Shown here in pieces: positions 1 through 60,769 of a stretch of 60,769 bases of DNA (the stretch's first letter is position 1; each line of letters opens with the position of its first letter). The DNA comes from a virus, in the IMG/VR virus record IMGVR_UViG_3300009182_004229, positions 1 through 60,769 of that record. One strand, 5' to 3'. The notes under the pieces were generated by a model, which saw nothing but the letters and a program-made list of their open reading frames with translations, did no database searches and was not told the origin of the DNA. The position numbers were made by a program, and so were the translations under genes.

Positions 1-1053
1 CAGACTGGTCACACGGGCAACACTGGTGTGACTGGTCCCACTGGTTTCAACGGTACCACTGCCAGCTTGAATGTCACCGGCGTTGCGCTGGTCAACAGCT
101 TGGTCAGCAACACCAACGTGTTTGGCTCAACTGCACAGACCAGCGGCACAGCACTGTTTAATGCTGTGGTCAGCAACACCAACGTGACCGCGGGCACGCT
201 CAACACCACGGGCACAGCAGTGGCCAACGTGTTTGCCAGCAACGTCTACGGTTTGTTTGGTCAGAATGTCACCGTTAACAGCACCAATGCTGCTACCAGC
301 ACTGGAACGGGTGCGCTGCAGGTCAAGGGTGGCATAGGAGCCACTGGCAACGTCTGGGTAGGTAACCTCTTTGTGGCTGCTGGTACCACAGCCACTGCCA
401 GCATAAACTTCACCAGCGGCAGCTTGATGACCACGCCTACTGCAGGTGGCATGGAATATGATGGCAAGATCATCTACGCAACACCAAGCGATTCTCAGCG
501 CGGCGTAATGCCTGCGGAACAGTGGTATGAGCTGGCACAGCTGCGCACGCTGCCTCTGACTAACCAATCACCTGCATCTGCTGGTGCTGGCGCCAACGTG
601 TTCACGCTCAGTGCCAACGTGTCGGCCAACACTCGCTATGCTTACGAGATCTGGGCCAGCGTGCTCAGGACTCAAACTGGAGCTGGCACAGGCGGCCTTC
701 AATATGCTGTAGCTGGGACTGCCACGCTGACCGAACACAACTACGTGGCCTACACCAACACATCAGCCAGCAACGTAACCATAGCTGCCACCAACAGCAT
801 GTACAGCAACGTCACAGCAGGATTCAACACCTTTGTCAGCATCACGGCAAGTCCCGGTGCAGGATCGTTCAACCATGCGTTCAACATCAAGGGCGTGATA
901 GGCGTGAGCGGCAGCGGCACAGTTACGCCCCAGATCACAATCAGCGGTGGTGCCGATCCCACGGTGTTCCAGGTAGCACCAGGCAGCTGGATGAGGATAT
1001 ACCCCATAGGCAACACCACCAGTGGTAACCTAGCCGTGGGTAACTGGAGCTAG
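1..1053 (+). CDS. Collagen-like tail fibre protein, 5' end missing
   Basis: The reading frame is open from the first base of the window (Gln-Thr-Gly-His-Thr-Gly...), so the gene begins to the left and only its last 350 codons are seen. The first residues are Gly-X-Thr collagen-like triplets. They are followed by Asn/Thr/Val/Ser-rich beta-type sequence with a [18 protein letters not shown] segment, a repeat style common in phage tail fibres and distal tail proteins. The C-terminal part (from about residue 150) is non-repetitive and probably folds as a trimeric head or receptor-binding domain. It belongs with the collagen-like gene at 4111-5064. The GTG at 28 is not the start. It ends overlapping the convergent ferredoxin gene by four bases. 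Fibre class is well supported; receptor specificity is unknown. Confidence 0.8.
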
Positions 1054-1394
1054 TCTCCAGTACCTGGGAGCGGGCTGAAATACTTCTCAAACTTGTTGGG
1101 TTCACCATCATAGTCCCTGGCATGATCCTCATGCGGGCGAGCCTTGGTGACCTGAGGCCATGTCCTGCTGTACTCGTCGTTGAGATTGAGCCAACGTGTG
1201 AGATCCTGTCGCTTGTCAGTGTCTGGACGGATCGCATCGGCTGGACACTCTGGCTCGCAGACGCCGCAGTCTATGCACTCGTCTGGATTGATCACCAACA
1301 TGTTCTCGCCTTCGTAGAAACAGTCCACTGGGCATACCTGCACACAGTCCATGTATTTGCATTTGATGCAGTTGTCTACGACCACGTATGTCAT
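1050..1394 (-). CDS. fdxA: 7Fe/8Fe ferredoxin, FdxA type
   Basis: This 114-residue protein is a full-length bacterial FdxA-type ferredoxin, a soluble low-potential electron carrier. The first cluster motif reads [21 protein letters not shown]-like (Cys 9, 12, 17 and 21) and the second is [12 protein letters not shown], a classic 4Fe-4S motif. The C-terminal extension typical of proteobacterial FdxA ([18 protein letters not shown]) is present. The start is supported by an AAGGATCA ribosome site. It stands alone between fibre and glycosyltransferase-like genes. In this genome plausible partners are the ferredoxin-dependent bilin reductase at 36298-36933 and the radical SAM enzymes, all of which need an electron donor; that link is inference. 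The family call is strong. Confidence 0.93.
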
Positions 1395-1427
1395 TGTTGA
1401 TCCTTGGCTTGATGTACAGTAATTATA

Positions 1428-2129
1428 TCAGCTGTTGCGCTGCGGGTCAAGCTGCCAAGCCACATAAGGTGGTGCTCGCCAGGGTATGTTTCGTTCGGTC
1501 ATCACAGTCTGCAGCACTGCTTCGGGCTTGTCAGCAGCTTCTATCCTCTGTCCCAGATCTCTGATGCTGCCATAGTTCCAAGCAGCATGCATCATGTCAG
1601 CCGGCGCTATGCCAAACTGATCGCAGATCCACAGATCCTCTGGGGCTATGTGTGGCGCATGCGGCGCCATAACTCCTGGCACATGAGGCGCTGTGTAGGC
1701 ACCCTGATCAAACCACTGAGGTATGTGAGGACCCAGCTGCATCACCAAGTCCGTGCGGGTGTGCACTATCCAATCATAGCTGTCTGCCATATAGATCAGG
1801 TCCAACGCAGTCTTGCTCTGGTAATACATGTTGAACACAGGGCGTATGTCTGCGCCATTGGGCAGCGTCTCGAGCGCAGTGGCACGAGCTATCTGTGCTT
1901 CTGTGGGTTCAGTCTGCATGATCACGTTGTCAAACAGATCCTGACTCAGCAGCTCAGTGGCGCGTTGGTCCTTCCATGACCGCCATGTGGCCAGATAGGT
2001 AGTGACGTCTGCGTTCTGCACTCCTTCAAACTGTGCCATGAACTCTCGCACGCGCTGTGCCGTGCTGGCCACGGTGGGACGCACTGGCCCCCTGAACAAT
2101 ACAGCTATCTTTGCCCTGCGCGGTTCCAT
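1428..2129 (-). CDS. Glycosyltransferase-like protein
   Basis: This 233-residue soluble protein opens with RAKIAVLFRGPVRPT, a Rossmann-like first strand, and carries YDWIVHTRTDLVM near residue 115. A YDxxIxxRxDL element of this kind is seen in families related to nucleotide-sugar transferases. The protein at 24220-24966 has the same layout (AAVFLRGHRRT at the start and YDMIIDTRSDIWI mid-protein), so the two are probably distant paralogues. Neither shows a textbook DxD motif, so the catalytic assignment is tentative. It has a GGAG ribosome site and reads away from the GNAT gene at 2240. It may act on virion or host-surface glycan. Confidence 0.5.
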   Translation of the reverse strand: MEPRRAKIAVLFRGPVRPTVASTAQRVREFMAQFEGVQNADVTTYLATWRSWKDQRATELLSQDLFDNVIMQTEPTEAQIARATALETLPNGADIRPVFNMYYQSKTALDLIYMADSYDWIVHTRTDLVMQLGPHIPQWFDQGAYTAPHVPGVMAPHAPHIAPEDLWICDQFGIAPADMMHAAWNYGSIRDLGQRIEAADKPEAVLQTVMTERNIPWRAPPYVAWQLDPQRNS

Positions 2130-2178
2130 GTTTTTCTCCGAATATTGATCTATATTGCTGCCGTGCAGCCTAGATCAC

Positions 2179-2184
2179 TAAATA
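2179..2184 (+). promoter_or_regulatory. Late-type promoter box TAAATA
   Basis: The CACTAAATAAA sequence matches the T4-family late -10 element and lies about 55 bases upstream of the acetyltransferase start. The spacing is longer than at most other TAAATA boxes in the window, so the assignment is weaker. Confidence 0.4.
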
Positions 2185-2239
2185 AATTCACTTTAGGACC
2201 TGGGTATACAAGTGATCCAGGAGCAGGGGGTTTCATGCA

Positions 2240-2770
2240 GTGTACAACCTACCTCTATCTGGCACAGAGCCAGCTCCATTCCGACGTGCCACCTTCGTTG
2301 ACATGCATCATGTGTGGCACATCGTGTACCATGCCTACTCAGCTTATATCCCGCTGCTAGGCCGCACACCACCAACGTTTCTCGAGGATTTTGACGGTCA
2401 CATAGCTGCCAAGAACCTGTGGCTCAGAGACAGCACAGATGGCGTGAATGCCATGGTTGTGTTGACTCCCGCTGATGATCATCTCATGATACAGGCACTG
2501 TGCGTGAATCCTGCCAGCCAAGGGCAGGGACTGGGCCAACAGACCCTGGCATTTGCCGAAAGCCGGGCTCGCACGCTGGGATTCTCAGAGCTGCGACTCT
2601 ACACCAACAGCAAGATGTCGCGCAATCTCAAGATTTATAGGCAGTGGGGCTTTCGCGAGACTCATCGCGAAAGCTATGACTGGGGCAAGCGTGTGCATCT
2701 GCGCAAGATGCTCAAGGCTGCGCGAGTGATCAGGATGCGTCGGCCAGCCTTGCTTCCAGTAGCAGCCTAA
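2240..2770 (+). CDS. GNAT family N-acetyltransferase
   Basis: This 176-residue single-domain protein has the GNAT acetyl-CoA signature: a core strand IQALCVNPASQGQGLGQQTL, containing the Q/RxxGxG/A pyrophosphate loop near residue 95-100, then the NLKIYRQWGFRET motif of the C-terminal half. It should transfer an acyl group from acyl-CoA to an unknown amine; no specificity can be read. The start is a GTG preceded by AGGAGCAGGGGG. It is convergent with the exonuclease gene and overlaps it by 41 bases, a degree of packing typical of phages. A second GNAT-like domain starts the giant protein at 52279. Confidence 0.8.
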   Translation: MYNLPLSGTEPAPFRRATFVDMHHVWHIVYHAYSAYIPLLGRTPPTFLEDFDGHIAAKNLWLRDSTDGVNAMVVLTPADDHLMIQALCVNPASQGQGLGQQTLAFAESRARTLGFSELRLYTNSKMSRNLKIYRQWGFRETHRESYDWGKRVHLRKMLKAARVIRMRRPALLPVAA

Positions 2771-3548
2771 CATTTTCTGCTAGATCGCGGTCATAGCCAG
2801 CGTCTGTGTCGTTGAGAGCGGGCAGGTTCTTCAGCGCCCAGACCCAGTAATCGTCTGGGATCTCAGTCAGTGCCACACCGCGATACTTGCCAAAGGGCCA
2901 AACTGCGATCTGGATCGTGCTCCAGCACAGTGCATGTAGCTGACTGCCAAGGTCGGCGTCGAGGCTTAGCAGGTCTTTCTCCACACCAATGCTGATCAAA
3001 CGTTCCAGCAGCAGCGCACACATCAGCGTATCGGCACCAGCCCTGTGGCTAACATGGCTATCTGGTACAGGCAGATCCAACAGATATCTGAGATAATTGA
3101 GACCGTATTCGATATCTCCAAAGTCGTGACCCAGGATCTGCTTGCTGAGCCGCCATGTGCAGATCCAATCTGATTGGTCACGCGAGCTAGCCACGTCTGC
3201 TGCGCTGCCACAGCGATCCCAAGCTGCAGCCAGCACTGCCTGGTCATAACTGCAGTTGTGTGCTACGAAGTACTTGGCTTTATCCCAAGCTAGCATGTCT
3301 TTGATTTCTTTGGTGCATTGATCCCAATATGGCTGATCTTGGATCATCCTGGGGCTAATGTTGTTCTTAGCGCTGGCAGCCGGAGGGATGCCCTGGCGTG
3401 CGTTGAACAGCCTGTCTCGGATAACCCAACCATTGCTATCGTCAAACCTGGCACTGGCCAGTTCCACGATCTCTGCTTGTTCGGCTATGAGATTGGTAGT
3501 TTCAGTGTCAAGTACCGTGACTTCAGTGAGGAATTTACGTGTGTTCAT
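2730..3548 (-). CDS. DEDDh 3'-5' exonuclease with ExoX C-terminal domain
   Basis: The 272-residue protein has the three exonuclease motifs: LDTETTNL (Exo I, Asp14 and Glu16), AHNCSYDQAVL (Exo II) and SHRAGADTLMC (Exo III, DEDDh type). Near the C terminus WPFGKYRGVALTEIPDDYWVWALKNL-like sequence (about residues 212-237) matches the small domain that follows the nuclease in exodeoxyribonuclease X and related proteins. The expected activity is metal-dependent 3'-5' degradation of single-stranded or frayed DNA, useful for repair or recycling of host DNA. It is convergent with the GNAT gene. The family is confident; the exact substrate is not. Confidence 0.82.
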   Translation of the reverse strand: MNTRKFLTEVTVLDTETTNLIAEQAEIVELASARFDDSNGWVIRDRLFNARQGIPPAASAKNNISPRMIQDQPYWDQCTKEIKDMLAWDKAKYFVAHNCSYDQAVLAAAWDRCGSAADVASSRDQSDWICTWRLSKQILGHDFGDIEYGLNYLRYLLDLPVPDSHVSHRAGADTLMCALLLERLISIGVEKDLLSLDADLGSQLHALCWSTIQIAVWPFGKYRGVALTEIPDDYWVWALKNLPALNDTDAGYDRDLAENVRLLLEARLADAS

Positions 3549-3586
3549 GCTGTGAATATAGCACGGTTATCCGGCACTGTCTACCG

Positions 3587-4063
3587 TTATTGTATGAAGA
3601 ACGTGTATTGGTTGTAGTAGTGGAACTGCAGATAGTAAGCGTTCTGCATGTTGTCTATGTTCTGAACATTCAACCAGTAGGCAGGGATATCGCCCGTGCC
3701 CAGCTGATTCACGTTCAGAGGCATGTGTGCCTGCGCGGGCTTAGCTTGGTCCCTGTTCAGGGTATCTGCGTAGTAGCACACGGTGCAGCCAAGGCCGTTG
3801 AGATTGATGCGGTTGCCTGCCATGCCAGGTGGTATCACGTTGATACCGTTGGGATCTATGCTGAGCCACATCAGCATGGTACCCTGCTGCTGGCTCCAGA
3901 ACGTGCTTTGGTTGCCAGTGACCACGCACTGCTGCCAATCAGGCGCCAGCCTCATGGGCCAACAGTCAGTTTGGCTGGCTGGTATGGTATATTGGAATGT
4001 GGGGCTGTAGTCCTGTCGGATGTTCACGCCCGGCTGTGTGAGAGGTAAGGGATAGTAGACCAT
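3587..4063 (-). CDS. Probable virion protein of unknown function
   Basis: This 158-residue protein has no domain I recognise. It is rich in Tyr, Gln, Asn and Pro, with no charged coiled coil or membrane segment, a composition like short tail or fibre-associated beta proteins. The start is decided by a TAAATA late box ending five bases before the ATG at 4063, with no ribosome site between, so its message is probably leaderless. It is divergent from the collagen-like fibre gene at 4111, and the two late boxes sit back to back. A structural role is inferred from the promoter and composition only. Confidence 0.65.
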   Translation of the reverse strand: MVYYPLPLTQPGVNIRQDYSPTFQYTIPASQTDCWPMRLAPDWQQCVVTGNQSTFWSQQQGTMLMWLSIDPNGINVIPPGMAGNRINLNGLGCTVCYYADTLNRDQAKPAQAHMPLNVNQLGTGDIPAYWLNVQNIDNMQNAYYLQFHYYNQYTFFIQ

Positions 4064-4068
4064 GCTGA

Positions 4069-4074
4069 TATTTA
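4069..4074 (-). promoter_or_regulatory. Late-type promoter, leaderless configuration
   Basis: TAAATA on the minus strand ends five bases before the ATG of the gene at 3587-4063. It is paired with the plus-strand box at 4080-4085, leaving five bases between the two. Confidence 0.65.
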
Positions 4075-4079
4075 TGGGC

Positions 4080-4085
4080 TAAATA
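4080..4085 (+). promoter_or_regulatory. Late-type promoter for collagen-like fibre gene
   Basis: TAAATA (in GCTAAATATCC) lies 25 bases before the ATG at 4111. It forms a divergent late promoter pair with the minus-strand box at 4069-4074. Confidence 0.65.
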
Positions 4086-4110
4086 TCCAACATCAATCCT
4101 GCGAGTGCCC

Positions 4111-5064
4111 ATGAGCGTTTATTCATATCCCGTAGTTAACCAACAGGGTCCAACAGGCCCCACAGGTCCCCTTGGTGGTCCCACAGGTCCTGCTGGCGCG
4201 CCCGGCACGGCTGTGAACACTGGCGCTACTGGTCCCACAGGGCAGCAGGGTCCTCAGGGTGTGGCTGGCACGGCCACTAACACTGGCGCTACTGGAGCCA
4301 CAGGACCGCGAGGTGCCACGGGTGCACCTGGTACCGCAACCAACACAGGTGCCATGGGTCCAACTGGGGCAACAGGTGGTCCAGGACTGCGCGGACCTAC
4401 TGGCGCACCCGGATCAGCCACGCTGACCGGCGCTACTGGACCCACGGGTTATACTGGCTACACAGGTCACACAGGTCCACAGGGACCAGGCAGCACTGTG
4501 AGCGGCCCCACAGGGCATACAGGACCTACTGGACCAGCCAGCATCATCACGGGCCCCACTGGATGGACGGGCAACACCGGACCTACTGGACCAGCCAGCG
4601 CTGTCACGGGTCCAACCGGTCCAGGTGTGGGTTCTACTGGACCCACGGGTGCAACTGGCACCACGGGACCCACGGGCAGCAGCTTGCCCAGCATCACCAC
4701 TGCCAGCGTGACCACCAGCAGCTTGGCCAACGGAGCCAACGCTCACGTGTTTGCCAGCGGTTTCACAGCCTATGGCCTGTTGAGCATAGAGACCAGTGCA
4801 GCTGCCTGGATCAGGATCTATACCAGCAACGCGGCGGTCACGGCTGACCAATCAAGGACCCAGGGCACAGATCCCGCGCCGGGCAGTGGTCTCATAGCCG
4901 AAGTGATAAACACAGGAGCCAACACGCAGGTCATATCTCCTGGCAGCCTGGGTTTCAGCAGCGAGATCTCACCTGCTACCAACATACCGCTGTCAGTGAC
5001 CAACAACAGCGGCAGCACGGTGGCCATCACAGTCACTCTCCAGCTCATACAGTTGGCGTCGTGA
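4111..5064 (+). CDS. Collagen-like tail fibre protein
   Basis: This protein of about 317 residues is built from Gly-X-Thr/Pro/Ala triplets over roughly residues 10-190 (GPTGPTG, GATGPTG, GPTGHTG types). A beta-rich C-terminal domain of about 130 residues follows, starting near [18 protein letters not shown]. Collagen-like triplets in phages form trimeric fibre shafts, and the C-terminal domain is the likely trimerisation or receptor-binding tip. The ATG at 4111 is chosen, although a GTG six bases upstream is in frame; neither has a strong ribosome site. It is driven by the late box at 4080. It is followed by an early-type promoter and a 69-residue gene. Confidence 0.82.
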
Positions 5065-5093
5065 TAGACATGGTGAGCGCATTGGTATATAAT
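5065..5093 (+). promoter_or_regulatory. Sigma-70-type promoter
   Basis: TAGACA at 5065-5070 and a perfect TATAAT at 5088-5093 are separated by exactly 17 bases. It starts at the 3' end of the fibre gene and would drive the small gene at 5114. Confidence 0.6.
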
Positions 5094-5113
5094 GTGGCGA
5101 GGAGCGCGATCAG

Positions 5114-5323
5114 ATGGTAACACCAATCCCAGCCACAGGCACGGCCATCAGGATGGGCGGTGTGTGGGCAGCATACACAGCGGGTGCGCTACCACCTGGG
5201 GGAACCAATGTGAGCCTCAATGCCATGCTGGGTGTCAGCAAGAGCGGGCTGAGAACAGCAGGCCAGATCACTCCTTTGAGCGCAACTTTTGGCGGCAGGA
5301 TAGGACCATTCAACTACGTCTGA
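5114..5323 (+). CDS. Small beta-type protein, possible tail-tip component
   Basis: This 69-residue protein starts at an ATG with AGGAG 11 bases upstream, just after a good sigma-70-type promoter. The pattern ATGTAIRMGG ... NVSLNAMLGV ... SGLRTAGQITPLSATFGG resembles the short repeats (SGxIS...ISL...SGxIS) found at the ends of many phage tail-fibre and tail-tip proteins. That resemblance is by eye and weak. It is directly downstream of the collagen-like fibre gene, which fits a fibre accessory. No membrane segment or signal is visible. Confidence 0.55.
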   Translation: MVTPIPATGTAIRMGGVWAAYTAGALPPGGTNVSLNAMLGVSKSGLRTAGQITPLSATFGGRIGPFNYV

Positions 5324-5327
5324 TATC

Positions 5328-5356
5328 TTGACTGTGACATGCTCAAGTCCTACACT
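5328..5356 (+). promoter_or_regulatory. Sigma-70-type promoter
   Basis: TTGACT at 5328-5333 and TACACT at 5351-5356 are separated by 17 bases, a good match to the -35/-10 consensus. It lies 27 bases before the coiled-coil gene start at 5383. Confidence 0.6.
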
Positions 5357-5382
5357 ATGAGATAATCACAGTGGAGATCAGC

Positions 5383-6039
5383 ATGGAAATCGCACGCGCA
5401 AGAGACTTGTTGGATCGCATAGCCAGCAGGTCTGACTATGAGTTCCGTAACTTTGAGATGGAAGCACAGGGCAGCTGGCATCGCCAAGTGCGTTATGCCC
5501 TACGGCAGAAGGAGCAGCTCACCGACAGCATAGAAACACTTAACTCTGAGATTGACAGCCTACAGGCTGAGCTGAGTGCGCAGCAGCGCAAGATCACCGC
5601 AGAGATCAACCAGCTGGCACGACAGCGCCGCGACGCGGAACAGCAGCTCAAGCAGGTGGATAGCTGGATCGATACCTACGATGACGCAGAATTTGAAGAT
5701 GCTGTCAGTGGGTTTGAAGGCAGCGAAGGTGACAACTGGAGCGAGGTGCTGGGACGTGAAGTTGGTGTTGAGCTGCTGAGCGACAAGCAGACCAGCAAGC
5801 AGAGCCTGGGACAGCTGAGCTTGTTGCCTCTGGCAGACTACAAGAAGAGCGTGATCATCACCAACCAGTTTGCTACCTTCCTCAAGAAGACCGCTGAACA
5901 GGCAGAGCACAGCGCTGGCATCAACAGGCCCAATACCCTGCCGACTGCTGCTCCTGTGGCAGAACCAGCAGACGACCCTGTGGTCGAGACCAAGGCAGCA
6001 CCAGCCAAGACCGTGGCCAAGAAGACCAAGCGCAGCTGA
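5383..6039 (+). CDS. Coiled-coil protein of unknown function
   Basis: This 218-residue protein has a long heptad-patterned segment (about residues 35-95: LRQKEQLTDSIETLNSEI, then LQAELSAQQRKITAEINQL) that should form a coiled coil. It ends in an Ala/Pro/Lys-rich tail (PAKTVAKKTKRS). The ATG at 5383 is preferred to the GTG at 5371 because TGGAG sits seven bases before it. An early-type promoter lies just upstream and a glycosyltransferase gene follows after two bases. No enzyme motif is visible. A DNA- or virion-associated scaffold is possible, but nothing in the sequence decides this. Confidence 0.7.
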   Translation: MEIARARDLLDRIASRSDYEFRNFEMEAQGSWHRQVRYALRQKEQLTDSIETLNSEIDSLQAELSAQQRKITAEINQLARQRRDAEQQLKQVDSWIDTYDDAEFEDAVSGFEGSEGDNWSEVLGREVGVELLSDKQTSKQSLGQLSLLPLADYKKSVIITNQFATFLKKTAEQAEHSAGINRPNTLPTAAPVAEPADDPVVETKAAPAKTVAKKTKRS

Positions 6040-6041
6040 CG

Positions 6042-6701
6042 ATGAGCAGCATGATTCGCCGTGCTCGTGCTCGCACCAGCCAGGTCAGCATCTGTGTGCC
6101 CTGCCGTGACAGCGTGCACGCAGCCTTTGCCTTTGATCTGGCCAAGCTGCTGCAGCACTGTGCCATGGCAGGCCTGGAGGTGCTACCACATTTCCACATA
6201 GGCACGCTGATAGTGAACCAACGTGAGCAGCTGGTCAACATGGCCCTTGAAGCTGGCAGCAGCCACGTGCTGTGGCTAGACAGCGACATGATGTTCCCAC
6301 CTGACACTGTGCAGCGTCTGCTGGCACATGATCTAGCCTTGGTAGCGGGCAACTACGTGACCAGGCAGTATCCACACAAGACCGTGGCCTACACTCAGCT
6401 GAACGATTGGACCAGCTATGTGATCAACGATGGCACAGAACCAGACCTCACGGCAGTGCAGGGCGTGGGCATGGGCTGCATGCTGGTAACCACTGATCTG
6501 CTGCGTGAAATGGCTGCGCCCAGGTTCCAGACAGTCTGGGTCCCAGAGTCAAGTGACCACATGGGCGAGGACTTTTATTTCTGTTCACAGGCTCGCCAGC
6601 TAGGACACGAGATATGGATCGATAATCTGCTTAGCAGGGATCTGCAGCATCTGGGAACCGTGGCTTTCAATCACAGCATGGTGAGGTCAGGGCTGCTGTG
6701 A
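6042..6701 (+). CDS. GT-A fold glycosyltransferase
   Basis: This 219-residue protein has the layout of small family-2-like glycosyltransferases: a first strand SQVSICVPCRDSV, a helix with VNQREQLVNMAL, and SHVLWLDSDMMFP around residues 74-86, where DSD is the metal-binding DxD-type motif. GVGMGCMLVTTDLL and GEDFYFCSQARQLGHEIW near the C terminus match the acceptor-side motif (the ED usually supplies the catalytic base). It should use a nucleotide sugar. It starts two bases after the coiled-coil gene and probably shares its promoter. A target such as virion protein, host glycan or modified DNA base cannot be read. Confidence 0.78.
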   Translation: MSSMIRRARARTSQVSICVPCRDSVHAAFAFDLAKLLQHCAMAGLEVLPHFHIGTLIVNQREQLVNMALEAGSSHVLWLDSDMMFPPDTVQRLLAHDLALVAGNYVTRQYPHKTVAYTQLNDWTSYVINDGTEPDLTAVQGVGMGCMLVTTDLLREMAAPRFQTVWVPESSDHMGEDFYFCSQARQLGHEIWIDNLLSRDLQHLGTVAFNHSMVRSGLL

Positions 6702-6705
6702 CCGT

Positions 6706-6711
6706 TAAATA
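6706..6711 (+). promoter_or_regulatory. Late-type promoter box TAAATA
   Basis: GTTAAATAG lies 17 bases before the ATG at 6729, with an AGGAG ribosome site between. Confidence 0.6.
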
Positions 6712-6728
6712 GTGGCACAGGAGCACGC

Positions 6729-7094
6729 ATGACCTTCCAGATATTCTCAGAGCTGAAACCCACGCAGTATGTCACAGTGCTCATGTACACGGCTCCTGGT
6801 GGCAGCAACAGCGGTGCACAGGGCAGCTTGCTGATAGTGAACCAAGGCAATCCAGAAGTCAACAGTGGCAACATTGACTTGGATCTTGGCCGAGACAGTG
6901 ACTACATCAGGGTGGGAATTAGCAACAGCTTGGTGCTATCAGATGATGGATTCATAGCCTATGACACCATGGTCCCGCCAAATCACATGACACAGCTGCA
7001 GGGACTGTGTTTGTCCAGCGGCAGCTGTCTTTTCGTGTACAGCCAAAAGGGCCAAACCAGCTTTGTGTACACTGGTACTACTGTTCCTGCCTAG
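6729..7094 (+). CDS. Small probable virion protein
   Basis: This 121-residue protein has alternating hydrophobic and polar strands with many Ser, Gly, Asn and Thr (LMYTAPGGSNSGAQGSLLIV, GNIDLDLGRDSDYIRVGI), suggesting a compact beta sandwich. No domain is recognised. It has its own TAAATA late promoter and a good AGGAG site, which supports late, probably structural, expression. It ends four bases into the convergent gene at 7091. Confidence 0.65.
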   Translation: MTFQIFSELKPTQYVTVLMYTAPGGSNSGAQGSLLIVNQGNPEVNSGNIDLDLGRDSDYIRVGISNSLVLSDDGFIAYDTMVPPNHMTQLQGLCLSSGSCLFVYSQKGQTSFVYTGTTVPA

Positions 7095-7309
7095 CTGACT
7101 TCCTTGCCATCGCTGTAGAACTCCAACAGGCCAAGGCGCAGCACGAATGGGCTGCGTTTATTTCGTCTCCTCATGTGCATCACGTAGCCAGTGGGCATCT
7201 CCACTTCCATCTCAGCGTCTTGCTTGCGTATGATCACACCCTTGACCCTGCGTTCCGTGTCGCTGCACTCTATGTAAACCCTGTTCTTTGGCGGTTTTTC
7301 CTTGAGCAT
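7091..7309 (-). CDS. Small basic beta-rich protein, unknown
   Basis: This 72-residue basic protein begins MLKEKPPKNRVYIECSDTER and contains MHMRRRNKRSPFVLRL. It is mostly short beta strands with clustered Arg/Lys, which would suit a small RNA- or protein-binding barrel. No family is recognised. The start has an AAGGGA ribosome site. It lies downstream of the autotransporter gene on the same strand with 39 bases between, so it could be its downstream partner. Confidence 0.6.
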   Translation of the reverse strand: MLKEKPPKNRVYIECSDTERRVKGVIIRKQDAEMEVEMPTGYVMHMRRRNKRSPFVLRLGLLEFYSDGKEVS

Positions 7310-7347
7310 CTGTGATCCCTTCTGCGAGCAGTGTGTGATCTCTGTTA

Positions 7348-9405
7348 TCAGAACCGCAAGTTATATCGCAGCATAGCCACGCCCTGCGTGCCAGCCTTGG
7401 CATCACCGTCCGGCTGCAGCCTCAGTCCCGCAGCTACCGTGAGCTTGCTGCGCTCGCTGAAGCTGTTGGTCCAGTAGGCCTGTAGATCCGTTTCCGTGCC
7501 AGTACCCACCAAGCTTATCCGCTGTGGTTGATAGCTGATGTTGCCATCAAAGTCACGGCTCACTGGCAAGCTGAGATTGGCCGAACCACTGATGCTGTGG
7601 TTTGGCAAGCTGGCCACGAGACCCAGCCTGTCTGACTCTGCGAACACACCCACCTTGCTGATGCCCAGCGCAGCACTGGCCAGCACCACTGGTTCCGTGC
7701 CACTGACCAATTGGTTCACGCCCGCCAGCTTGCTGATGCCAAGGCTACCGCTGGCATCCAGCTGATAGCCTGATCCCAGCTGCCATGCATGGCCCAGGCT
7801 AGCAAATGCCGTGTCGGCACCAGTGGCCAAGCTGCTACCCACAGCAGCCTGCTGCCCATAGAGGCTGTTTTCTTCGTGCACCATGCCCAGCTGCAGATCT
7901 CGCCACTGATAGAACGCACCCATGATCCTGGGCTGTGACAGCTGTTGCGGCGTCAGCAGTGGATCTGTGCTGTCAGGTGTTTGGTGTTGGCTGTACCATA
8001 CCGTAACACCCTGGCTGCTGATCAGCAGCTTTTGGTCCTGACCCATGCTGAGGTAAGGGTTACCAAGGCCCGGCAATGGCGTGACTGGAGCCAATCCCTG
8101 CGCGGCATTGGCATCATCCACCAAGCCTACCTTGAAGCCTGCGGCTTCTTGGACCAGGCTTTCCTGTCCAAACCTGGACAGCTGCGCTGTGAGATCCACT
8201 GTGCTTCTGCTGCTGGTCATCACGCTGTTGAGACCTAGGCTATAGGCGCGTCCATAGTCGTCCAGCACCATCATGCCATTGCCCAGGGTGTCAACGTGAC
8301 CAAATGTCGAGGGCAGGCTGAGCCCGCCTAGGGCCAGAGGTATGCTGCTGCTTTTCACGTCCGAGCCAGTGGGTATGACCACGGCACCCTGCGGTGCGGT
8401 GGCAGCAGCAAGATTGATCATGCCCTGCCCGTATATGGCAGAGTTGGCATAGATTCCTGTCTTGTTGGCGGTGCGCAGCAGCAGGCTGGTGATCTGCTGT
8501 CCAGTGAGATAGGGCCACTGCTGAATCAGCAGCGCGATACCACCGCTGACGATCGGCGCAGCAAAGCTGGTGCCGCTGCCCAGGGCCAGCTGGTTACCAT
8601 AGAGGCCCACGATGTTTGAACCCGGGGCTGTGAGGCAATAGCTGGCTGCTATACCGCATCTGTTGCTCCAGCTGGCTATGGCGCCGTTGGTGTCAGCAGC
8701 TGCTACCACGATCCAGCTGCCCAACAGCTTGCTGTTGATGCTGGGCAGGGTAGCATAGTAGTCTGGGCTGCTGGTACCGTAGTTGCCTGCGGCAAACACG
8801 TTTACCACGCCTCGGGCCGAGGCTTTCTCGTAGGCACTGATGGTCGCTGCGTTCTCTTTGAGCACAGCAGCAGTGCTGACCTGGCTCATCATGAGGTTGG
8901 TGCCCCAGCTGTTGTTGAACACCCGGGCACCGTTGTTGGCAGCATAGTTGATGCCCGCTGCCAGCTGGCCATCTGTCCAGCTGCCCTGACCCGAGCTGTT
9001 CATGACCTGTATGGGCAGTATCTTGGCGCTGCTGGCCACGCCATACATGGTCATTGCAGTGCCCTGTGTTTGAGTGTTGGCAGCTATGAGGCTGCTGACG
9101 AAGGTGCCGTGACCATTGCCGTCAGTGGTAACGCTACCACCAGTGTAGATGTTGTAGCCTGGCCCTGCGATGTTGCCCGAGAACTTGTAGCTGCTGGCGT
9201 TGATGCCCGTGTCAAACACGCCCACGGTCACGCCGCGTCCCGTGAGACCTCGCCCAATAGCCGTCTGCAGGTTGATGAACGGGTAAGCCCAGCTCACATA
9301 GTTCTGTCCGATGGGCACATAGTAGGCACCGAGGGTCTGTGTGTCGGCCCAGCTCTGGACAGCGCTGAGAGCCAGAAATGCGCAGGATATCAGCATCTTC
9401 TTCAT
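7348..9405 (-). CDS. Subtilisin-family autotransporter serine protease
   Basis: The 685-residue protein starts with a signal peptide (MKKMLISCAFLALSAVQSWA, cut before DTQ). The ATG at 9405 is preferred to one 51 bases upstream because AAAGGAG precedes it. The S8 protease domain covers about residues 30-330 with the triad Asp65 (VFDTG), His99 (GNGHGTFV) and Ser280 (GSGTSFAAP). The remaining 350 residues include a GMMVLDDYGRAYSLGL linker element seen in subtilisin autotransporters, then Ser/Gly/Leu-rich strands ending in LRYNLRF. A C-terminal Phe after alternating residues is the signature of an outer-membrane beta-barrel. It would be secreted and displayed or released at the host surface. Such a protein is unusual in a phage. 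Confidence 0.85.
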   Translation of the reverse strand: MKKMLISCAFLALSAVQSWADTQTLGAYYVPIGQNYVSWAYPFINLQTAIGRGLTGRGVTVGVFDTGINASSYKFSGNIAGPGYNIYTGGSVTTDGNGHGTFVSSLIAANTQTQGTAMTMYGVASSAKILPIQVMNSSGQGSWTDGQLAAGINYAANNGARVFNNSWGTNLMMSQVSTAAVLKENAATISAYEKASARGVVNVFAAGNYGTSSPDYYATLPSINSKLLGSWIVVAAADTNGAIASWSNRCGIAASYCLTAPGSNIVGLYGNQLALGSGTSFAAPIVSGGIALLIQQWPYLTGQQITSLLLRTANKTGIYANSAIYGQGMINLAAATAPQGAVVIPTGSDVKSSSIPLALGGLSLPSTFGHVDTLGNGMMVLDDYGRAYSLGLNSVMTSSRSTVDLTAQLSRFGQESLVQEAAGFKVGLVDDANAAQGLAPVTPLPGLGNPYLSMGQDQKLLISSQGVTVWYSQHQTPDSTDPLLTPQQLSQPRIMGAFYQWRDLQLGMVHEENSLYGQQAAVGSSLATGADTAFASLGHAWQLGSGYQLDASGSLGISKLAGVNQLVSGTEPVVLASAALGISKVGVFAESDRLGLVASLPNHSISGSANLSLPVSRDFDGNISYQPQRISLVGTGTETDLQAYWTNSFSERSKLTVAAGLRLQPDGDAKAGTQGVAMLRYNLRF

Positions 9406-9472
9406 GGCAGGACTCCTTTCCATTACAGCAATACTAACACAGATCTGTGCTTTCACAAGCGAAAAGATCGGC

Positions 9473-9478
9473 TAAATA
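9473..9478 (+). promoter_or_regulatory. Late-type promoter, leaderless configuration
   Basis: TAAATA ends five bases before the ATG at 9484, with no ribosome site between. It sits in the 78-base gap shared with the divergent autotransporter gene. Confidence 0.65.
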
Positions 9479-9483
9479 AGCAC

Positions 9484-10026
9484 ATGAAACTCCAAGATCT
9501 CGCCGAATCCAAGCAAAAAGAACAGCTAGAGCTGATAAAATTGCCCTATGCCATGAGCGCACTTGAACCCATCATGGAGCGCAAGGTGGTGGAATTCCAC
9601 TACAGCGTGCTCAGCAAGGGCTATGTGGATCGCTACAACCGGGGCGAGGGCGATCCAGGATTCAACAGGGCAGGAGCGCTGCTGCACAACCTCTGGTGGC
9701 CACAGCTGATGGCACCCAAGCTCAACAACAGGCCTCGAGGCGCTGTCGCTGATCTCATGGAAAAGACACAGGGGGGCTGGGATGAGTTCAAGGAAACGTT
9801 TACCAAAACCGCGCTTGACCTTCAGGGCAGCGGTTGGTGCTACATGGCCAAGAATGGTGAGATCAAGACGCTGAAGAACCAAAGCTGGCGATCAGACGTG
9901 GTCATGCCCATTGACCTCTGGGAGCACAGCTACACTCCATTCACGCTGCGCAAGGACTATCTCAAGACCATATGGCGCATCATTGACTGGAACGTGATCA
10001 ATCATCGCCTGTCTGCCAGCACGTAG
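9484..10026 (+). CDS. Fe/Mn superoxide dismutase-like protein
   Basis: This 180-residue protein aligns along its length with iron/manganese superoxide dismutases: LPYAMSALEPIMERKVVEFHY at the start, GWDEFKETFTKTAL and GSGWCYMAKNGEIK in the middle, and IDLWEHSYTPF near the end. Metal ligands can be assigned as His39, His68, Asp144 and His148, and the gateway Tyr is Tyr47. His68 lies in HNLWW, one residue out of register with the family's NHxFYW. The usual second His of the N-terminal helix is Leu43, and the outer-sphere Gln before the second ligand is absent. It may bind metal but be catalytically altered, or serve structurally. The late box adjoining the ATG suggests late expression. Confidence 0.75.
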   Translation: MKLQDLAESKQKEQLELIKLPYAMSALEPIMERKVVEFHYSVLSKGYVDRYNRGEGDPGFNRAGALLHNLWWPQLMAPKLNNRPRGAVADLMEKTQGGWDEFKETFTKTALDLQGSGWCYMAKNGEIKTLKNQSWRSDVVMPIDLWEHSYTPFTLRKDYLKTIWRIIDWNVINHRLSAST

Positions 10027-10727
10027 TCCCTGCCCGACACAGTCATGGGCACTGGGGCTCTGTGAGATTCGAACCAATCCCAGCCACGCTTGAGCTCTAA
10101 CCAAAATGCCAGATTGTGATCATGTGTCAGACCCAGCATGCGCCAGTCAGTCATCCTGAAAGGGTAGATCTGCAGCTGCACTGACTGCTGTCCATAGCGT
10201 GCGCTATCACGCACAGCAGCATAGATCTCTTCCATGCTGGCATCTGTCATGGCATAGCAGCCTGCGCTGCTGCAGCCTCCGTGTATCATCACGTCACTGC
10301 CAGTGTAGCCCCAGTTGCGATCAAACTGGTTGGGATAACCAGTGTTGATGCTGAGATGCTCGCGGCTGTGTGGGTTCAAGCTGCTCACAGTGATGCTGTA
10401 GAAGCCTTCTGGTGCCTGTCGATCTCCCTGGCGCCGCTTGGGACCCAGACCACCGCTGAACCTGCAGATGGGATAGGTCTTGGCAAGTATCCATGCACCA
10501 TCTCGCTGCTGTCGCCACAGTTCCAGCTCGTGGTCTTCCTTGATTATGCGCAGCAGCACTGCCCCCTGTGCGTCCACGCCCTCGGGCTGAGTGTTGATGC
10601 TCTGCTGCACGGTTCCTCGCCGAGGATCATGCCGATCAAACTGCTGGACCTCGGGTACAGTGCTGAGGCTGGCACAGCCACCGAGCAGCGTGGTTAACAG
10701 GACCACCCCTGCCTGCCGCGCGTTCAT
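10002..10727 (-). CDS. YafK-like L,D-transpeptidase family lipoprotein
   Basis: The 241-residue protein has a lipoprotein signal with lipobox LLGGC (Cys18). It then matches the YafK (DpaA/LdtF) branch of the YkuD superfamily: [34 protein letters not shown] and the catalytic motif [16 protein letters not shown] (His149, Cys157). YafK enzymes act on meso-diaminopimelate links in Gram-negative peptidoglycan, cutting the murein-lipoprotein cross-link, whereas other family members form 3-3 cross-links. The product should sit in the periplasm on a membrane anchor. Its ATG overlaps the sigma-factor stop by four bases, so the two are translationally coupled. Its 3' end overlaps the SOD-like gene. Confidence 0.87.
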
Positions 10728-12193
10728 TGGTCCAAGATCGCTGACAGGATGTCCTTGGCACGCTGTGGGTTCTTGAGACGCTCCAAGGCTTTGTTTTCAA
10801 TCTGGCGCACGCGCTCACGAGTGACGTTGAAGCGATTGCCGATCTCTTCCAAGGTATACTCTCGCATGGTACCGATGCCGAAGCGCATGCGCAGCACGCG
10901 CTCTTCTCTGCTGCTCAGTCCTTCCAACACACCGCCTATTACCTCGGTGATCTCTGCCTTGGCGATCTGCTCAAACGCATTCTCAGATTCCGTGTCTTGG
11001 ATGAGATTGCCCAGCTTGCCCTCTTCTTCGTCGCCCACGGGCGTCTCCAAGCTGATTGGATCCTTGGCCACTCGCAGCGTGCGATTGATCTTTTCCACGT
11101 CACAGTTCAGCATCTTGGCCAGCTCTTCCACGCTGGGTTCATGTCCCGTGACAAACAGATGTTCCTTGGTGGCTTTCTGTATCTTTTTCAGCGTGTCCAA
11201 CACGTGGCTGGGGATGCGGATGGTGCGATTGCTTTCAGTGGCTGCCTTGATGATGGCCTGTCGGATCCACCATGTGGCGTAAGTTGAGAACCTATAGCCC
11301 AGCTGCCACTTGAACTTCTCCACGGCCTTGAGCAGGCCGATATTGCCCTCTTGGATGAGGTCCAGCAGCTGCCCACCGTTATAGCTGTTTTGGTTGTACT
11401 TCTTGGCCACTGAGATCACCAAGCGCAGGTTGGCCTTGGCCATGGCTGCGATGGCATCGTCCTTGACCTTGCTCTGATGGCGCAGCACTCGCACTGCGGT
11501 GCGCAGCTCGCCCACTGGCAATCCAGCAGCGTCTGCCTGTTCCTGCATCATGCCCACCCAGTGTCCGATCTCGTTGGCTTTCTGCTTGAGCTTGTCCCAC
11601 TTCTTGCCCTTGGTATCCTGCAGCCATGTCATGTGCTCATGGCCCACATAGCGTTCCAAGAAGTCATTGCGATCGATGCCACAGTCCAGCGCTAGCCGCA
11701 TTAGCGCACCATCGCCCTCCAGCAGCTTTTTATTGGTTCCCTGCAGGCGCTCCATGATCATGCCGATGCTGGCAGGCAAGAGATTCAGCTCATTGAACGC
11801 GGCAATCAGCTCGTCCTTGGCAGCTTTCTTGCTGGTATCGCTGAGATAGCTGGCACAGAGATCGCGCACGCCGGTCAGCTGTGTGTTGAGCTCTTCGCTG
11901 AGCGCGCCATCTTCGTCGCCTTCAAGATCAAACACCGTGTCAACGGCTCTGGTGCCATGCTGTATGTCAGCGATCCAACCGTCGATGGTCTGCACAGTCA
12001 TGGGCACAGCAAACAGCGTGTCCATGATCAGCTGCTTGCTGCTTTCGATGGTCTTGCTGAACTCGATTTCCTTGGCATGGTTCAGCAGTGGTGTCTTGCC
12101 CACTTCCCTTAGATACAAGCGCACGGGATCGCTGCTGGTGCTCTCGCTGCTTTCTCGTGACTTAGCGACCTTCTTGCTGGGCTGTTTAACCAT
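10724..12193 (-). CDS. RpoD-type primary-like sigma factor
   Basis: This 489-residue protein is a group 1-like sigma-70 rather than a small phage sigma. Region 1.2 is [16 protein letters not shown] (about residue 22). Region 2 holds [45 protein letters not shown]. Region 3 has [14 protein letters not shown]. Region 4 ends in [31 protein letters not shown], the -35-binding helix-turn-helix. A 150-residue non-conserved region separates 1.2 and 2, as in proteobacterial RpoD, but acidic region 1.1 is missing. It would recruit host core polymerase to TTGACA/TATAAT-type promoters. Its own promoter (12239-12267) is of the early class. It is coupled to the L,D-transpeptidase gene. Confidence 0.93.
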
Positions 12194-12238
12194 GTGATGC
12201 CTGCTCCTGTGTGCGTGATGGTGGTCGTGCTAGCAACC

Positions 12239-12267
12239 AAGCTAGCATGATCTGTGTGGCCTGTCAA
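12239..12267 (-). promoter_or_regulatory. Early-type promoter of the sigma-factor gene
   Basis: On the minus strand TTGACA (12267-12262) is followed by 17 bases and TAGCTT (12244-12239). The stretch ATCATGCTAGCTT is identical to that in the nuclease promoter at 35192-35220, at the same distance from TTGACA. Confidence 0.75.
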
Positions 12268-12279
12268 GTGGATTTGTGT

Positions 12280-12438
12280 CTAGCCGCCCCTGGGACCAGC
12301 TTTGCGGATGACGTTCTTGGGTGCGTTGTAGCTGTTTTGCTTGTGCGAGTTCTTGAAATCGCTGCGCAAATTCTTGGGATCTGGCTTGTTTATCTTGGGT
12401 AATATGATAGTGGTTTTTGGTTTTTTACCATCCGTCAT
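12280..12438 (-). CDS. Small basic protein, unknown
   Basis: This 52-residue, strongly basic protein reads MTDGKKPKTTIILPKINKPD at the start and ends in VIRKAGPRGG. It is rich in Lys, Asn and Pro and probably disordered. The start at 12438 is set by CGGAGAGA seven bases before; an upstream in-frame ATG at 12531 lies beyond the promoter. A strong -10/-35 pair precedes it. It ends just upstream of the sigma-factor promoter on the same strand. Function is unknown; a small host-takeover or RNA-binding protein would fit the early promoter. Confidence 0.6.
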   Translation of the reverse strand: MTDGKKPKTTIILPKINKPDPKNLRSDFKNSHKQNSYNAPKNVIRKAGPRGG

Positions 12439-12465
12439 CTGTCTCTCCGCTGCACCGTTACCTCT

Positions 12466-12496
12466 ATTATATAGCGGCGTGATCTGTGGTTTACAA
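12466..12496 (-). promoter_or_regulatory. Sigma-70-type promoter for the small basic gene
   Basis: On the minus strand TTGTAA (12496-12491) precedes the overlapping -10 candidates TATATA (17-base spacer) and TATAAT (19-base spacer), about 28 bases before the start codon. Confidence 0.5.
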
Positions 12497-12542
12497 CGAG
12501 CCCAATCAAAAATATAATGGAATCTCCGCACTGGCCTAAGGT

Positions 12543-12548
12543 TAAATA
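12543..12548 (+). promoter_or_regulatory. Late-type promoter, leaderless configuration
   Basis: GTTAAATATCTG places TAAATA four bases before the ATG at 12553, at the head of the radical SAM gene cluster. Confidence 0.6.
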
Positions 12549-12552
12549 TCTG

Positions 12553-13977
12553 ATGTCTCAGCTCATATTATGGAACATGCCAGCCACATATGATAGCACA
12601 GCCAGTGCTGTGAGACCTCTTGGACCACACAAGCTGGCTAGCTGGTTGCGGCAGAATGGATATGCTGTCAAGGTGATAGATTTCGCAGGCTGCATGAGCC
12701 TGGCAGATCTGGTTGCCATCACGGAAAGATGGATCGATCACACCACCCTGGCCATAGGCGTCAGCACCACTTTCTTCCCCAACGAAGATCCTCAGGCTAG
12801 ATCGTCAGGCCAGGCCATAGAACAGGCATTGCCCATGCCAGATTGGGTCAGAGCAGGCCAAGCTGCTGTGGCGGCCAAATACCCTGGCCTGCGTTGGGTC
12901 ATGGGCGGAACTCGAGTCAACCAATTTCTACAGCCTGGCTGGACTGGTTTCACGGGTGCCGGCGAAGATCAGATGCTGGCATGGTTGGATGAGACCAGCC
13001 AAGCAGCTGGTCAGACCAGGCCACGGTTCGATATCACCACCAGCTGTGGTCCCGTGTTCACCGACGACGATCACATAGATCGCTGGGAAGTGATACCGAT
13101 CGAGCTGGGCCGTGGCTGCATGTTCCGCTGTAGGTTCTGCAGCTATGAATATCTGGGCAAGACTCCTGGCACCTATCTGCGCAGTGCTGACAGCATCAAA
13201 GCTGAGATCATGCACTACCATGAGCGCTGGGGCGTCACGAGGTTCTATTACATCGACGACACTGTTAATGAAACAGTGGAAAAGGTGCGCATGCTCAGGG
13301 ACATAGCTGCCAGCGTGCCCTTTAGACTGGAATGGATCGGCTACATCAGGGCTGACTTGGTATGGGCACGCCCCGAGACTGAACAGCTGTTGCTGGAAAG
13401 CGGCCTGCGCAGCACTTTCATAGGCATAGAAAGCTTTGAGTCCAACAGCAGCAAGATGATAGGCAAGGGTTGGTCAGGACTGCACGGCAAGGAATGGTTG
13501 CTGAAGATGCAGCAGCGGTGGGAAGGCAAGATCAACTGGGCGCTGGGACTGATAGTGGGTCTACCTGGACAGACAGAAGCACAGCTCGAAGCTGATGGCC
13601 AGTGGTTGATTGACAACAACATGAACAATTGGCGCTGGGCTGCGCTGTGGATCAGTCCAGGCATGTTTGAAAGCGAGTTCAGCCGCAACAGTCAGAAATA
13701 CGGTTTCAGCTTCCCTGATCCCACTCAGAGCTGGGAGTGGGCACACCAAGAAAGTGGCTGGAACCTGACCAAGGCACGCAAGCTGGTCATGAAATACACT
13801 CGCGCACATCGACCACTGATGAAGCAGGCTGCTTGGCCACTGGGGGATTGGGCTAGCCTGGGATTTGAACTGGATCTTCTCATGCAGGAAAACTGCAAGA
13901 CCAGCCCATACCTACCCATCCTAGCAGAGCGCAAGCTAGCGTTCGTGGAAAATTACGTTGCCCACAGCCTGGCTTGA
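12553..13977 (+). CDS. Cobalamin-domain-type radical SAM protein
   Basis: This 474-residue protein is the first of the cluster. Residues 1-150 have alternating strand/helix segments (VKVIDFAGC, LAIGVSTTFF, LRWVMGGTR) like the Rossmann B12-binding half of class B radical SAM enzymes, although no DxHxxG cobalamin motif is seen. GRGCMFRCRFCSY holds the 4Fe-4S cysteines Cys189, Cys193 and Cys196. FIGIESFESNS and LGLIVGLPGQTEAQL are the conserved late barrel motifs of this subgroup. The ATG at 12553 is chosen because the late box adjoins it; an in-frame ATG at 12517 lies upstream of the box. Substrate unknown; methylation or ring chemistry would be typical. Confidence 0.85.
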   Translation: MSQLILWNMPATYDSTASAVRPLGPHKLASWLRQNGYAVKVIDFAGCMSLADLVAITERWIDHTTLAIGVSTTFFPNEDPQARSSGQAIEQALPMPDWVRAGQAAVAAKYPGLRWVMGGTRVNQFLQPGWTGFTGAGEDQMLAWLDETSQAAGQTRPRFDITTSCGPVFTDDDHIDRWEVIPIELGRGCMFRCRFCSYEYLGKTPGTYLRSADSIKAEIMHYHERWGVTRFYYIDDTVNETVEKVRMLRDIAASVPFRLEWIGYIRADLVWARPETEQLLLESGLRSTFIGIESFESNSSKMIGKGWSGLHGKEWLLKMQQRWEGKINWALGLIVGLPGQTEAQLEADGQWLIDNNMNNWRWAALWISPGMFESEFSRNSQKYGFSFPDPTQSWEWAHQESGWNLTKARKLVMKYTRAHRPLMKQAAWPLGDWASLGFELDLLMQENCKTSPYLPILAERKLAFVENYVAHSLA

Positions 13978-13997
13978 TAGATCAGCCCAACTTTATA

Positions 13998-14006
13998 TGC
14001 TATAAT
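13998..14006 (+). promoter_or_regulatory. Extended -10 promoter candidate
   Basis: TGCTATAAT is a perfect extended -10 element 24 bases before the GTG start of the second radical SAM gene. No good -35 is present. It could give the cluster an internal promoter. Confidence 0.4.
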
Positions 14007-14030
14007 AAATCACGACCTTGGAAACGATCA

Positions 14031-15413
14031 GTGGCAGACAAGCAACGCATAGATGAGCTGGCACCCCTGATGGACGCGATCAGTCCTACCTTCTGCTTGG
14101 CCAAATGGCATCATACCACCATATACCTCCACACCGGCGAGACCCACAGCTGCTATCATCCAGCTCCACATGCCATAGACGAAAAGCGCATTGGCTGGGA
14201 CCCTGGCGCCCTGCACAACACTCGCGAGAAAAAGGCAGAACGTCGCCAGATGCTGAACGGGGGCAAGCCCAAGGGCTGCGACTACTGCTGGAAGATCGAA
14301 GACATGGGCACAGGCTATGTCAGCGATAGGCACATACGCAACAGCACCATCTATCGCCCTGAACGCTTGGCAGAGATCACTGCACTGGGTGCCAACTTTG
14401 ATGTCAAGCCCGAGTACATAGAGATCAGCTTTGGCAACGAGTGCAACTTCAAGTGTGGCTACTGCCATCCCAAGGCCAGCAGCAAATACTACAACGAGAT
14501 ACGAGACCACGGTCCCTATGTCATGGTCAAGAACCATCGCTGCGACATAGATTGGCTGCACATACGCGAAGAAGATTCCAATCCCTTCGTGGATGCTTGG
14601 TGGCAGTGGTGGCCGCAGATCAGAGACACTGTGAACATCATGCGAGTCACTGGCGGCGAGCCTCTGTTACACAGCAGCACCTGGCTGCTGCTGGACGACC
14701 TGCTGGCCAATCCCATGCCCAATCTAGAGCTGAACATCAACAGCAATCTGGGAGTCAAGCCCATCCTGGTGGAGCGCATGAGCCGCAAGGTCAGACAGCT
14801 CATGGATCACGGCTGCATCAAGAGCTTCAGCCTTTATACCAGCATGGATACCTGGGGTCCACAGGCAGAATACATACGCACAGGCTTAGACTTGGCGACC
14901 TGGGAGCAGAACCTAGACACCTATATGACAGTGAGCGGCCAGATCGTCAGCTTTATGATCACCTTCAATGCGCTGAGCGTGCCCAACTTCCAGTCACTGC
15001 TGGTCAAGCTGTTGGAATGGCGTGCTCGATATGCTCCCACACATGATCCCAAGCCCAAGATACGCAACGTGCGGTTTGACACGCCCTATCTCAGAGAGCC
15101 ACTGCAGTATGACATCAACATACTGCCCAAGGCAGAATTCATGCCCTATATGCATGCTGCGTTGGCCTACATGGAAGCTCACGAGGATGACGAGAACAAG
15201 CAGGCCTTTGGCACCCTGGAGGTAGACAAGTTCCGACGAGTGGTGAGATACATGGAGACCACTGCGTACACAGAGGATAAAATAACAGAGGGCAGGCGAG
15301 ACTTCCATGCTTGGTTCACGGAGCATGATCGCCGACGGCACACGGATTTCACGGCCACTTTCCCAGAGCTGGTTGAATTTTACAGGGAGTGCGCTCAGAT
15401 CCATGAACACTGA
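14031..15413 (+). CDS. Radical SAM protein with N-terminal SPASM/twitch-like domain
   Basis: The 460-residue protein begins with a cysteine-rich domain (FCLAKWHHTT, HSCYHP, GCDYCWKIEDMG, about residues 22-95). This looks like the auxiliary-cluster half of SPASM or twitch domains placed before the barrel. The radical SAM core follows with NECNFKCGYCHP (Cys138, 142, 145) and VTGGEPLLHS, the S-adenosylmethionine-binding GGE motif. This N-terminal-twitch architecture is known from marine phages and bacteria, but with no proven reaction. The GTG at 14031 is preferred; a TTG at 13974 overlapping the previous stop (TTGA) would add 19 residues. SAM cleavage with unknown substrate is expected. Confidence 0.87.
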   Translation: MADKQRIDELAPLMDAISPTFCLAKWHHTTIYLHTGETHSCYHPAPHAIDEKRIGWDPGALHNTREKKAERRQMLNGGKPKGCDYCWKIEDMGTGYVSDRHIRNSTIYRPERLAEITALGANFDVKPEYIEISFGNECNFKCGYCHPKASSKYYNEIRDHGPYVMVKNHRCDIDWLHIREEDSNPFVDAWWQWWPQIRDTVNIMRVTGGEPLLHSSTWLLLDDLLANPMPNLELNINSNLGVKPILVERMSRKVRQLMDHGCIKSFSLYTSMDTWGPQAEYIRTGLDLATWEQNLDTYMTVSGQIVSFMITFNALSVPNFQSLLVKLLEWRARYAPTHDPKPKIRNVRFDTPYLREPLQYDINILPKAEFMPYMHAALAYMEAHEDDENKQAFGTLEVDKFRRVVRYMETTAYTEDKITEGRRDFHAWFTEHDRRRHTDFTATFPELVEFYRECAQIHEH

Positions 15414-17649
15414 TGATCTCATAGACTCCAAGAAGAATGAAGTGTTCTGCATGCTGCCTTGGACGCACATGCACTTCTGGCCAGATGGCCGCACCATGCC
15501 CTGCTGCATCACGGACCCTAACACCAACGTGTTGGGCAACTTCAACGATCAGACCATAGCACAGCTGTGGAACAGCGAACTGATCCGCGACATGCGACGC
15601 AACATGCTGGCAGGTCGACGCAGCCATGCCTGCAGCAAGTGCTACGAGCAAGAGTCAGCTGGCGTGGAAACTCTGCGCATCAGCAGCAATGCTGAGCTCA
15701 AGCAGCATCTGCCCTTGGTCTCGGAGACTGCTGATGATGGTGCTCTGCCTCGCGTGAACCTGGCATACCTGGACATACGCTTCAGCAACATCTGCAACCT
15801 GCGCTGCAGGACCTGTGGCCACGGTCTCAGCAGTGGATGGTACGACGAGTACAAGGCTCGCTGGCCAGAATACAGCCAGCCCCGCATCATGAACATCAAC
15901 AAGTCCGGGGACTTCTGGGCTCAGCTGCTGCCGCATCTGGACCACACTGAGCATGTGCACTTCGCAGGCGGTGAGAGCCTCATGACTGACGAGCATTATC
16001 GCATGCTGGACCATTGGATCAGCCGAGGTCTCAAGTACGTGCTGCTGCGCTATACCACCAACTTCACGGTGCTGAACTACAAGAAGCGTGATCTGTTCGA
16101 ACTGTGGAAGAACTTCAACAACATCAGGGTGGCAGCTAGCTTGGATGGCAGCCATGCTCGCGGAGAGTATCTGCGCAAGAACATGGTGTGGAGCGAGGTA
16201 GTGGAGAACCGCCGCCGACTGATGCGAGAAGTGCCTAAGGTGGTGTTTGCGATCACGCCCACCGTGAGCCTCATGAACGTGCTGCACCTGCCTGACTTCC
16301 ACAGGGAATGGATAGAGCTGGGCCTGCTGGAACCCCAGCATGCACGGCTGAACATACTGACCTGGCCCAACCACAGCAGCGTGCGAGTGCTGCCCAGCCA
16401 TCTCAAGGACCAAGCGCGGCACAAGATACGCGAGCACCAGACCTGGCTGAGGTCACTGGGCACGCCAGACTGGTATGTCAGCAACTGGGACAGCGTGATC
16501 AACGTCATGGACAGCAGCGACGACAGCCACCTCATCCCTGACTTCCTCCGCGAGACCAAGCTGGTGGATGGCATGCGCAAGGAAAGCTTCTTTGACACGT
16601 TCCCCGAGCTGGCCAGCATGGATCCTGATGCCCGGCCCCGCTCAGTGCCCGCAGCGGCTGTGCCTTCAGCAGTGACTACTGGTGCTCAGCTGGACAGGAT
16701 AGACTGGAGCGGCGAGCCAGTGCTGTTCATCACCTGGCAGACCAGCGATGTCTGCAACCATCGCTGTGGCTACTGCAACCCTGGCAACTATGGCGGCACA
16801 CAGCCCAACACTGACATCAAGGCCTACCAGCGCAACATGGCCACCATGTTGGCTGCCATGCGCGACCGAGGCTTCAAGAGGATCAAGCTGTTCCTCAGCG
16901 GAGGCGAACCCACGCACTGGCAGGGGCTCATACCCATGCTGGACTGGTTCAAGTTCAGCAGCGACTATGACGTCACGGTGGCCATCAACACCAACCTCAG
17001 CAGGCCCACGGTGTGGTGGGAGAGGTTCCACAGTTACTTCGACGACGTGGTGGCCAGCTACCACCCCGAGTGGGTCAAGCACGAGCAGTTCATGGCCAAT
17101 GCCAAGTACTTGGAGACCAGAGTCAACTACTTGGCCATACGCATGATGATGGCCGAGGACCACTGGGATAGCCAGATGGCGCGTGCTGATGAGATCTTTG
17201 ATGCCATGGGTAACGTGCACATGGAATACGTACCCATACTGGCCGAGATGAGCACTGCGGCCGAGCCCTATGACTACAGCGACAAGAACAAGATAGACTG
17301 GCTGATGAACAACAACCTGCGCATCAAGCAGACGCTGACCAAGCCCAAGAACAGAGTGGGCAGCACAGCCACCATGGAGCATTGGAGCGACGGCACGGTG
17401 CAGCCAGTGAACAGCAACAGGTTGGCAGCAGAGCGCGTCAACTTCTTTGAGGGTTGGCAGTGCGATCTTGGTACCAGCATCAACATAGGCATCAATGGCG
17501 ACATAACCCTGGGCAGCTGTGGCGTCAGCGGAGTCATAGGCAACATCTCTGGGCAGCTGAACCTGGACAGCCTGCCCGTGACAGTGACCTGCAGCAAGCA
17601 CCACTGCCACTGCGGCACTGACATCTGCATCCCCAAGAGGCGCACATGA
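15403..17649 (+). CDS. Tandem double radical SAM protein
   Basis: This 748-residue protein carries two radical SAM domains in one chain. Order: N-terminal SPASM-like region (VFCMLPWTHMHFW, PCCITD, CSKCYEQE, residues 14-90); first core with NICNLRCRTCGHG (Cys131, 135, 138) and FAGGESLM; second core with DVCNHRCGYCNPG (Cys451, 455, 458) and LSGGEPTHW; then a C-terminal twitch-like region (GWQCDLG, GSCGVSG, CSKHHCHCGTDIC). The start at 15403 overlaps the previous gene by 11 bases and has AGGGAG upstream. The first core ends with a FDTFPELASM element that also closes the single-domain homologues, so this looks like a fusion of two ancestral genes. Confidence 0.88.
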   Translation: MNTDDLIDSKKNEVFCMLPWTHMHFWPDGRTMPCCITDPNTNVLGNFNDQTIAQLWNSELIRDMRRNMLAGRRSHACSKCYEQESAGVETLRISSNAELKQHLPLVSETADDGALPRVNLAYLDIRFSNICNLRCRTCGHGLSSGWYDEYKARWPEYSQPRIMNINKSGDFWAQLLPHLDHTEHVHFAGGESLMTDEHYRMLDHWISRGLKYVLLRYTTNFTVLNYKKRDLFELWKNFNNIRVAASLDGSHARGEYLRKNMVWSEVVENRRRLMREVPKVVFAITPTVSLMNVLHLPDFHREWIELGLLEPQHARLNILTWPNHSSVRVLPSHLKDQARHKIREHQTWLRSLGTPDWYVSNWDSVINVMDSSDDSHLIPDFLRETKLVDGMRKESFFDTFPELASMDPDARPRSVPAAAVPSAVTTGAQLDRIDWSGEPVLFITWQTSDVCNHRCGYCNPGNYGGTQPNTDIKAYQRNMATMLAAMRDRGFKRIKLFLSGGEPTHWQGLIPMLDWFKFSSDYDVTVAINTNLSRPTVWWERFHSYFDDVVASYHPEWVKHEQFMANAKYLETRVNYLAIRMMMAEDHWDSQMARADEIFDAMGNVHMEYVPILAEMSTAAEPYDYSDKNKIDWLMNNNLRIKQTLTKPKNRVGSTATMEHWSDGTVQPVNSNRLAAERVNFFEGWQCDLGTSINIGINGDITLGSCGVSGVIGNISGQLNLDSLPVTVTCSKHHCHCGTDICIPKRRT

Positions 17650-18911
17650 CCACTGACAGCTTCTGCGTGATGCCATGGCGCAATCTCAACACCACTCCCA
17701 TGGGCCAGTGCAAGCTCTGCTGCAACATACAGGATTTCAAGGTCATACATGAGGTGGGCGGCACTCCCTTGAACTGGGGCACCAACAGCCTCACGCACAT
17801 CTGGAACGGTGAGCACATGCAGGGCGTGCGGCAGAAGATGCTGCAGGGTGAACAGGTCAGCGACTGTGGCATCTGTTATGGCATCGAAGCCAGCGGGGTA
17901 GCTAGCCCACGGCAACTGGCCAATCAAGCACAGCCCATGGATAGATCTCTGCTAGGTAGGATCAGCGACAGCTTGCCTGTGAGTTTTGAGCTGCGGCCCA
18001 GCACTCGCTGCAACCTAACCTGCGTCACTTGCTGGAGCGGCAGCAGCGACAGGGTGGCTGCACAGAGGCGTGAGCTTTTGGATGATGACAACACAGTGCT
18101 ACCGCCGTGGTTGGCCAAAGAATGGCACAAGGAGCTGCGCATCAACAAATCAGATGGCAGCGAAGAATGGAAAAGCGATGGTGATTACATAAGCAGGTCG
18201 CAGAGCCTTGACAACTTCAAACTCATGGCACCAACCCTGCAGCGTCTGTATATCACAGGCGGCGAGCCAACCATGGATGCCAATATCTATCAGTATCTGG
18301 ACATACTGCTGGAGGCAGGCAACACTGACTGCGAGGTCAGCTTCACCACCAACTGCACCCTGTGGAATCCCAAGCTGATACAGCAGCTGAGCCAGTTCAA
18401 GACAGAAGTGCAGATCAGCATAGACGGTTTTGGTGCGCAGGACGAATTCATACGGCAGGGCACAGTGTGGAGTGAAAAGGACCAAAACTTCCGTCGCTAT
18501 CTCAGCAGTGGCATGGCACAGAGCATCAAGATATTCACGGTGGTCAGCGCACTGAACTGCCTCAGCATGCGACCTCTGCTGCGGCACATCAGCTACACGG
18601 TACAAGAGATAGGGACCCCCTGCATATGGTTCCCCATAGTCTTGGATTTTCCGCCATATCTCAGCGTTGAAGCTGTGCCACTGGCAGCTCGGCAGTCTGC
18701 TTGGCGCGATCTAAAGCGCAGCATTCCTCAAGGCCCCTGTGACATGCATCATGGCATCGCGTATGCCCAGCAGGTGGTGACCAACAGGCCCTTTGACAGT
18801 GATCTCAGCCTGAGGCTGCAGCAGTGGTTGGTGTTCAAGCGCACAGCGCATGGCATAGACACTGCTGACATATTACCAGAGCTCACGGAGGCCCTTGTTG
18901 CCTGTGCCTGA
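17646..18911 (+). CDS. Radical SAM protein with N-terminal SPASM/twitch-like domain
   Basis: This 421-residue protein has the same plan as its neighbours: SFCVMPWRNLNTT, CKLCCNIQD and CGICYGIEASG at residues 6-85. The core CxxxCxxC motif is in TRCNLTCVTCWSG (Cys122, 126, 129) and the GGE motif is YITGGEPTMD. VQISIDGFGAQDEFIRQG is the barrel strand typical of the group. It starts in a four-base ATGA overlap with the double radical SAM gene, so translation is coupled. It is divergent enough from its neighbours to suggest separate substrates or steps. Confidence 0.87.
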   Translation: MTTDSFCVMPWRNLNTTPMGQCKLCCNIQDFKVIHEVGGTPLNWGTNSLTHIWNGEHMQGVRQKMLQGEQVSDCGICYGIEASGVASPRQLANQAQPMDRSLLGRISDSLPVSFELRPSTRCNLTCVTCWSGSSDRVAAQRRELLDDDNTVLPPWLAKEWHKELRINKSDGSEEWKSDGDYISRSQSLDNFKLMAPTLQRLYITGGEPTMDANIYQYLDILLEAGNTDCEVSFTTNCTLWNPKLIQQLSQFKTEVQISIDGFGAQDEFIRQGTVWSEKDQNFRRYLSSGMAQSIKIFTVVSALNCLSMRPLLRHISYTVQEIGTPCIWFPIVLDFPPYLSVEAVPLAARQSAWRDLKRSIPQGPCDMHHGIAYAQQVVTNRPFDSDLSLRLQQWLVFKRTAHGIDTADILPELTEALVACA

Positions 18912-20157
18912 ACATCCCAGCTTCTGCGTGCTAGCCTACAACAGCCTCAGCCTGGATGGTCCCGGCCGGCCACGTCTATGCTGCAACAACCACGGCCACT
19001 GGAAGGACTTCAGCAATCCATTCATCACTGACATCACTGAACCCTTGGAAGTGCTCAACAGCCCGCTGCACAAGGCCGTGAGGCAGAGCATCGCTAAGAG
19101 TGAGAGACATCCAAGCTGCAGCAAGTGCTGGCAGATCGAAGACACTGGTGGTGTCAGCTTCAGGCATATCTGGAACGGTGTCTACAGCGATCTGGGATAC
19201 AGCTGCCAGCCGCGTGCCACGGCCAGCGACGGCACGCTGCTGCCAGGCAGTGACATACAGTATCTGGACATAACCTTTGGCAATAAGTGCAACCTAGTGT
19301 GCCGCATGTGCAACTGGGCCAACAGCCACCTGTGGACCATAGACAACATCAAGCTGGGCAGGCATGACAGCTATGCTGATCAGCGTGCCTCACACCAGCA
19401 GTGGTTCGAGGATCCCAGGGCCATGGAGGTGATACTCAGCACGCTGCCCACGGTCACGCACATCAACTTCCTTGGCGGGGAACCGCTGATCATAAAGCAG
19501 CATCACGAGATCCTTGAAGCCTGCGTGGCGCAGCAAGTGGCACATCGCATCAGCATCAGCTACAACACCAATCTCACGCACATGCCCAGCCAGCTGCTGG
19601 AGCTGTGGCAGCAGTTTGGCCACATAACCATCAATGTCAGCCTCGAAGCAATCGGCAAGGCCAACGACTACATACGTCAGAACAGCAGCTGGGCAGACAT
19701 CATGCGTAACCTACGTGCGCTACTGAGCATAGCAAAGCACCAAGAGACCATGAAGATCGACATACACACCACGTTCGGTCTATACAACTGTTTCAGTGCT
19801 GCTGAGCTGATAACATGGTGCAGGCAAAGGCCTGGATTGGGTGGGCTGCCATTCGTGAACGTGGTCTATCATCCCAGCTACCAAGACGTGAGGCTGCTGC
19901 CAGACAGTGCCAAGCGCACGGTGCGTGATCAGATACTAGCCGCGCTGGAGGGCATGCAGCAGCATCAATATCACGCATCCTGGATAGCGGCACTGAACCA
20001 CATGGACCAAAGCAGTGACTCGGTGTCTGCTCATCGCAACCCCGGATGGCCCACTGACCTGTGGCTTCAGTTCTGGCATGACGCTGGCGAGATAGATCGG
20101 CTCAAGAACAGGGCCATGGCTGATCACTTACCCCAGCTCTGGGAGCTGCGACCATGA
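18904..20157 (+). CDS. Radical SAM protein with N-terminal SPASM/twitch-like domain
   Basis: This 417-residue protein opens with SFCVLAYNSLSL, RLCCNNHG and CSKCWQIEDTGG, the permuted auxiliary-cluster domain. The radical SAM core has NKCNLVCRMCNWAN (Cys129, 133, 136) and FLGGEPLIIK. The start is uncertain: GGAGG at 18887-18891 could serve TTG at 18898 or GTG at 18904, and all candidates overlap the previous stop. It closes in ATGA with the glycosyltransferase-like gene. The CRMC variant of the SAM motif is shared with the stand-alone homologue at 39831. Confidence 0.87.
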   Translation: MPEHPSFCVLAYNSLSLDGPGRPRLCCNNHGHWKDFSNPFITDITEPLEVLNSPLHKAVRQSIAKSERHPSCSKCWQIEDTGGVSFRHIWNGVYSDLGYSCQPRATASDGTLLPGSDIQYLDITFGNKCNLVCRMCNWANSHLWTIDNIKLGRHDSYADQRASHQQWFEDPRAMEVILSTLPTVTHINFLGGEPLIIKQHHEILEACVAQQVAHRISISYNTNLTHMPSQLLELWQQFGHITINVSLEAIGKANDYIRQNSSWADIMRNLRALLSIAKHQETMKIDIHTTFGLYNCFSAAELITWCRQRPGLGGLPFVNVVYHPSYQDVRLLPDSAKRTVRDQILAALEGMQQHQYHASWIAALNHMDQSSDSVSAHRNPGWPTDLWLQFWHDAGEIDRLKNRAMADHLPQLWELRP

Positions 20158-21413
20158 CCGTGCACTGGGTGTTTGACGATCCCACAAGGTTCAGGACCAT
20201 GACGGCCTGCCCAGTGACCACCCTGGGTGTGAGAGATCACTTGGTAACTGGTAGGTTTCCCATTGCCAATTTCTTCCATTACTGGCGCAACAACTTTTGG
20301 AACCGATCCGACGTGGTATGGCAGCACAGCAGCGTCGCCGATCGTCCACGCAACTATGCCTACAACATAGGCACGTGGCAGGATGCGCAGTATTGGACCG
20401 GTTGGCAGGGCAACCAAGTTGGTTTCGACTGCTTTCTCAACCACGTGCCGCCAGAGGTCATGGCCGATGCTCAGCAGGGCCGCGCGCTGTTGGTCATAGA
20501 CAATCTCAACGAAGGTTTCTATGAACCGAGGCTCTATGAGTATCTGCATCAGTGCTGTGCAGAGTATGCGCTGCCTCCCAGCTCGCTGTGCTTTCTCACT
20601 GGCAATGATCTTGATCACAGAGGCTATGCTGAATGGTGCGACGGTCTTGGCATCAGGGCTCGCATCACCATCATTGGATTCCCGCACCTGCTGTACATGC
20701 AGCAGCTGAACCTACGAAACAGCACGCGACTAACCTGGGAAGATCAGATAGCTGCCAAGCGAGACGGCAGGCCAATCAGCCTTTACAACTGCCTCAACAG
20801 GGTCAGCAGGCAGCACCGCGAGCTCATGGTCATGAAGCTGATCGAGTCAGACCTACATCAGGAAGGCCTGGTCAGCCACAACCAGCTATGGTATCATGGC
20901 TGGCCAGACTGGGGCGTGCCGGAAGCTGTGATCAACAAGGCTCAGGCCACGCTGCCACTGATAGTGGATGACGCAGACTTTGGCAACAACAAGGCCATGC
21001 ACATCAATACCAGCATCTACACCAACAGCTGGTTCAGCGTGATCAACGAGACCCATGCCTTTGACGAGCCACACAATCTGTTCATCAGCGAAAAGCTGTG
21101 GAAACCAATCTGGGCGCTGCAGCCGTTCATGGTCTGGGGTCACCAGAACACGCTGGCACTGCTGCGCAGCTGGGGCTTCGAAACCTATGGCTGCCTCTGG
21201 GACGAGATCTATGACAGCCAAACCGATCTAGCCAGGTTGGAGCTGATACTGCAGAACCTGCGCGAAGCACGGTGGCACAGGGACAAGCTGCACTGGTGGA
21301 TGCGCTGCCGAGAAGTCTGCGAGCACAACCAACAGCTGTTCTGCGGCATGGATTGGTTCAACAGCAGCCACCATCAGCAGTTCCTTGCTGCCTATCGTGG
21401 ACTAAACAGCTGA
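20154..21413 (+). CDS. Putative glycosyltransferase-like protein
   Basis: This 419-residue protein has no radical SAM motif. Its C-terminal part reads SWFSVINETHAF, then LFISEKLWKPIWALQPFMVWG (about residues 285-325). That matches an SExxF/W-KP-xxxxPF pattern common in glycosyltransferase-like proteins of phages and capsule loci. PISLYNCLNRVSRQHRELM, mid-protein, is a typical preceding element in that group. The N-terminal third is not recognised. It sits between radical SAM genes with a four-base overlap upstream and one base downstream, so it should act on the same product. The glycosyltransferase call rests on motif memory and is moderate. Confidence 0.55.
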   Translation: MTVHWVFDDPTRFRTMTACPVTTLGVRDHLVTGRFPIANFFHYWRNNFWNRSDVVWQHSSVADRPRNYAYNIGTWQDAQYWTGWQGNQVGFDCFLNHVPPEVMADAQQGRALLVIDNLNEGFYEPRLYEYLHQCCAEYALPPSSLCFLTGNDLDHRGYAEWCDGLGIRARITIIGFPHLLYMQQLNLRNSTRLTWEDQIAAKRDGRPISLYNCLNRVSRQHRELMVMKLIESDLHQEGLVSHNQLWYHGWPDWGVPEAVINKAQATLPLIVDDADFGNNKAMHINTSIYTNSWFSVINETHAFDEPHNLFISEKLWKPIWALQPFMVWGHQNTLALLRSWGFETYGCLWDEIYDSQTDLARLELILQNLREARWHRDKLHWWMRCREVCEHNQQLFCGMDWFNSSHHQQFLAAYRGLNS

Positions 21414-23317
21414 TGAAGAAACTCTATCTCTCGCAGATCAACAACAGCTTTGGTGGGCAGGCCTTCCTGCCCTATTCAGTGGGCATGCTGTGGAGCTACG
21501 CAGCAAGCCAGCCTGACATCGCACACAGCTATGAGCTGGGCGGCCTGCTGTTCCTTCGCGAACCCTTGGACACTGCGGCTGATCGCATGGTGGACCCAGA
21601 CGTGCTGGCTCTCAGCTGCTATCTGTGGAACTGGAACTATAACATGGCACTGGCCAAGCTGGTGAAGCAGAGATATCCCAGCTGCGTGATAGTACTGGGT
21701 GGACCAGAAGTGCCCAGCAGTGGTTTTGATTCCGAGATCACGGTTGCTGACTATCTGGTGCATGACGAAGGCGAGATCACTTTCGTGGAACTGCTGCGAG
21801 TGATCAGAGATGGTGGTGATCCTGCTGGTGTGCAGGGCATCAGCTATCTGCGAGATGGTGTGGCTCACAAAACAGAATCTCGTGCGCGCCTAGCAGATCT
21901 CTCAGTGCTACCAAGCCCTTATCTCAGTGGGTTGTTCGCTAAGCTGATCCGAGAAAATCCGCAGATAGCTTGGCATGCCAGCCAAGAGACACATAGAGGC
22001 TGCCCCTACAGCTGTACCTTCTGCGACTGGGGATCAGCTGTGTACACCAAGATACGGCAGTTTGACACAGCTCGCTTGGTCAGCGAACTTTCTTGGTTTG
22101 GCACCAACCGTATCGATCTGCTCTACAACTGCGACGCCAACTATGGAATCTATGCTCGCGATCTGGACATCACTGCTGAGATGGTGAAAACCAAGCAGCA
22201 GTGGGGCTATCCTCAGAAGTTCCGTGCCAGCTATGCCAAGCGCAGCGATCAAAAGGTCTTTGACATAGCCAAGCTGCTGAACGATGCTGGCATGAGCAAG
22301 GGTGTGACGCTGAGCATGCAGAGCATGGATCCACACACATTGGGGATCATCAAGCGCAAGAACATAGCCATCGAAGACTTCCGACCCCTGGTTGATCGCT
22401 ATAGGCAGCAGAACATAGCAACCTACACAGAACTGATAATAGGCCTGCCGGGCGAGACGCTGCACAGCTATAAACAGGGCATCGAGACACTGTTACAGGG
22501 TGGGCAGCACGACAACCTAGTGATCTACACCTGCATGGTGCTGCGCAATTCAGAGATGGCAGATCCCAGACACATGGCTGAGCAGGGCATACGAAAGCAG
22601 CGTGTACCTCTGATGGACAATCACAGCAGCACTCGTCCAGATGAGATACCGGAATACAATGACATAGTGATCGCGACCAGCAGCATGCCTCATGACGATT
22701 GGCGAGCTGCCTATAGGATCAGCTGGATCGTGCAGGCACTGCATTGCCTTGGTCTCACTCAGTATCTGGCCATGGACTATTGGCGAGTGAACGGCAGCTA
22801 TACCGAGTTCTATGAGCGCTTGCTGCGAGCACACCGTGACCAACCCACACTGCTGGGCGCACAGATTGCTAGGATCGATCACACGCTGGATCGCATGCTG
22901 GATGGCGCCGAGGATCTGGGCCAGAGCGATAGCCGTTTCGGTGACATCAACTGGCCAGTTGAAGAGCTGACATTCCTGCAGCTGCGATCAGACAGCACTC
23001 GTTTCTATGCTGAGCTTGTGCCTTTCCTGCGTGATTGGATGACCGATGATCACATCGCAGACGCAGTGCACTTCCAGCAGCAGTGGATACTGGGACCCGA
23101 TCACGAGACAGATGAAGCACACAGCTATGGCCATGACATACCCAGCATGATCACTGCCGCGCTGCGCTGCACGCCAGGTCCAGTGCTACGGCAACCAGTA
23201 TCCGTGAGCTTTGAGTCCGCATCCTATCCCCGCAGCAGCCAAGACTGGGCGCGACAGATAGTTTGGTATGGCAGGAAACAGGTGTTACACAAGAGGAGGA
23301 TACATGAGATTGCTTGA
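21413..23317 (+). CDS. Cobalamin-domain-type radical SAM protein, large
   Basis: This 634-residue protein starts at an ATG sharing one base with the previous stop. Residues 1-140 form a B12-binding-like Rossmann region (DVLALSCYLWNWNYN, CVIVLGGPEVPS, DYLVHDEGEITFVELL), as in many cobalamin-dependent methylases and anaerobic cyclases. The core has THRGCPYSCTFCDWGS (Cys197, 201, 204) and the later motif ELIIGLPGETLHSYK. The C-terminal 200 residues resemble the trailing domain of B12 radical SAM proteins of marine phages but give no known motif. Methyl transfer to an unactivated carbon is the commonest chemistry for the class; the substrate is unknown. Confidence 0.86.
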   Translation: MKKLYLSQINNSFGGQAFLPYSVGMLWSYAASQPDIAHSYELGGLLFLREPLDTAADRMVDPDVLALSCYLWNWNYNMALAKLVKQRYPSCVIVLGGPEVPSSGFDSEITVADYLVHDEGEITFVELLRVIRDGGDPAGVQGISYLRDGVAHKTESRARLADLSVLPSPYLSGLFAKLIRENPQIAWHASQETHRGCPYSCTFCDWGSAVYTKIRQFDTARLVSELSWFGTNRIDLLYNCDANYGIYARDLDITAEMVKTKQQWGYPQKFRASYAKRSDQKVFDIAKLLNDAGMSKGVTLSMQSMDPHTLGIIKRKNIAIEDFRPLVDRYRQQNIATYTELIIGLPGETLHSYKQGIETLLQGGQHDNLVIYTCMVLRNSEMADPRHMAEQGIRKQRVPLMDNHSSTRPDEIPEYNDIVIATSSMPHDDWRAAYRISWIVQALHCLGLTQYLAMDYWRVNGSYTEFYERLLRAHRDQPTLLGAQIARIDHTLDRMLDGAEDLGQSDSRFGDINWPVEELTFLQLRSDSTRFYAELVPFLRDWMTDDHIADAVHFQQQWILGPDHETDEAHSYGHDIPSMITAALRCTPGPVLRQPVSVSFESASYPRSSQDWARQIVWYGRKQVLHKRRIHEIA

Positions 23318-23414
23318 TTGGCTTTTGTCCCCATACCGGCGCTGGCGTAGCTGGCGCAGATACCAACAGCGCATGTCTGAGCTGCGCAAGCGCGATCCGT
23401 TCATCTACAGATGA
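23304..23414 (+). CDS. 36-residue Trp/Arg-rich small protein
   Basis: This short gene has an ideal AGGAGG site, overlaps the previous gene by 14 bases, and overlaps the next by ATGA, so it is almost certainly translated. The peptide begins MRLLDWLLSPYRRWRSWRRY and ends ELRKRDPFIYR. An amphipathic Arg/Trp face and a KRDPFIY-like end are, from memory, shared by small conserved proteins of marine T4-like phages. It may thus be a membrane-edge accessory protein. Because it lies inside a radical SAM operon and is loaded with Trp, Arg and Tyr, a role as a modified peptide substrate must also be considered. Confidence 0.75.
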   Translation: MRLLDWLLSPYRRWRSWRRYQQRMSELRKRDPFIYR

Positions 23415-24223
23415 GCACGGCCAGGCTCATAGCATTTGGCGACAGCTGGACCTGGGGCAGCGAGCTGCGAGACCCAAGCATACCAGGCTTGCGCGAGGAC
23501 TTTGACCATCGAGACAGTGGCTATAGGCTTGAGCATGTGTGGAGCAGCTGCCTCGGTCGTGCCATTGGCAGAGATGACGTGATAAATCTAGCTTGGCCTG
23601 GCTGCAGCAATGACACCATTCTGCGCAGTCTCACCGAGTGGCTGATCACACAGGGATATCTGCAGGGCCAGGACCCGAGCAGGGATCTAGTAGCCATAGG
23701 TTGGACCAGCCCTGAACGCAGAGATTTTTGGTTCCATGACGTGGATGATCCCAGCTGCGTCGATCGGGGGTGGTTGACCATGTATCCCATGTGGACTCAC
23801 ACCTACAAGCATGCTGCAATCAACAGGTTCAGCAGAGAATACGTGCGGTATTGGTGGCATGCTGCGGAATACATGCATCGCTATATCAACACCATACATC
23901 GTGCTCAGCAGCTGCTAGAGGCCGCAGGCGTTGAATACTTCATGTTTCAGGCCATATACCACCATCATCAGCAGCTGATCACCGAATGGAATGATCAGCA
24001 GTATCAGGTCCAGCACGAGCTGAAGATCAGCGACGCAGACAGGCAGATATGGCAGCTGATAGACGGTGATCGATTCATGCACAAGGATCAACCTCTGGCC
24101 ACGTTTCACAATCACATAATCGGAGACCGTGATCCCAGAGAAGTTCTGCTGATCAGCCATCCCAACGAGCTGGGCCATCGACTGTGGGCTGATCATATCT
24201 GTGATTGGTTGACGCAGCGATGA
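23411..24223 (+). CDS. SGNH/GDSL hydrolase-like protein
   Basis: This 270-residue protein has the block I motif LIAFGDSWTWGSE (catalytic Ser in GDS), a NLAWPGCSNDTILRS stretch fitting blocks II-III, and LISHPNELGHRLWADH near the C terminus for the late His. SGNH enzymes are esterases, lipases or carbohydrate O-deacetylases. It starts in an ATGA overlap with the small peptide gene and ends in another with the following gene. Placement suggests removing or adding an acyl group on the product of the cluster. Related GDS proteins lie at 49572 and 51614. Confidence 0.72.
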   Translation: MSTARLIAFGDSWTWGSELRDPSIPGLREDFDHRDSGYRLEHVWSSCLGRAIGRDDVINLAWPGCSNDTILRSLTEWLITQGYLQGQDPSRDLVAIGWTSPERRDFWFHDVDDPSCVDRGWLTMYPMWTHTYKHAAINRFSREYVRYWWHAAEYMHRYINTIHRAQQLLEAAGVEYFMFQAIYHHHQQLITEWNDQQYQVQHELKISDADRQIWQLIDGDRFMHKDQPLATFHNHIIGDRDPREVLLISHPNELGHRLWADHICDWLTQR

Positions 24224-24966
24224 GAGCAGCTGTTTTTCTCAGAGGCCACAGGCGTACCTGGGATCAGACCCGCGACGCCATGACCCAGACCATGTCAGCC
24301 ATCTGTGACCAAACCCACTACTATATCTGCCAATGGCGCACAGACAGCTGCAGAGATTTCGATGCTTACAGAGACATGCAGATCATGCATGCGGAGCTAA
24401 CAGGTCCCGAGCATTGGGATATCGCAGACAACATCAACAGCGCTACTGCGCCTAGCTGGCAATCGCTGCGTTGTTATAAAGCTATGAAGGCCACTGGCAT
24501 TGACTATGACATGATCATCGATACCAGATCAGATATCTGGATATCGCCCACTGAGATCAAGATTAGCCTGCCTCGGCAGGGAGAGATCTACACCACCAAG
24601 CTGGAGAATCCCTGGTATGACAGTGTGATGCCTGGCATGGAGGATCACTTGTTTGCTGCCGAACCAACCACCATGGGTATATGGTGCCAAAGGCACCTGA
24701 GACCACGCAGTGACATCAGCTTCAATCACTGCATACTGTGGCAATACTGCGTGGATCTAGGGCTTGAACCAAGGCAGATACCGTGGTTATTGTCACGGTT
24801 CGTGCGTCCAAACGTGGGCCATGCACCGCAGCATGACAGCGGGTTGTTGAGTACCCTGCAGCATGAATGGACAGGCCTTTCGCAGCAAGCAAGGCTGGCC
24901 CACTGCTTGGCTATGGGCATCGATCCCAGAGAATATGCGGCAGAATATCACATAGGACCATGTTAA
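24220..24966 (+). CDS. Glycosyltransferase-like protein
   Basis: The 248-residue product shares layout with the protein at 1428-2129: an N-terminal AAVFLRGHRRTWDQT strand and YDMIIDTRSDIWI mid-protein. Such YDxIIxxRxD patterns occur in nucleotide-sugar-transferase-like families. The start overlaps the SGNH gene by ATGA. A 56-base gap, the largest within the second half of the cluster, follows before the dehydrogenase gene. The assignment is by pattern only; a paralogue of unknown function is the safe reading. Confidence 0.5.
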   Translation: MRAAVFLRGHRRTWDQTRDAMTQTMSAICDQTHYYICQWRTDSCRDFDAYRDMQIMHAELTGPEHWDIADNINSATAPSWQSLRCYKAMKATGIDYDMIIDTRSDIWISPTEIKISLPRQGEIYTTKLENPWYDSVMPGMEDHLFAAEPTTMGIWCQRHLRPRSDISFNHCILWQYCVDLGLEPRQIPWLLSRFVRPNVGHAPQHDSGLLSTLQHEWTGLSQQARLAHCLAMGIDPREYAAEYHIGPC

Positions 24967-24969
24967 CAC

Positions 24970-24999
24970 TTGCTGAACTGGCCGCGCGAACCGCATAAT
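24970..24999 (+). promoter_or_regulatory. Weak sigma-70-type promoter candidate
   Basis: TTGCTG and CATAAT are separated by 18 bases in the 56-base gap before the nucleotide-sugar dehydrogenase gene. Confidence 0.3.
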
Positions 25000-25022
25000 T
25001 ATCTCATAGCCGGAGGACAGAC

Positions 25023-26183
25023 ATGCGCGTGGGTATGATAGGTTTGGGCAAGCTGGGCTTGCCTGTGGCAGAGGCCATGGCAAGAACACATGATGTCATG
25101 GGCACTGACATACGACCAGTGACCACTGAACGTGTCAAGCTGGGCACCTTGGCCGAAGTGGCTGCTCACAGCGAGATACTGTTCATAGCAGTGCCAACAC
25201 CGCACGACCCGGCCTACGATGGCAGTGCTCCCACCAGCCACTTGCCCAGCAAGGATTTTGATTACAGCACCGTGATCGCTGTGCTGCAGCAGCTAGAACA
25301 CTGTGACATCGAAAACACAACAGTGGTGCTGATCAGCACAGTGCTGCCAGGCACGCTACGCAGGCAGCTGGCTAGGCATATCAGCAAGACCAACTTGGTC
25401 TACAATCCCTATCTCATAGCCATGGGCACCGTGGCACACGACATGGTCCATCCAGAGATGATACTGATCGGCACGGCCACTGGCACAGAAGATGCTGCCG
25501 TGGAACAGCTCAGGGCATTCTATGCGCCCATGATGCAGAACGATCCCAGGGTGATCACAGGCACCTGGGAAGAGATGGAAGCCATCAAGATCTTCTACAA
25601 CACCTTCATCTCAGCCAAGATTGGCCTGGTCAACATGATACAGGACGTGGCCGAGAGAGTGGGTAACATGGACAGCGACTTGGTTGCCCGTGCGCTGGCA
25701 GACAGCACGCAGAGGATCATGGGTCCGGCCTACATGAAACCAGGCATGGGCGACGGTGGACCCTGCCATCCCAGAGACAACATAGCACTGCGCTGGTTGG
25801 CCCAGCGCTTGGACCTGGGCTATGATCTGTTTGACGGCATCATGCGTGCTCGCGAAGTGCAGGCCGACAACCTAGCACGCGAGCTGGTCAGCCACAACCT
25901 ACCCGTGGTCATACTGGGCAAGAGCTACAAGCAGGGCGTGGATCACACAGACGGCAGCTATAGCCTGCTGGTTGGACACTGCTGCGAGTCCAGAGGTGCT
26001 GTGGTCAGCTATGATGCGATCAGCCTGGCCCCAGCTGTGTATCTGCTGGCACATCAGCGCTATTACACAACAGAGATGGAACAGATTGCTCAGGGCAGCG
26101 TGGTGGTGGATCCATGGCGCAGTACCACAGTGCCAGATGGCATAGAGCTGATACCCTATGGTAACACGAGAAGCATCACATGA
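25023..26183 (+). CDS. UDP-glucose/GDP-mannose dehydrogenase family protein
   Basis: This 386-residue protein has the NAD-binding GMIGLGKLGLPVAEAM start, FIAVPTP and STVLPGTLRR central motifs, and the catalytic segment GMGDGGPCHPRDN (Cys248). The C-terminal domain is marked by VILGKSYKQGVDHTDGSYS. The family oxidises the C6 hydroxyl of a nucleotide sugar to a carboxylate with two NAD+, giving a uronic acid donor. It is slightly shorter than common bacterial enzymes, and the substrate (UDP-glucose, UDP-HexNAc or GDP-mannose) cannot be told. The start has GGAGGACAG. It ends in ATGA with the next radical SAM gene. Confidence 0.88.
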   Translation: MRVGMIGLGKLGLPVAEAMARTHDVMGTDIRPVTTERVKLGTLAEVAAHSEILFIAVPTPHDPAYDGSAPTSHLPSKDFDYSTVIAVLQQLEHCDIENTTVVLISTVLPGTLRRQLARHISKTNLVYNPYLIAMGTVAHDMVHPEMILIGTATGTEDAAVEQLRAFYAPMMQNDPRVITGTWEEMEAIKIFYNTFISAKIGLVNMIQDVAERVGNMDSDLVARALADSTQRIMGPAYMKPGMGDGGPCHPRDNIALRWLAQRLDLGYDLFDGIMRAREVQADNLARELVSHNLPVVILGKSYKQGVDHTDGSYSLLVGHCCESRGAVVSYDAISLAPAVYLLAHQRYYTTEMEQIAQGSVVVDPWRSTTVPDGIELIPYGNTRSIT

Positions 26184-27157
26184 GCACAGACATACTGAAC
26201 GGCTACACTCGCCTGGAACATGCCAACACTGAGTTGGCCAAGATAATCAACGTAAACTGGTGCATGGGCAACACCTGTAACTTTGAGTGCAGCTACTGCC
26301 CCAAGAGCCTGCATGATGGCAGCCATGGTTGGTATGACTATGACAGCGTGCTGCAGTTCTGTGAACGCATCATAGATCACTACAAGAGCACCATATACTT
26401 TGAGTTCACCGGCGGCGAAGTCACGCTGTGGAAGCACTTCCCAGATCTCTGCCAGTGGCTCAAGGCTCGAGGCTGCAGGGTAGGTTTCATCAGCAACAGT
26501 TCTCGCACCCTGCGCTGGTGGGAAGACATCTTGGATCACGTGGACCACGTGTGCCTCAGCTTCCATCCCGAAGCAGGTGACAAGTCGCACTTCCTGCAGG
26601 TGGCAGCCATGACCAGCCAGCGCATACGCACGCACGTTAACCTCATGATGCTGCCGGATCGCTTTGATGAGCTCTATGACTTTGCGGTGCGGCTCACGGA
26701 GATTACCAACATCAGCATGGCGCTGCAGCCACTGCTGATCAACTTTGGTGAGGAAGTCTATCCCTATGCACCAGAGCAGCAGGAACGCATCGACAGGCAG
26801 TATGAGCTGGTCAGCAAGCACATCACTCATGATCGGCAGTTTGAAAACTACCGAGGTGCCATGGCCATGGTACGTCCAGATGGCAAGCGAGTGGTCATGG
26901 CCCCGCAGAAGTTCATCAGCCAGCAGGTCAACAGCTGGCAGGGCTGGCACTGCTGGGCAGGTCTAGAAAACATCATCGTGGACATGGACGGCAAGATATA
27001 CCGAGGATGGTGCCGCGAGGGTGGCAGCATAGGTCATGTGCTTGACCAAGATCTGAACCTACCTCTAGCTCCGGTGCTGTGCACCAAGAACCGCTGCCAC
27101 TGCAACTTTGACATAATGTGCACCAAGGAGAAGATCAATGGACTTCACGCCGGGTAA
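26180..27157 (+). CDS. Radical SAM protein with C-terminal twitch-like domain
   Basis: This 325-residue protein has its SAM cluster early: GNTCNFECSYCPKS (Cys33, 37, 40), followed by FEFTGGEVTLW. Unlike the N-terminal-twitch group, its auxiliary cysteines are at the C terminus (GWHCWAGLENIIVDMDG, WCREGGS, CTKNRCHC, about residues 255-315). This is the canonical orientation for twitch domains. A 20-base overlap with the next gene, whose own AAGGAG site lies inside this one, indicates coupled translation. Substrate unknown. Confidence 0.86.
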   Translation: MSTDILNGYTRLEHANTELAKIINVNWCMGNTCNFECSYCPKSLHDGSHGWYDYDSVLQFCERIIDHYKSTIYFEFTGGEVTLWKHFPDLCQWLKARGCRVGFISNSSRTLRWWEDILDHVDHVCLSFHPEAGDKSHFLQVAAMTSQRIRTHVNLMMLPDRFDELYDFAVRLTEITNISMALQPLLINFGEEVYPYAPEQQERIDRQYELVSKHITHDRQFENYRGAMAMVRPDGKRVVMAPQKFISQQVNSWQGWHCWAGLENIIVDMDGKIYRGWCREGGSIGHVLDQDLNLPLAPVLCTKNRCHCNFDIMCTKEKINGLHAG

Positions 27158-28160
27158 ACCACTGCGAGCCTATGCTGCTGACGGCACGTGGCGCGACTTC
27201 AGCACTGACGAGATAGTGGGACAGAGGCTCAACTACTATAAAGGTTGGCACTGTGGCGTAGGTGTGGAGAACCTGTTCATCGACTCAGACGGCATGGTGC
27301 ATGGTGCTAACTGCAGGGTAGGTGGCAAGCTTGGCAACGTTTTTGACGATTTTGCCATACCCACACACTGGTCTACCTGTGACCTACCAACTTGCTCGTG
27401 CGGCAGCGATCTTTTCATTCCCAAGAGCCGCACTCCCGATTTGGCCAAGCTGCTGCGCAGGACGCAGGACTTGGCAACCGAAGTAGGCAAGCGAGACTCC
27501 CAGCTGCGAGACATAGCCGCGCTGGAGCGCACCCATGCCAGCAGCGTGAAGCAGGTGTTCTGGGAGATAGGCAGGCGCTGCAACTTTGACTGCAGCTACT
27601 GTTCTCCTAAGATACACAATAACTTCGAAGCTCACAAGAGCTTGGACGAGCTGATGTCAGCTACCCAGAGGATACAGGACAAGTTCATAGGACAAGGGCG
27701 CTGCAACTTCATAATCAGCGGCGGAGAGCCAACAGCTAACTCGGCTTTCCTGGACTGGTGCAGATACATCAACAGCTGCGGCTATCATCTCAGCATGCAC
27801 AGCAACGGTAGCAGGCGACCGGAATACTACAGCGAGCTGATCAACTACGGTGATCTCAATCTCAGCGCTCACTATGAGTTCTGGAACCAAGATAGGTTCC
27901 TTGAAGTGGTAAATGCTGTCACACAGCAGAAGTTCAGCAAGCACAACCGAGGCGTGGGACATCTCGAGATAAAGCTGATGATGAAACCCGGAACCACTGA
28001 CGACACGCTGGCATTCGAAGATAGGCTCAAGGCCATACCAAACTTTACCAACTACTGCACCTGGGCCATAGTGCCAGTGCGAGACAATGAAGATCGCCAT
28101 CTGTTAGATGGCTACAGCAACAGCGACTTTGAGCTGTTTGGAGACCGTAATGGCAAGTAA
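27138..28160 (+). CDS. Radical SAM protein with permuted N-terminal twitch-like domain
   Basis: In this 340-residue protein the first 100 residues (GWHCGVGVENLFIDSDG, NCRVGG, CDLPTCSCGSDLF) are clearly homologous to the C-terminal domain of the preceding protein, but here they precede the barrel. A helical linker (RTQDLATEVGKRDSQLRD) leads to the core with GRRCNFDCSYCSPK (Cys148, 152, 155) and IISGGEPTANS. The chain ends soon after the barrel. The two adjacent genes are thus circular permutations of each other. AAGGAG seven bases before the ATG supports the start. Confidence 0.86.
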   Translation: MDFTPGKPLRAYAADGTWRDFSTDEIVGQRLNYYKGWHCGVGVENLFIDSDGMVHGANCRVGGKLGNVFDDFAIPTHWSTCDLPTCSCGSDLFIPKSRTPDLAKLLRRTQDLATEVGKRDSQLRDIAALERTHASSVKQVFWEIGRRCNFDCSYCSPKIHNNFEAHKSLDELMSATQRIQDKFIGQGRCNFIISGGEPTANSAFLDWCRYINSCGYHLSMHSNGSRRPEYYSELINYGDLNLSAHYEFWNQDRFLEVVNAVTQQKFSKHNRGVGHLEIKLMMKPGTTDDTLAFEDRLKAIPNFTNYCTWAIVPVRDNEDRHLLDGYSNSDFELFGDRNGK

Positions 28161-29520
28161 CATACGCAACACAGCCTGCAGCTTTGCCTGGGACTATCCC
28201 AACATCATGTTCAGTGGCAGCAAGATCAAGAACTGCTGCCGCGGACCTTGGTCCAAGCCATCACATGCTGACATGGACAGGCAGGGCGTGGATCTGTTCA
28301 GCAACCACGAACCCATGCTGGAGGTGAAGTCAGCGCTGCTGCGAGGCCAGAAACACAGGTTCTGCAGCAAGTGCTATGAGGCCGAGCAGGCCGGCGTGGG
28401 CAGCCCGCGCAATGGTCTGGGTGGGCTGGCCAGCTACGTGGAAAGGACCAACTACTTCCCAGGCAAGTCAGCCACGGAGATAGAACAGCTGCTGCTGTCA
28501 CTGACACCGCAGCAGCAGGCAGAGATAGCACGCCTGCGATCGCCCAACCTCATCGAGATATCGCTGGACAGCACCTGCGATCTCAAGTGCATGTACTGCA
28601 ACCTCTACTACAGCACCCAGTGGGCTTCAGAAGCGCTGCAGCATGGCGACGTCACGCCAGACGTGCTGCGCCGCGAGCTGCCGGACACTGATCCGCGGTT
28701 CGAGCAGCTGTTCTGGGAATGGTTCGAGAGCTATGCCTATGAGCAGGCAGAATGCATCAACTTCATAGGTGGAGAGCCCTTGATCATTGACCGCTACTAC
28801 CAGTACATGGAGAGGATCACTGCCAAGTATCTCAGCGCGGGGCGCACGCGGCCACTGTACATGTCAGCAGTGACCAATCTCAACACGCCTCCTCGCTACA
28901 TGGATCGCTGGCTGGACTGCATCGGCAAGCTGTTGGACTGCAGCAGCCAGACCCGCATGGTGATCAAGATCAGCCAAGAGAGCCTGGGCGCACGCGCAGA
29001 GTTCATACGCACCGGCCTCAGCTGGACGCGCTTCGAGTCAAACTTCAATCGCCTGCTGCGTTTCAAGCAGGAGCATGCTGAAGCATGGCGCATCAGGATC
29101 GACATCATTGCTAGCCACAATGCGCTGTCGGTCAGCGATTCACCTGCGTTCTTTGCCTGGGTGGCCGATCTGGTTGATGCGCATAGCACGGAGATAGGCA
29201 TCAACCCACAGCAGATACAGTATCCTCAGTGGTTAAACGTGTCAGTGCTGCCTGCCAGCTACGGCAGCTATCTGCAGCGCAGCGCCGATCTGCTGCGATC
29301 ACGCCGAAGGCACCAGATCGACGATGTGCACAGGGACTGGCTGCCCTACGCTGATTGGCTTGACGGGCTGGCCAAGAGCATCAGAGATCCACACAAGCCG
29401 CGCGAGCACCAGCAGGCTTTCGTGCGAGAGCTGGACAAGCTGTGCCATCGGCGTGGTCTGGACTTTGCTGCCACCTTCCCTGAGATGATGGAATTCTATC
29501 AGACATGCAAGGCCCTATGA
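28150..29520 (+). CDS. Radical SAM protein with N-terminal SPASM/twitch-like domain
   Basis: This 456-residue protein has the N-terminal cysteine domain (TACSFAWDYPNIMF, KNCCRGPW, CSKCYEAEQAGVG, residues 10-85), an extra helical insertion, then the core with STCDLKCMYCNLYY (Cys143, 147, 150) and FIGGEPLIID. The C-terminal FAATFPEMMEFYQ resembles the end of the protein at 14031. ATG 28150 is preferred to 28108 because TGGAGA lies just before it. It overlaps the previous gene by 11 bases and the carbamoyltransferase by four. It is the last radical SAM gene of the contiguous cluster. Confidence 0.87.
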   Translation: MASNIRNTACSFAWDYPNIMFSGSKIKNCCRGPWSKPSHADMDRQGVDLFSNHEPMLEVKSALLRGQKHRFCSKCYEAEQAGVGSPRNGLGGLASYVERTNYFPGKSATEIEQLLLSLTPQQQAEIARLRSPNLIEISLDSTCDLKCMYCNLYYSTQWASEALQHGDVTPDVLRRELPDTDPRFEQLFWEWFESYAYEQAECINFIGGEPLIIDRYYQYMERITAKYLSAGRTRPLYMSAVTNLNTPPRYMDRWLDCIGKLLDCSSQTRMVIKISQESLGARAEFIRTGLSWTRFESNFNRLLRFKQEHAEAWRIRIDIIASHNALSVSDSPAFFAWVADLVDAHSTEIGINPQQIQYPQWLNVSVLPASYGSYLQRSADLLRSRRRHQIDDVHRDWLPYADWLDGLAKSIRDPHKPREHQQAFVRELDKLCHRRGLDFAATFPEMMEFYQTCKAL

Positions 29521-30992
29521 TAACCTGGGGCATATCAGCTGGTGGACATGACGCGGCCATCGCTGTGCTCAAGCAGGGCGAGATAGCATTTGCCGCACAT
29601 GCGGAGCGCTATAGCAGGCACAAGAACGATCCGCATATCTGTTGGCCGCTCATACGCCAAGCATTCGCACACGGTGAACCAGACCAGATCATATGGCATG
29701 AAAAACCATGGTTGCTGCACACTCGTGCCATATACGCTGGACAATGGTCAGAAGCATTTAGCGCCAGTCCGCGCCAGCAGCTGCGTGGTAACTTCTTGGA
29801 GCACACACCTATCCGCACAGTAAGCCATCATCACAGCCATGCTGCTGGCGGATACTACACCAGTGGTTTCAGGGACGCTGCTATCGTTGTGGTAGATGCT
29901 GTGGGTGAATGGGACACTCTCAGCATCTGGGAAGGCCACTGGGACCAGCTGCGCAAGCGTGCCAGCATCAGATATCCCAACAGCCTCGGACTGTTCTACT
30001 CAGCCATGACACAGCGCTGTGGGTTCAAACCCAACGAAGAGGAATACATCATGATGGGCCTAGCGGCGCTGGGTGATCCTCAGAGGCTAGAGCAGCAGAT
30101 CTGTGATGACATAATAGAAGTCACCACTGACTGGCCCTTCTTCAGATTGCGACGCAATCTGCACAGAGGTTGCCAATGGTGGTTGCCCGGAGAAAACAAT
30201 ACAGCAGACATAGCCGCTGCGGCGCAGAACATATTCACCAAGATCATGATCAGTATCTGTGCGCATGCTCGCGACCTAGTGGGCAGCAACAATCTAGTGT
30301 TCAGCGGGGGCAGTGCCCTGAACTGCGTGACCAACAGTGCGTTGACCCACAGCAATATCTGGGACCGCATCTGGATCATGCCCAATCCCGGCGATGCTGG
30401 TAACAGCATTGGTGCTGCTCTAGCATACCACGGTGAGCACATCAAGTGGCAGGGTCCCTATCTTGGACATGACATACCAGGTGACTATCCTGTGCATAGG
30501 ACGCTGGCAGTGCTGGGACTGGGACAGATAGTGGGTGTGGCCAATGGTCGCGCAGAGTTTGGACCAAGAGCGCTGGGCAATCGCAGCCTCTTTGGTGATC
30601 CCAGAGATCCTGACATCAAGGACAAGATGAACACGGCCAAGCAGCGCGAAGCATTCAGACCGTTCGCTCCTGTGATACTGGAAGAACTGGCTGGCAGCTA
30701 TTTTGACGTGCTGGGCCAGGATCACAGCTACATGCAGTACACTGTGCGCTGCAAGGACCCTGACATCTATCCTGGTATAGTGCATGTGGATGGTACCAGC
30801 AGGCTACAGACGGTGGGAAGAGCGCAGCATCCAAGTCTCTGGGAGCTGTTGGTGCGTTGGTACAACAGCACAGGATGTCCCATGCTGGTCAACACTAGCC
30901 TCAACATCAAGGGGCAGCCCTTGGTTAACACCGAAGCTGATGCTGAAGCTTTCACGGCTGCTTATGGAATCCCTGTGTTCTGCAGGGACTAG
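29517..30992 (+). CDS. NodU/CmcH-type carbamoyltransferase
   Basis: This 491-residue protein matches the two-domain O-carbamoyltransferase family. The N-terminal Kae1-like domain has GISAGGHDAAIAVLKQGEI, SHHHSHAAGGYY (metal-binding His), LVFSGGSALNCV and NPGDAGNSIGAAL. The C-terminal domain has AEFGPRALGNRSLFGDPRD and REAFRPFAPVILEE. Members move a carbamoyl group from carbamoyl phosphate, through carbamoyl adenylate, to a hydroxyl on a sugar or natural product. It closes the cluster, starting in ATGA with the last radical SAM gene, which points to a glycan or small-molecule product. It is convergent with the holin gene, overlapping by four bases. Confidence 0.92.
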   Translation: MITWGISAGGHDAAIAVLKQGEIAFAAHAERYSRHKNDPHICWPLIRQAFAHGEPDQIIWHEKPWLLHTRAIYAGQWSEAFSASPRQQLRGNFLEHTPIRTVSHHHSHAAGGYYTSGFRDAAIVVVDAVGEWDTLSIWEGHWDQLRKRASIRYPNSLGLFYSAMTQRCGFKPNEEEYIMMGLAALGDPQRLEQQICDDIIEVTTDWPFFRLRRNLHRGCQWWLPGENNTADIAAAAQNIFTKIMISICAHARDLVGSNNLVFSGGSALNCVTNSALTHSNIWDRIWIMPNPGDAGNSIGAALAYHGEHIKWQGPYLGHDIPGDYPVHRTLAVLGLGQIVGVANGRAEFGPRALGNRSLFGDPRDPDIKDKMNTAKQREAFRPFAPVILEELAGSYFDVLGQDHSYMQYTVRCKDPDIYPGIVHVDGTSRLQTVGRAQHPSLWELLVRWYNSTGCPMLVNTSLNIKGQPLVNTEADAEAFTAAYGIPVFCRD

Positions 30993-31723
30993 CCCATCTT
31001 GGCTATCTTTTCCTGGCCTCTGGTCCAGGCTGTGATGCCCAGTATGGCGCCAAATGCCAGATGAATCAATCCACCGTTGGCCAGCGTGAGGCTCTGCCAC
31101 TGTGTGTAGGTTATGGCGGTGGCACCGAGATTCTTGAGAAACACGGGCATTGCCATGGTCAGCATGGGTGCTATCACGAAATCAAAGGCACAGATCAGCA
31201 TGTAGAGCCAACCCATGGCAGGACGCCAATAGCTCTTCATCCAATGTTCGCCTTCCTTTTGGCTATTGCGCTCTTCTTCTTCTCTGAGCTGTTGTTCACG
31301 GAAGTCCTCTTTGCGGATCTCCATGTACATGCTATGCTTGGCACGGTCGCTGTCCAGCTGGAACTTGGCTTCTTCCAAAGACATCTTGCGTGATACGATG
31401 TCACTGTTGATGTCGCTGATGGCAGAAAGGTCAGCACCTGTGCTGCTCATGGGAGGAGCAGGTGTTGCGCTGTAGCTGTTGCTGGGTGTCATGGTTATCG
31501 TGGTCGAACCGTTGGGTTCGGTGGTCACGCTGGCAGAGGCGGCCGCAGTTGTTTGGTTAGTGTCTGATGGCACCGTGGTTGCTGCTGCGGGCTGCTGAGC
31601 TGCTGGTTGGCTGGCTGGCACATGCAGCGAATCATCATTGGCACTGTCTATGACAACACCATCCACTGCCTTGGGAGGTGGTGCAGCATCTGCGTTTTGT
31701 TTAGGATCCAGCCTCTTGATCAT
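30989..31723 (-). CDS. Holin, three-transmembrane type
   Basis: This 244-residue protein has a long Ala/Pro/Thr/Ser-rich disordered N terminus, a charged helical segment (KEDFREQQLREEEERNSQK) and then the conserved block WRPAMGWLYMLICAFDFVI ... GGLIHLAFGAILGITAWTRGQ. That block matches phage holins of the three-helix (3TM/GTA-holin-like) type found in marine phages. Holins pore the inner membrane to time lysis. It is the last gene of a minus-strand set with two spanin-like genes. A late box and a strong hairpin lie in its leader. The long N-terminal extension is unusual. Confidence 0.8.
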   Translation of the reverse strand: MIKRLDPKQNADAAPPPKAVDGVVIDSANDDSLHVPASQPAAQQPAAATTVPSDTNQTTAAASASVTTEPNGSTTITMTPSNSYSATPAPPMSSTGADLSAISDINSDIVSRKMSLEEAKFQLDSDRAKHSMYMEIRKEDFREQQLREEEERNSQKEGEHWMKSYWRPAMGWLYMLICAFDFVIAPMLTMAMPVFLKNLGATAITYTQWQSLTLANGGLIHLAFGAILGITAWTRGQEKIAKMG

Positions 31724-31724
31724 G

Positions 31725-31752
31725 AAATACCCCTGGTTCGTCAGGGGTATTT
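31725..31752. terminator. UUCG-loop hairpin, probable terminator
   Basis: A perfect 11-base inverted repeat (AAATACCCCTG with CAGGGGTATTT), extended by a G-T pair, encloses TTCG on the plus strand and is followed by ATTTTG. It reads as an intrinsic terminator for plus-strand RNA. On the minus strand it occupies the whole leader between the late box and the holin ATG. Confidence 0.55.
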
Positions 31753-31753
31753 A
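31748..31753 (-). promoter_or_regulatory. Late-type promoter of the holin gene
   Basis: TAAATA on the minus strand lies 24 bases before the ATG at 31723. Its sequence overlaps one arm of the hairpin at 31725-31752. Confidence 0.55.
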
Positions 31754-31763
31754 TTTTGTCAGG

Positions 31764-32141
31764 TCATTGTTGCGTCTGCGTTACATCTCTGGGCGCAGTG
31801 GCCTTCTTGTAGTAGGCTATGATCCTCTGCTGCTGCACGATATAGCGCTTGAGCTCCTGTATGTTGAGGCTCAGGGATTCATAGTCGCGGGTGCTCAAGG
31901 CAATGAACACTGGATTGTCAGTGCCTTGGTCCTTCTTGGCCTGCTTGATGAAGTCGTCTATGTTGCTGGCAGTGAGAACCTTGCTGGTGACCTTGAGCAT
32001 GTCCACCGGCTGTGGATCGATTGGCTGTATGATGCCGATCTCCACAGGCTTGGCAGTGACCTGCAGTGTCTGTGGCATGCTGGAGCATGCGGCCAATGGC
32101 AGCACCAATGCTGCCATGGCCAGCTTGATCTTACTTGGCAT
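31764..32141 (-). CDS. Small lipoprotein, probable outer-membrane spanin
   Basis: This 125-residue protein has a signal peptide with lipobox LAAC (Cys19). KPVEIGIIQPIDPQPVDM follows, a Pro-rich stretch also seen in phage o-spanin-like lipoproteins, and YESLSLNIQELKRYIVQQQR near the end. It overlaps the downstream end of the upstream coiled-coil membrane gene by 11 bases, the usual arrangement of an i-spanin/o-spanin pair. Spanins join inner and outer membranes and fuse them at lysis. AGGAG supports the start. The role is inferred from topology and neighbours. Confidence 0.7.
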   Translation of the reverse strand: MPSKIKLAMAALVLPLAACSSMPQTLQVTAKPVEIGIIQPIDPQPVDMLKVTSKVLTASNIDDFIKQAKKDQGTDNPVFIALSTRDYESLSLNIQELKRYIVQQQRIIAYYKKATAPRDVTQTQQ

Positions 32142-32553
32142 TCTTGGCTCCTGTGTTTGTTGGCAGCTGTTCTGTGAGTCCTGTGGTCTTTTCTAGATCA
32201 TCAAAGGCACGCTGCGTGGCCCTGTTGATCTTTTCTTCCAGCAGCTTGGCATCCTTGCGGCCCATGCCTGCTATGTCCTTGTTGCGGAACTTAGATTCCA
32301 GATCCATGCGGTCCTGCGTGGCCTTGTTGAGACCGTCCTGCAGCTCGTTGATCTGTTTGGCCTGCTGCTCATCATGGTCCTTCATGACCTTGATGGTCTC
32401 TTCGTTGGTCTGCACTGCCACCGTGAGCTTGGCGTTGTTTTCCTGCAGTATGGCCATGCGTGCCTGCTGATCTTCATAATACCAATAGCCTAAACCACAT
32501 ACCACGGCCAATATCAGGGCCATGACTGCTGCTAATTTCATCCCGATACCCAT
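32131..32553 (-). CDS. Inner-membrane coiled-coil protein, probable i-spanin
   Basis: The 140-residue product has one N-terminal membrane segment (LAAVMALILAVVCGLGYWYY, residues 7-26) followed by a long periplasmic coiled coil (NNAKLTVAVQTNEETIKVMK, then further heptads to about residue 100). This is Rz-like topology. It overlaps the lipoprotein gene, and a holin follows, giving a compact lysis cassette. No endolysin gene is recognised nearby; it may be elsewhere in the genome or be a domain of a large virion protein. AGGAG precedes the ATG. Confidence 0.72.
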   Translation of the reverse strand: MGIGMKLAAVMALILAVVCGLGYWYYEDQQARMAILQENNAKLTVAVQTNEETIKVMKDHDEQQAKQINELQDGLNKATQDRMDLESKFRNKDIAGMGRKDAKLLEEKINRATQRAFDDLEKTTGLTEQLPTNTGAKNAK

Positions 32554-32562
32554 GATCTTCTC

Positions 32563-32676
32563 CTAAAGCATGTCTTGGACCAACAGCAGCATCAGCCGCA
32601 CCTGCTCAGCAGCGGTCATGTCTTCCACGTCCACGCTGCTGGTCTGCACCATTGTGTTGCTGTCTTGCTGTTCCAT
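32563..32676 (-). CDS. Small acidic protein under a leaderless late promoter
   Basis: This 37-residue peptide reads MEQQDSNTMVQTSSVDVEDM and ends in VRLMLLLVQDML. It has no signal or membrane segment and no recognised family. The start at 32676 is preferred to an in-frame ATG at 32700 because the TAAATA box ends five bases before it; the upstream ATG would precede the promoter. It ends ten bases before the i-spanin gene and may be the first gene of the lysis transcript. Confidence 0.5.
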   Translation of the reverse strand: MEQQDSNTMVQTSSVDVEDMTAAEQVRLMLLLVQDML

Positions 32677-32681
32677 CACAC

Positions 32682-32687
32682 TATTTA
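32682..32687 (-). promoter_or_regulatory. Late-type promoter, leaderless configuration
   Basis: TTAAATAG on the minus strand places TAAATA five bases before the ATG at 32676, upstream of the lysis genes. Confidence 0.6.
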
Positions 32688-32743
32688 ATTGTTTGATCAT
32701 GGCACTGCGATGACATAATTTGCGCAGAGGATAGGAGATTAAC

Positions 32744-33322
32744 GTGACGCTAGATGACATGTTTGCGCTGCTGGACAAGCGACGCCCGGGTTTTGAGCTG
32801 CTGTACCACAAGGTCAAGAACACCAAGAACCCACTGATAGTGGAGACTGGCTGCACTCGCCAGCCTGACAACTGGTTCGGCGATGGCCAGAGCACGCAGG
32901 TGTTCAATACCATGTGTGAGCTCCACGAAGGCACGCTGAATAGCGTGGACATAGACGACAAAGCAGCTGGCTTTGCTCGCACCCTGGTAGGCGCGAGAGC
33001 TCACATCTACTGTGGTGACAGCGTGGCGTGGCTCCAGGAAGCCGAGACCATGTATGGCAAGATAGGTCGCAAGATAGACGTGCTCTATCTGGACAGCTAT
33101 GACTTGGACATCGCAAACTGGGCGCCCAGCGCACTGCATCACATCTTTGAGCTGCTGGCCATCAAGAACGCCCTGCAGCCAGGATCGCTGGTAGCAGTGG
33201 ACGATAACCTCATCATGGAAGATGGTAACCACGTGGGCAAGGGCACGTTCGTGGCCAATTGGATGGCTCGCACAGGCAAGAAACAGATCTACCAAGGGTA
33301 CCAGTGGATCTGGGAATGGTGA
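32744..33322 (+). CDS. Class I SAM-dependent methyltransferase-like protein
   Basis: This 192-residue protein has PLIVETGCTRQPDN (motif I position), LNSVDIDDKAAGFAR (acidic end of strand 2), CGDSVAWLQ, IDVLYLDSYD and PGSLVAVDDNL, the strand order of class I methyltransferases of the Methyltransf_24-like group. Motif I lacks the normal GxGxG glycine series, so activity is not assured. The start is a GTG with AGGAG eight bases upstream. Substrate unknown. The tandem protein at 36926-38107 belongs to the same broad family. Confidence 0.7.
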   Translation: MTLDDMFALLDKRRPGFELLYHKVKNTKNPLIVETGCTRQPDNWFGDGQSTQVFNTMCELHEGTLNSVDIDDKAAGFARTLVGARAHIYCGDSVAWLQEAETMYGKIGRKIDVLYLDSYDLDIANWAPSALHHIFELLAIKNALQPGSLVAVDDNLIMEDGNHVGKGTFVANWMARTGKKQIYQGYQWIWEW

Positions 33323-33323
33323 A

Positions 33324-33545
33324 CTAGACCGCAGCAGTCTCAAAATCCACGTCTATGTGGCGTGGATAGGGGCTGCGATCGTTGTAGATGTCACCGGCCA
33401 TGGCCTGTAGATCCAACACCAAGTTATCGATCAAAACATGATCCTGCTTATCTGCAGGCGTGTCGTATTTGAGCCTGTGCAGTCTCAGCGACAGATCATA
33501 CATCGCACTGACCTTGCGCGTCAGGTCGCTAATCTTATGGTACAT
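33324..33545 (-). CDS. Small protein of unknown function
   Basis: This 73-residue soluble protein (MYHKISDLTRKVSAMYDLSL ...) is predicted to be largely helical, with no motif recognised. AGGAG lies before the ATG and a late box lies 34 bases upstream. It ends one base after the convergent methyltransferase-like gene and follows the DNA methyltransferase gene on the same strand. Confidence 0.6.
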   Translation of the reverse strand: MYHKISDLTRKVSAMYDLSLRLHRLKYDTPADKQDHVLIDNLVLDLQAMAGDIYNDRSPYPRHIDVDFETAAV

Positions 33546-33579
33546 GCTATTCTCCTAATATGAACAGTATATTAACAAC

Positions 33580-33585
33580 TATTTA
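33580..33585 (-). promoter_or_regulatory. Late-type promoter box TAAATA
   Basis: CTTAAATAG on the minus strand lies 34 bases before the ATG at 33545, with AGGAG close to the ATG. Confidence 0.5.
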
Positions 33586-33612
33586 AGCTGCCAATATGTT
33601 CCAGAGAATATA

Positions 33613-34500
33613 TCACTCGTAGCTGAACAGCTTCTCCGGGAGATACTTGAGGTGTTCCTTGATGCGCTGTTCTGCGATGTCGCAGTAGTGCTGGCTCATG
33701 TCGATGCCCATGAACACTCGACCTTCCTGCAGCGCGCCTATGCCGGTGCTGCCTGAACCGTTGAAGGGATCCAGCACCAGGCCACCCTCGGGGCTATAGA
33801 TCCTGCAGAGATAGCGCATGAGATCGATGGGCTTGGGCGTGGGATGATCGTTGTATTCCCCACGCTCCTTGCGGTTCACACGCGGTGCGTAGAAGTATTT
33901 CTGATGCGAGGGGTCATCAAAGTGGCCCACGATGTTGCTGGGATAGCGACCGTTTGGATTGGCATCTTCTGTTTCAATCACTGCCTGATCAGCTGCCTTG
34001 GCCACGTCCCCGCCAAAGGCCCTGCGCTTGCTACCACCCTTGACCCAGCCAGTGGGAGGCTTGCCGTCCCAGGGCACACGAGCGTTCGCTGTGTTTATGC
34101 GGCCGCAACCCCACTTCTCCATGTTCTTGTCAATGGAGCCTTCCAAGGGTTTTTGTGCCACGAAGATGGGTTCATGTGCGGGCTTGAGCCTGTTGGTCTT
34201 GGCCATCTTGGTAGTGACCATCCAAAAGATCATGTCTAATGGACGGAAGCCTGCATCTTCCACGTTCACTGCCATCCTGTGATAGAACTCCGGAGCACAG
34301 AAGCTGAGCACGAACGCACCAGGCTTGAGCACGCGATACACAGCATCCCAGGTCTCGCGAGGCGGCACGTTGTGATCCCAGCCAACACCAGCGATGTCCA
34401 TGCCATAGGGCGGATCAGTGATGCAGGCATCAAACGTGTTGGGTTCCATGGCGTTCATGGCAGTGATGTTGTTGTCGCAGATGATCTTATATGGCTGCAT
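33613..34500 (-). CDS. Beta-class DNA methyltransferase (N6A or N4C)
   Basis: The 295-residue enzyme has catalytic motif IV ITDPPYGMD near residue 30 and the SAM-binding motif VLDPFNGSGSTGIGAL near residue 250. That order defines beta-class amino methyltransferases. DPPY fits adenine N6 methylation more often than cytosine N4. HPTPKPIDLMRYL is the usual motif preceding motif I. The intervening 120 residues form the target-recognition part; the site cannot be read. It starts inside the end of the nuclease gene (14-base overlap), so the two are cotranscribed. It may protect phage DNA from the adjacent nuclease or from host systems. Confidence 0.92.
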   Translation of the reverse strand: MQPYKIICDNNITAMNAMEPNTFDACITDPPYGMDIAGVGWDHNVPPRETWDAVYRVLKPGAFVLSFCAPEFYHRMAVNVEDAGFRPLDMIFWMVTTKMAKTNRLKPAHEPIFVAQKPLEGSIDKNMEKWGCGRINTANARVPWDGKPPTGWVKGGSKRRAFGGDVAKAADQAVIETEDANPNGRYPSNIVGHFDDPSHQKYFYAPRVNRKERGEYNDHPTPKPIDLMRYLCRIYSPEGGLVLDPFNGSGSTGIGALQEGRVFMGIDMSQHYCDIAEQRIKEHLKYLPEKLFSYE

Positions 34501-35170
34501 ATGCTAACACGTTGCTTTCGCAACGCTCCCTGTCTGCGTGTGTGAAATAATTGTTGAATTTCTCGCCGCCGTCTTGGAAGAATTGTTGTCTTACTTTAAC
34601 CACGAATCCTCGTTTGTACAAGTCAACAGCTGCGCGATCTTTGGCAGATTCGGACATGACCTGTCTGGCGGCGGCCACCGCATTGTGCAGGATATCTCGA
34701 GTAGCCTGAGTGATCACATCTCGGCCCATGAACACCGTGGTTTCATCCCTGTCTCCACTGCTGAGCACGTAGATAGCATCAGCCTTGGGCAAGCTGTCAT
34801 TCCACATGGGACAGGTTCCTTCTTTGCCGCTCTTGCATTCTATCACTACCAATCTGCCATTGGTATCTCGCAGCACGATGTCTGGAAAGCTTTGGCTACC
34901 AGCTGGCTGCAACACAAATTCACAGGGAGCCAGGCCACTGAGTTTTGATTCCACATCTGAAATATCGTCTTGATCCAGCCATAGCTTGAAGTGCTTCTTG
35001 GCCAATCCTTGGAAAGCTTTCACAGATCTCTCTGTGAATCCACAGGCCACTAGCACGTCTGCCACGGCTCGTTCATGCCCATAGCTGGCGCCGCCGCTGC
35101 GAGCATGTTGGTTTTTGAAGTATTTCATAGCCAATATCTGTGCCATGGCATTGCCAAATCGAGCGCACAT
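34487..35170 (-). CDS. PD-(D/E)xK nuclease, possible restriction endonuclease
   Basis: This 227-residue protein contains SFPDIVLRDTNGRLVVIECK (Pro96-Asp97 ... Glu111-Cys-Lys113), the catalytic core of PD-(D/E)xK nucleases, with SGKEGTCPMWNDSLPKADAI after it. In restriction enzymes this layout gives Mg-dependent double-strand cleavage. It overlaps the start of the DNA methyltransferase gene, as in type II restriction-modification operons. No specific restriction family is recognised; a repair or Holliday-type nuclease is the main alternative. GAGG precedes the ATG and a clear early-type promoter lies upstream. Confidence 0.7.
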   Translation of the reverse strand: MCARFGNAMAQILAMKYFKNQHARSGGASYGHERAVADVLVACGFTERSVKAFQGLAKKHFKLWLDQDDISDVESKLSGLAPCEFVLQPAGSQSFPDIVLRDTNGRLVVIECKSGKEGTCPMWNDSLPKADAIYVLSSGDRDETTVFMGRDVITQATRDILHNAVAAARQVMSESAKDRAAVDLYKRGFVVKVRQQFFQDGGEKFNNYFTHADRERCESNVLAYAAI

Positions 35171-35191
35171 GTAAAATCCTCAGTTTCACTA

Positions 35192-35220
35192 AAGCTAGCA
35201 TGATTAGAATGATCTGTCAA
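35192..35220 (-). promoter_or_regulatory. Early-type promoter of the nuclease/methyltransferase genes
   Basis: On the minus strand TTGACA (35220-35215), 17 bases and TAGCTT (35197-35192). The ATCATGCTAGCTT stretch is identical to that of the sigma-factor promoter. It is divergent from the late box at 35226. Confidence 0.75.
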
Positions 35221-35225
35221 CACCA

Positions 35226-35231
35226 TAAATA
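35226..35231 (+). promoter_or_regulatory. Late-type promoter, leaderless configuration
   Basis: CATAAATATCGC places TAAATA four bases before the ATG at 35236, at the head of the RyR/heme oxygenase/bilin reductase genes. It sits immediately upstream of, and divergent to, the nuclease early promoter. Confidence 0.65.
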
Positions 35232-35235
35232 TCGC

Positions 35236-35811
35236 ATGCGTCACACAGCCAAGCACAGTATAGAGGTCAAGACCCAGGAAAAGCTACCACAGGGGGTGGC
35301 TGGACTATGGGCAAGAACCGTGCGAGATCACGGGCCTCCGGGCATCATCGCAGCAGCTCAGCTGATGAACGGACGCGACAGTGTGTGGAGCAGGCTATGG
35401 TGCGAACAGGGCAACACCGGCTATCACTACATAGTGCCACTGGGACGTGACCTCGAAGAAAGCGAAGCAGATGCCATAGCCCAGGGCTGGAGTGATGCCT
35501 ATCCAGACGGTGATTTCGTGATAAACTGGACGCAACGAGCTGTGGCAGAAAACAGGGTCTTGGAACAACAGACAGATCTGCTCGCCGAGATAGCAGAAGC
35601 AGCTGCCAAGCAATACCACAACACATGGCATGCTGCCAAGGTCAACGAGGGCTGGAGCTTTGCTCACAAGCTGGATGGCAAGAACCGCAGGCATCCCATG
35701 CTGCAGCCCTGGGAAAACCTCCCAGAATCATACAGAGTGACAGAACGCGAAAGATTCCATACACTGTTGAAGGTGCTGGAAGGGTTGGACCTCCAGATCA
35801 CCAGGAGGTAG
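35236..35811 (+). CDS. RyR domain protein
   Basis: This 191-residue protein ends in a domain (about residues 130-185) reading YHNTWHAAKVNEGWSFAHKL, then HPMLQPWENLPESYR. This closely follows the RyR repeat pattern first seen in ryanodine receptors and found in some bacterial and phage proteins as a presumed ligand-binding module. The N-terminal 120 residues contain GYHYIVPLGRDLEESEADAIA and AYPDGDFVINW, not assigned. The start at 35236 is chosen because the late box precedes it by four bases. Two bases separate it from the heme oxygenase gene. Confidence 0.72.
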   Translation: MRHTAKHSIEVKTQEKLPQGVAGLWARTVRDHGPPGIIAAAQLMNGRDSVWSRLWCEQGNTGYHYIVPLGRDLEESEADAIAQGWSDAYPDGDFVINWTQRAVAENRVLEQQTDLLAEIAEAAAKQYHNTWHAAKVNEGWSFAHKLDGKNRRHPMLQPWENLPESYRVTERERFHTLLKVLEGLDLQITRR

Positions 35812-35813
35812 GC

Positions 35814-36323
35814 ATGGATCTCAGGGAAGCAGTCAAAGACATACATCACGCTGCGGAGCGTACCAAATGGTCACAGATGATGATCAGCGGCGACATGCGC
35901 TTGGAACAGTACGCAGCCATGCTTTATAACATGCACCCTATCTACACCGAGTTAGAGTGCACAGGTCTGATCACCAAACCCCAGGTGCTGCGTGCTGACA
36001 GGGTACAGGCTGATCTGGATTCTGTTGGTGGCACCAACCATGGTCTCTGTCTCAGCACGGTATACTACGTGAGGCACTTGGAAACGCTAGACGACCGTGA
36101 TCGCTGGGCACACATCTATGTGCACTATCTAGGCAACATGTACGGTGGGCAGATGATCGGCCGCCGCTTGCCGGGTCAGCACAGCCACTTGCTGTTCGAA
36201 GATCTGGATGGCTGCATTGCCTATGTGCGCAGCAACCTACAGGACGTTCGCACAGACACAGCCGTGAGCGCGTTTGAATGGACCATCAAGGTGTATGATG
36301 AACTGCATAACCTATTTGGATGA
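35814..36323 (+). CDS. Heme oxygenase
   Basis: This 169-residue protein fits biliverdin-forming heme oxygenases. LREAVKDIHHAAERT gives the proximal heme ligand (His11 by alignment with LREGTxxxH), LYNMHPIYTELE the early helix, and AHIYVHYLGNMYGGQMIGRR the distal helix with the conserved Gly-Gly-Gln. It is shorter than the common 200-240 residues. It should open heme to biliverdin with oxygen and ferredoxin electrons. It has AGGAGG before the ATG, follows the RyR gene by two bases and overlaps the bilin reductase gene, which would use its product. Auxiliary ho1 genes are known from cyanophages and oceanic viromes. Confidence 0.88.
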   Translation: MDLREAVKDIHHAAERTKWSQMMISGDMRLEQYAAMLYNMHPIYTELECTGLITKPQVLRADRVQADLDSVGGTNHGLCLSTVYYVRHLETLDDRDRWAHIYVHYLGNMYGGQMIGRRLPGQHSHLLFEDLDGCIAYVRSNLQDVRTDTAVSAFEWTIKVYDELHNLFG

Positions 36324-36933
36324 GCTGGCACAGCGATTCTGCGAGGTCATAGCAGCGCAGCCCAGAGCACAGTCGGTGACAACCAAGGACTATGGTTGGG
36401 CCAACCATCGATGGACCAGCCCACAGTTCCGCATGGCACACGTAGAAATCTTCAACAGAGACCGCTTCATGGTTGTACACTGCTGCGTGTTCCCCCACTA
36501 CAGCGACACCAGTCCCATATTTGGTTTTGATGCCATCGCAGGTGAATCCAAGATCACCGGACTGTTCTGGGACCTCAGTCCCACGGTGAGACCAACTAAA
36601 CCATTCAATCCCATTGAAGGCTTGGTCAACAGAGAACGACCTGAATGGGGTAACATCTTCAGTGAGCACTGGGTAGCATGCAGGCCAACTCTGGCTCAGC
36701 TCACAGAGATAGGCGCAGCTGCTGTGGCCTGCTTGGCTGACTATCTTCCCAGTCTTGGACAGCTGAGGCATGTCAGAGAACCAATCATCGCAGCACAGGA
36801 TATGTACTGCTTGCAGCAGAGAAAGAACGAACACACCATGAGAGCCATCACCAACCTGCTGGGTCCAGATCTGGCCCAAGAGTTCGTGACCACGGTGCTG
36901 TTCCCAACTTCAGAGGACCAACCACATGGTTAG
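36298..36933 (+). CDS. Ferredoxin-dependent bilin reductase, PcyA/PcyX-like
   Basis: The 211-residue protein reads WTSPQFRMAHVEIFNRDRF, VVHCCVFPHYSDTSPIFGFD and GESKITGLFWDLSPT, the core of ferredoxin-dependent bilin reductases. Glu50, His61 and Asp78 correspond by motif and spacing to PcyA Glu76, His88 and Asp105. Having His rather than Asn at the middle position is PcyA-like, unlike PebS. PcyX, described from uncultured oceanic phages, belongs near this branch and makes phycoerythrobilin, so that is the likeliest product, though this is inference. ATG 36298 has AAGG six bases upstream; 36295 is an alternative. It overlaps the heme oxygenase gene by 26 bases. Confidence 0.88.
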   Translation: MNCITYLDELAQRFCEVIAAQPRAQSVTTKDYGWANHRWTSPQFRMAHVEIFNRDRFMVVHCCVFPHYSDTSPIFGFDAIAGESKITGLFWDLSPTVRPTKPFNPIEGLVNRERPEWGNIFSEHWVACRPTLAQLTEIGAAAVACLADYLPSLGQLRHVREPIIAAQDMYCLQQRKNEHTMRAITNLLGPDLAQEFVTTVLFPTSEDQPHG

Positions 36934-38107
36934 CTTGAGAGAGCAGTATCCCGCATACATGAACAACACGGACATCACAGCCCTGATAGACCTTGCTCGT
37001 CTCATACCGTCGGGCGGCACTGCCGTGGAGATAGGCAGCCGATTTGGTGGCAGCGCCAAGGCAATGCTGGATCATGCCAAGGATCTCCAGGCCCTGTGGT
37101 GCTTTGAGCCCGAATGGAAGGGTCAGGTCACGCCAGACCTCGGCACGCCAGTCAACTATCTGCTGCACAAATCATGGCATGCTGAGATCATGCGCAGCCA
37201 CAGCGTGCATGACTACGCTGCGCAGCTGCTGGCCCCTTATCCCAACGTGCATCTGATCAGCCAGAGCAGCCCCCAAGAGACTGGTTGGTGGCAGTCACCC
37301 ATCGATCTGTTGTTCGAGGACAGCACGCACCAGGACCCACAGCTGCGGCAGTGCTTGGACTTCTGGGAACCATTCGTCAAGCCTGGTGGCATCATAGCAG
37401 GGCATGACTATCATCCAGGTTGGCCTGACGTGCAGAAGCAGGCTGATGCGCTGGCCCGGAGGCTGGGCAACCCGTTGTACGTGCAGGGCACGGTATGGTG
37501 GGTGCAGAAACCATGGCCGCCTCGGCCCTACAGCGCTTACATGGGCGCTGGCGGTGTGGAGGCCATGAAGCAGCTGGCAAGCCTGCTGCCCGCTGATGCC
37601 ATCTGCGCGGAGATAGGCAGCAAGTTCGGTGGCAGCGCCCTGATCATGCTCACGCATGCCCAGAGCATCAAGCGCTTCTACTGCATCGATCAGAGCTGGG
37701 TCAATCCCAGGCTCAGGGACGACAAGAAGCGCCACCTTGCAGGCGACAATCGCTACAGCAGGGACTGGTTCCACCAGGTGGAGAAACGCATCACAGCGTT
37801 TGACTATGCCAAGGGTTTGCTGGCAGCGCATGCCAACGCGCGGCTGCTACCAGGCGCCAGCCCAGACGATTTCACCTGGTGGCAGGAGCCACTGGACTTC
37901 GTGTTCGAGGACGCTTGGCACCGCAATCCAAACCTGCGAGAAAACTTGGACTTTTGGTCCGCCAGGGTCAAGAGCGGCGGCATCATAGCGGGCCATGACC
38001 ACGACAGCGACAACCCAGACGTGCTGGCCGAGACGGCTGCGCTAGCGGACTGGCTGGGTGCTGAGCTGCGCAGCAGCAGCGGTGTTTGGTGGATGATCAA
38101 GCCCTAG
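36926..38107 (+). CDS. Tandemly duplicated methyltransferase-like protein
   Basis: This 393-residue protein consists of two homologous halves. Each has a motif I-like segment (TAVEIGSRFGGSA near residue 33; AICAEIGSKFGGSA near residue 229), an acidic strand (LWCFEPEWKG; FYCIDQSW), a WWQSPIDLLFEDSTHQDP or WWQEPLDFVFEDAWHRNP segment, and GGIIAGHD. This is the class I, Methyltransf_24-like fold, doubled. Neither half has a known target. Its ATG overlaps the bilin reductase gene by eight bases, so it is read with the bilin genes, but a link to bilin chemistry is unproven. Confidence 0.72.
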   Translation: MVSLREQYPAYMNNTDITALIDLARLIPSGGTAVEIGSRFGGSAKAMLDHAKDLQALWCFEPEWKGQVTPDLGTPVNYLLHKSWHAEIMRSHSVHDYAAQLLAPYPNVHLISQSSPQETGWWQSPIDLLFEDSTHQDPQLRQCLDFWEPFVKPGGIIAGHDYHPGWPDVQKQADALARRLGNPLYVQGTVWWVQKPWPPRPYSAYMGAGGVEAMKQLASLLPADAICAEIGSKFGGSALIMLTHAQSIKRFYCIDQSWVNPRLRDDKKRHLAGDNRYSRDWFHQVEKRITAFDYAKGLLAAHANARLLPGASPDDFTWWQEPLDFVFEDAWHRNPNLRENLDFWSARVKSGGIIAGHDHDSDNPDVLAETAALADWLGAELRSSSGVWWMIKP

Positions 38108-38114
38108 ATTTCGG

Positions 38115-38142
38115 TTGACAAGCAGCCAAAGCATGCTAGTGT
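38115..38142 (+). promoter_or_regulatory. Early-type promoter of the DNA ligase gene
   Basis: TTGACA at 38115-38120, a 16-base spacer and TAGTGT at 38137-38142, with the shared ATGCTAG core at the -10. Confidence 0.7.
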
Positions 38143-38166
38143 AGGCTATCACAGAGGAGATCCCGC

Positions 38167-39516
38167 ATGAAACCAGCAGAGGTGGTGGCACAGCTAGAAG
38201 CACACAGCGCTCGCGGAGACAAGGAACGCATACTGCGTGCCGCATGGGATGCAGGCTGTGTGGAGTTCTTCCAGGGTGCCAAGCTGGCCTATGATGCCAT
38301 GGTGGTCTTCAACATCAACAGGGCGCCTCTGTTCGAGGACACCACGGATCCGCAAGGCTTCGTGGCGCAGCTGACCTGGAGCAAGTTTGCTGAGCTGCTG
38401 ATCAAGCTGCAGCGCCGAGAGCTCACGGGCAACAGCGCCAGAGACGCTGTGCGCGCCATCAGCGACACTGCGTCAGCGGCAGATTGGAACGGTTGGTATC
38501 GCCGCATACTGCTGAAAGATCTCAAGTGTGGCATCACGGAAAGCACCATCAACAAGGTTCTGGCAGACTGCGGTGGTGCTGCGCTGGACTATCAGATTGC
38601 TGTGTTCAGCTGCCAGCTGGCCAAGAACGGCGACGACCACCCCAAGAAAATGGTGGGCTACAAGTACTTGGACGTCAAGCTGGACGGTGTGAGGATCCTC
38701 ACCATCATTGACATCGAAAACAAGACCGTGACGCAATACAGCCGAGACGGCAGGCGCAACGACAGGTTTGGCCCAATCACCGGTGACCTGGCCAAGCTGA
38801 TACCTGATCTCAAGCAGAGCATAGTGCTGGACGGCGAGATGATCAGCCGCAGCTTCCAAGACCTCATGAAGCAGCTGAACCGCAAGGAAGACGTGGACAC
38901 GTCTGATGCCAAGCTGGCGCTGTTTGACATTGTCCCGCTGGCAGACTTCCGTGCCGGCGAGAGCCAGCTCACGCAGGTTGACAGGCATGAGGTGTTGGTG
39001 GGCATGATGAGCATGATCTCTGCTGCCTGCGGTGACAGGGTCTATGTGATCCCCAAGATGATGGTCAACTTGGACACTGATGAAGGACAGGTACAGTTCC
39101 GTGAGTTCAACAACGACACTGTGGCTGCAGGCTACGAAGGCATCATGATCAAGGATCCTCTAGCAACCTATCGCACCAAGCGCACAGATGCGTGGATGAA
39201 GATCAAACCGTGGATCACCGTGGATCTAGAGGTAGTCGGAGTGGAATCTGGCAAGCCCGAGAGCAAGTACAAGAGCACGCTGGGTGGGCTGCTGTGCCGA
39301 GGCGTGGACCAAGGCAAGGCCATAGAAGTCATGGTAGGCGGAGGCTATAGCGACGAGCTGCGCAACGAGATCTGGGACAACAGGGACTCGGTCATAGGCC
39401 GCACCGTGGAGGTCAAGGGCGATGCGCTGACTAAGAGCCAAGATGGTGATACGTGGAGCCTACGCTTCCCTGTGTTCATGGGATTCAGAGACGACAAGCA
39501 AGCGGAACAACTATGA
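38167..39516 (+). CDS. ATP-dependent DNA ligase, T4 gp30 type
   Basis: This 449-residue enzyme has the nucleotidyltransferase motifs in order: motif I YLDVKLDGVR with Lys171 as the adenylated residue, motif III VLDGEMISR, motif IV GYEGIMIKDP and motif V WMKIKPWI, then an OB-fold C-terminal domain. The N-terminal 160 residues form the helical DNA-binding domain of the T4 gp30 group (KDLKCGITESTINKVL). It seals nicks during replication, repair and recombination. It has its own early-type promoter and a GAGGAGA site, in keeping with early expression. Confidence 0.94.
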   Translation: MKPAEVVAQLEAHSARGDKERILRAAWDAGCVEFFQGAKLAYDAMVVFNINRAPLFEDTTDPQGFVAQLTWSKFAELLIKLQRRELTGNSARDAVRAISDTASAADWNGWYRRILLKDLKCGITESTINKVLADCGGAALDYQIAVFSCQLAKNGDDHPKKMVGYKYLDVKLDGVRILTIIDIENKTVTQYSRDGRRNDRFGPITGDLAKLIPDLKQSIVLDGEMISRSFQDLMKQLNRKEDVDTSDAKLALFDIVPLADFRAGESQLTQVDRHEVLVGMMSMISAACGDRVYVIPKMMVNLDTDEGQVQFREFNNDTVAAGYEGIMIKDPLATYRTKRTDAWMKIKPWITVDLEVVGVESGKPESKYKSTLGGLLCRGVDQGKAIEVMVGGGYSDELRNEIWDNRDSVIGRTVEVKGDALTKSQDGDTWSLRFPVFMGFRDDKQAEQL

Positions 39517-39767
39517 AGCTGGACTTCTTTGGCCACGAACTAGCAGTGGACGACTACGTGGTGCTGCGCAGCCCTGGTTCCAGCAGCAGCCACCGACTGA
39601 TCTTGGGCCGCATAGCAAGGTTCACTGACAAATTCGTGACAGTATCACACGCACCCGTGAAGGTGTGGGACCGCGGTACAAGCGTGGTCAACGCCAGCAA
39701 CGTCAGCAGCAGGCACTGTGTAAAGGTATCTTCAGAGCAGGCCTTGGTCAGGGTGTTAGGTGACTAG
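39513..39767 (+). CDS. Small SH3-like beta protein, unknown
   Basis: This 84-residue protein begins MKLDFFGHELAVDDYVVLRS in an ATGA overlap with the ligase gene. The pattern of DYVVLRSP ... LILGRIARFTDKFVTVSH ... VKVSSEQALVRVL suggests a small five-stranded barrel of the kind found as conserved unknowns in T4-like marine phages. Being coupled to the ligase gene it may assist DNA repair, but there is no direct motif. Confidence 0.65.
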   Translation: MKLDFFGHELAVDDYVVLRSPGSSSSHRLILGRIARFTDKFVTVSHAPVKVWDRGTSVVNASNVSSRHCVKVSSEQALVRVLGD

Positions 39768-39801
39768 GCATTTTTGCTAAGATCACTGCTCAGCAGCACG
39801 G

Positions 39802-39807
39802 TAAATA
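39802..39807 (+). promoter_or_regulatory. Late-type promoter box TAAATA
   Basis: GGTAAATATC lies 23 bases before the ATG at 39831, with CGGAG between. Confidence 0.5.
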
Positions 39808-39830
39808 TCAGCGCCTAGCGGAGCATACAC

Positions 39831-40973
39831 ATGAGCGATACACCATTCTGCCTACTGCCCTGGTTCCACCAGAAGGTAAACACAGACGGCAGCGTCAAGC
39901 CCTGCTGCGCGTGGTCCAGCACTGGCGAGATGCAGCCCGACAGGCGCTATACCCACGAGGACTTCTTCCATGGTGAGTTCATGCAGGAGCTGAGGCAGCG
40001 CTTCAGGGAAGGTAGCGTGCCCAGCAACTGCTCCAAGTGCGTTTACCTGGACAAGATAGGCTACAGGAACGGTCAGCGGGACTGGGGCATGGCAACAGCG
40101 GATGAGCTGGGCGTGGACACCCAGGATCCACAGCTGATGAGCCAGGAGGTTGACATCAGCAATCTCTGCAATCTCAAATGCCGCATGTGCTCCCAGACCC
40201 GCAGCACCAAGTGGATCCCCGACAGCGTGGCCCTGGGCAAGAAGCCAGCAGGGCTCATAGAAAGCAACTGGGCGCTGACCGATGAGCAGGCCAGCCGCAC
40301 CAAGCTGTTGGTGTTCCTGGGTGGCGAACCCACGCTGCATCAGGACAGGATCGCTGCGGCGCTGGAACAGATCGACAGGGTTGGTCGTCTTGACCAGCTC
40401 ACGCTGCGCTTCATCAGCAACCTCACCGTGCCATTGGAATGGCGCATGATAGAGCTCATGCGCAGGACCAAGAGCAACCGCATACTCTGCAGCATCGACG
40501 GCTATGGCGAGCTCAATAACTACATCAGATCTGACAGCCAGTGGTCTGAGATCGAGCGCAACGTGGAGCAGCTGGTGGACCTCAGCCGCGTGCAACCCAA
40601 CTTCAGCGTGGGTCAGAGCTTCACGCTCAGCGTGTACAACGCCGCTGGCTTCCACGAGTTCGCCCAGTGGTGGAGCAGATATGACCTCACCATCGCACCC
40701 ACGCTGGTGCTGGGACTGCTTGATGCTCGCAACCTACCTCGCGATGAAAGGCAAAGGCTCAGGACACACTATCAGCAGATCCTGGACGATCCCTGCACGG
40801 TGAGATACAAGAACGTGTACAGGATGATCATCGAGCATCTGAGCCAGGATTCCACCATGGACCAAGAGCAGTGGCGCCGGGAGATGCGCGACTACAACAG
40901 CCTGTTGGACCAACGCAGGCACACCAGCTTGGCTACTGTGTATCCTCAGCTGGCCGAGATCCTGGATCGCTAG
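39831..40973 (+). CDS. Stand-alone radical SAM protein with N-terminal SPASM/twitch-like domain
   Basis: This 380-residue protein is the tenth radical SAM gene of the window and lies 9 kb from the cluster. The N-terminal domain reads PFCLLPWFHQKVN, KPCCAWSS and CSKCVYLDKIG. The core has NLCNLKCRMCSQT (Cys113, 117, 120) and FLGGEPTLHQ, and the barrel strand RILCSIDGYGELNNYIR. Single copies with this layout are common in marine T4-like phages, so this may be the ancestral type from which the cluster expanded. It has its own late-type box. Substrate unknown. Confidence 0.88.
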   Translation: MSDTPFCLLPWFHQKVNTDGSVKPCCAWSSTGEMQPDRRYTHEDFFHGEFMQELRQRFREGSVPSNCSKCVYLDKIGYRNGQRDWGMATADELGVDTQDPQLMSQEVDISNLCNLKCRMCSQTRSTKWIPDSVALGKKPAGLIESNWALTDEQASRTKLLVFLGGEPTLHQDRIAAALEQIDRVGRLDQLTLRFISNLTVPLEWRMIELMRRTKSNRILCSIDGYGELNNYIRSDSQWSEIERNVEQLVDLSRVQPNFSVGQSFTLSVYNAAGFHEFAQWWSRYDLTIAPTLVLGLLDARNLPRDERQRLRTHYQQILDDPCTVRYKNVYRMIIEHLSQDSTMDQEQWRREMRDYNSLLDQRRHTSLATVYPQLAEILDR

Positions 40974-40978
40974 GCACC

Positions 40979-41323
40979 ATGGCACGCTGGATCGATCTGG
41001 ACAGCTTGGATGCCAACACCGCGCTGTGGATCATGCCCGATGATCTCATAGCCTTTGACCAGCGAGACCCGCCTTGGCCCAACAGCCTGTGGCCCTGGGC
41101 CTATTGGTTCGACACCAAGCATCCAGACTTCACTAGACGCAACATGATAGCCATGCGGCGTTGGTTTGAACGTGCGCTGCGGGGGGATGTGGTGGTGCGC
41201 TTTGCCAGCGAAACCAGCTACAATGACTTCGTGGTGATCTACGTGGACAATGCCGAGGATGCGCAGGCAGTCTGGGACGAGTGGGCAGACTGGATCGTGC
41301 GAGTGGAAGAGCCGTTGCCATAA
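40979..41323 (+). CDS. Protein of unknown function, Trp-rich
   Basis: This 114-residue soluble protein contains 11 Trp (WPNSLWPWAYWFDTKHPDF, VWDEWADWIVRVEE). No family is recognised. The second half, RFASETSYNDFVVIYVDNAED, looks like an alpha/beta domain. The ATG lies five bases after the preceding stop and has only a weak AGGC site, so it may depend on coupling to the radical SAM gene upstream. Confidence 0.6.
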   Translation: MARWIDLDSLDANTALWIMPDDLIAFDQRDPPWPNSLWPWAYWFDTKHPDFTRRNMIAMRRWFERALRGDVVVRFASETSYNDFVVIYVDNAEDAQAVWDEWADWIVRVEEPLP

Positions 41324-41327
41324 GTGG

Positions 41328-41355
41328 TTGACAGATTTTTATACCATGCTAGGAT
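41328..41355 (+). promoter_or_regulatory. Early-type promoter of the small membrane protein gene
   Basis: TTGACA at 41328-41333, a 16-base spacer and TAGGAT at 41350-41355, with the shared ATGCTAG core. The start codon is only seven bases beyond the -10, so the message would be leaderless or nearly so. Confidence 0.72.
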
Positions 41356-41361
41356 ATACAC

Positions 41362-41511
41362 ATGAACCGATTGGCAAACCTCATATTGCTGTTTACCTGG
41401 ATCGCAGGCATCGTGATTGCTCAGGGTTTCTGGAGCACGTTCTTTGCCATCATCATACCATTCTGGAGCTACTACTTGGTGATTGCTCGCATAGTTGAGC
41501 GCTACCTATGA
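41362..41511 (+). CDS. Small membrane protein
   Basis: This 49-residue protein begins MNRLANLILLFTWIAGIVIA and continues with FFAIIIPFWSYYLVIARI, giving two hydrophobic segments likely to span the inner membrane as a hairpin. Small proteins of this style are common in marine T4-like phages and have no known function. It sits directly behind a strong early promoter and overlaps the next gene by ATGA. A role in membrane takeover or superinfection exclusion is possible. Confidence 0.72.
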   Translation: MNRLANLILLFTWIAGIVIAQGFWSTFFAIIIPFWSYYLVIARIVERYL

Positions 41512-42128
41512 GCATCGTGCACCCAGACGATCGCAGCATCATAGACTACCTCTATCAGCTGATCTACTACGAGGACCACTGCTGGATAGGTGGTGGTACG
41601 CCGCTTAACTGGTATCTGGGACAGCCCTGCGACAGCGACATAGACCTGTTCTTCCGTGGGGAGAGAGTGTTCCACACGCTCAGCCACAAGCTGAACTCAC
41701 ACTACGAAGAAAACCACAACAGCTGGATCTACAGACAAAACCAAAAGTGGTCAGTGACCGAGCGCCACATCACGGACAATGCTGTGACCTACCTGCTGGT
41801 GAGGCAGATCAGCAAGGCTGACACTGGCCCTAGCTACAAGGTGCAGCTGATCAAGCGGCAGTTCTATGACACTCCGCAGGCGATACTAGATGACTTTGAC
41901 ATCACTGTGTGCCAGATAGTCACGGACAGCAAGCGTGTGTGGACCGGCGATCATTTTGCCAGGGACGTGGCAGAAGGCCGACTGCGCTTCCACAAGCTGA
42001 GCCCAGGATCAGCCAAGCGCCTGGTCAAGTACTGGATCTATGGTTATCAACCCACAGACACAGAGATTGAGCAGATCAATTCAGCACCTGATCTCAACTG
42101 GAAGGCTGCGCTAGATGACTACGCATGA
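41508..42128 (+). CDS. Nucleotidyltransferase-fold protein
   Basis: This 206-residue protein has GGGTPLNWYLGQPCDSDIDLFF at residues 28-49. The GG(T)x...DxD arrangement is the minimal signature of the polymerase-beta-like nucleotidyltransferase superfamily, followed by GERVFHTLSHKL. A third carboxylate may be in QAILDDFDITVCQI. Such proteins act as tRNA, protein or toxin nucleotidyltransferases; which applies here is not clear. It starts in ATGA with the small membrane gene and shares its early promoter. Confidence 0.65.
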   Translation: MSIVHPDDRSIIDYLYQLIYYEDHCWIGGGTPLNWYLGQPCDSDIDLFFRGERVFHTLSHKLNSHYEENHNSWIYRQNQKWSVTERHITDNAVTYLLVRQISKADTGPSYKVQLIKRQFYDTPQAILDDFDITVCQIVTDSKRVWTGDHFARDVAEGRLRFHKLSPGSAKRLVKYWIYGYQPTDTEIEQINSAPDLNWKAALDDYA

Positions 42129-42522
42129 CAGCTTGATCACTTGGAGCAAGCTCAGCACGGTGCCTGCGGTGGCTTACCATCCGCGCAGCCACAGCACCAT
42201 AGTCTATTGGGGTGGTGTGGGCATGGTGCGTGAGAGCGCACTGTTGCTGGTCAGCTCGCAGTGGGGCATGCTGTGGCCCAGCCCCAAGATGAAGCTCATG
42301 GCCTATGCCGAGTTCTTGCGGGCCTACAGCCTTGGGGCGTTTGGCTCAGCGGATTGGAGCAACTACATAGACAACCGCAGCGACGCACTCTATCACAGCT
42401 ATCTGGTCAAGTGGATGACTCGAGACAACAAAGAACTGATGACAGATCTAGTGAATACCTATACAATAAAAGAAGCACTGAGCTGGTTTGGTGCAGACAA
42501 CACGCAGGTGATTGATGGTTGA
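42115..42522 (+). CDS. Protein of unknown function
   Basis: This 135-residue soluble protein has no recognised motif. VAYHPRSHSTIVYWGGVGMV suggests a beta-hairpin start and the rest is mainly helical. It overlaps the nucleotidyltransferase-fold gene by 14 bases and the UV endonuclease gene by eight, so it is coupled to both. Confidence 0.65.
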   Translation: MTTHDSLITWSKLSTVPAVAYHPRSHSTIVYWGGVGMVRESALLLVSSQWGMLWPSPKMKLMAYAEFLRAYSLGAFGSADWSNYIDNRSDALYHSYLVKWMTRDNKELMTDLVNTYTIKEALSWFGADNTQVIDG

Positions 42523-43531
42523 ACGCCTGGGCTTCGCATGCAAATGGTTGGACGATCCCAGCGAGACTGCCAACATGAAGATCAACGCTAGAAACCGTGA
42601 GCTCAACACCAGCACCACCACAGTGGCATGGTTAAATAGGCAACCAGTTGATGTTGCGGAGCAGAGGCTCTGGGACCTCATGGTGCACAACATCGAAGCT
42701 GCCAGGCTGTTAGTGCAGCGCGTGGGAGGACTGGATGAGCGTCTTAGAATGGTTCGTCTTGGTAGCGATATTCTGGCTGTCTTTACTGAGCCTACTTGGT
42801 CTCGTTTCTATGATAGACCAGACGTCAAAGCGTATTGTGAACGGGCGTTTGCCGCAGTTGGGCAGGCTGCTAGGGATCTTGGTGTACGTCTCAGTTTTCA
42901 TCCTGGCCAGTTCTGTGTCTTGGCCAGCGATAGGCCGGATGTTGTGGAGCGTTCTATAGATGAGTTTGAGTATCACGCCAGCATGGCGCGCTGGATGGGC
43001 TACGGCCAGACCTGGCAGGATTTCAAGATCAACGTGCATATCGCAGGTAGAGCCGGTCCAGCCGGTATCAAAGCTGCCTATGCCAGGCTATCACCAGAGG
43101 CCCGCAACGCCATCACCATCGAGAACGACGAGAACAGCTGGGGGTTAGATGCTTGCCTTGAGCTTGTTGATACTGTGCCCATCGTGCTTGATATCCATCA
43201 CCACTGGGTACGTGAGGGGGAATATATCTCGGCTAGCGATGATAGGGTCACTCGTGTGCGCCATAGCTGGCGAGACGTTCGCCCTGTGTTACACTATTCA
43301 GTCAGTCGAGAAGACTGTCTCACAGATCATATCACCACCGTAATGCCCGACATGTCTGCGCTACTTTCTCAGGGTTACAAGAAAGGCAAGCTCAGAGCAC
43401 ACAGCGATTTCTACTGGAACTCAGCTGTGAACAGCTGGGCTCTATCATTCCTTAAGGACTTTGACATCATGTGCGAGAGCAAGGCCAAGAACCTTGCCAG
43501 CAAGCTGCTTTTTGAACAGCACAGGGCCTAG
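42515..43531 (+). CDS. uvsE: UV damage endonuclease
   Basis: This 338-residue protein matches UvdE/UvsE, a metal-dependent TIM-barrel endonuclease that nicks DNA 5' to pyrimidine dimers and starts alternative excision repair. Conserved elements: ERLGFACKW, NIEAARLLVQ, RLSFHPGQFCVLAS, FKINVHIAG, ITIENDENSWG, VLDIHHHWV and RAHSDFYWN, which carry the three-metal ligands. The start has AGGTG five bases before ATG. Codon use differs from neighbours: about ten CTT against five CTG leucine codons, and many GTT, CGT and TCT, which suggests later acquisition. Confidence 0.9.
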   Translation: MVERLGFACKWLDDPSETANMKINARNRELNTSTTTVAWLNRQPVDVAEQRLWDLMVHNIEAARLLVQRVGGLDERLRMVRLGSDILAVFTEPTWSRFYDRPDVKAYCERAFAAVGQAARDLGVRLSFHPGQFCVLASDRPDVVERSIDEFEYHASMARWMGYGQTWQDFKINVHIAGRAGPAGIKAAYARLSPEARNAITIENDENSWGLDACLELVDTVPIVLDIHHHWVREGEYISASDDRVTRVRHSWRDVRPVLHYSVSREDCLTDHITTVMPDMSALLSQGYKKGKLRAHSDFYWNSAVNSWALSFLKDFDIMCESKAKNLASKLLFEQHRA

Positions 43532-43540
43532 CTGAACCGC

Positions 43541-43546
43541 TAAATA
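43541..43546 (+). promoter_or_regulatory. Late-type promoter box TAAATA
   Basis: GCTAAATATCG lies 32 bases before the ATG at 43579. The hairpin at 43545-43565 follows directly. Confidence 0.6.
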
Positions 43547-43565
43547 TCGCGACCCACTCGCGATA
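43545..43565 (+). promoter_or_regulatory. 5' leader hairpin of a large virion gene
   Basis: TATCGCGA and TCGCGATA form an eight-base stem around CCCAC, just after the late box and before the AGGACA ribosome site. It may stabilise the message 5' end. Confidence 0.45.
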
Positions 43566-43578
43566 GGACAGCACAGCC

Positions 43579-46488
43579 ATGAAGATCAACGACGTACTAC
43601 CTTCCAAGATCCACGAGCAATGGACAAGCCAGATAGACGTGCCCAGTCTCTGGGACACCATAAGACGTAATCCAGGCAAGCGCGACGACCTAGACCAGTT
43701 CAGGCTGCTGGGTCACTTGGACAAGACCTATGATCAGCTGGGACAGGTGCAGAAAGACCTGTTTAAGATGATGCTGGCCAAGCACCTTTGGCGCATCATG
43801 AAGAGCGGCGGCCTGCCAAACAAGCTCACAGATATACACAGGGAAGTGGAAGCACTGAATCGCCGCATAGGCGTCAGCGAGGGCATCAGCAGAGAAGATC
43901 TCAGCGACGCCATCACACAGAGGATGATGAGCTCTGGACTGGCCAACAAGCTGCTGCGTGCGCATGGCCTGGACAGGGTCATCGACGCCATCAGCAGCGT
44001 GACTGAACAGCACCAAGGTGCTGAAGAACTGGGCAGCAGCGACATCAGCATCATGATCAAGCAGGTGCAGGATGAGCTGAACAGCGTCAGCGAGAACACA
44101 GGCAATCCCGCGCAGGCACCTCAGGTGGGCAATCCCGCACAGGCAGGCAACACGGTCAAGGCAGGTCAGACAGCGACCACTGTGGGCAAGCCCAGCAACA
44201 CAGCCAAGGCAGCAGACAGTAACACACAGCGCATAGCAGCAAACGCTACCGGACAGACAGCCGCAGCACAGCAGGCATTGGCAGCTGCCAAGGAAACGGT
44301 ACCAGTGCTGCCCAGCGATCGTACCAAGGCACAGCAGGCTAAGCTGGACAAGGCCAAGGCTGGTGTGGCAGGTCTGCCCATGGACAACGTTCTGGACGAG
44401 AGCTGGAAGACCGATCTCGCTGCCATGGCAGCAGCTGCTGGCATCATGGCAGGCGGCATGCAGATGGTGGCACCCGCAGGCAAGGACACCAGGATCATCA
44501 ACGGCATGGAAGCCACGCATTACACAGCCACTGCCGGCGACATCACGCCAAACAGGGCCACCATGACCAAGATCGACGGCAAGCCTGCCTGGGTATGGTG
44601 GGGCAAGGGCCGCCACGGCATGCAGGAGCTGTACTGGAACTATGCCGATGATCCACAGATGCGCCAAGCAGCTATGCGCGACGTCACAGCAGCATCAGTG
44701 CCACTCCCTCCCCGACGTCCCAGCGTGCCATTACCACCAAGGCGCGACACAGCTCAAAAGGCACAGGGCAGCATACCTCTGCCTCCGCAACGTCCTAGCG
44801 TGCCGTTACCACCAAGGCGCGACACAGAATACAAGGCACATGCACAGGATCTTGCCGCGCGCCGCGCGGCTGTGAATGAATCACCTGGTATGGGTGATAG
44901 GATCGTGTTTGAACTGGCAGATGGTCGAGCATTTGAAGCATCTGTGGCAGAAGTCAGAGGCAACAGCGTGGTGGTTGATCTGGATGAAACAGCACATCAA
45001 TGGTTAGAGGAATCACCAGATCACAGCCATCTCAAGATCCAGGGTGCCAGCATGATCAGCCCAGTGGCCAAGGCATGGAATGACATGATAGATGATCTAG
45101 ACAGTGACACTCCGCAGGGCTGGGCACAGCTGTTCCGTGCTAAGCAACAGGGCACAGAAGCCGCACGCAAGTGGGGCAGGCTGTGGAGGCAGCAGCACAC
45201 CGCACTGGGAGACACAGTTAGCCACGACGAGCAGCGGGACTGGGAACAGAAAGTGTCTGACTATCTCTCAGAAGACATCAACGAAGATATCAGCGAGCAG
45301 GAGCACATGATACGCAAGACTCTGAACAGCAAGGATCGTGTGCTGACCAAGATCTACATGGATGCTCGCCGCAACGGCGTGCCACTCAGGCAGTATGCAC
45401 AGGACTTGGCAGTGAAAGCTGGCATGCCCAGGGATCACTACTGGCAAAAGATCAAGCCTCTGGTCAACGAGCAGCTGCTCAGCGAATCAGACGCTCACGC
45501 CATGCTATGGCCTATCATCACCAAGGTGCTGGGACGCAAGCTCTACACTGGCAAGAACGCAGCTGATGTGTATGCATCGCACACTGACGATGGCTTGGAG
45601 CTGCACGGTGCGGTCACTCGCGGCCTGCATGGCAACGAAGAGCTAGAGCTAGAGCAGGCTTTCCACGATGCTGGCATACCCATAGAAAAGGTCAAGATAG
45701 AACCTGACATGATACGCATCAGCCTGCGTGGCGAGATCCACGAAAACACTGCTGATCCCTATTCGCGACAGACCAAGTACTACATCGTGCGCAAGAACGC
45801 TGGGCTCAACACCATACCCGGCAAGGCAGGCAGCCACACCATGGCAGCAGCACGCAAGCAGCTGGACAAGATGCCAGATGCTGAACACTACGAGATACGT
45901 GCGATAAACACTACCAAGATACCGCAGCAATCGCAGGTGGACGAAGGTCTCATGGACACTCTGAAGATCCTGGCTCTGCTGGGGCTGGGCGCCTATGGCA
46001 TCAATGCTACCCTGGACTCCATGAACGCACCCAGCAAGACGCCTTTGGGCCGTGCGCTGGCAGCAGCAGCACAGCAGGGGGACAAGAGCGCAGCCAAGTA
46101 CTTGGCCAACCTCGACACTTACATAGAAGCCAACGATGGCAACACCCTGGCCATGCTCAAGGACACCTACCTGGACGGCCCAAAGAGCGGCGTCAAGGAA
46201 GCCAAGTACCATGGGCGCGAGGTCAAGCTAGGCAAACCCATACGCACCAACACCGGCAGCGGCGGCAAGTTCAAGGTCTATGTCAGGGATCCCAAGACTG
46301 GCAACATCAAGATGGTGAGATTCGGTGACACCACAGGGCTCAGCATCAAGAGAGATGATCCCAAGCGCCGCAAGAGCTTCCGAGCTCGCCACCACTGCGA
46401 CAGCCCCGGTCCAAGGACCAAAGCTCGTTACTGGAGCTGCAGGATGTGGACTCGCAAACCTGTGGGCAAGATACTCAAGGGCAAATAA
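43579..46488 (+). CDS. Large multidomain virion-type protein
   Basis: The 969-residue protein has a helical N-terminal region (about 1-165), an Ala/Gln/Thr-rich linker (165-275), a short hydrophobic segment (LAAMAAAAGIMAGG) and a WWGKGRHGM-containing domain near residue 340. Then come four PLPP(R/Q)R repeats at about 371-417, further mixed domains, and a second hydrophobic stretch (LALLGLGAYGINATL). The C terminus, KSFRARHHCDSPGPRTKARY followed by WSC, matches from memory a motif closing many large marine-phage structural proteins; it may bind metal. A late promoter and AGGA site precede it. A virion or injected protein is most likely. Confidence 0.7.
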   Translation: MKINDVLPSKIHEQWTSQIDVPSLWDTIRRNPGKRDDLDQFRLLGHLDKTYDQLGQVQKDLFKMMLAKHLWRIMKSGGLPNKLTDIHREVEALNRRIGVSEGISREDLSDAITQRMMSSGLANKLLRAHGLDRVIDAISSVTEQHQGAEELGSSDISIMIKQVQDELNSVSENTGNPAQAPQVGNPAQAGNTVKAGQTATTVGKPSNTAKAADSNTQRIAANATGQTAAAQQALAAAKETVPVLPSDRTKAQQAKLDKAKAGVAGLPMDNVLDESWKTDLAAMAAAAGIMAGGMQMVAPAGKDTRIINGMEATHYTATAGDITPNRATMTKIDGKPAWVWWGKGRHGMQELYWNYADDPQMRQAAMRDVTAASVPLPPRRPSVPLPPRRDTAQKAQGSIPLPPQRPSVPLPPRRDTEYKAHAQDLAARRAAVNESPGMGDRIVFELADGRAFEASVAEVRGNSVVVDLDETAHQWLEESPDHSHLKIQGASMISPVAKAWNDMIDDLDSDTPQGWAQLFRAKQQGTEAARKWGRLWRQQHTALGDTVSHDEQRDWEQKVSDYLSEDINEDISEQEHMIRKTLNSKDRVLTKIYMDARRNGVPLRQYAQDLAVKAGMPRDHYWQKIKPLVNEQLLSESDAHAMLWPIITKVLGRKLYTGKNAADVYASHTDDGLELHGAVTRGLHGNEELELEQAFHDAGIPIEKVKIEPDMIRISLRGEIHENTADPYSRQTKYYIVRKNAGLNTIPGKAGSHTMAAARKQLDKMPDAEHYEIRAINTTKIPQQSQVDEGLMDTLKILALLGLGAYGINATLDSMNAPSKTPLGRALAAAAQQGDKSAAKYLANLDTYIEANDGNTLAMLKDTYLDGPKSGVKEAKYHGREVKLGKPIRTNTGSGGKFKVYVRDPKTGNIKMVRFGDTTGLSIKRDDPKRRKSFRARHHCDSPGPRTKARYWSCRMWTRKPVGKILKGK
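44722..44826 (+). repeat. PLPPRR coding repeat
   Basis: Two 30-base copies at 44722-44751 and 44797-44826 differ at one base and are 75 bases apart. They encode SVPLPPRRDT. Related units at 44695 and 44771 give four PLPP(R/Q)R motifs in all. Confidence 0.7.
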
Positions 46489-46492
46489 GCCA

Positions 46493-46498
46493 TAAATA
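46493..46498 (+). promoter_or_regulatory. Late-type promoter box TAAATA
   Basis: CATAAATACC lies 17 bases before the ATG at 46516, with GGGGAA between. Confidence 0.6.
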
Positions 46499-46515
46499 CC
46501 TGTGGGGAACTGCTG

Positions 46516-46953
46516 ATGCGAATCCATGATCTATACGGCGACCTGTTTGAAAGCGCACCCAGCGTTAGCAAGGTAGTGGCCGGATTGCCTCCCAGCTTCC
46601 AACACAGCATGCCTGCCACACATTCATTCCCAGACATAGATAACTACTACGGTTTTTACAGATTCGTCATAGCCATGGCCGGCGAACCAGATGATTCTAA
46701 TATACCGCTGCAGAGCAACATGCGCGACATACCACTGGCTGTGGCCTATACCAAACAAGAACATGATATGATACATAAGACGGCTAGGCGCATGGGATCA
46801 AAAGCCATAGAGCTAGCTTATCAAGGTAGCCACGAGCTGCCAGATACCTATACTAAAAGTCCTGTGATGAAGTTCAAGATGGATGAAAATCAACAGCACA
46901 AGCTAGCAGGTCTCATCAAGCTCAGCGAGGCCATGACGCATGAAGCTGAGTGA
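46516..46953 (+). CDS. Single-repeat paralogue of the next gene's N-terminal domain
   Basis: This 145-residue protein is one copy of a roughly 110-residue domain found twice at the start of the following protein. Shared points are FPDIDNYYGFYRFVIAMAGE (compare IPEIDNGNLYLNYRF), VAYTKQEHDMIHKTARRMG, GSHELPDTYTKSPVMKFKM. The domain has no known function. The gene overlaps the next one by 14 bases and both follow a late box, so a virion or injected role is probable. The start has GGGGAAC upstream. Confidence 0.7.
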   Translation: MRIHDLYGDLFESAPSVSKVVAGLPPSFQHSMPATHSFPDIDNYYGFYRFVIAMAGEPDDSNIPLQSNMRDIPLAVAYTKQEHDMIHKTARRMGSKAIELAYQGSHELPDTYTKSPVMKFKMDENQQHKLAGLIKLSEAMTHEAE

Positions 46954-49363
46954 TCTCTTCGAAGGTTTTCCCACCGGCAAGATCCGCCGCAGCGTCAAGG
47001 ACACGCTGCCCATGATAGGGGTGATACCAGAGATCGACAACGGCAACCTCTACCTAAACTACAGATTTGGCACCACGCTGGCTTCAGCACTGGCTGTGGC
47101 CAATGGCGAGCATCCCTACAACAAGCAGATACCTTGGCACACCATGCAGACCGTGGCACCTTACACTCAGCAGGAGCTGGACATAGTCAAGCTGGCCTGC
47201 GCTCAGAGTGGTTTCACGCTGGACATGCTGCATGACGATGCCAGCCACGAACCAGACTGGGTCAATACCAAGAGCCCAGTGGCGCATCTGCCCATGCTGG
47301 AGAGCCGCAGGCTGTTGGAAGCATTTGGCAAGCAGAAGCTGAGCACTGACATACAGGACACGCTACCACCCGTGATAGTGATACCTGAGCTGAACAGCGG
47401 CAACAACTATCCGCAGTATCGTTTCATGACCGTGATGGCCAGCATCAGAGCCATCAAGGACGGTGACGTGCCCTATCGCAAGCTGCAGCCATGGAGCAAC
47501 AGCCTAGCCGTGGTTGGTTACACTCCCGAGGACATCGAAACCATACGCATGGCAGCTGCTGAGGCAGGTTTTGCCATAGATGAGATCAACAGCAGCATCA
47601 GCCACGAACCAGACTGGGTCAACACTGTTAGCCCAGTGATGAAGTTCAAGATGCTGGAAGCCGCAGGCGACGGCATGCTACATGTGCCCAAGAGCCCACT
47701 GATACACAATCTCAGCAGCGCCGATGATGATGCGCAGAGCTATCAAGACACGCCCACCAGAGGCAAGCCGCAGATCTTGGTGGTGTACCCAGGTCGTTTC
47801 CAGCCTCTGCATCGAGGCCACAAGGCAGTGTATGACGATCTGGTCAAGCAGTTTGGTCCCAACGTGTACATAGCCACCAGCAACAAGACCGACCCCGACA
47901 AGAGCCCGTTTGATTTCGCTGACAAGCAGAGCATGGCCCGTGCAGCAGGCGTACCCAGCGACAAGGTGGTGCAGGTCAAGAACCCTTACAACCCCGCGGA
48001 GATCACTGGCCTTTTTGAGCCCAGCAACACAGTGCTGCTCATGGCTGTGGGTGCCAAGGACATGGACACAGACCCTAGGTTCAAGCTGCCTGACCAGGGC
48101 CTGGCCAAGAAGAAGGACGGCAGCCCTGCTTATCTGCAGAAGTGGCCAGAGCTGCACAGGGCCAAGACCATGGACCAGCATGGCTACATCGTGGCTGCGC
48201 CAACCAAGGAATTTGAAGTGCTGGGTGAACCAGCCACCAGCGCCACTGAGATACGTGCGCAGTATCGTGACTCAGATCCCAGCCAGCGTGACCAGATCAT
48301 CACAGATCTCTATGGCAAAACCAACAAAGACCTACGACGCCTGTTCGATGCCAAGCTAGCGGCAATGAGCGAGGACCAAAAGGCCTATCTGCAGAACCCT
48401 TTGGATCCGGAAGGTGACACCAACGGACCAGGCAAGACTGGTGATCAGTGGGTAGAGTCCAGTTCCCATGCAAGAAACACACCAAAACTCACAAAAATCT
48501 CCAAGCATATCAGCGAGAAAGCAGGGACTAAATCAGCCAAACGCACCAACGAAGCTGCTAGCAGGATCAACGACGATTGGTTCCGCAACGGGTCGTTCAA
48601 GACTTGGAAGAATCCCACACCTGTGAAGTATGAGATCGCAGACACAGCTGGCACCGTGGACACGCTGGAAGGTCCCATGCGTCACGATGCTGGTCACTAC
48701 ATCATGACTGGTCCCAAGGGTGAGCGCTATCCCATCACTGCTGACAAGTTCAAGACATTGTATGACGACAATGGCAACGGCACTGCCACTCCCAAGCGCG
48801 TGGAAAAACTGGCCAAGGTGGCTGACCACGACGGTGTGCTGCACACCAGCTGGGGCGATCTGGCCTATACCACTGGCAACGACTACATAGTGCGACACGG
48901 CCCCGGTGACTACGGTGCTGTTAAAGCAGACATCTTTGCCAAGACCTATCACATGCCAACGCAGCTGTCAGAATCAGCCGGCGTCAGTGAGAACGATTTG
49001 TTAGATGCCATGCGCAAGTTTTTGATCATTGCCAAGGAAGAGATCGGTCTTGAGGCTTTGCCCAAGATCAATTGGAGCTGGGATGACAAGGTCGCTCCAG
49101 ACAGCCCCAGCTTTGGCCGCTTTACCAACACAGACAAGAGCATCAAGATCATCATGCGCAATCGCCATCCCATAGACATCATGCGCACGCTAGCACACGA
49201 ACTGGTGCATTACAAGCAGGATGTTGAACACAGGATCGGCCCGGACAGCGGTGAGACTGGCAGCCCCATTGAAAATGAAGCCAACGCTCTGGCTGGTCAG
49301 ATCATGAGGCGCTTTGACCATGAGAATCCCCAACTGTTTGCTCTTTCTGCTGTTACACCTTAA
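46940..49363 (+). CDS. Multidomain protein: repeat domains, cytidylyltransferase-like, zinc protease-like
   Basis: The 807-residue protein begins with two copies of the domain seen in the preceding gene (residues 1-115 and 120-240). Residues about 275-460 form a cytidylyltransferase-like domain with VVYPGRFQPLHRGHKAVYDD (HxGH motif) and TSATEIRAQYRDSD (ISST-like position), as in NMN or phosphopantetheine adenylyltransferases. Two short GDY-type repeat domains follow (HDAGHYIMTGPKGERYPI; GNDYIVRHGPGDYGAV). Near residue 752 LAHELVHYKQ is an HExxH zinc-protease motif with ENEANALAG after it. It may be a virion-borne enzyme delivered at infection. No single known function covers it. Confidence 0.72.
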   Translation: MKLSDLFEGFPTGKIRRSVKDTLPMIGVIPEIDNGNLYLNYRFGTTLASALAVANGEHPYNKQIPWHTMQTVAPYTQQELDIVKLACAQSGFTLDMLHDDASHEPDWVNTKSPVAHLPMLESRRLLEAFGKQKLSTDIQDTLPPVIVIPELNSGNNYPQYRFMTVMASIRAIKDGDVPYRKLQPWSNSLAVVGYTPEDIETIRMAAAEAGFAIDEINSSISHEPDWVNTVSPVMKFKMLEAAGDGMLHVPKSPLIHNLSSADDDAQSYQDTPTRGKPQILVVYPGRFQPLHRGHKAVYDDLVKQFGPNVYIATSNKTDPDKSPFDFADKQSMARAAGVPSDKVVQVKNPYNPAEITGLFEPSNTVLLMAVGAKDMDTDPRFKLPDQGLAKKKDGSPAYLQKWPELHRAKTMDQHGYIVAAPTKEFEVLGEPATSATEIRAQYRDSDPSQRDQIITDLYGKTNKDLRRLFDAKLAAMSEDQKAYLQNPLDPEGDTNGPGKTGDQWVESSSHARNTPKLTKISKHISEKAGTKSAKRTNEAASRINDDWFRNGSFKTWKNPTPVKYEIADTAGTVDTLEGPMRHDAGHYIMTGPKGERYPITADKFKTLYDDNGNGTATPKRVEKLAKVADHDGVLHTSWGDLAYTTGNDYIVRHGPGDYGAVKADIFAKTYHMPTQLSESAGVSENDLLDAMRKFLIIAKEEIGLEALPKINWSWDDKVAPDSPSFGRFTNTDKSIKIIMRNRHPIDIMRTLAHELVHYKQDVEHRIGPDSGETGSPIENEANALAGQIMRRFDHENPQLFALSAVTP
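47243..47622 (+). repeat. Tandem domain duplication with an exact 23-base repeat
   Basis: An identical 23-base stretch encoding the SHEPDWVN motif occurs at 47243-47265 and 47600-47622, 357 bases (119 codons) apart. It marks equivalent positions in the two N-terminal repeat domains. Confidence 0.75.
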
Positions 49364-49395
49364 GCTGTCATAGAGCCTATCTGAGAGATGTGGAT

Positions 49396-49575
49396 ATGTT
49401 GTTTCTACTACTGTTCCTGCTGATCATAGCTGTAATCTGTCGGCAATCGGTGCTGGTAGAGACTCTGGCAGCAGTGACTCTGCTGCTGTTCATAATACCA
49501 ATGCTGTTGGTATTCCTGCCATTCTGGGTGCTGTTCCTGTTCATCATACTGGGCAGCAGCGTGGGGTTAGATTGA
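49396..49575 (+). CDS. Small hydrophobic membrane protein
   Basis: The 59-residue product is almost entirely hydrophobic (MLFLLLFLLIIAVICRQSVL, then LLLFIIPMLLVFLPFWVLFL), giving two membrane spans around RQSVLVE. ATG 49396 is favoured over GTG 49390 because GAGAG lies six bases upstream. It overlaps the following SGNH-like gene by TTGA. It could be a membrane-altering or holin-like accessory protein, but no family is recognised. Confidence 0.6.
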   Translation: MLFLLLFLLIIAVICRQSVLVETLAAVTLLLFIIPMLLVFLPFWVLFLFIILGSSVGLD

Positions 49576-50405
49576 AGATCGTCTATGCCTGCGGCGACAG
49601 CCACACAGCAGGAGGCGAGACTGCCGACCATCTGCTGTGGCCCGATCAGCATCCTGGATTCTACGGCTTAGATGACCTAGCGCTCAGAGACCCGAGGCAG
49701 CTGCAGAGATGGCGAGAATTCAGGGAACGCAGGCTGCGTGCAGCTGATCCAGTAAACAATGATGCTTGGCAGGTAGCTGAGAATGCTCATGCCTGGCCCA
49801 CCAAGCTTGGGCGCGAGCTCAGCGACAGCCAAGTGATCAATGCTGCTGTGATAGGTCAGAGCATGGACTGGGTAGCCAGGCAGACTATCACCGACATTGG
49901 CGATCTCATAGACAAACACGCTGCTCGCGACATCACAGCTGTGATACAGCCACCCACTCACGTGCGCATGCAGACCTATGATTCAGCCAACGCCCGATGG
50001 CGCAGCTTCCAGCTGGGCATAGTCGGTGACATGGATCCGCATGTGCATGGCTGGTTCGTGGCCAACGAGGACGAGTGCAGCCTGCTGACCAGATGGATGC
50101 TGAACCTCATAGGGCTCTGTGGTACCATGGACTATCTGCATGTGAGGATCATACTGATCAGCGCAGGCATGCCAGACATGGCAGATGTGCTGGAACAACA
50201 CAGGGTAGCATCGGCTCTGCGCGGCGACACCAGCTCAGCTGGTGTGAGACGCATCTATGACAGCCTTTGTGGCCACAGATGGCATCCGCGCAGCATGAGG
50301 GACATGGCCAAGCTGGTCAACAAGCCGCACTGTCCCGATCTGCACTGGCGCAGCGAAGTTCACACTGTGCTGGCACAGGATCTAGCCGATAGCTACGACC
50401 TGTAA
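49572..50405 (+). CDS. SGNH hydrolase-like protein
   Basis: The 277-residue protein starts MKIVYACGDSHTAGGE with the GDS motif of SGNH hydrolases. QVINAAVIGQSMDWVAR fits the second block. A clear late Asp-xx-His is not obvious, but LHWRSEVHTVLAQDLAD near the end may serve. It uses a TTG start overlapping the previous stop. It ends 24 bases inside the convergent decarboxylase gene. An esterase or deacetylase of glycans is the general expectation. Confidence 0.62.
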   Translation: MKIVYACGDSHTAGGETADHLLWPDQHPGFYGLDDLALRDPRQLQRWREFRERRLRAADPVNNDAWQVAENAHAWPTKLGRELSDSQVINAAVIGQSMDWVARQTITDIGDLIDKHAARDITAVIQPPTHVRMQTYDSANARWRSFQLGIVGDMDPHVHGWFVANEDECSLLTRWMLNLIGLCGTMDYLHVRIILISAGMPDMADVLEQHRVASALRGDTSSAGVRRIYDSLCGHRWHPRSMRDMAKLVNKPHCPDLHWRSEVHTVLAQDLADSYDL

Positions 50406-51512
50406 GGGTGGGAATCCATTGAAAGCTATGGTGCTGTAGGTGCTGGTATAAGCACCACAGGTCCATATGATCACTCTGTCACCAGACGTGAGGCTCACAG
50501 GGAAGTCTACCTTGTTGCGCTCGTAGAGCACGTCAGCGCTGTCACAGGTTGGACCTGCCACGATGCAGGGCGAGGTTGGCTCTGACTCCTTGTCTAGCAC
50601 CGTGAACTGATACTTGATGCTCTCACCTTCTGCTTCTGCCAGACCGCTGAAGCGACCCACGTTGAGATAGACCCAGCGCACGGGATCACCCGGGGTCTTG
50701 CGGCTGACCAACACGCATTCTGCTGCGATAGCACCAGCCGAACCTGTCATGCCTCGGCCTGGCTCAGCCATGATGTATTCCACGCCTTCAAAACGCCGTT
50801 CAACTTCTGCCATGAGGGTGGCACCATAGGTCTGGCTGTCCGTGATGTCCACGCCGTAGTAGGCTGGGAACCCTCCGCCGATGTTCAACAACCACAACCT
50901 GTGACCCTCTGCTCGGGCGTCATGCCATATGGCTGACACGGTGTCCAAGCAGTCATACCACATGTAGGGATGCTTGGTCTGGCTGCCCACGTGGAAGCTG
51001 AGACCCACTGGTGCCAAACCCAGTGTCCTGGCCAGATCCAACAGCGGGATGGCATAGCTGGTGCTGCAGCCAAACTTGCGGCTCAGTGGCCATTCGGCTT
51101 CGGCGCTGCTGACCAACAGGCGTATGAACACTTCACAGCCCGGCGCATGCTCAGCCAGCTTGTGCAGCTCTTCCTCGGAGTCTGCGCTGAACAGAGTGAT
51201 GCCCTGCGCATGTGCCCAGGCTATGTCCTGTGATCGCTTGATGGTGTTGCCATAGCTGATGTGCCCAGGCTTGGCTCCTGCAGCAAAGCACATTTCGATC
51301 TCTTGAGTGCTAGCAGCATCAAATCTGCAGCCCAGCTTGACCAAGCGAGCCAGTATGGCAGGATGAGGATTGGCTTTCACAGCATAGTGTATGTGTGCTG
51401 TGGGCATACCTGACTTGAGCTCTGCATAGTTTGATTCGACCTTGTCGATGTCTAGGACCAGCGTGGGCACGTCAAAGGTATTGGAGCGGATGTAGTCTTC
51501 TAGCTTGTTCAT
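50382..51512 (-). CDS. Fold-III PLP decarboxylase, ornithine/lysine type
   Basis: This 376-residue enzyme matches proteobacterial ornithine/lysine decarboxylases of the alanine-racemase fold. HYAVKANPHP holds the PLP lysine (Lys46); SFHVGSQTKHP, LNIGGGFPAYY and AEPGRGMTGSAG bind cofactor phosphate; GPTCDSADVLY (Cys323) supplies the catalytic Cys from the partner subunit; TCGAYTSTYSTIAFNGF closes the site. The product would be putrescine or cadaverine. ATG 51512 is chosen over the in-frame ATG at 51524 because GGGGG lies before it. That ribosome site is buried in a nine-base-pair hairpin, and a perfect TATAAATA late box lies upstream. Confidence 0.9.
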   Translation of the reverse strand: MNKLEDYIRSNTFDVPTLVLDIDKVESNYAELKSGMPTAHIHYAVKANPHPAILARLVKLGCRFDAASTQEIEMCFAAGAKPGHISYGNTIKRSQDIAWAHAQGITLFSADSEEELHKLAEHAPGCEVFIRLLVSSAEAEWPLSRKFGCSTSYAIPLLDLARTLGLAPVGLSFHVGSQTKHPYMWYDCLDTVSAIWHDARAEGHRLWLLNIGGGFPAYYGVDITDSQTYGATLMAEVERRFEGVEYIMAEPGRGMTGSAGAIAAECVLVSRKTPGDPVRWVYLNVGRFSGLAEAEGESIKYQFTVLDKESEPTSPCIVAGPTCDSADVLYERNKVDFPVSLTSGDRVIIWTCGAYTSTYSTIAFNGFPPLQVVAIG

Positions 51513-51515
51513 GTC

Positions 51516-51545
51516 AACCCCCATAAATTCACGTGCATGGGGGTT
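51516..51545 (-). promoter_or_regulatory. Ribosome-site hairpin in the decarboxylase leader
   Basis: On the minus strand AACCCCCAT and ATGGGGGTT form a perfect nine-base-pair stem with a 12-base loop. The 3' arm contains the GGGGG ribosome site and the upstream in-frame ATG (51524), ending three bases before the chosen start. Confidence 0.6.
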
Positions 51546-51552
51546 GTGGCCC

Positions 51553-51580
51553 TTGCGCTCGGAGGTTTTATTTATATTAT
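51553..51580 (+). promoter_or_regulatory. Sigma-70-type promoter candidate for the SGNH gene
   Basis: TTGCGC and TATTAT are separated by 16 bases. The -10 overlaps the minus-strand late box, so the two promoters would exclude each other. Confidence 0.35.
51569..51576 (-). promoter_or_regulatory. Consensus late promoter TATAAATA
   Basis: A full eight-base TATAAATA on the minus strand lies 56 bases before the decarboxylase ATG, the best match to the T4 late consensus in the window. Confidence 0.65.
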
Positions 51581-51613
51581 AGATCTAGGAGAAAAGCAAC
51601 CGTAAAATGCGGT

Positions 51614-52270
51614 ATGAACATAGCATTCATAGGTGATAGTTTCTGTGCCAGCAAGAACTCCAAGGCATGGACCGAGCTGGTAGCCGCGCAGCTGGGAGCT
51701 ACAGTGTTGTGCCAAGGTCAGGGAGGCGTCAGCATATGGCACAGCTACCAACAGCTGCTGGCACACATGGACCACCTGCAGCTGGCTGTGCTCTGCTACA
51801 CTGATGAGTATAGGCTACCAAATCCCAGTGGCTATCCCATCAACCTGGGCAGCGTCAAGTACCATATCAGCGGCCAGCAGGACCAGTATTATCAGACCAG
51901 CTTTCCCCACAAGCAGGTCTGGGAAGCTGCTGCTGCCTACTACGATCATCTCTTGGTACCAGAGTATCATCAGCTGACACACAGGCTGATCATACAGCAC
52001 ATGGACGGCCTGCTGGCAGCACGACGTATAAGAGCCGTGCACTTCTTCAGCTTTGAGCATCAGCCGCTGAGCTTTGCCAGCGGTCCCTGCTGCGATCAAG
52101 GTCTCTGGGAATGGCTGCAGAGCTGTGGCAAGACCAGCATCGCGCACGACAGCGACGAGAACCACATGAGCTGGCCACAGAACCAACACGTGGCCGACGT
52201 GGTTAGCAGGCTGCTGGCCAGTGATAGCAGGGAGAGTTTTGCGCTGGACCGCGTGCGCTATCACCGATAA
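51614..52270 (+). CDS. SGNH hydrolase-like protein
   Basis: This 218-residue protein begins MNIAFIGDSFCASKNSKAWT (GDS block I), has LCQGQGGVSIWHSY for the glycine block, and HMSWPQNQHVADVVSRLL near the C terminus for the catalytic His. It matches small SGNH proteins of phages better than its larger relatives at 23411 and 49572. AGGAG lies 22 bases upstream of the ATG, too far for a normal site, so translation may be weak or the start different. It ends eight bases before the giant gene and its leaderless late box. Confidence 0.65.
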   Translation: MNIAFIGDSFCASKNSKAWTELVAAQLGATVLCQGQGGVSIWHSYQQLLAHMDHLQLAVLCYTDEYRLPNPSGYPINLGSVKYHISGQQDQYYQTSFPHKQVWEAAAAYYDHLLVPEYHQLTHRLIIQHMDGLLAARRIRAVHFFSFEHQPLSFASGPCCDQGLWEWLQSCGKTSIAHDSDENHMSWPQNQHVADVVSRLLASDSRESFALDRVRYHR

Positions 52271-52273
52271 ATA
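52268..52273 (+). promoter_or_regulatory. Late-type promoter, leaderless configuration
   Basis: GATAAATATCGCC places TAAATA five bases before the ATG of the largest gene. The box overlaps the last bases of the preceding gene. Confidence 0.7.
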
Positions 52274-52278
52274 TCGCC

Positions 52279-55200
52279 ATGCGCATAGATGATGTAAACA
52301 CTGAAGCCATACAGCTCACACCTCGCAGCGAGAAAGCTCGAGCGTGGATAGACAGAGTATATGCGCTGTATCCGCAGACTTGGCAGCACAACCACGTGAT
52401 GGTGCTGGGTGGTGAGGGTGATGATCAGCAGTTTGCCATGTTTGAGCTGGAGCCCAGCCTGAGCAAGCGCGATGCCGTGGAAGTCAAGTGGTTCCAAGCC
52501 TATCCTCTGCGACAGGGTGTTGGCAGCCGCGCCATGCGCACCCTGCAGGATCTAGCACAGCAAGATGGCATCACACTCACGCTCTATCCCTGGAACAAGG
52601 GACAGGTCAGCCAAGGCAATCTGGTCAAGTTCTATCGCAGGTCAGGGTTCCGACCCACTGCCAAGGGTGCCAAGACCATGGCCTGGGAGCCCAGCGTGAT
52701 GGAAGCCAAGCTAACCAACCGAGATCCCGTGGAGCGTTGGATCGCAGTGTTCAAGGCCAGCACACATCCCAAGTTCAAGGGCAAGAGCTCAGCAGAACGC
52801 GAGAAGATGGCACGCATGGCACAGTATCGCGCCGTGCAGAACAAGAAGACATTTGAAAACATGGACCACAGCAAGGACTCACAGGCAGTGCCAGAGCTCA
52901 AGGCAGCACTGCTGAGCCGCAAGCGACTGATCAAGAGCAAGTCCGGCGACAAGGATGCTGTGTATGACATCATCAACGGGCTCATGACCAGCATAGCCAA
53001 GGCACACGGCATCAGCGGACAGAAGCTGCATGACATGTGGGTTGACCAATATGATGAGATACCAGACACTTGGATACTGCATGAACACCGCGGTGTGCCA
53101 GCGGAAGCAATGCTAGCCAAGCAGCACGGCGTGGGAGTGGCCAAGATCAAGCAGCTGCTGGCCCAGGGCATCAAACATGAGCTGGCTCAGGCCACGGATC
53201 GCGCGGCGGCCCGAGAGATGGCTCTTGAAAAGCTGCAGCATGATCTGGGCCACTACGACCTCCTGGAAGAAGCAGCCAACATGACCACTGCTGCGCTGAG
53301 AAACCGGCTCAACAAGCTGATGGCGGAAGATCAGGCCTACGCTGATGCCACACAGCGAGCACCGTGGCAAGAAGGCGTGTGGCGCTTCATCACTGCCAAC
53401 AAGGCACAGATATTCTCAGATCTCGGTGACAGTGGCAACGGTGACTATCCCAGCGCACCGTTCGCTGCTTGGTTGCTGGTACAGCACATGGATGCGCATC
53501 CTGAACGCCAGGCAGCTTTCTACAAGCTGCTGAAGAGTGCCATACCAAACCATCCCAAGCTGCAGTTCCTGCGTGACAGAGCAGCTGTGAACCAATGGAT
53601 CATGCAGCACTATCAAGAGCCCCAATTCCACAGGGACGGCAAGCCCTTGGCCAATCCGACCTCAGACGTGCGTGATCACAGATTATTCAAGGATGCTGGC
53701 ATCAAGGCTGCTAGCAGGCAAGAGGCGCTAGACAATGCTGTGGCAGCTGGCAACAAGCTGTTGGTGGCAGCAGTAGAAGCCACAGGTGCCAAGACGCAGC
53801 CCAGCTACACTCAACAGACCAAGGAAAGCATGGAAGAAGCTGCGATCGATACCACGGAATACGGTGGTTGGATCACACCTGACAAGCAGATAGAATACGT
53901 GGACACGCATGACCACGCCGCTCACGTGGCACGCCATCACAACTTGGACTATAACGAAGCCTTCCTCGATGGCTTCCTGAGATTCGCTAACCACAGCCGC
54001 ACCAACACATTCTCGGTGGAAGGCATGCTGCCTGTGTTGCGCAAGACCTACCGCATGTGGGCTCCCACTGCGCTGGCAGCTGACAGGGTCTACGTGGACA
54101 TCTACAAGTGGCAGGACCACATGGCGAACCAAGGATTGACACCGCACATGATGTTCAGGCCCCAGGATGGCGACAAGCCACAGATCATCAACAGCTTTGG
54201 ACCTCAATCAGCCCAGTTGTCAGAAGGTACCAAGCGCAAGGCCAAGACTCTGATAGATGGCATGATCAAGAGCCTGATCAAGCAGGGCCGCACTCGCGAT
54301 GAAGCCATAAGCGATCTCAAGAAGCAGGTTGACAGCAGATTCTACGAGGCAATTGATCTGCTGGCCAACGGTGACATACTTGAAGAGAATCTCAGAGATT
54401 GGTTCAAGCAGAAGTGGGTGCGCTTTGGACCAGACGGCAAGATCAAAGGAGACTGTGCTCGCGGCAGCAGCAAAGAAGGCAAGCCCAAGTGCCTGCCACA
54501 GGCCAAGGCACATGCCCTGGGCAAGAAGAAGCGTGCTACCGCAGCACGCCGCAAGCGCAGGGAAGATCCCAACGCCAATCGCAAGGGCAAGGCTAAGAAC
54601 GTGAGGACCAAGGAAAGCATCGCAGAAAACTCAGCACTGAGGTCAGCCACCATGCGAGTGCAGCGCATGCTCAACGACAGATTTGGCGCCAACTTGGACA
54701 TAGATGGCATCCTTGGTCCTCTCACGCTGGCCAGCATCAACCAGTTCATGCCCGCAGCGGGCTTTGGTCCCGCTGACGATCCCAGCCGCACCACTGCGGT
54801 GCAGGGCGGGGAACTCAAGACCGAAAGCTGCCCACACTGCGGCGGTGTGATGTATGAAGCCAGCCAGATGATGGAAAAGAAAGACGCCTGCTACTACAAG
54901 GTCAAGAGCAGGTACAAGGTATGGCCCAGCGCCTATGCCAGCGGTGCGCTGGTGCAGTGCCGCAAGAAGGGTGCCAAGAACTGGGGCAAGCACAAGGCCG
55001 AGGAAGCACTGCGCGAGGATGAAGACTACCACAGCGAGATCAAGATGAACCAGCTGATTGACAACGTGACGCACATGCTGGATCACGGTCAGGCCTATGA
55101 TGCCCTAGAGACCATGGAGAGCTGGGACGCTACGGTTGACAGCGATCCGCGCCTCAGCGCACTCTGGGATCAAAACATGGATCAACTGGCCAACATGTTC

Positions 55201-57654
55201 ATCCAGGAGCTCAAGGATGGCAGCGGTGATCCCCATGCGCTGGGACAGATAGCTGAGATGATCGCACGCATCGGCATACCCATGCCCAATCACAAGATAT
55301 CTGCTATCCTAGACAGCAAGAGCCTGTTGATCAACAGGCTGGTCAGCAAGGACCTTCGGTATTCGTCTCTGCTGCAGGTGGTGCAGTCACTGGGGGCCAT
55401 GGAACATTGGGGACTGCACTATTATCTGGAAGATTTCGTTGACGTGGAAGATGACAAGGCAGAAGTGATACGCAGCCTGCTCAAGCTCTACAAGAGTGGG
55501 CGGGGCAGCGACGTGTCAGAGATAATCGATAGGCTGCGGCGCGAGGGCCACGAATGGCCAGAGTTTGCCAGCTTTGACAAGAGCATGGGTGCTGGCAAGC
55601 TCACCGAGACTCGTGATGCTGCTTTGAAATGGCTCAAGAGCTATCTGCCTGCATGGCCCGATTATGTGGTGCGTGATTGGATGTACAATCATTTCAGAGG
55701 CGAGTGGGCTGCCAGCGGCGATGATCCCAAGACTGTGATACAACGCACCCTGGATGGTGAGGGCATGACTCCACAGACGCGTTGGAAGTTCGTGCCAGAT
55801 TTCCATTTCACGTTTGATAGCCTGGATCCAGACACGGTGCGCCGCATCAAGGAGAGACAAGGCGGCACTGTAAATCCCTATGGTATTCCCAAGGATGCTG
55901 AACGCCATGCCACTCAAGCCACGCTGGCAGCACAGCAAGGCGGTGTCAGGGATGAACCCGTGATACTCAAGAAGGTAGGCGATCAGTATGAGCTGATAGA
56001 AGGCTGGCACAGGACCATACAGCACTTCAAGCAGTTCCCAGATGGTTACAAGGGTCCTGCGTGGATCGCGCTGGATGCCAAACCAGTCAATGAAGAAGAA
56101 CAAGACAAGCAAATCACATGGACCAAACCAAACCTTGATTTTGAGTGGGAAGAGATACCGTTCCAATCCAAGGCTGCCGGCGTGCCTAACGAAGTACGGC
56201 AGTATCTACAGCAGCATTTCCCTGACAAGGCTACTTGGCTACGCACAGCACAACAGGGAAGGGTGGTCACGATTCCCGCAGATCACTCACTTGACATAGA
56301 GAACTCTCCACATGATGAAGCATCATTGATGCATGCTCTGAGATCAGACCAAGACCCAGGCGGACCTGGCAAGGCGGCCAGAGCTGAACAAGCCTTCCGT
56401 GAACGATCCGTGGAGATGCCAATCATCCTCAACACAGGCGATAGGCTGTGGTTGATCGGTGGCAAGACACGCTTGGGATATGCCAATTACATCCTCAAGA
56501 TTCCAGCCAAGGTATGGATGATAGGTGACAACCTCAGCGAAAACTTCGCAGATGGCAAAGGCAAGATAACTCTCTACACAGATCCAAATTACTATGGTGC
56601 CGAGGTAGACGATTCAGCGGGCAAAGGCAAGCCGGTTATACAGGTACCATTGTCAAAACTCGTGGGATTTGAACCAGACGAGAAGATGAAAAGCGCCAAG
56701 AGCAGTGCTAACATGGAAAAAATGGTCAAGCTGATCAAGTCAGGCAAAGGCAGCGACCTGCCTCCAATATTGGTCAGGCGATATGAGGGCGGTTATCAAG
56801 TGCTTGACGGGCATCACAGATATCACGCTTACACCGCAGCCGGTGCCAAGACTATCCCTGCCAAGCTGATACCAGCTGATGAGATCAAGATCATAGACAA
56901 AGCTACAATCAACGAAAACTTCGCAGACGGCAAGGGTCCGGGTCGCAAGGGTGACAGTGGTCGTCACGGTATTCCAAAGCATGCTACCATAGCACAGCTG
57001 GAAAAAGCCGCAAAGGCATCAGGTCGCAAAGGCCAGCTAGCACGCTGGCAGTTAAACATGCGCCGTGGTCGTGCCAAGGCACACGAGTCTGAAGAACCAA
57101 TGACTGCTGATCAATGGCAGGCTCTGCGCAAGGAAGATCCTCGCAGCTATCTGGGTATCAAGGACTATCGCAATCGCAAGTGGTGGGAGAGCCATTTCAA
57201 GGCAGCCATGGCACAGGCCAGGGTCAAGGGAGAACCACGCTTTGAGTTCCCTCCTGGCACCAACATGTGGTACATGGTCACCAAGAACCCGCTGGAAGAA
57301 GGCAGTCCCCCGCATGGCACGCCTGAGAACGAGCTGGCCATGATGAAGGCACGCACCAAGCCTGCTGTGACCTTCCTCGACATGGGCCAGTACGAAGAGA
57401 TGTACGAACCCAACATGGAACTCTATGGTTGGATCAAGCAGAAATGGCGCTTGCCCAACATGGATGTCGGCTACTATGTGATAGGACAGCCTGGGCAGGA
57501 AGCCAGAGTCAAGCGCATAGGCCAGCTGATCTATGACATGAACAAGAATGGCCAGAACCCCACCGCAGACTATCACCGAGAGCTGGGACGACTGCTGGGC
57601 TACAGCGAAGCAGACATCAACGGTTTCCTCAAGGATCTCGAGCAGCAGAATTGA
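52279..57654 (+). CDS. 1791-residue multidomain virion-type protein
   Basis: The largest gene of the window. Domains in order: a GNAT-like acetyltransferase (1-140; AYPLRQGVGSRAMRTL, VKFYRRSGFRP); helical regions; a basic segment WVRFGPDGKIKGDCARG with CLPQAKAHALGKKKR (about 707-775); a peptidoglycan-binding-like repeat (VQRMLNDRFGANLDIDGILG, 790-835); a KDACYYKVKSRYKVWPSAYA segment (867-905) known to me from cyanophage proteins; and three ParB/sulfiredoxin-like units around 1230 (LIEGWHRTIQHF), 1385 (LWLIGGKTRLGYAN) and 1500 (YQVLDGHHRYHAY). A basic GRKG...LARWQLNMRRGR domain (1548-1600) follows. A particle-borne, injected role is likely. Its late box adjoins the ATG. Confidence 0.75.
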   Translation: MRIDDVNTEAIQLTPRSEKARAWIDRVYALYPQTWQHNHVMVLGGEGDDQQFAMFELEPSLSKRDAVEVKWFQAYPLRQGVGSRAMRTLQDLAQQDGITLTLYPWNKGQVSQGNLVKFYRRSGFRPTAKGAKTMAWEPSVMEAKLTNRDPVERWIAVFKASTHPKFKGKSSAEREKMARMAQYRAVQNKKTFENMDHSKDSQAVPELKAALLSRKRLIKSKSGDKDAVYDIINGLMTSIAKAHGISGQKLHDMWVDQYDEIPDTWILHEHRGVPAEAMLAKQHGVGVAKIKQLLAQGIKHELAQATDRAAAREMALEKLQHDLGHYDLLEEAANMTTAALRNRLNKLMAEDQAYADATQRAPWQEGVWRFITANKAQIFSDLGDSGNGDYPSAPFAAWLLVQHMDAHPERQAAFYKLLKSAIPNHPKLQFLRDRAAVNQWIMQHYQEPQFHRDGKPLANPTSDVRDHRLFKDAGIKAASRQEALDNAVAAGNKLLVAAVEATGAKTQPSYTQQTKESMEEAAIDTTEYGGWITPDKQIEYVDTHDHAAHVARHHNLDYNEAFLDGFLRFANHSRTNTFSVEGMLPVLRKTYRMWAPTALAADRVYVDIYKWQDHMANQGLTPHMMFRPQDGDKPQIINSFGPQSAQLSEGTKRKAKTLIDGMIKSLIKQGRTRDEAISDLKKQVDSRFYEAIDLLANGDILEENLRDWFKQKWVRFGPDGKIKGDCARGSSKEGKPKCLPQAKAHALGKKKRATAARRKRREDPNANRKGKAKNVRTKESIAENSALRSATMRVQRMLNDRFGANLDIDGILGPLTLASINQFMPAAGFGPADDPSRTTAVQGGELKTESCPHCGGVMYEASQMMEKKDACYYKVKSRYKVWPSAYASGALVQCRKKGAKNWGKHKAEEALREDEDYHSEIKMNQLIDNVTHMLDHGQAYDALETMESWDATVDSDPRLSALWDQNMDQLANMFIQELKDGSGDPHALGQIAEMIARIGIPMPNHKISAILDSKSLLINRLVSKDLRYSSLLQVVQSLGAMEHWGLHYYLEDFVDVEDDKAEVIRSLLKLYKSGRGSDVSEIIDRLRREGHEWPEFASFDKSMGAGKLTETRDAALKWLKSYLPAWPDYVVRDWMYNHFRGEWAASGDDPKTVIQRTLDGEGMTPQTRWKFVPDFHFTFDSLDPDTVRRIKERQGGTVNPYGIPKDAERHATQATLAAQQGGVRDEPVILKKVGDQYELIEGWHRTIQHFKQFPDGYKGPAWIALDAKPVNEEEQDKQITWTKPNLDFEWEEIPFQSKAAGVPNEVRQYLQQHFPDKATWLRTAQQGRVVTIPADHSLDIENSPHDEASLMHALRSDQDPGGPGKAARAEQAFRERSVEMPIILNTGDRLWLIGGKTRLGYANYILKIPAKVWMIGDNLSENFADGKGKITLYTDPNYYGAEVDDSAGKGKPVIQVPLSKLVGFEPDEKMKSAKSSANMEKMVKLIKSGKGSDLPPILVRRYEGGYQVLDGHHRYHAYTAAGAKTIPAKLIPADEIKIIDKATINENFADGKGPGRKGDSGRHGIPKHATIAQLEKAAKASGRKGQLARWQLNMRRGRAKAHESEEPMTADQWQALRKEDPRSYLGIKDYRNRKWWESHFKAAMAQARVKGEPRFEFPPGTNMWYMVTKNPLEEGSPPHGTPENELAMMKARTKPAVTFLDMGQYEEMYEPNMELYGWIKQKWRLPNMDVGYYVIGQPGQEARVKRIGQLIYDMNKNGQNPTADYHRELGRLLGYSEADINGFLKDLEQQN

Positions 57655-57684
57655 TCTAATCTTGCTTGCGTGTTAAACTGCGCC

Positions 57685-58497
57685 ATGACCACAGTGTTAT
57701 TCAGCATACCCGTGCATGAGAGCAACGATACCATACGTGACACCATAGTCAACGTGCGGCGGTTCGCGGGCCAAGAACATCCAATCATGCTGCATGTCAG
57801 TGCCAGCTGGGCTGGGTTTGATGCTAGCATAGGCCAGTTGCCCAACGTCTACGTCAATCCACAGAGATGGTCCACGGCACACGCGCACAGCCAAGTGCCC
57901 ACGCATGTGAGCAGCTTCCTGCAGGCAGAAGGGCTTGGTCTTCGCTTTGATAGGATGGCTATCATGCACACCAGCGAGCTGCTGATACGCCAAGGCATGC
58001 CAGATCACATCAGCGCCTATGACCACAGCGCATGGTTCACGCCAGACACGCAGCCAGTGGATCCACTGTGGCCGCCCATGAACCACGTGCGTCAGCTGGC
58101 ACCGGGATTCCGCAGCTATCTAGGCAACCTCTTGGAAGGCAGCTGGTACAGCCGCAGTCTGTTCCACGACATGTGCGCATGGATCATGCGGCGCTGGAGC
58201 CTAGCTGATCTCATGCTGCCTGTGGCTCTGGAAGAGAGCCTGTTTCCCACGCTGGCCTGGGACCTCACCCAGGGTAGCCCATACAGCCATCCCTACTGTG
58301 CGTTCAAGCATGATCAGCACTTCCTGGCCGATCGCAGCTTCATAGAGGACATATGTGCTGGACGGCCCGTGACCTTCTGGCAGCCACACAACTTCGTCTA
58401 TGACTATGCTCCGTTTCCCAGCCAAGGCATCTTCAGCGTGAAGCGCATCGACCGCCGCTTGGAAGATCCCATGAGGATGATGGTGCGACAGCTGTGA
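57685..58497 (+). CDS. Putative glycosyltransferase-like protein
   Basis: This 270-residue protein begins TTVLFSIPVHESNDTIRDTI and contains PIMLHVSASWAGFD, VYVNPQRWSTAHAHSQVPTH and a Trp/His/Pro-rich second half. The HE-type start and the VNPxR segment recall core-2-like and related glycosyltransferases encoded by phages, but no DxD motif is clear. The ATG at 57685 is preferred to GTG 57670; no strong ribosome site is seen. Function is uncertain. Confidence 0.45.
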   Translation: MTTVLFSIPVHESNDTIRDTIVNVRRFAGQEHPIMLHVSASWAGFDASIGQLPNVYVNPQRWSTAHAHSQVPTHVSSFLQAEGLGLRFDRMAIMHTSELLIRQGMPDHISAYDHSAWFTPDTQPVDPLWPPMNHVRQLAPGFRSYLGNLLEGSWYSRSLFHDMCAWIMRRWSLADLMLPVALEESLFPTLAWDLTQGSPYSHPYCAFKHDQHFLADRSFIEDICAGRPVTFWQPHNFVYDYAPFPSQGIFSVKRIDRRLEDPMRMMVRQL

Positions 58498-58502
58498 TCA
58501 GT

Positions 58503-58508
58503 TAAATA
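58503..58508 (+). promoter_or_regulatory. Late-type promoter, leaderless configuration
   Basis: GTTAAATATTCAT places TAAATA five bases before the ATG at 58514. Confidence 0.65.
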
Positions 58509-58513
58509 TTCAT

Positions 58514-59092
58514 ATGATCACAGAAAGCGCTCCCCTCACACTGGATGGCAGCTTCGCTCGCAGCCTCATGCTCAGCAAGCTATGGCTCTGCAGGCAGCTC
58601 AAGCAGCTGATGCAGGACCAGGACATCTCACGTTTCAACAAGGTATACAATCTGGGCAGCTGGTACGGCAACATGGCTCTGTTCATGTTGGTCAAGCACG
58701 TGCCGTTCAGGGTCATGGTTGATGTTGATCTAGACAGCAGCTATCTGCGCACCAGCCAAAGGCTGCTACCCCGCCTCTACCACAGCGGCAGATTGATCAG
58801 CTTGGCCTGCGATGCCAATCGCTTGGTCTATGACCTACAGCCGCCCAGCTGCGTGATAAACTGCAGCACCAACAACATGCGCAACGCAGGATGGCTGGCA
58901 AACATAGCCACGGGAACCTTGGTGGCGCTGCAGGGACGCAGCCACGAACCACAGAACAGGTTCAACACCGTGCGCAGCCTCAGAGAGTTTGATCAAGAAT
59001 ATCCGCTGTCAGAAACTCTGTTCCTGGGTGAGATACCTCTGCGCGATCCCGATGACAGCTACACGCGGTGGATGAAGATCGGTATAAAGTGA
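58514..59092 (+). CDS. Class I SAM-dependent methyltransferase-like protein
   Basis: This 192-residue protein has VYNLGSWYGNMALFML at the motif I position, VMVDVDLDSSYLRTS for the acidic strand 2, and SCVINCSTNNMRN at the motif IV position. It resembles short methyltransferase-like proteins seen in marine T4-like phages. Motif I has Gly-Ser-Trp-Tyr-Gly instead of the standard GxGxG. It is transcribed from a leaderless late box, so it acts late. Target unknown. Confidence 0.65.
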   Translation: MITESAPLTLDGSFARSLMLSKLWLCRQLKQLMQDQDISRFNKVYNLGSWYGNMALFMLVKHVPFRVMVDVDLDSSYLRTSQRLLPRLYHSGRLISLACDANRLVYDLQPPSCVINCSTNNMRNAGWLANIATGTLVALQGRSHEPQNRFNTVRSLREFDQEYPLSETLFLGEIPLRDPDDSYTRWMKIGIK

Positions 59093-59096
59093 CCCA

Positions 59097-59102
59097 TAAA
59101 TA
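59097..59102 (+). promoter_or_regulatory. Late-type promoter box TAAATA
   Basis: CATAAATATCC lies 18 bases before the ATG at 59121, with AGGGAG between. Confidence 0.65.
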
Positions 59103-59120
59103 TCCGCAGGGAGCTGACTC

Positions 59121-60386
59121 ATGGCGTTGCTGATTGGTGCTGGACAGAGATATGACAGAGTGATAGGCGTGGGCGGTGTCACTACCAGCACCGATGGTTA
59201 TCTCTGGAGCAGTTCAAGCCAGATCACTCAGCCATTCCCACCAAACATGCGAGCCCAGGGTGTGGCAGGCAACAGCACTGGCACGGCATTCGTGGCCATC
59301 AGCAACACTGGTTGGAGCGCCACAAGCACAGATCTGTTAACATGGCAGGCCAACAGGCTGTTGGCGGGCAACTTCTCACCGCTGGGCATCAGCTGGGGCG
59401 AGAACGGCAGCGGTGCGCGGCCACTGTTTGTGCTAGCTGGTTCGCGGATCTACAACGATGACAACACTCTGCCAGGCGAGTACGAGCTGGGCGATCAGAT
59501 CGCACAGATACTGATCAACGAGACTGGCAGCCCCTATGGCTGGGACCAAGCATTTACACATCCATTTGCCAACAGCTGGTTCCACAACGTTCGCTATTTT
59601 GAAAACATCATGGTCGACAGCGTGCCCTGCACCGTGTGGGTAGCAGTAGGACAGGTAAACGGTCAGCCGGACATATGGTTCACTCAAAACGTCAACTGGG
59701 ACGTGAACACAGGTGCTCCTGATATCAACACATGGCAGAGAGTGGCCATCCCTAGTGGCTTGGTTAACCGACCATTGTATGACGTGACTGACTACCAAGG
59801 CACGCTATACTTCAGTGGCCGGGGTGTGGTCATAAACACCTCAGATCTTGGCACACCTGTGTGGCAGAGCAGCCCATTCTTCAGCGCTGTGAGTGATCTC
59901 ATCAATCCAACCAGCAGCATGCTGCTGGGCAGCGTCTATGACAGCAACACCAACACAGTGCTGGGAACCAACTTCTATTACAGCGCCGATCTGCCCGTGA
60001 GCCAGGGCAACCACAGCCTCAGTGATTTCCTTAGCATAGCCAGCAACCCTGACGGCCAACTGGCAGCAGCCAGCAGTGGCGGCTTGATCTACAGCAATGA
60101 TCGCATCGGCTGGACAGCCACAGTGATATCTGGCTATTGGTTCCAGAGCATGATCTGGTTCCAGGACCACTGGGTGGCCGGAGCCTACAGCGATCTCACG
60201 CAATACACCTATTGGACCAGCACGGACGGTGTCACTTGGTTGCCATGGAACAACGGCGTGCAGATCTATGGTCTCTGGGGCAGCGACACCGTGACAGTGA
60301 CTAGCACTGGCAGCAATCTCTTGCTGAGCCAGAGCTCCACGGTGGTCAAGAGCTCACAGCTTGACAACAGTGACCTAGCAGCTTAA
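59121..60386 (+). CDS. Beta-propeller-like tail or fibre protein
   Basis: The 421-residue protein has repeated Ser/Thr-x-Asp-Gly-x-x-Trp strands: TSTDGYLW, ATSTDLLTW, YSNDRIGW and WTSTDGVTW. These resemble the Asp-box or sialidase-type repeats of beta-propellers found in phage tail spikes and fibre tips. No catalytic Arg triad for sialidase activity is evident. A good AGGGAG site and a late box precede it. It is most likely a virion surface protein that binds or trims host glycan. Confidence 0.68.
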   Translation: MALLIGAGQRYDRVIGVGGVTTSTDGYLWSSSSQITQPFPPNMRAQGVAGNSTGTAFVAISNTGWSATSTDLLTWQANRLLAGNFSPLGISWGENGSGARPLFVLAGSRIYNDDNTLPGEYELGDQIAQILINETGSPYGWDQAFTHPFANSWFHNVRYFENIMVDSVPCTVWVAVGQVNGQPDIWFTQNVNWDVNTGAPDINTWQRVAIPSGLVNRPLYDVTDYQGTLYFSGRGVVINTSDLGTPVWQSSPFFSAVSDLINPTSSMLLGSVYDSNTNTVLGTNFYYSADLPVSQGNHSLSDFLSIASNPDGQLAAASSGGLIYSNDRIGWTATVISGYWFQSMIWFQDHWVAGAYSDLTQYTYWTSTDGVTWLPWNNGVQIYGLWGSDTVTVTSTGSNLLLSQSSTVVKSSQLDNSDLAA

Positions 60387-60418
60387 CATAGCTTGACATC
60401 AACCATTTGGAGCAAGAC

Positions 60419-60691
60419 ATGAGCATCGGAACCCTGAGCGAGAGCGACAAGGCCAAGATCAAGGAATTGATTAATCAAGGCGTGGCCATCACGCGCGACG
60501 TGGAAACGCTGAAGGAAGGCCTCCGTGACACGGTAGATGCCGTGGCACAGGAGCTAGAGATCAAGAAGACCACGCTCAACAAGGCCATACGCACTGCCTA
60601 CAAGATGCAGGAAAACCGCGATGCGCTGGCAGAAGGCCGCGAAGAGCTGGACGAAGTCGAAGAGATCCTGCTGATCGCTAACCGCAGCTGA
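60419..60691 (+). CDS. dsbA: DsbA-type dsDNA-binding late-transcription protein
   Basis: This 90-residue protein fits T4 DsbA, a small double-stranded-DNA-binding protein (89 residues in T4) that enhances late transcription. It has a helical coil N-terminal half (KAKIKELINQGVAITRDVET), AVAQELEIKKTTLNKAIRTAYK and an acidic C-terminal helix (EELDEVEEILL), the same layout as marine T4-like homologues. ATG 60419 is chosen with GGAG upstream; an in-frame TTG at 60407 is less likely. It is consistent with the many TAAATA boxes in the window. Confidence 0.75.
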   Translation: MSIGTLSESDKAKIKELINQGVAITRDVETLKEGLRDTVDAVAQELEIKKTTLNKAIRTAYKMQENRDALAEGREELDEVEEILLIANRS

Positions 60692-60692
60692 C

Positions 60693-60769
60693 ATGAGCAG
60701 CTGGATAGCCATAACCGGTGGATGCGGCTATGTGGGCAGCCACATAGCTGCGGAAATCAGGCGCACCAC
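60693..60769 (+). CDS. NAD-dependent sugar epimerase, 3' end missing
   Basis: Only the first 25 codons are in the window: MSSWIAITGGCGYVGSHIAA and onward. TGGxGYVGSH is the NAD-binding fingerprint of extended short-chain dehydrogenases such as UDP-galactose 4-epimerase (GalE). The ATG follows the DsbA stop by one base. It would interconvert nucleotide sugars and complements the nucleotide-sugar dehydrogenase at 25023. The specific substrate cannot be judged from the fragment. Confidence 0.75.
   Translation, partial: MSSWIAITGGCGYVGSHIAAEIRRT

Follow-up and report, generated by a model that had tools for sequence, protein, structure and literature searches.

An ordered cassette of radical SAM and sugar-handling genes in large T4-like phages that probably makes an unusual sugar decoration

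Phages that carry the gene cassette described here probably make an unusual sugar decoration by radical chemistry. Judging from its genes and their surroundings, we see about an even chance that this is a cytosolic cassette of large T4-like phages, which would supply tail or baseplate proteins with a radical-tailored, C-methylated, and carbamoylated sugar. More tentatively, diverse uncultured T4-like large phages may share a pathway of up to about ten radical SAM (rSAM) enzymes, by which a C-methylated, carbamoylated sugar of unseen chemistry is placed on their own tail.

The DNA analyzed is the 60,769-base IMG/VR virus record IMGVR_UViG_3300009182_004229 (hereafter the window), which has no end repeats and is therefore probably a fragment. 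Between 12,553 and 30,992 it holds 14 co-directional genes in a single run. A sequence-only reading had described nine rSAM genes with ten domains within 18.4 kb of this run, mostly ATGA or short-overlap junctions, and interleaving with glycosyltransferase-like, SGNH, nucleotide-sugar dehydrogenase, and carbamoyltransferase genes, and these points were all confirmed. The nine rSAM genes and their ten domains span 12,553-29,520, with CX3CX2C motifs at 13,117 (r1), 14,442 (r2), 15,793 and 16,753 (r3), 18,009 (r4), 19,288 (r5), 22,001 (r6), 26,276 (r7), 27,579 (r8), and 28,576 (r9), and every one of these genes is supported by a Pfam or NCBIfam match. Pfam Radical_SAM itself scored above its cut-off for r1, r3, r4, r5, r6, r7, and r8, and below it for r2 and r9. 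When the likely start codons are used, 11 of the 13 junctions overlap, 5 of these by 4 bases, and the two gaps measure 93 and 56 bases. Of the interleaved genes, those for the DUF6071/GDSL protein, the dehydrogenase, and the carbamoyltransferase have Pfam matches, and the GT-B protein was recognized by its fold. Among the other frames of at least 60 amino acids in the window, CX3CX2C occurs only in three minus-strand frames of 63-77 amino acids and in a further rSAM gene at 39,831-40,973, which lies outside the run and was missing from the earlier list. The relevant genes are as follows:

r1, 12553..13977, + strand: B12-class-like radical SAM protein, PhpK/BzaD-like but far below those cut-offs (PF04055 47.6 bits; TIGR04479 60 bits against a cut-off of 600)
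r2, 13974..15413, + strand: N-terminal-twitch (N-twitch) radical SAM enzyme, at which the conserved order starts (NF033640 303 bits)
r3, 15403..17649, + strand: N-twitch rSAM enzyme (r3N) fused to a C-terminal-twitch rSAM enzyme (B) (NF033640 428 bits; two rSAM domains)
r4, 17646..18911, + strand: N-twitch radical SAM enzyme (NF033640 242 bits)
r5, 18895..20157, + strand: N-twitch radical SAM enzyme (NF033640 294 bits)
gt6, 20154..21413, + strand: predicted GT-B-fold glycosyltransferase (model pLDDT 85; top PDB fold matches nearly all GT-B enzymes)
r6, 21413..23317, + strand: predicted TokK/CysS-like cobalamin-dependent radical SAM C-methyltransferase (profile E 1.9e-140 with TokK and 4.2e-81 with CysS)
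DUF6071 protein, 23411..24223, + strand: SGNH/GDSL-type hydrolase or acyltransferase (PF19547 48.7 bits; Lipase_GDSL slightly under cut-off)
gt9, 24205..24966, + strand: family not known, possible glycosyltransferase (resemblance judged by eye)
ugd, 25023..26183, + strand: nucleotide-sugar dehydrogenase (UDP-glucose/GDP-mannose dehydrogenase; PF03721, PF00984; PHROG 9148 UDP-glucose dehydrogenase 301 bits)
r7, 26180..27157, + strand: radical SAM protein with C-terminal cysteine-rich (twitch-like) domain, B family (PF04055 37.7 bits; B-family alignment)
r8, 27138..28160, + strand: radical SAM protein with B-type cysteine-rich domain at the N terminus (PF04055 49 bits)
r9, 28150..29520, + strand: N-twitch radical SAM enzyme (NF033640 199 bits)
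cmt, 29517..30992, + strand: predicted NodU/TobZ/GdmN-type O-carbamoyltransferase, the final gene of the cassette (PF16861, PF02543)
r10x, 39831..40973, + strand: additional N-twitch radical SAM gene, not in the run (NF033640 239 bits)
FdxA-type ferredoxin, 1050..1394, - strand: possible electron donor (Fer4, DUF3470)

Most of the rSAM enzymes belong to one family. NF033640, the NCBIfam model for twitch domain-containing radical SAM proteins, has a cut-off of 170 bits, which was exceeded by r2, r3, r4, r5, r9, and r10x (199-428 bits). In 24 aligned members of this N-twitch family the four N-terminal cysteines of the auxiliary cluster, the CX3CX2C cysteines, and a GGE motif are invariant, thus none of these proteins looks decayed, and the NF033640 members of the cassette are predicted SAM-binding and SAM-cleaving N-twitch enzymes. 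A search with the r2 model for similar folds gave AprD4, SkfB, viperin, and NifB (best E 1.6e-3), and because these matches were weak and mixed, we did not use them to assign a substrate class. A second type comprises r3C, r7, and r8 and is marked by a twitch-like domain, rich in cysteines, at the C- or N-terminal end; r8 has a different domain order, and its distant viral relatives can be aligned across almost its full length. The r1 gene stands outside the conserved core order. The r6 family aligned with TokK over residues 18-604, including the B12 domain and the rSAM core, and with CysS over the core; in r6 the cysteines of the radical SAM motif are intact, as is the tryptophan that corresponds to residue 76 of TokK. 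It differs from TokK, CysS, and KedN5 in its phage setting and in its score with the KedN5 family model NF033712 (256.5 bits), which is under the curated cut-off of 700. TokK itself C-methylates carbapenam, and no beta-lactam genes were seen in the cassette.

The sugar-handling genes were assigned in different ways. Both carbamoyltransferase domains of cmt, N- and C-terminal, scored above cut-off (141.8 and 167.1 bits), its profile matched PDB entries of novobiocin-type enzymes (E 2.9e-77), TobZ (about 1e-50), and also GdmN, and the His and Asp motifs are invariant in the family. For gt6 there was no Pfam or sequence-family match, and since its profile yielded only chance matches to PDB sequences, its class was taken from the fold comparison, in which E-values were about 1e-4 and TM-scores about 0.4. 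The gt9 protein matched neither Pfam nor PHROG, and has a look-alike, again judged by eye, at 1428-2129 on the minus strand. Several of the glycosyltransferases named here were assigned from fold, weak profiles, or motifs alone and are candidates for this activity.

The window contains other genes that deserve mention. Adjoining the cassette, at 10724-12193 (- strand), lies the gene for a sigma-70 factor of the RpoD type, in which region 1.2 and the non-essential region are both present; such a factor is unusual for a phage, and similar proteins are found beside the cassette in the relatives G002 and L188. A subtilase at 7348-9456 (- strand; Peptidase_S8 153.7 bits) appears to carry a signal sequence, and its long C-terminal part resembles an autotransporter when judged by eye. 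Two proteins with Gly-X-Y collagen-like repeats (28-1053 and 4105-5064, + strand) are likely fibers and possible glycan acceptors. At 50382-51524 (- strand) there is a PLP-dependent ornithine/DAP/arginine-type decarboxylase, and the right end of the window cuts an NAD-epimerase-like frame that starts at 60693 (60693-60769, + strand; ITGGCGYVGSH) and is possibly another sugar gene.

Viral contigs provided relatives of r3, r8, and cmt, and further loci were obtained by scanning with the r2 family and the TokK-like family, the r2 subfamily being used because the alignment of family A was too diverse for scanning. Gene order was counted in 95 deduplicated viral loci, found with r2, the TokK-like enzyme, or the carbamoyltransferase as seeds, a choice that inflates the joint presence of cassette genes but not their order. 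The order shared across viral contigs is r2, r3N copies, B, gt6, the TokK-like gene, ugd, and cmt. In these loci r2 came first in all comparisons with r3N (28/28), B (18/18), the TokK-like gene (18/18), ugd (30/30), and cmt (10/10), and it preceded gt6 in 46 loci, with gt6 on the other strand in 7 and the order reversed in none. A few pairs that do not start with r2 vary, for example B and ugd, whose order was 9 against 4. The partner of r3N varies as well: it is B in the window, G002 and G007 have r3N joined to a different N-twitch enzyme, and G003 and G004 carry every part as a separate gene. According to the sequence-only reading, random subsets of these genes without conserved order would have spoken against a shared pathway; the viral contigs showed no such pattern, as r2 pairs were never reversed in the 95 loci. 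We did not retain the explanation that unrelated rSAM genes had accumulated by chance, since divergent contigs keep the order. Based on this order across divergent phages and on the alternative fusions of the same parts, we favor the reading that the cassette genes form one predicted pathway. The number of rSAM matches per contig reached 22 in a 518-kb phage contig (G003), with 11 and 17 in others. Of note, G003 has extra rSAM clusters of four to five genes each beyond its main cassette, at 374-388 kb and 142-152 kb (L092, L093), and in one lineage (L022, L032, L036, L042, L064, and L082) a protein of about 360 amino acids without Pfam match, Family X, is encoded with the last rSAM gene on one side and the SGNH/carbamoyltransferase genes on the other.

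To describe the surroundings, we counted genes on the same strand as r2 in 47 r2 loci, not deduplicated, that had at least 5 kb of upstream sequence. Virion-type (tail/baseplate) genes of the STR317 or TAILFIB families were present upstream of r2 in 42 of these loci, GT8-like genes in 43, and GTx genes in 44. In PA5oct-type phages the proteins matched by TAILFIB are virion structural or baseplate proteins, and STR317 is a conserved virion-like protein found upstream in viral loci. The GT8-like proteins match glycogenin, a self-glucosylating protein, with E 1e-4, and GTx had no match at all, PDB sequences included. A T4-type Gp23 capsid gene was found in 10 of 20 long relatives. Repeated neighbors in the relatives include an NAD epimerase, a DegT/StrS aminotransferase, a cytidylyltransferase/mannose-P isomerase, and several SGNH families. 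When adjoining tail-fiber or baseplate genes are taken as the mark of a host-recognition cluster, 42 of the 47 loci of relatives carry it, and none was found beside the cassette in the window. In the window's own lineage STR317, TAILFIB, GT8, and GTx were not found beside the cassette, thus the tail context comes from the relatives. A simple hydropathy scan detected no membrane segments in the window cassette; the same held for the cassettes of 18 of 19 relatives, and one gene in L014 was the exception. This result argues for a cytosolic acceptor.

Among 50,697 phage records r2 had no match, and the TokK-like enzyme had one weak match. In the viral contig scan at least 593 viral relatives of r2 were found. 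Bacterial relatives come mainly from Bdellovibrionota metagenome-assembled genomes (MAGs), and two Bacteriovoracaceae genomes contain 28 and 25 N-twitch matches, compared to none above cut-off in 14 control genomes. The r2 tree shows 13 changes between virus and bacterium, at least 10 of them on well-supported branches, indicating that r2 has been exchanged repeatedly. Bdellovibrionota were not adopted as host, since several of the bacterial contigs are short MAG pieces, possibly misbinned virus, and the mixing in the tree has no direction. In two Bacteriovoracaceae loci (L302 and L304) an r2-like gene lies with genes for PqqD, an S24-like peptidase, an ABC-2 exporter, GT1 enzymes, StrS, and a carbamoyltransferase, a bacterial cluster that we did not recognize.

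From the gene families, their intact motifs, their order, and the tail-gene neighborhood of the relatives, we infer a substrate, reactions, a product, and an acceptor. Host NDP-sugars would be oxidized by the ugd dehydrogenase, and in relatives also changed by the epimerase and the StrS aminotransferase. The N-twitch and B-type rSAM enzymes would then oxidize, epimerize, deoxygenate, or decarboxylate the sugar, and the TokK-like r6 would add one or more methyl groups to unactivated carbon. Glycosyltransferases would link the sugar to proteins of the virion tail or baseplate, which in relatives are encoded by neighboring genes, and cmt would cap a hydroxyl. The purpose may be altered adsorption or shielding of the virion. 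Electrons could come from the FdxA-type phage ferredoxin, a gene found in 11 of 24 rSAM-bearing records compared to 1 of 7 carbamoyltransferase-only records, and located directly after the carbamoyltransferase gene in G018. In two relatives the ferredoxin match contains an in-frame TAG (G002, 55156-55500; G031, 57419-57762). The order, the alternative fusions, and the position near tail genes favor one pathway with its product on a surface structure, and the sugar enzymes favor a glycan. The initial proposal was a multi-step pathway for an unusual carbamoylated glycan, nucleotide sugar, or peptide. The single pathway is supported by order and fusions, and the sugar context by glycosyltransferases, epimerase, sugar dehydrogenase, StrS aminotransferase, carbamoyltransferase, and upstream tail genes; the product may be any of the three types. 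The label "marine" found no support in the present analysis.

Among the papers found on phage rSAM enzymes with carbamoyltransferases, tail fibers, cobalamin rSAM enzymes, or Bdellovibrio, only PMC7029224 was directly relevant. The excerpts of that paper describe pelagimyophage host-recognition clusters that hold tail fibers, glycosyltransferases, of which GT8 is the commonest, and rSAM gene cassettes, the latter mentioned for one genome pair; rfaE and UDP-glucose dehydrogenase occur in the same phages, with this content largely within the clusters. Such a T4-like phage island with tail fibers and glycosyltransferases resembles the cassette loci of the relatives, but the excerpts describe no carbamoyltransferase, TokK-like or cobalamin rSAM enzyme, conserved order, or pathway. 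Therefore, the earlier statement that no phage pathway with this content has been described holds, within the papers searched, for an ordered multi-rSAM pathway with a TokK-like enzyme, and has to be narrowed for rSAM cassettes, GT8, rfaE, and UDP-glucose dehydrogenase, which the excerpts of PMC7029224 already note. The carbamoyltransferases of the pelagiphage HTVC008M and the cyanophage S-SSM5 belong, like cmt, to PHROG 1601, but they are about 26-35% identical to it, and no rSAM gene is annotated nearby in either record; in HTVC008M the gene lies near a glycosyltransferase, a methyltransferase, and a UDP-glucose dehydrogenase. Vibrio phage K566, a named phage record, shares four N-twitch rSAM genes beside proteins that are glycosyltransferase-like by eye, but no B, TokK-like, or carbamoyltransferase gene was recognized in that stretch, and the r2 model gives the K566 rSAM proteins low scores. 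Mycobacteriophage virion proteins also carry glycans (Freeman 2023, as cited in PMC12619734), and the excerpt of PMC12619734 does not mention a radical SAM pathway.

The same sugar pathway might have the host envelope as acceptor, the LPS core or O-chain being altered during infection against superinfection or against loss of progeny on debris. GT8 enzymes are able to act on the LPS core, the exporter, GT1, StrS, and carbamoyltransferase genes at the Bacteriovoracaceae r2 loci fit such a role, and in the excerpts of PMC7029224 the pelagimyophage glycosyltransferases, read as O-chain modifiers, rfaE, and UDP-glucose dehydrogenase are interpreted in this way. However, no membrane-bound transferase or exporter was recognized in the viral cassettes, which in most relatives adjoin virion structural genes, and we consider a host acceptor unlikely. 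The rSAM enzymes could also modify a peptide or virion protein directly, by C-methylation, epimerization, or crosslinks in a RiPP-like manner, and that protein would also receive the sugar and the carbamoyl group from the sugar enzymes. In favor of this reading, peptides are frequent substrates of SPASM/twitch rSAM enzymes, the N-twitch domains are SPASM-like, with SkfB and other peptide maturases among the profile matches, the peptide-recognition protein PqqD is encoded beside r2-like genes in Bacteriovoracaceae, and the conserved virion-like STR317 lies upstream in viruses. However, PqqD was absent from all 17 viral records, and no short precursor gene was recognized in the cassette, so that the two marks of RiPP maturation, a PqqD/RRE protein and a precursor peptide, were both missing there. 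Moreover, r6 is nearest to TokK, which has a small beta-lactam substrate, and scores higher with the KedN5 model than with the RiPP C-methyltransferase model, making direct peptide modification doubtful.

Very unlikely, in our judgment, is hypermodification of DNA bases or production of a diffusible small molecule during infection, even though TokK, GdmN, and TobZ come from antibiotic pathways and phage DNA hypermodification includes carbamoyltransferases and rSAM enzymes. A Tet/JBP dioxygenase was found in none of 20 relatives, which weighs little since the control was silent too, and the tail-gene neighborhood together with several glycosyltransferases suits a surface glycan better.

Phage rSAM genes are usually noted one at a time with their job not known, and here they form what appears to be an ordered, recurrent pathway that mostly adjoins tail genes and of which natural-product-type enzymes, the TokK-like enzyme and the carbamoyltransferase, are part. 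That phages and Bdellovibrionota have enzyme families in common is an unexpected clue to the host or to gene exchange, and the cassette may supply new radical enzymes that act on sugars, or on peptides. What had been an unconnected collection of auxiliary genes thereby becomes a question open to experiment, namely what these phages place on their tails or hosts.
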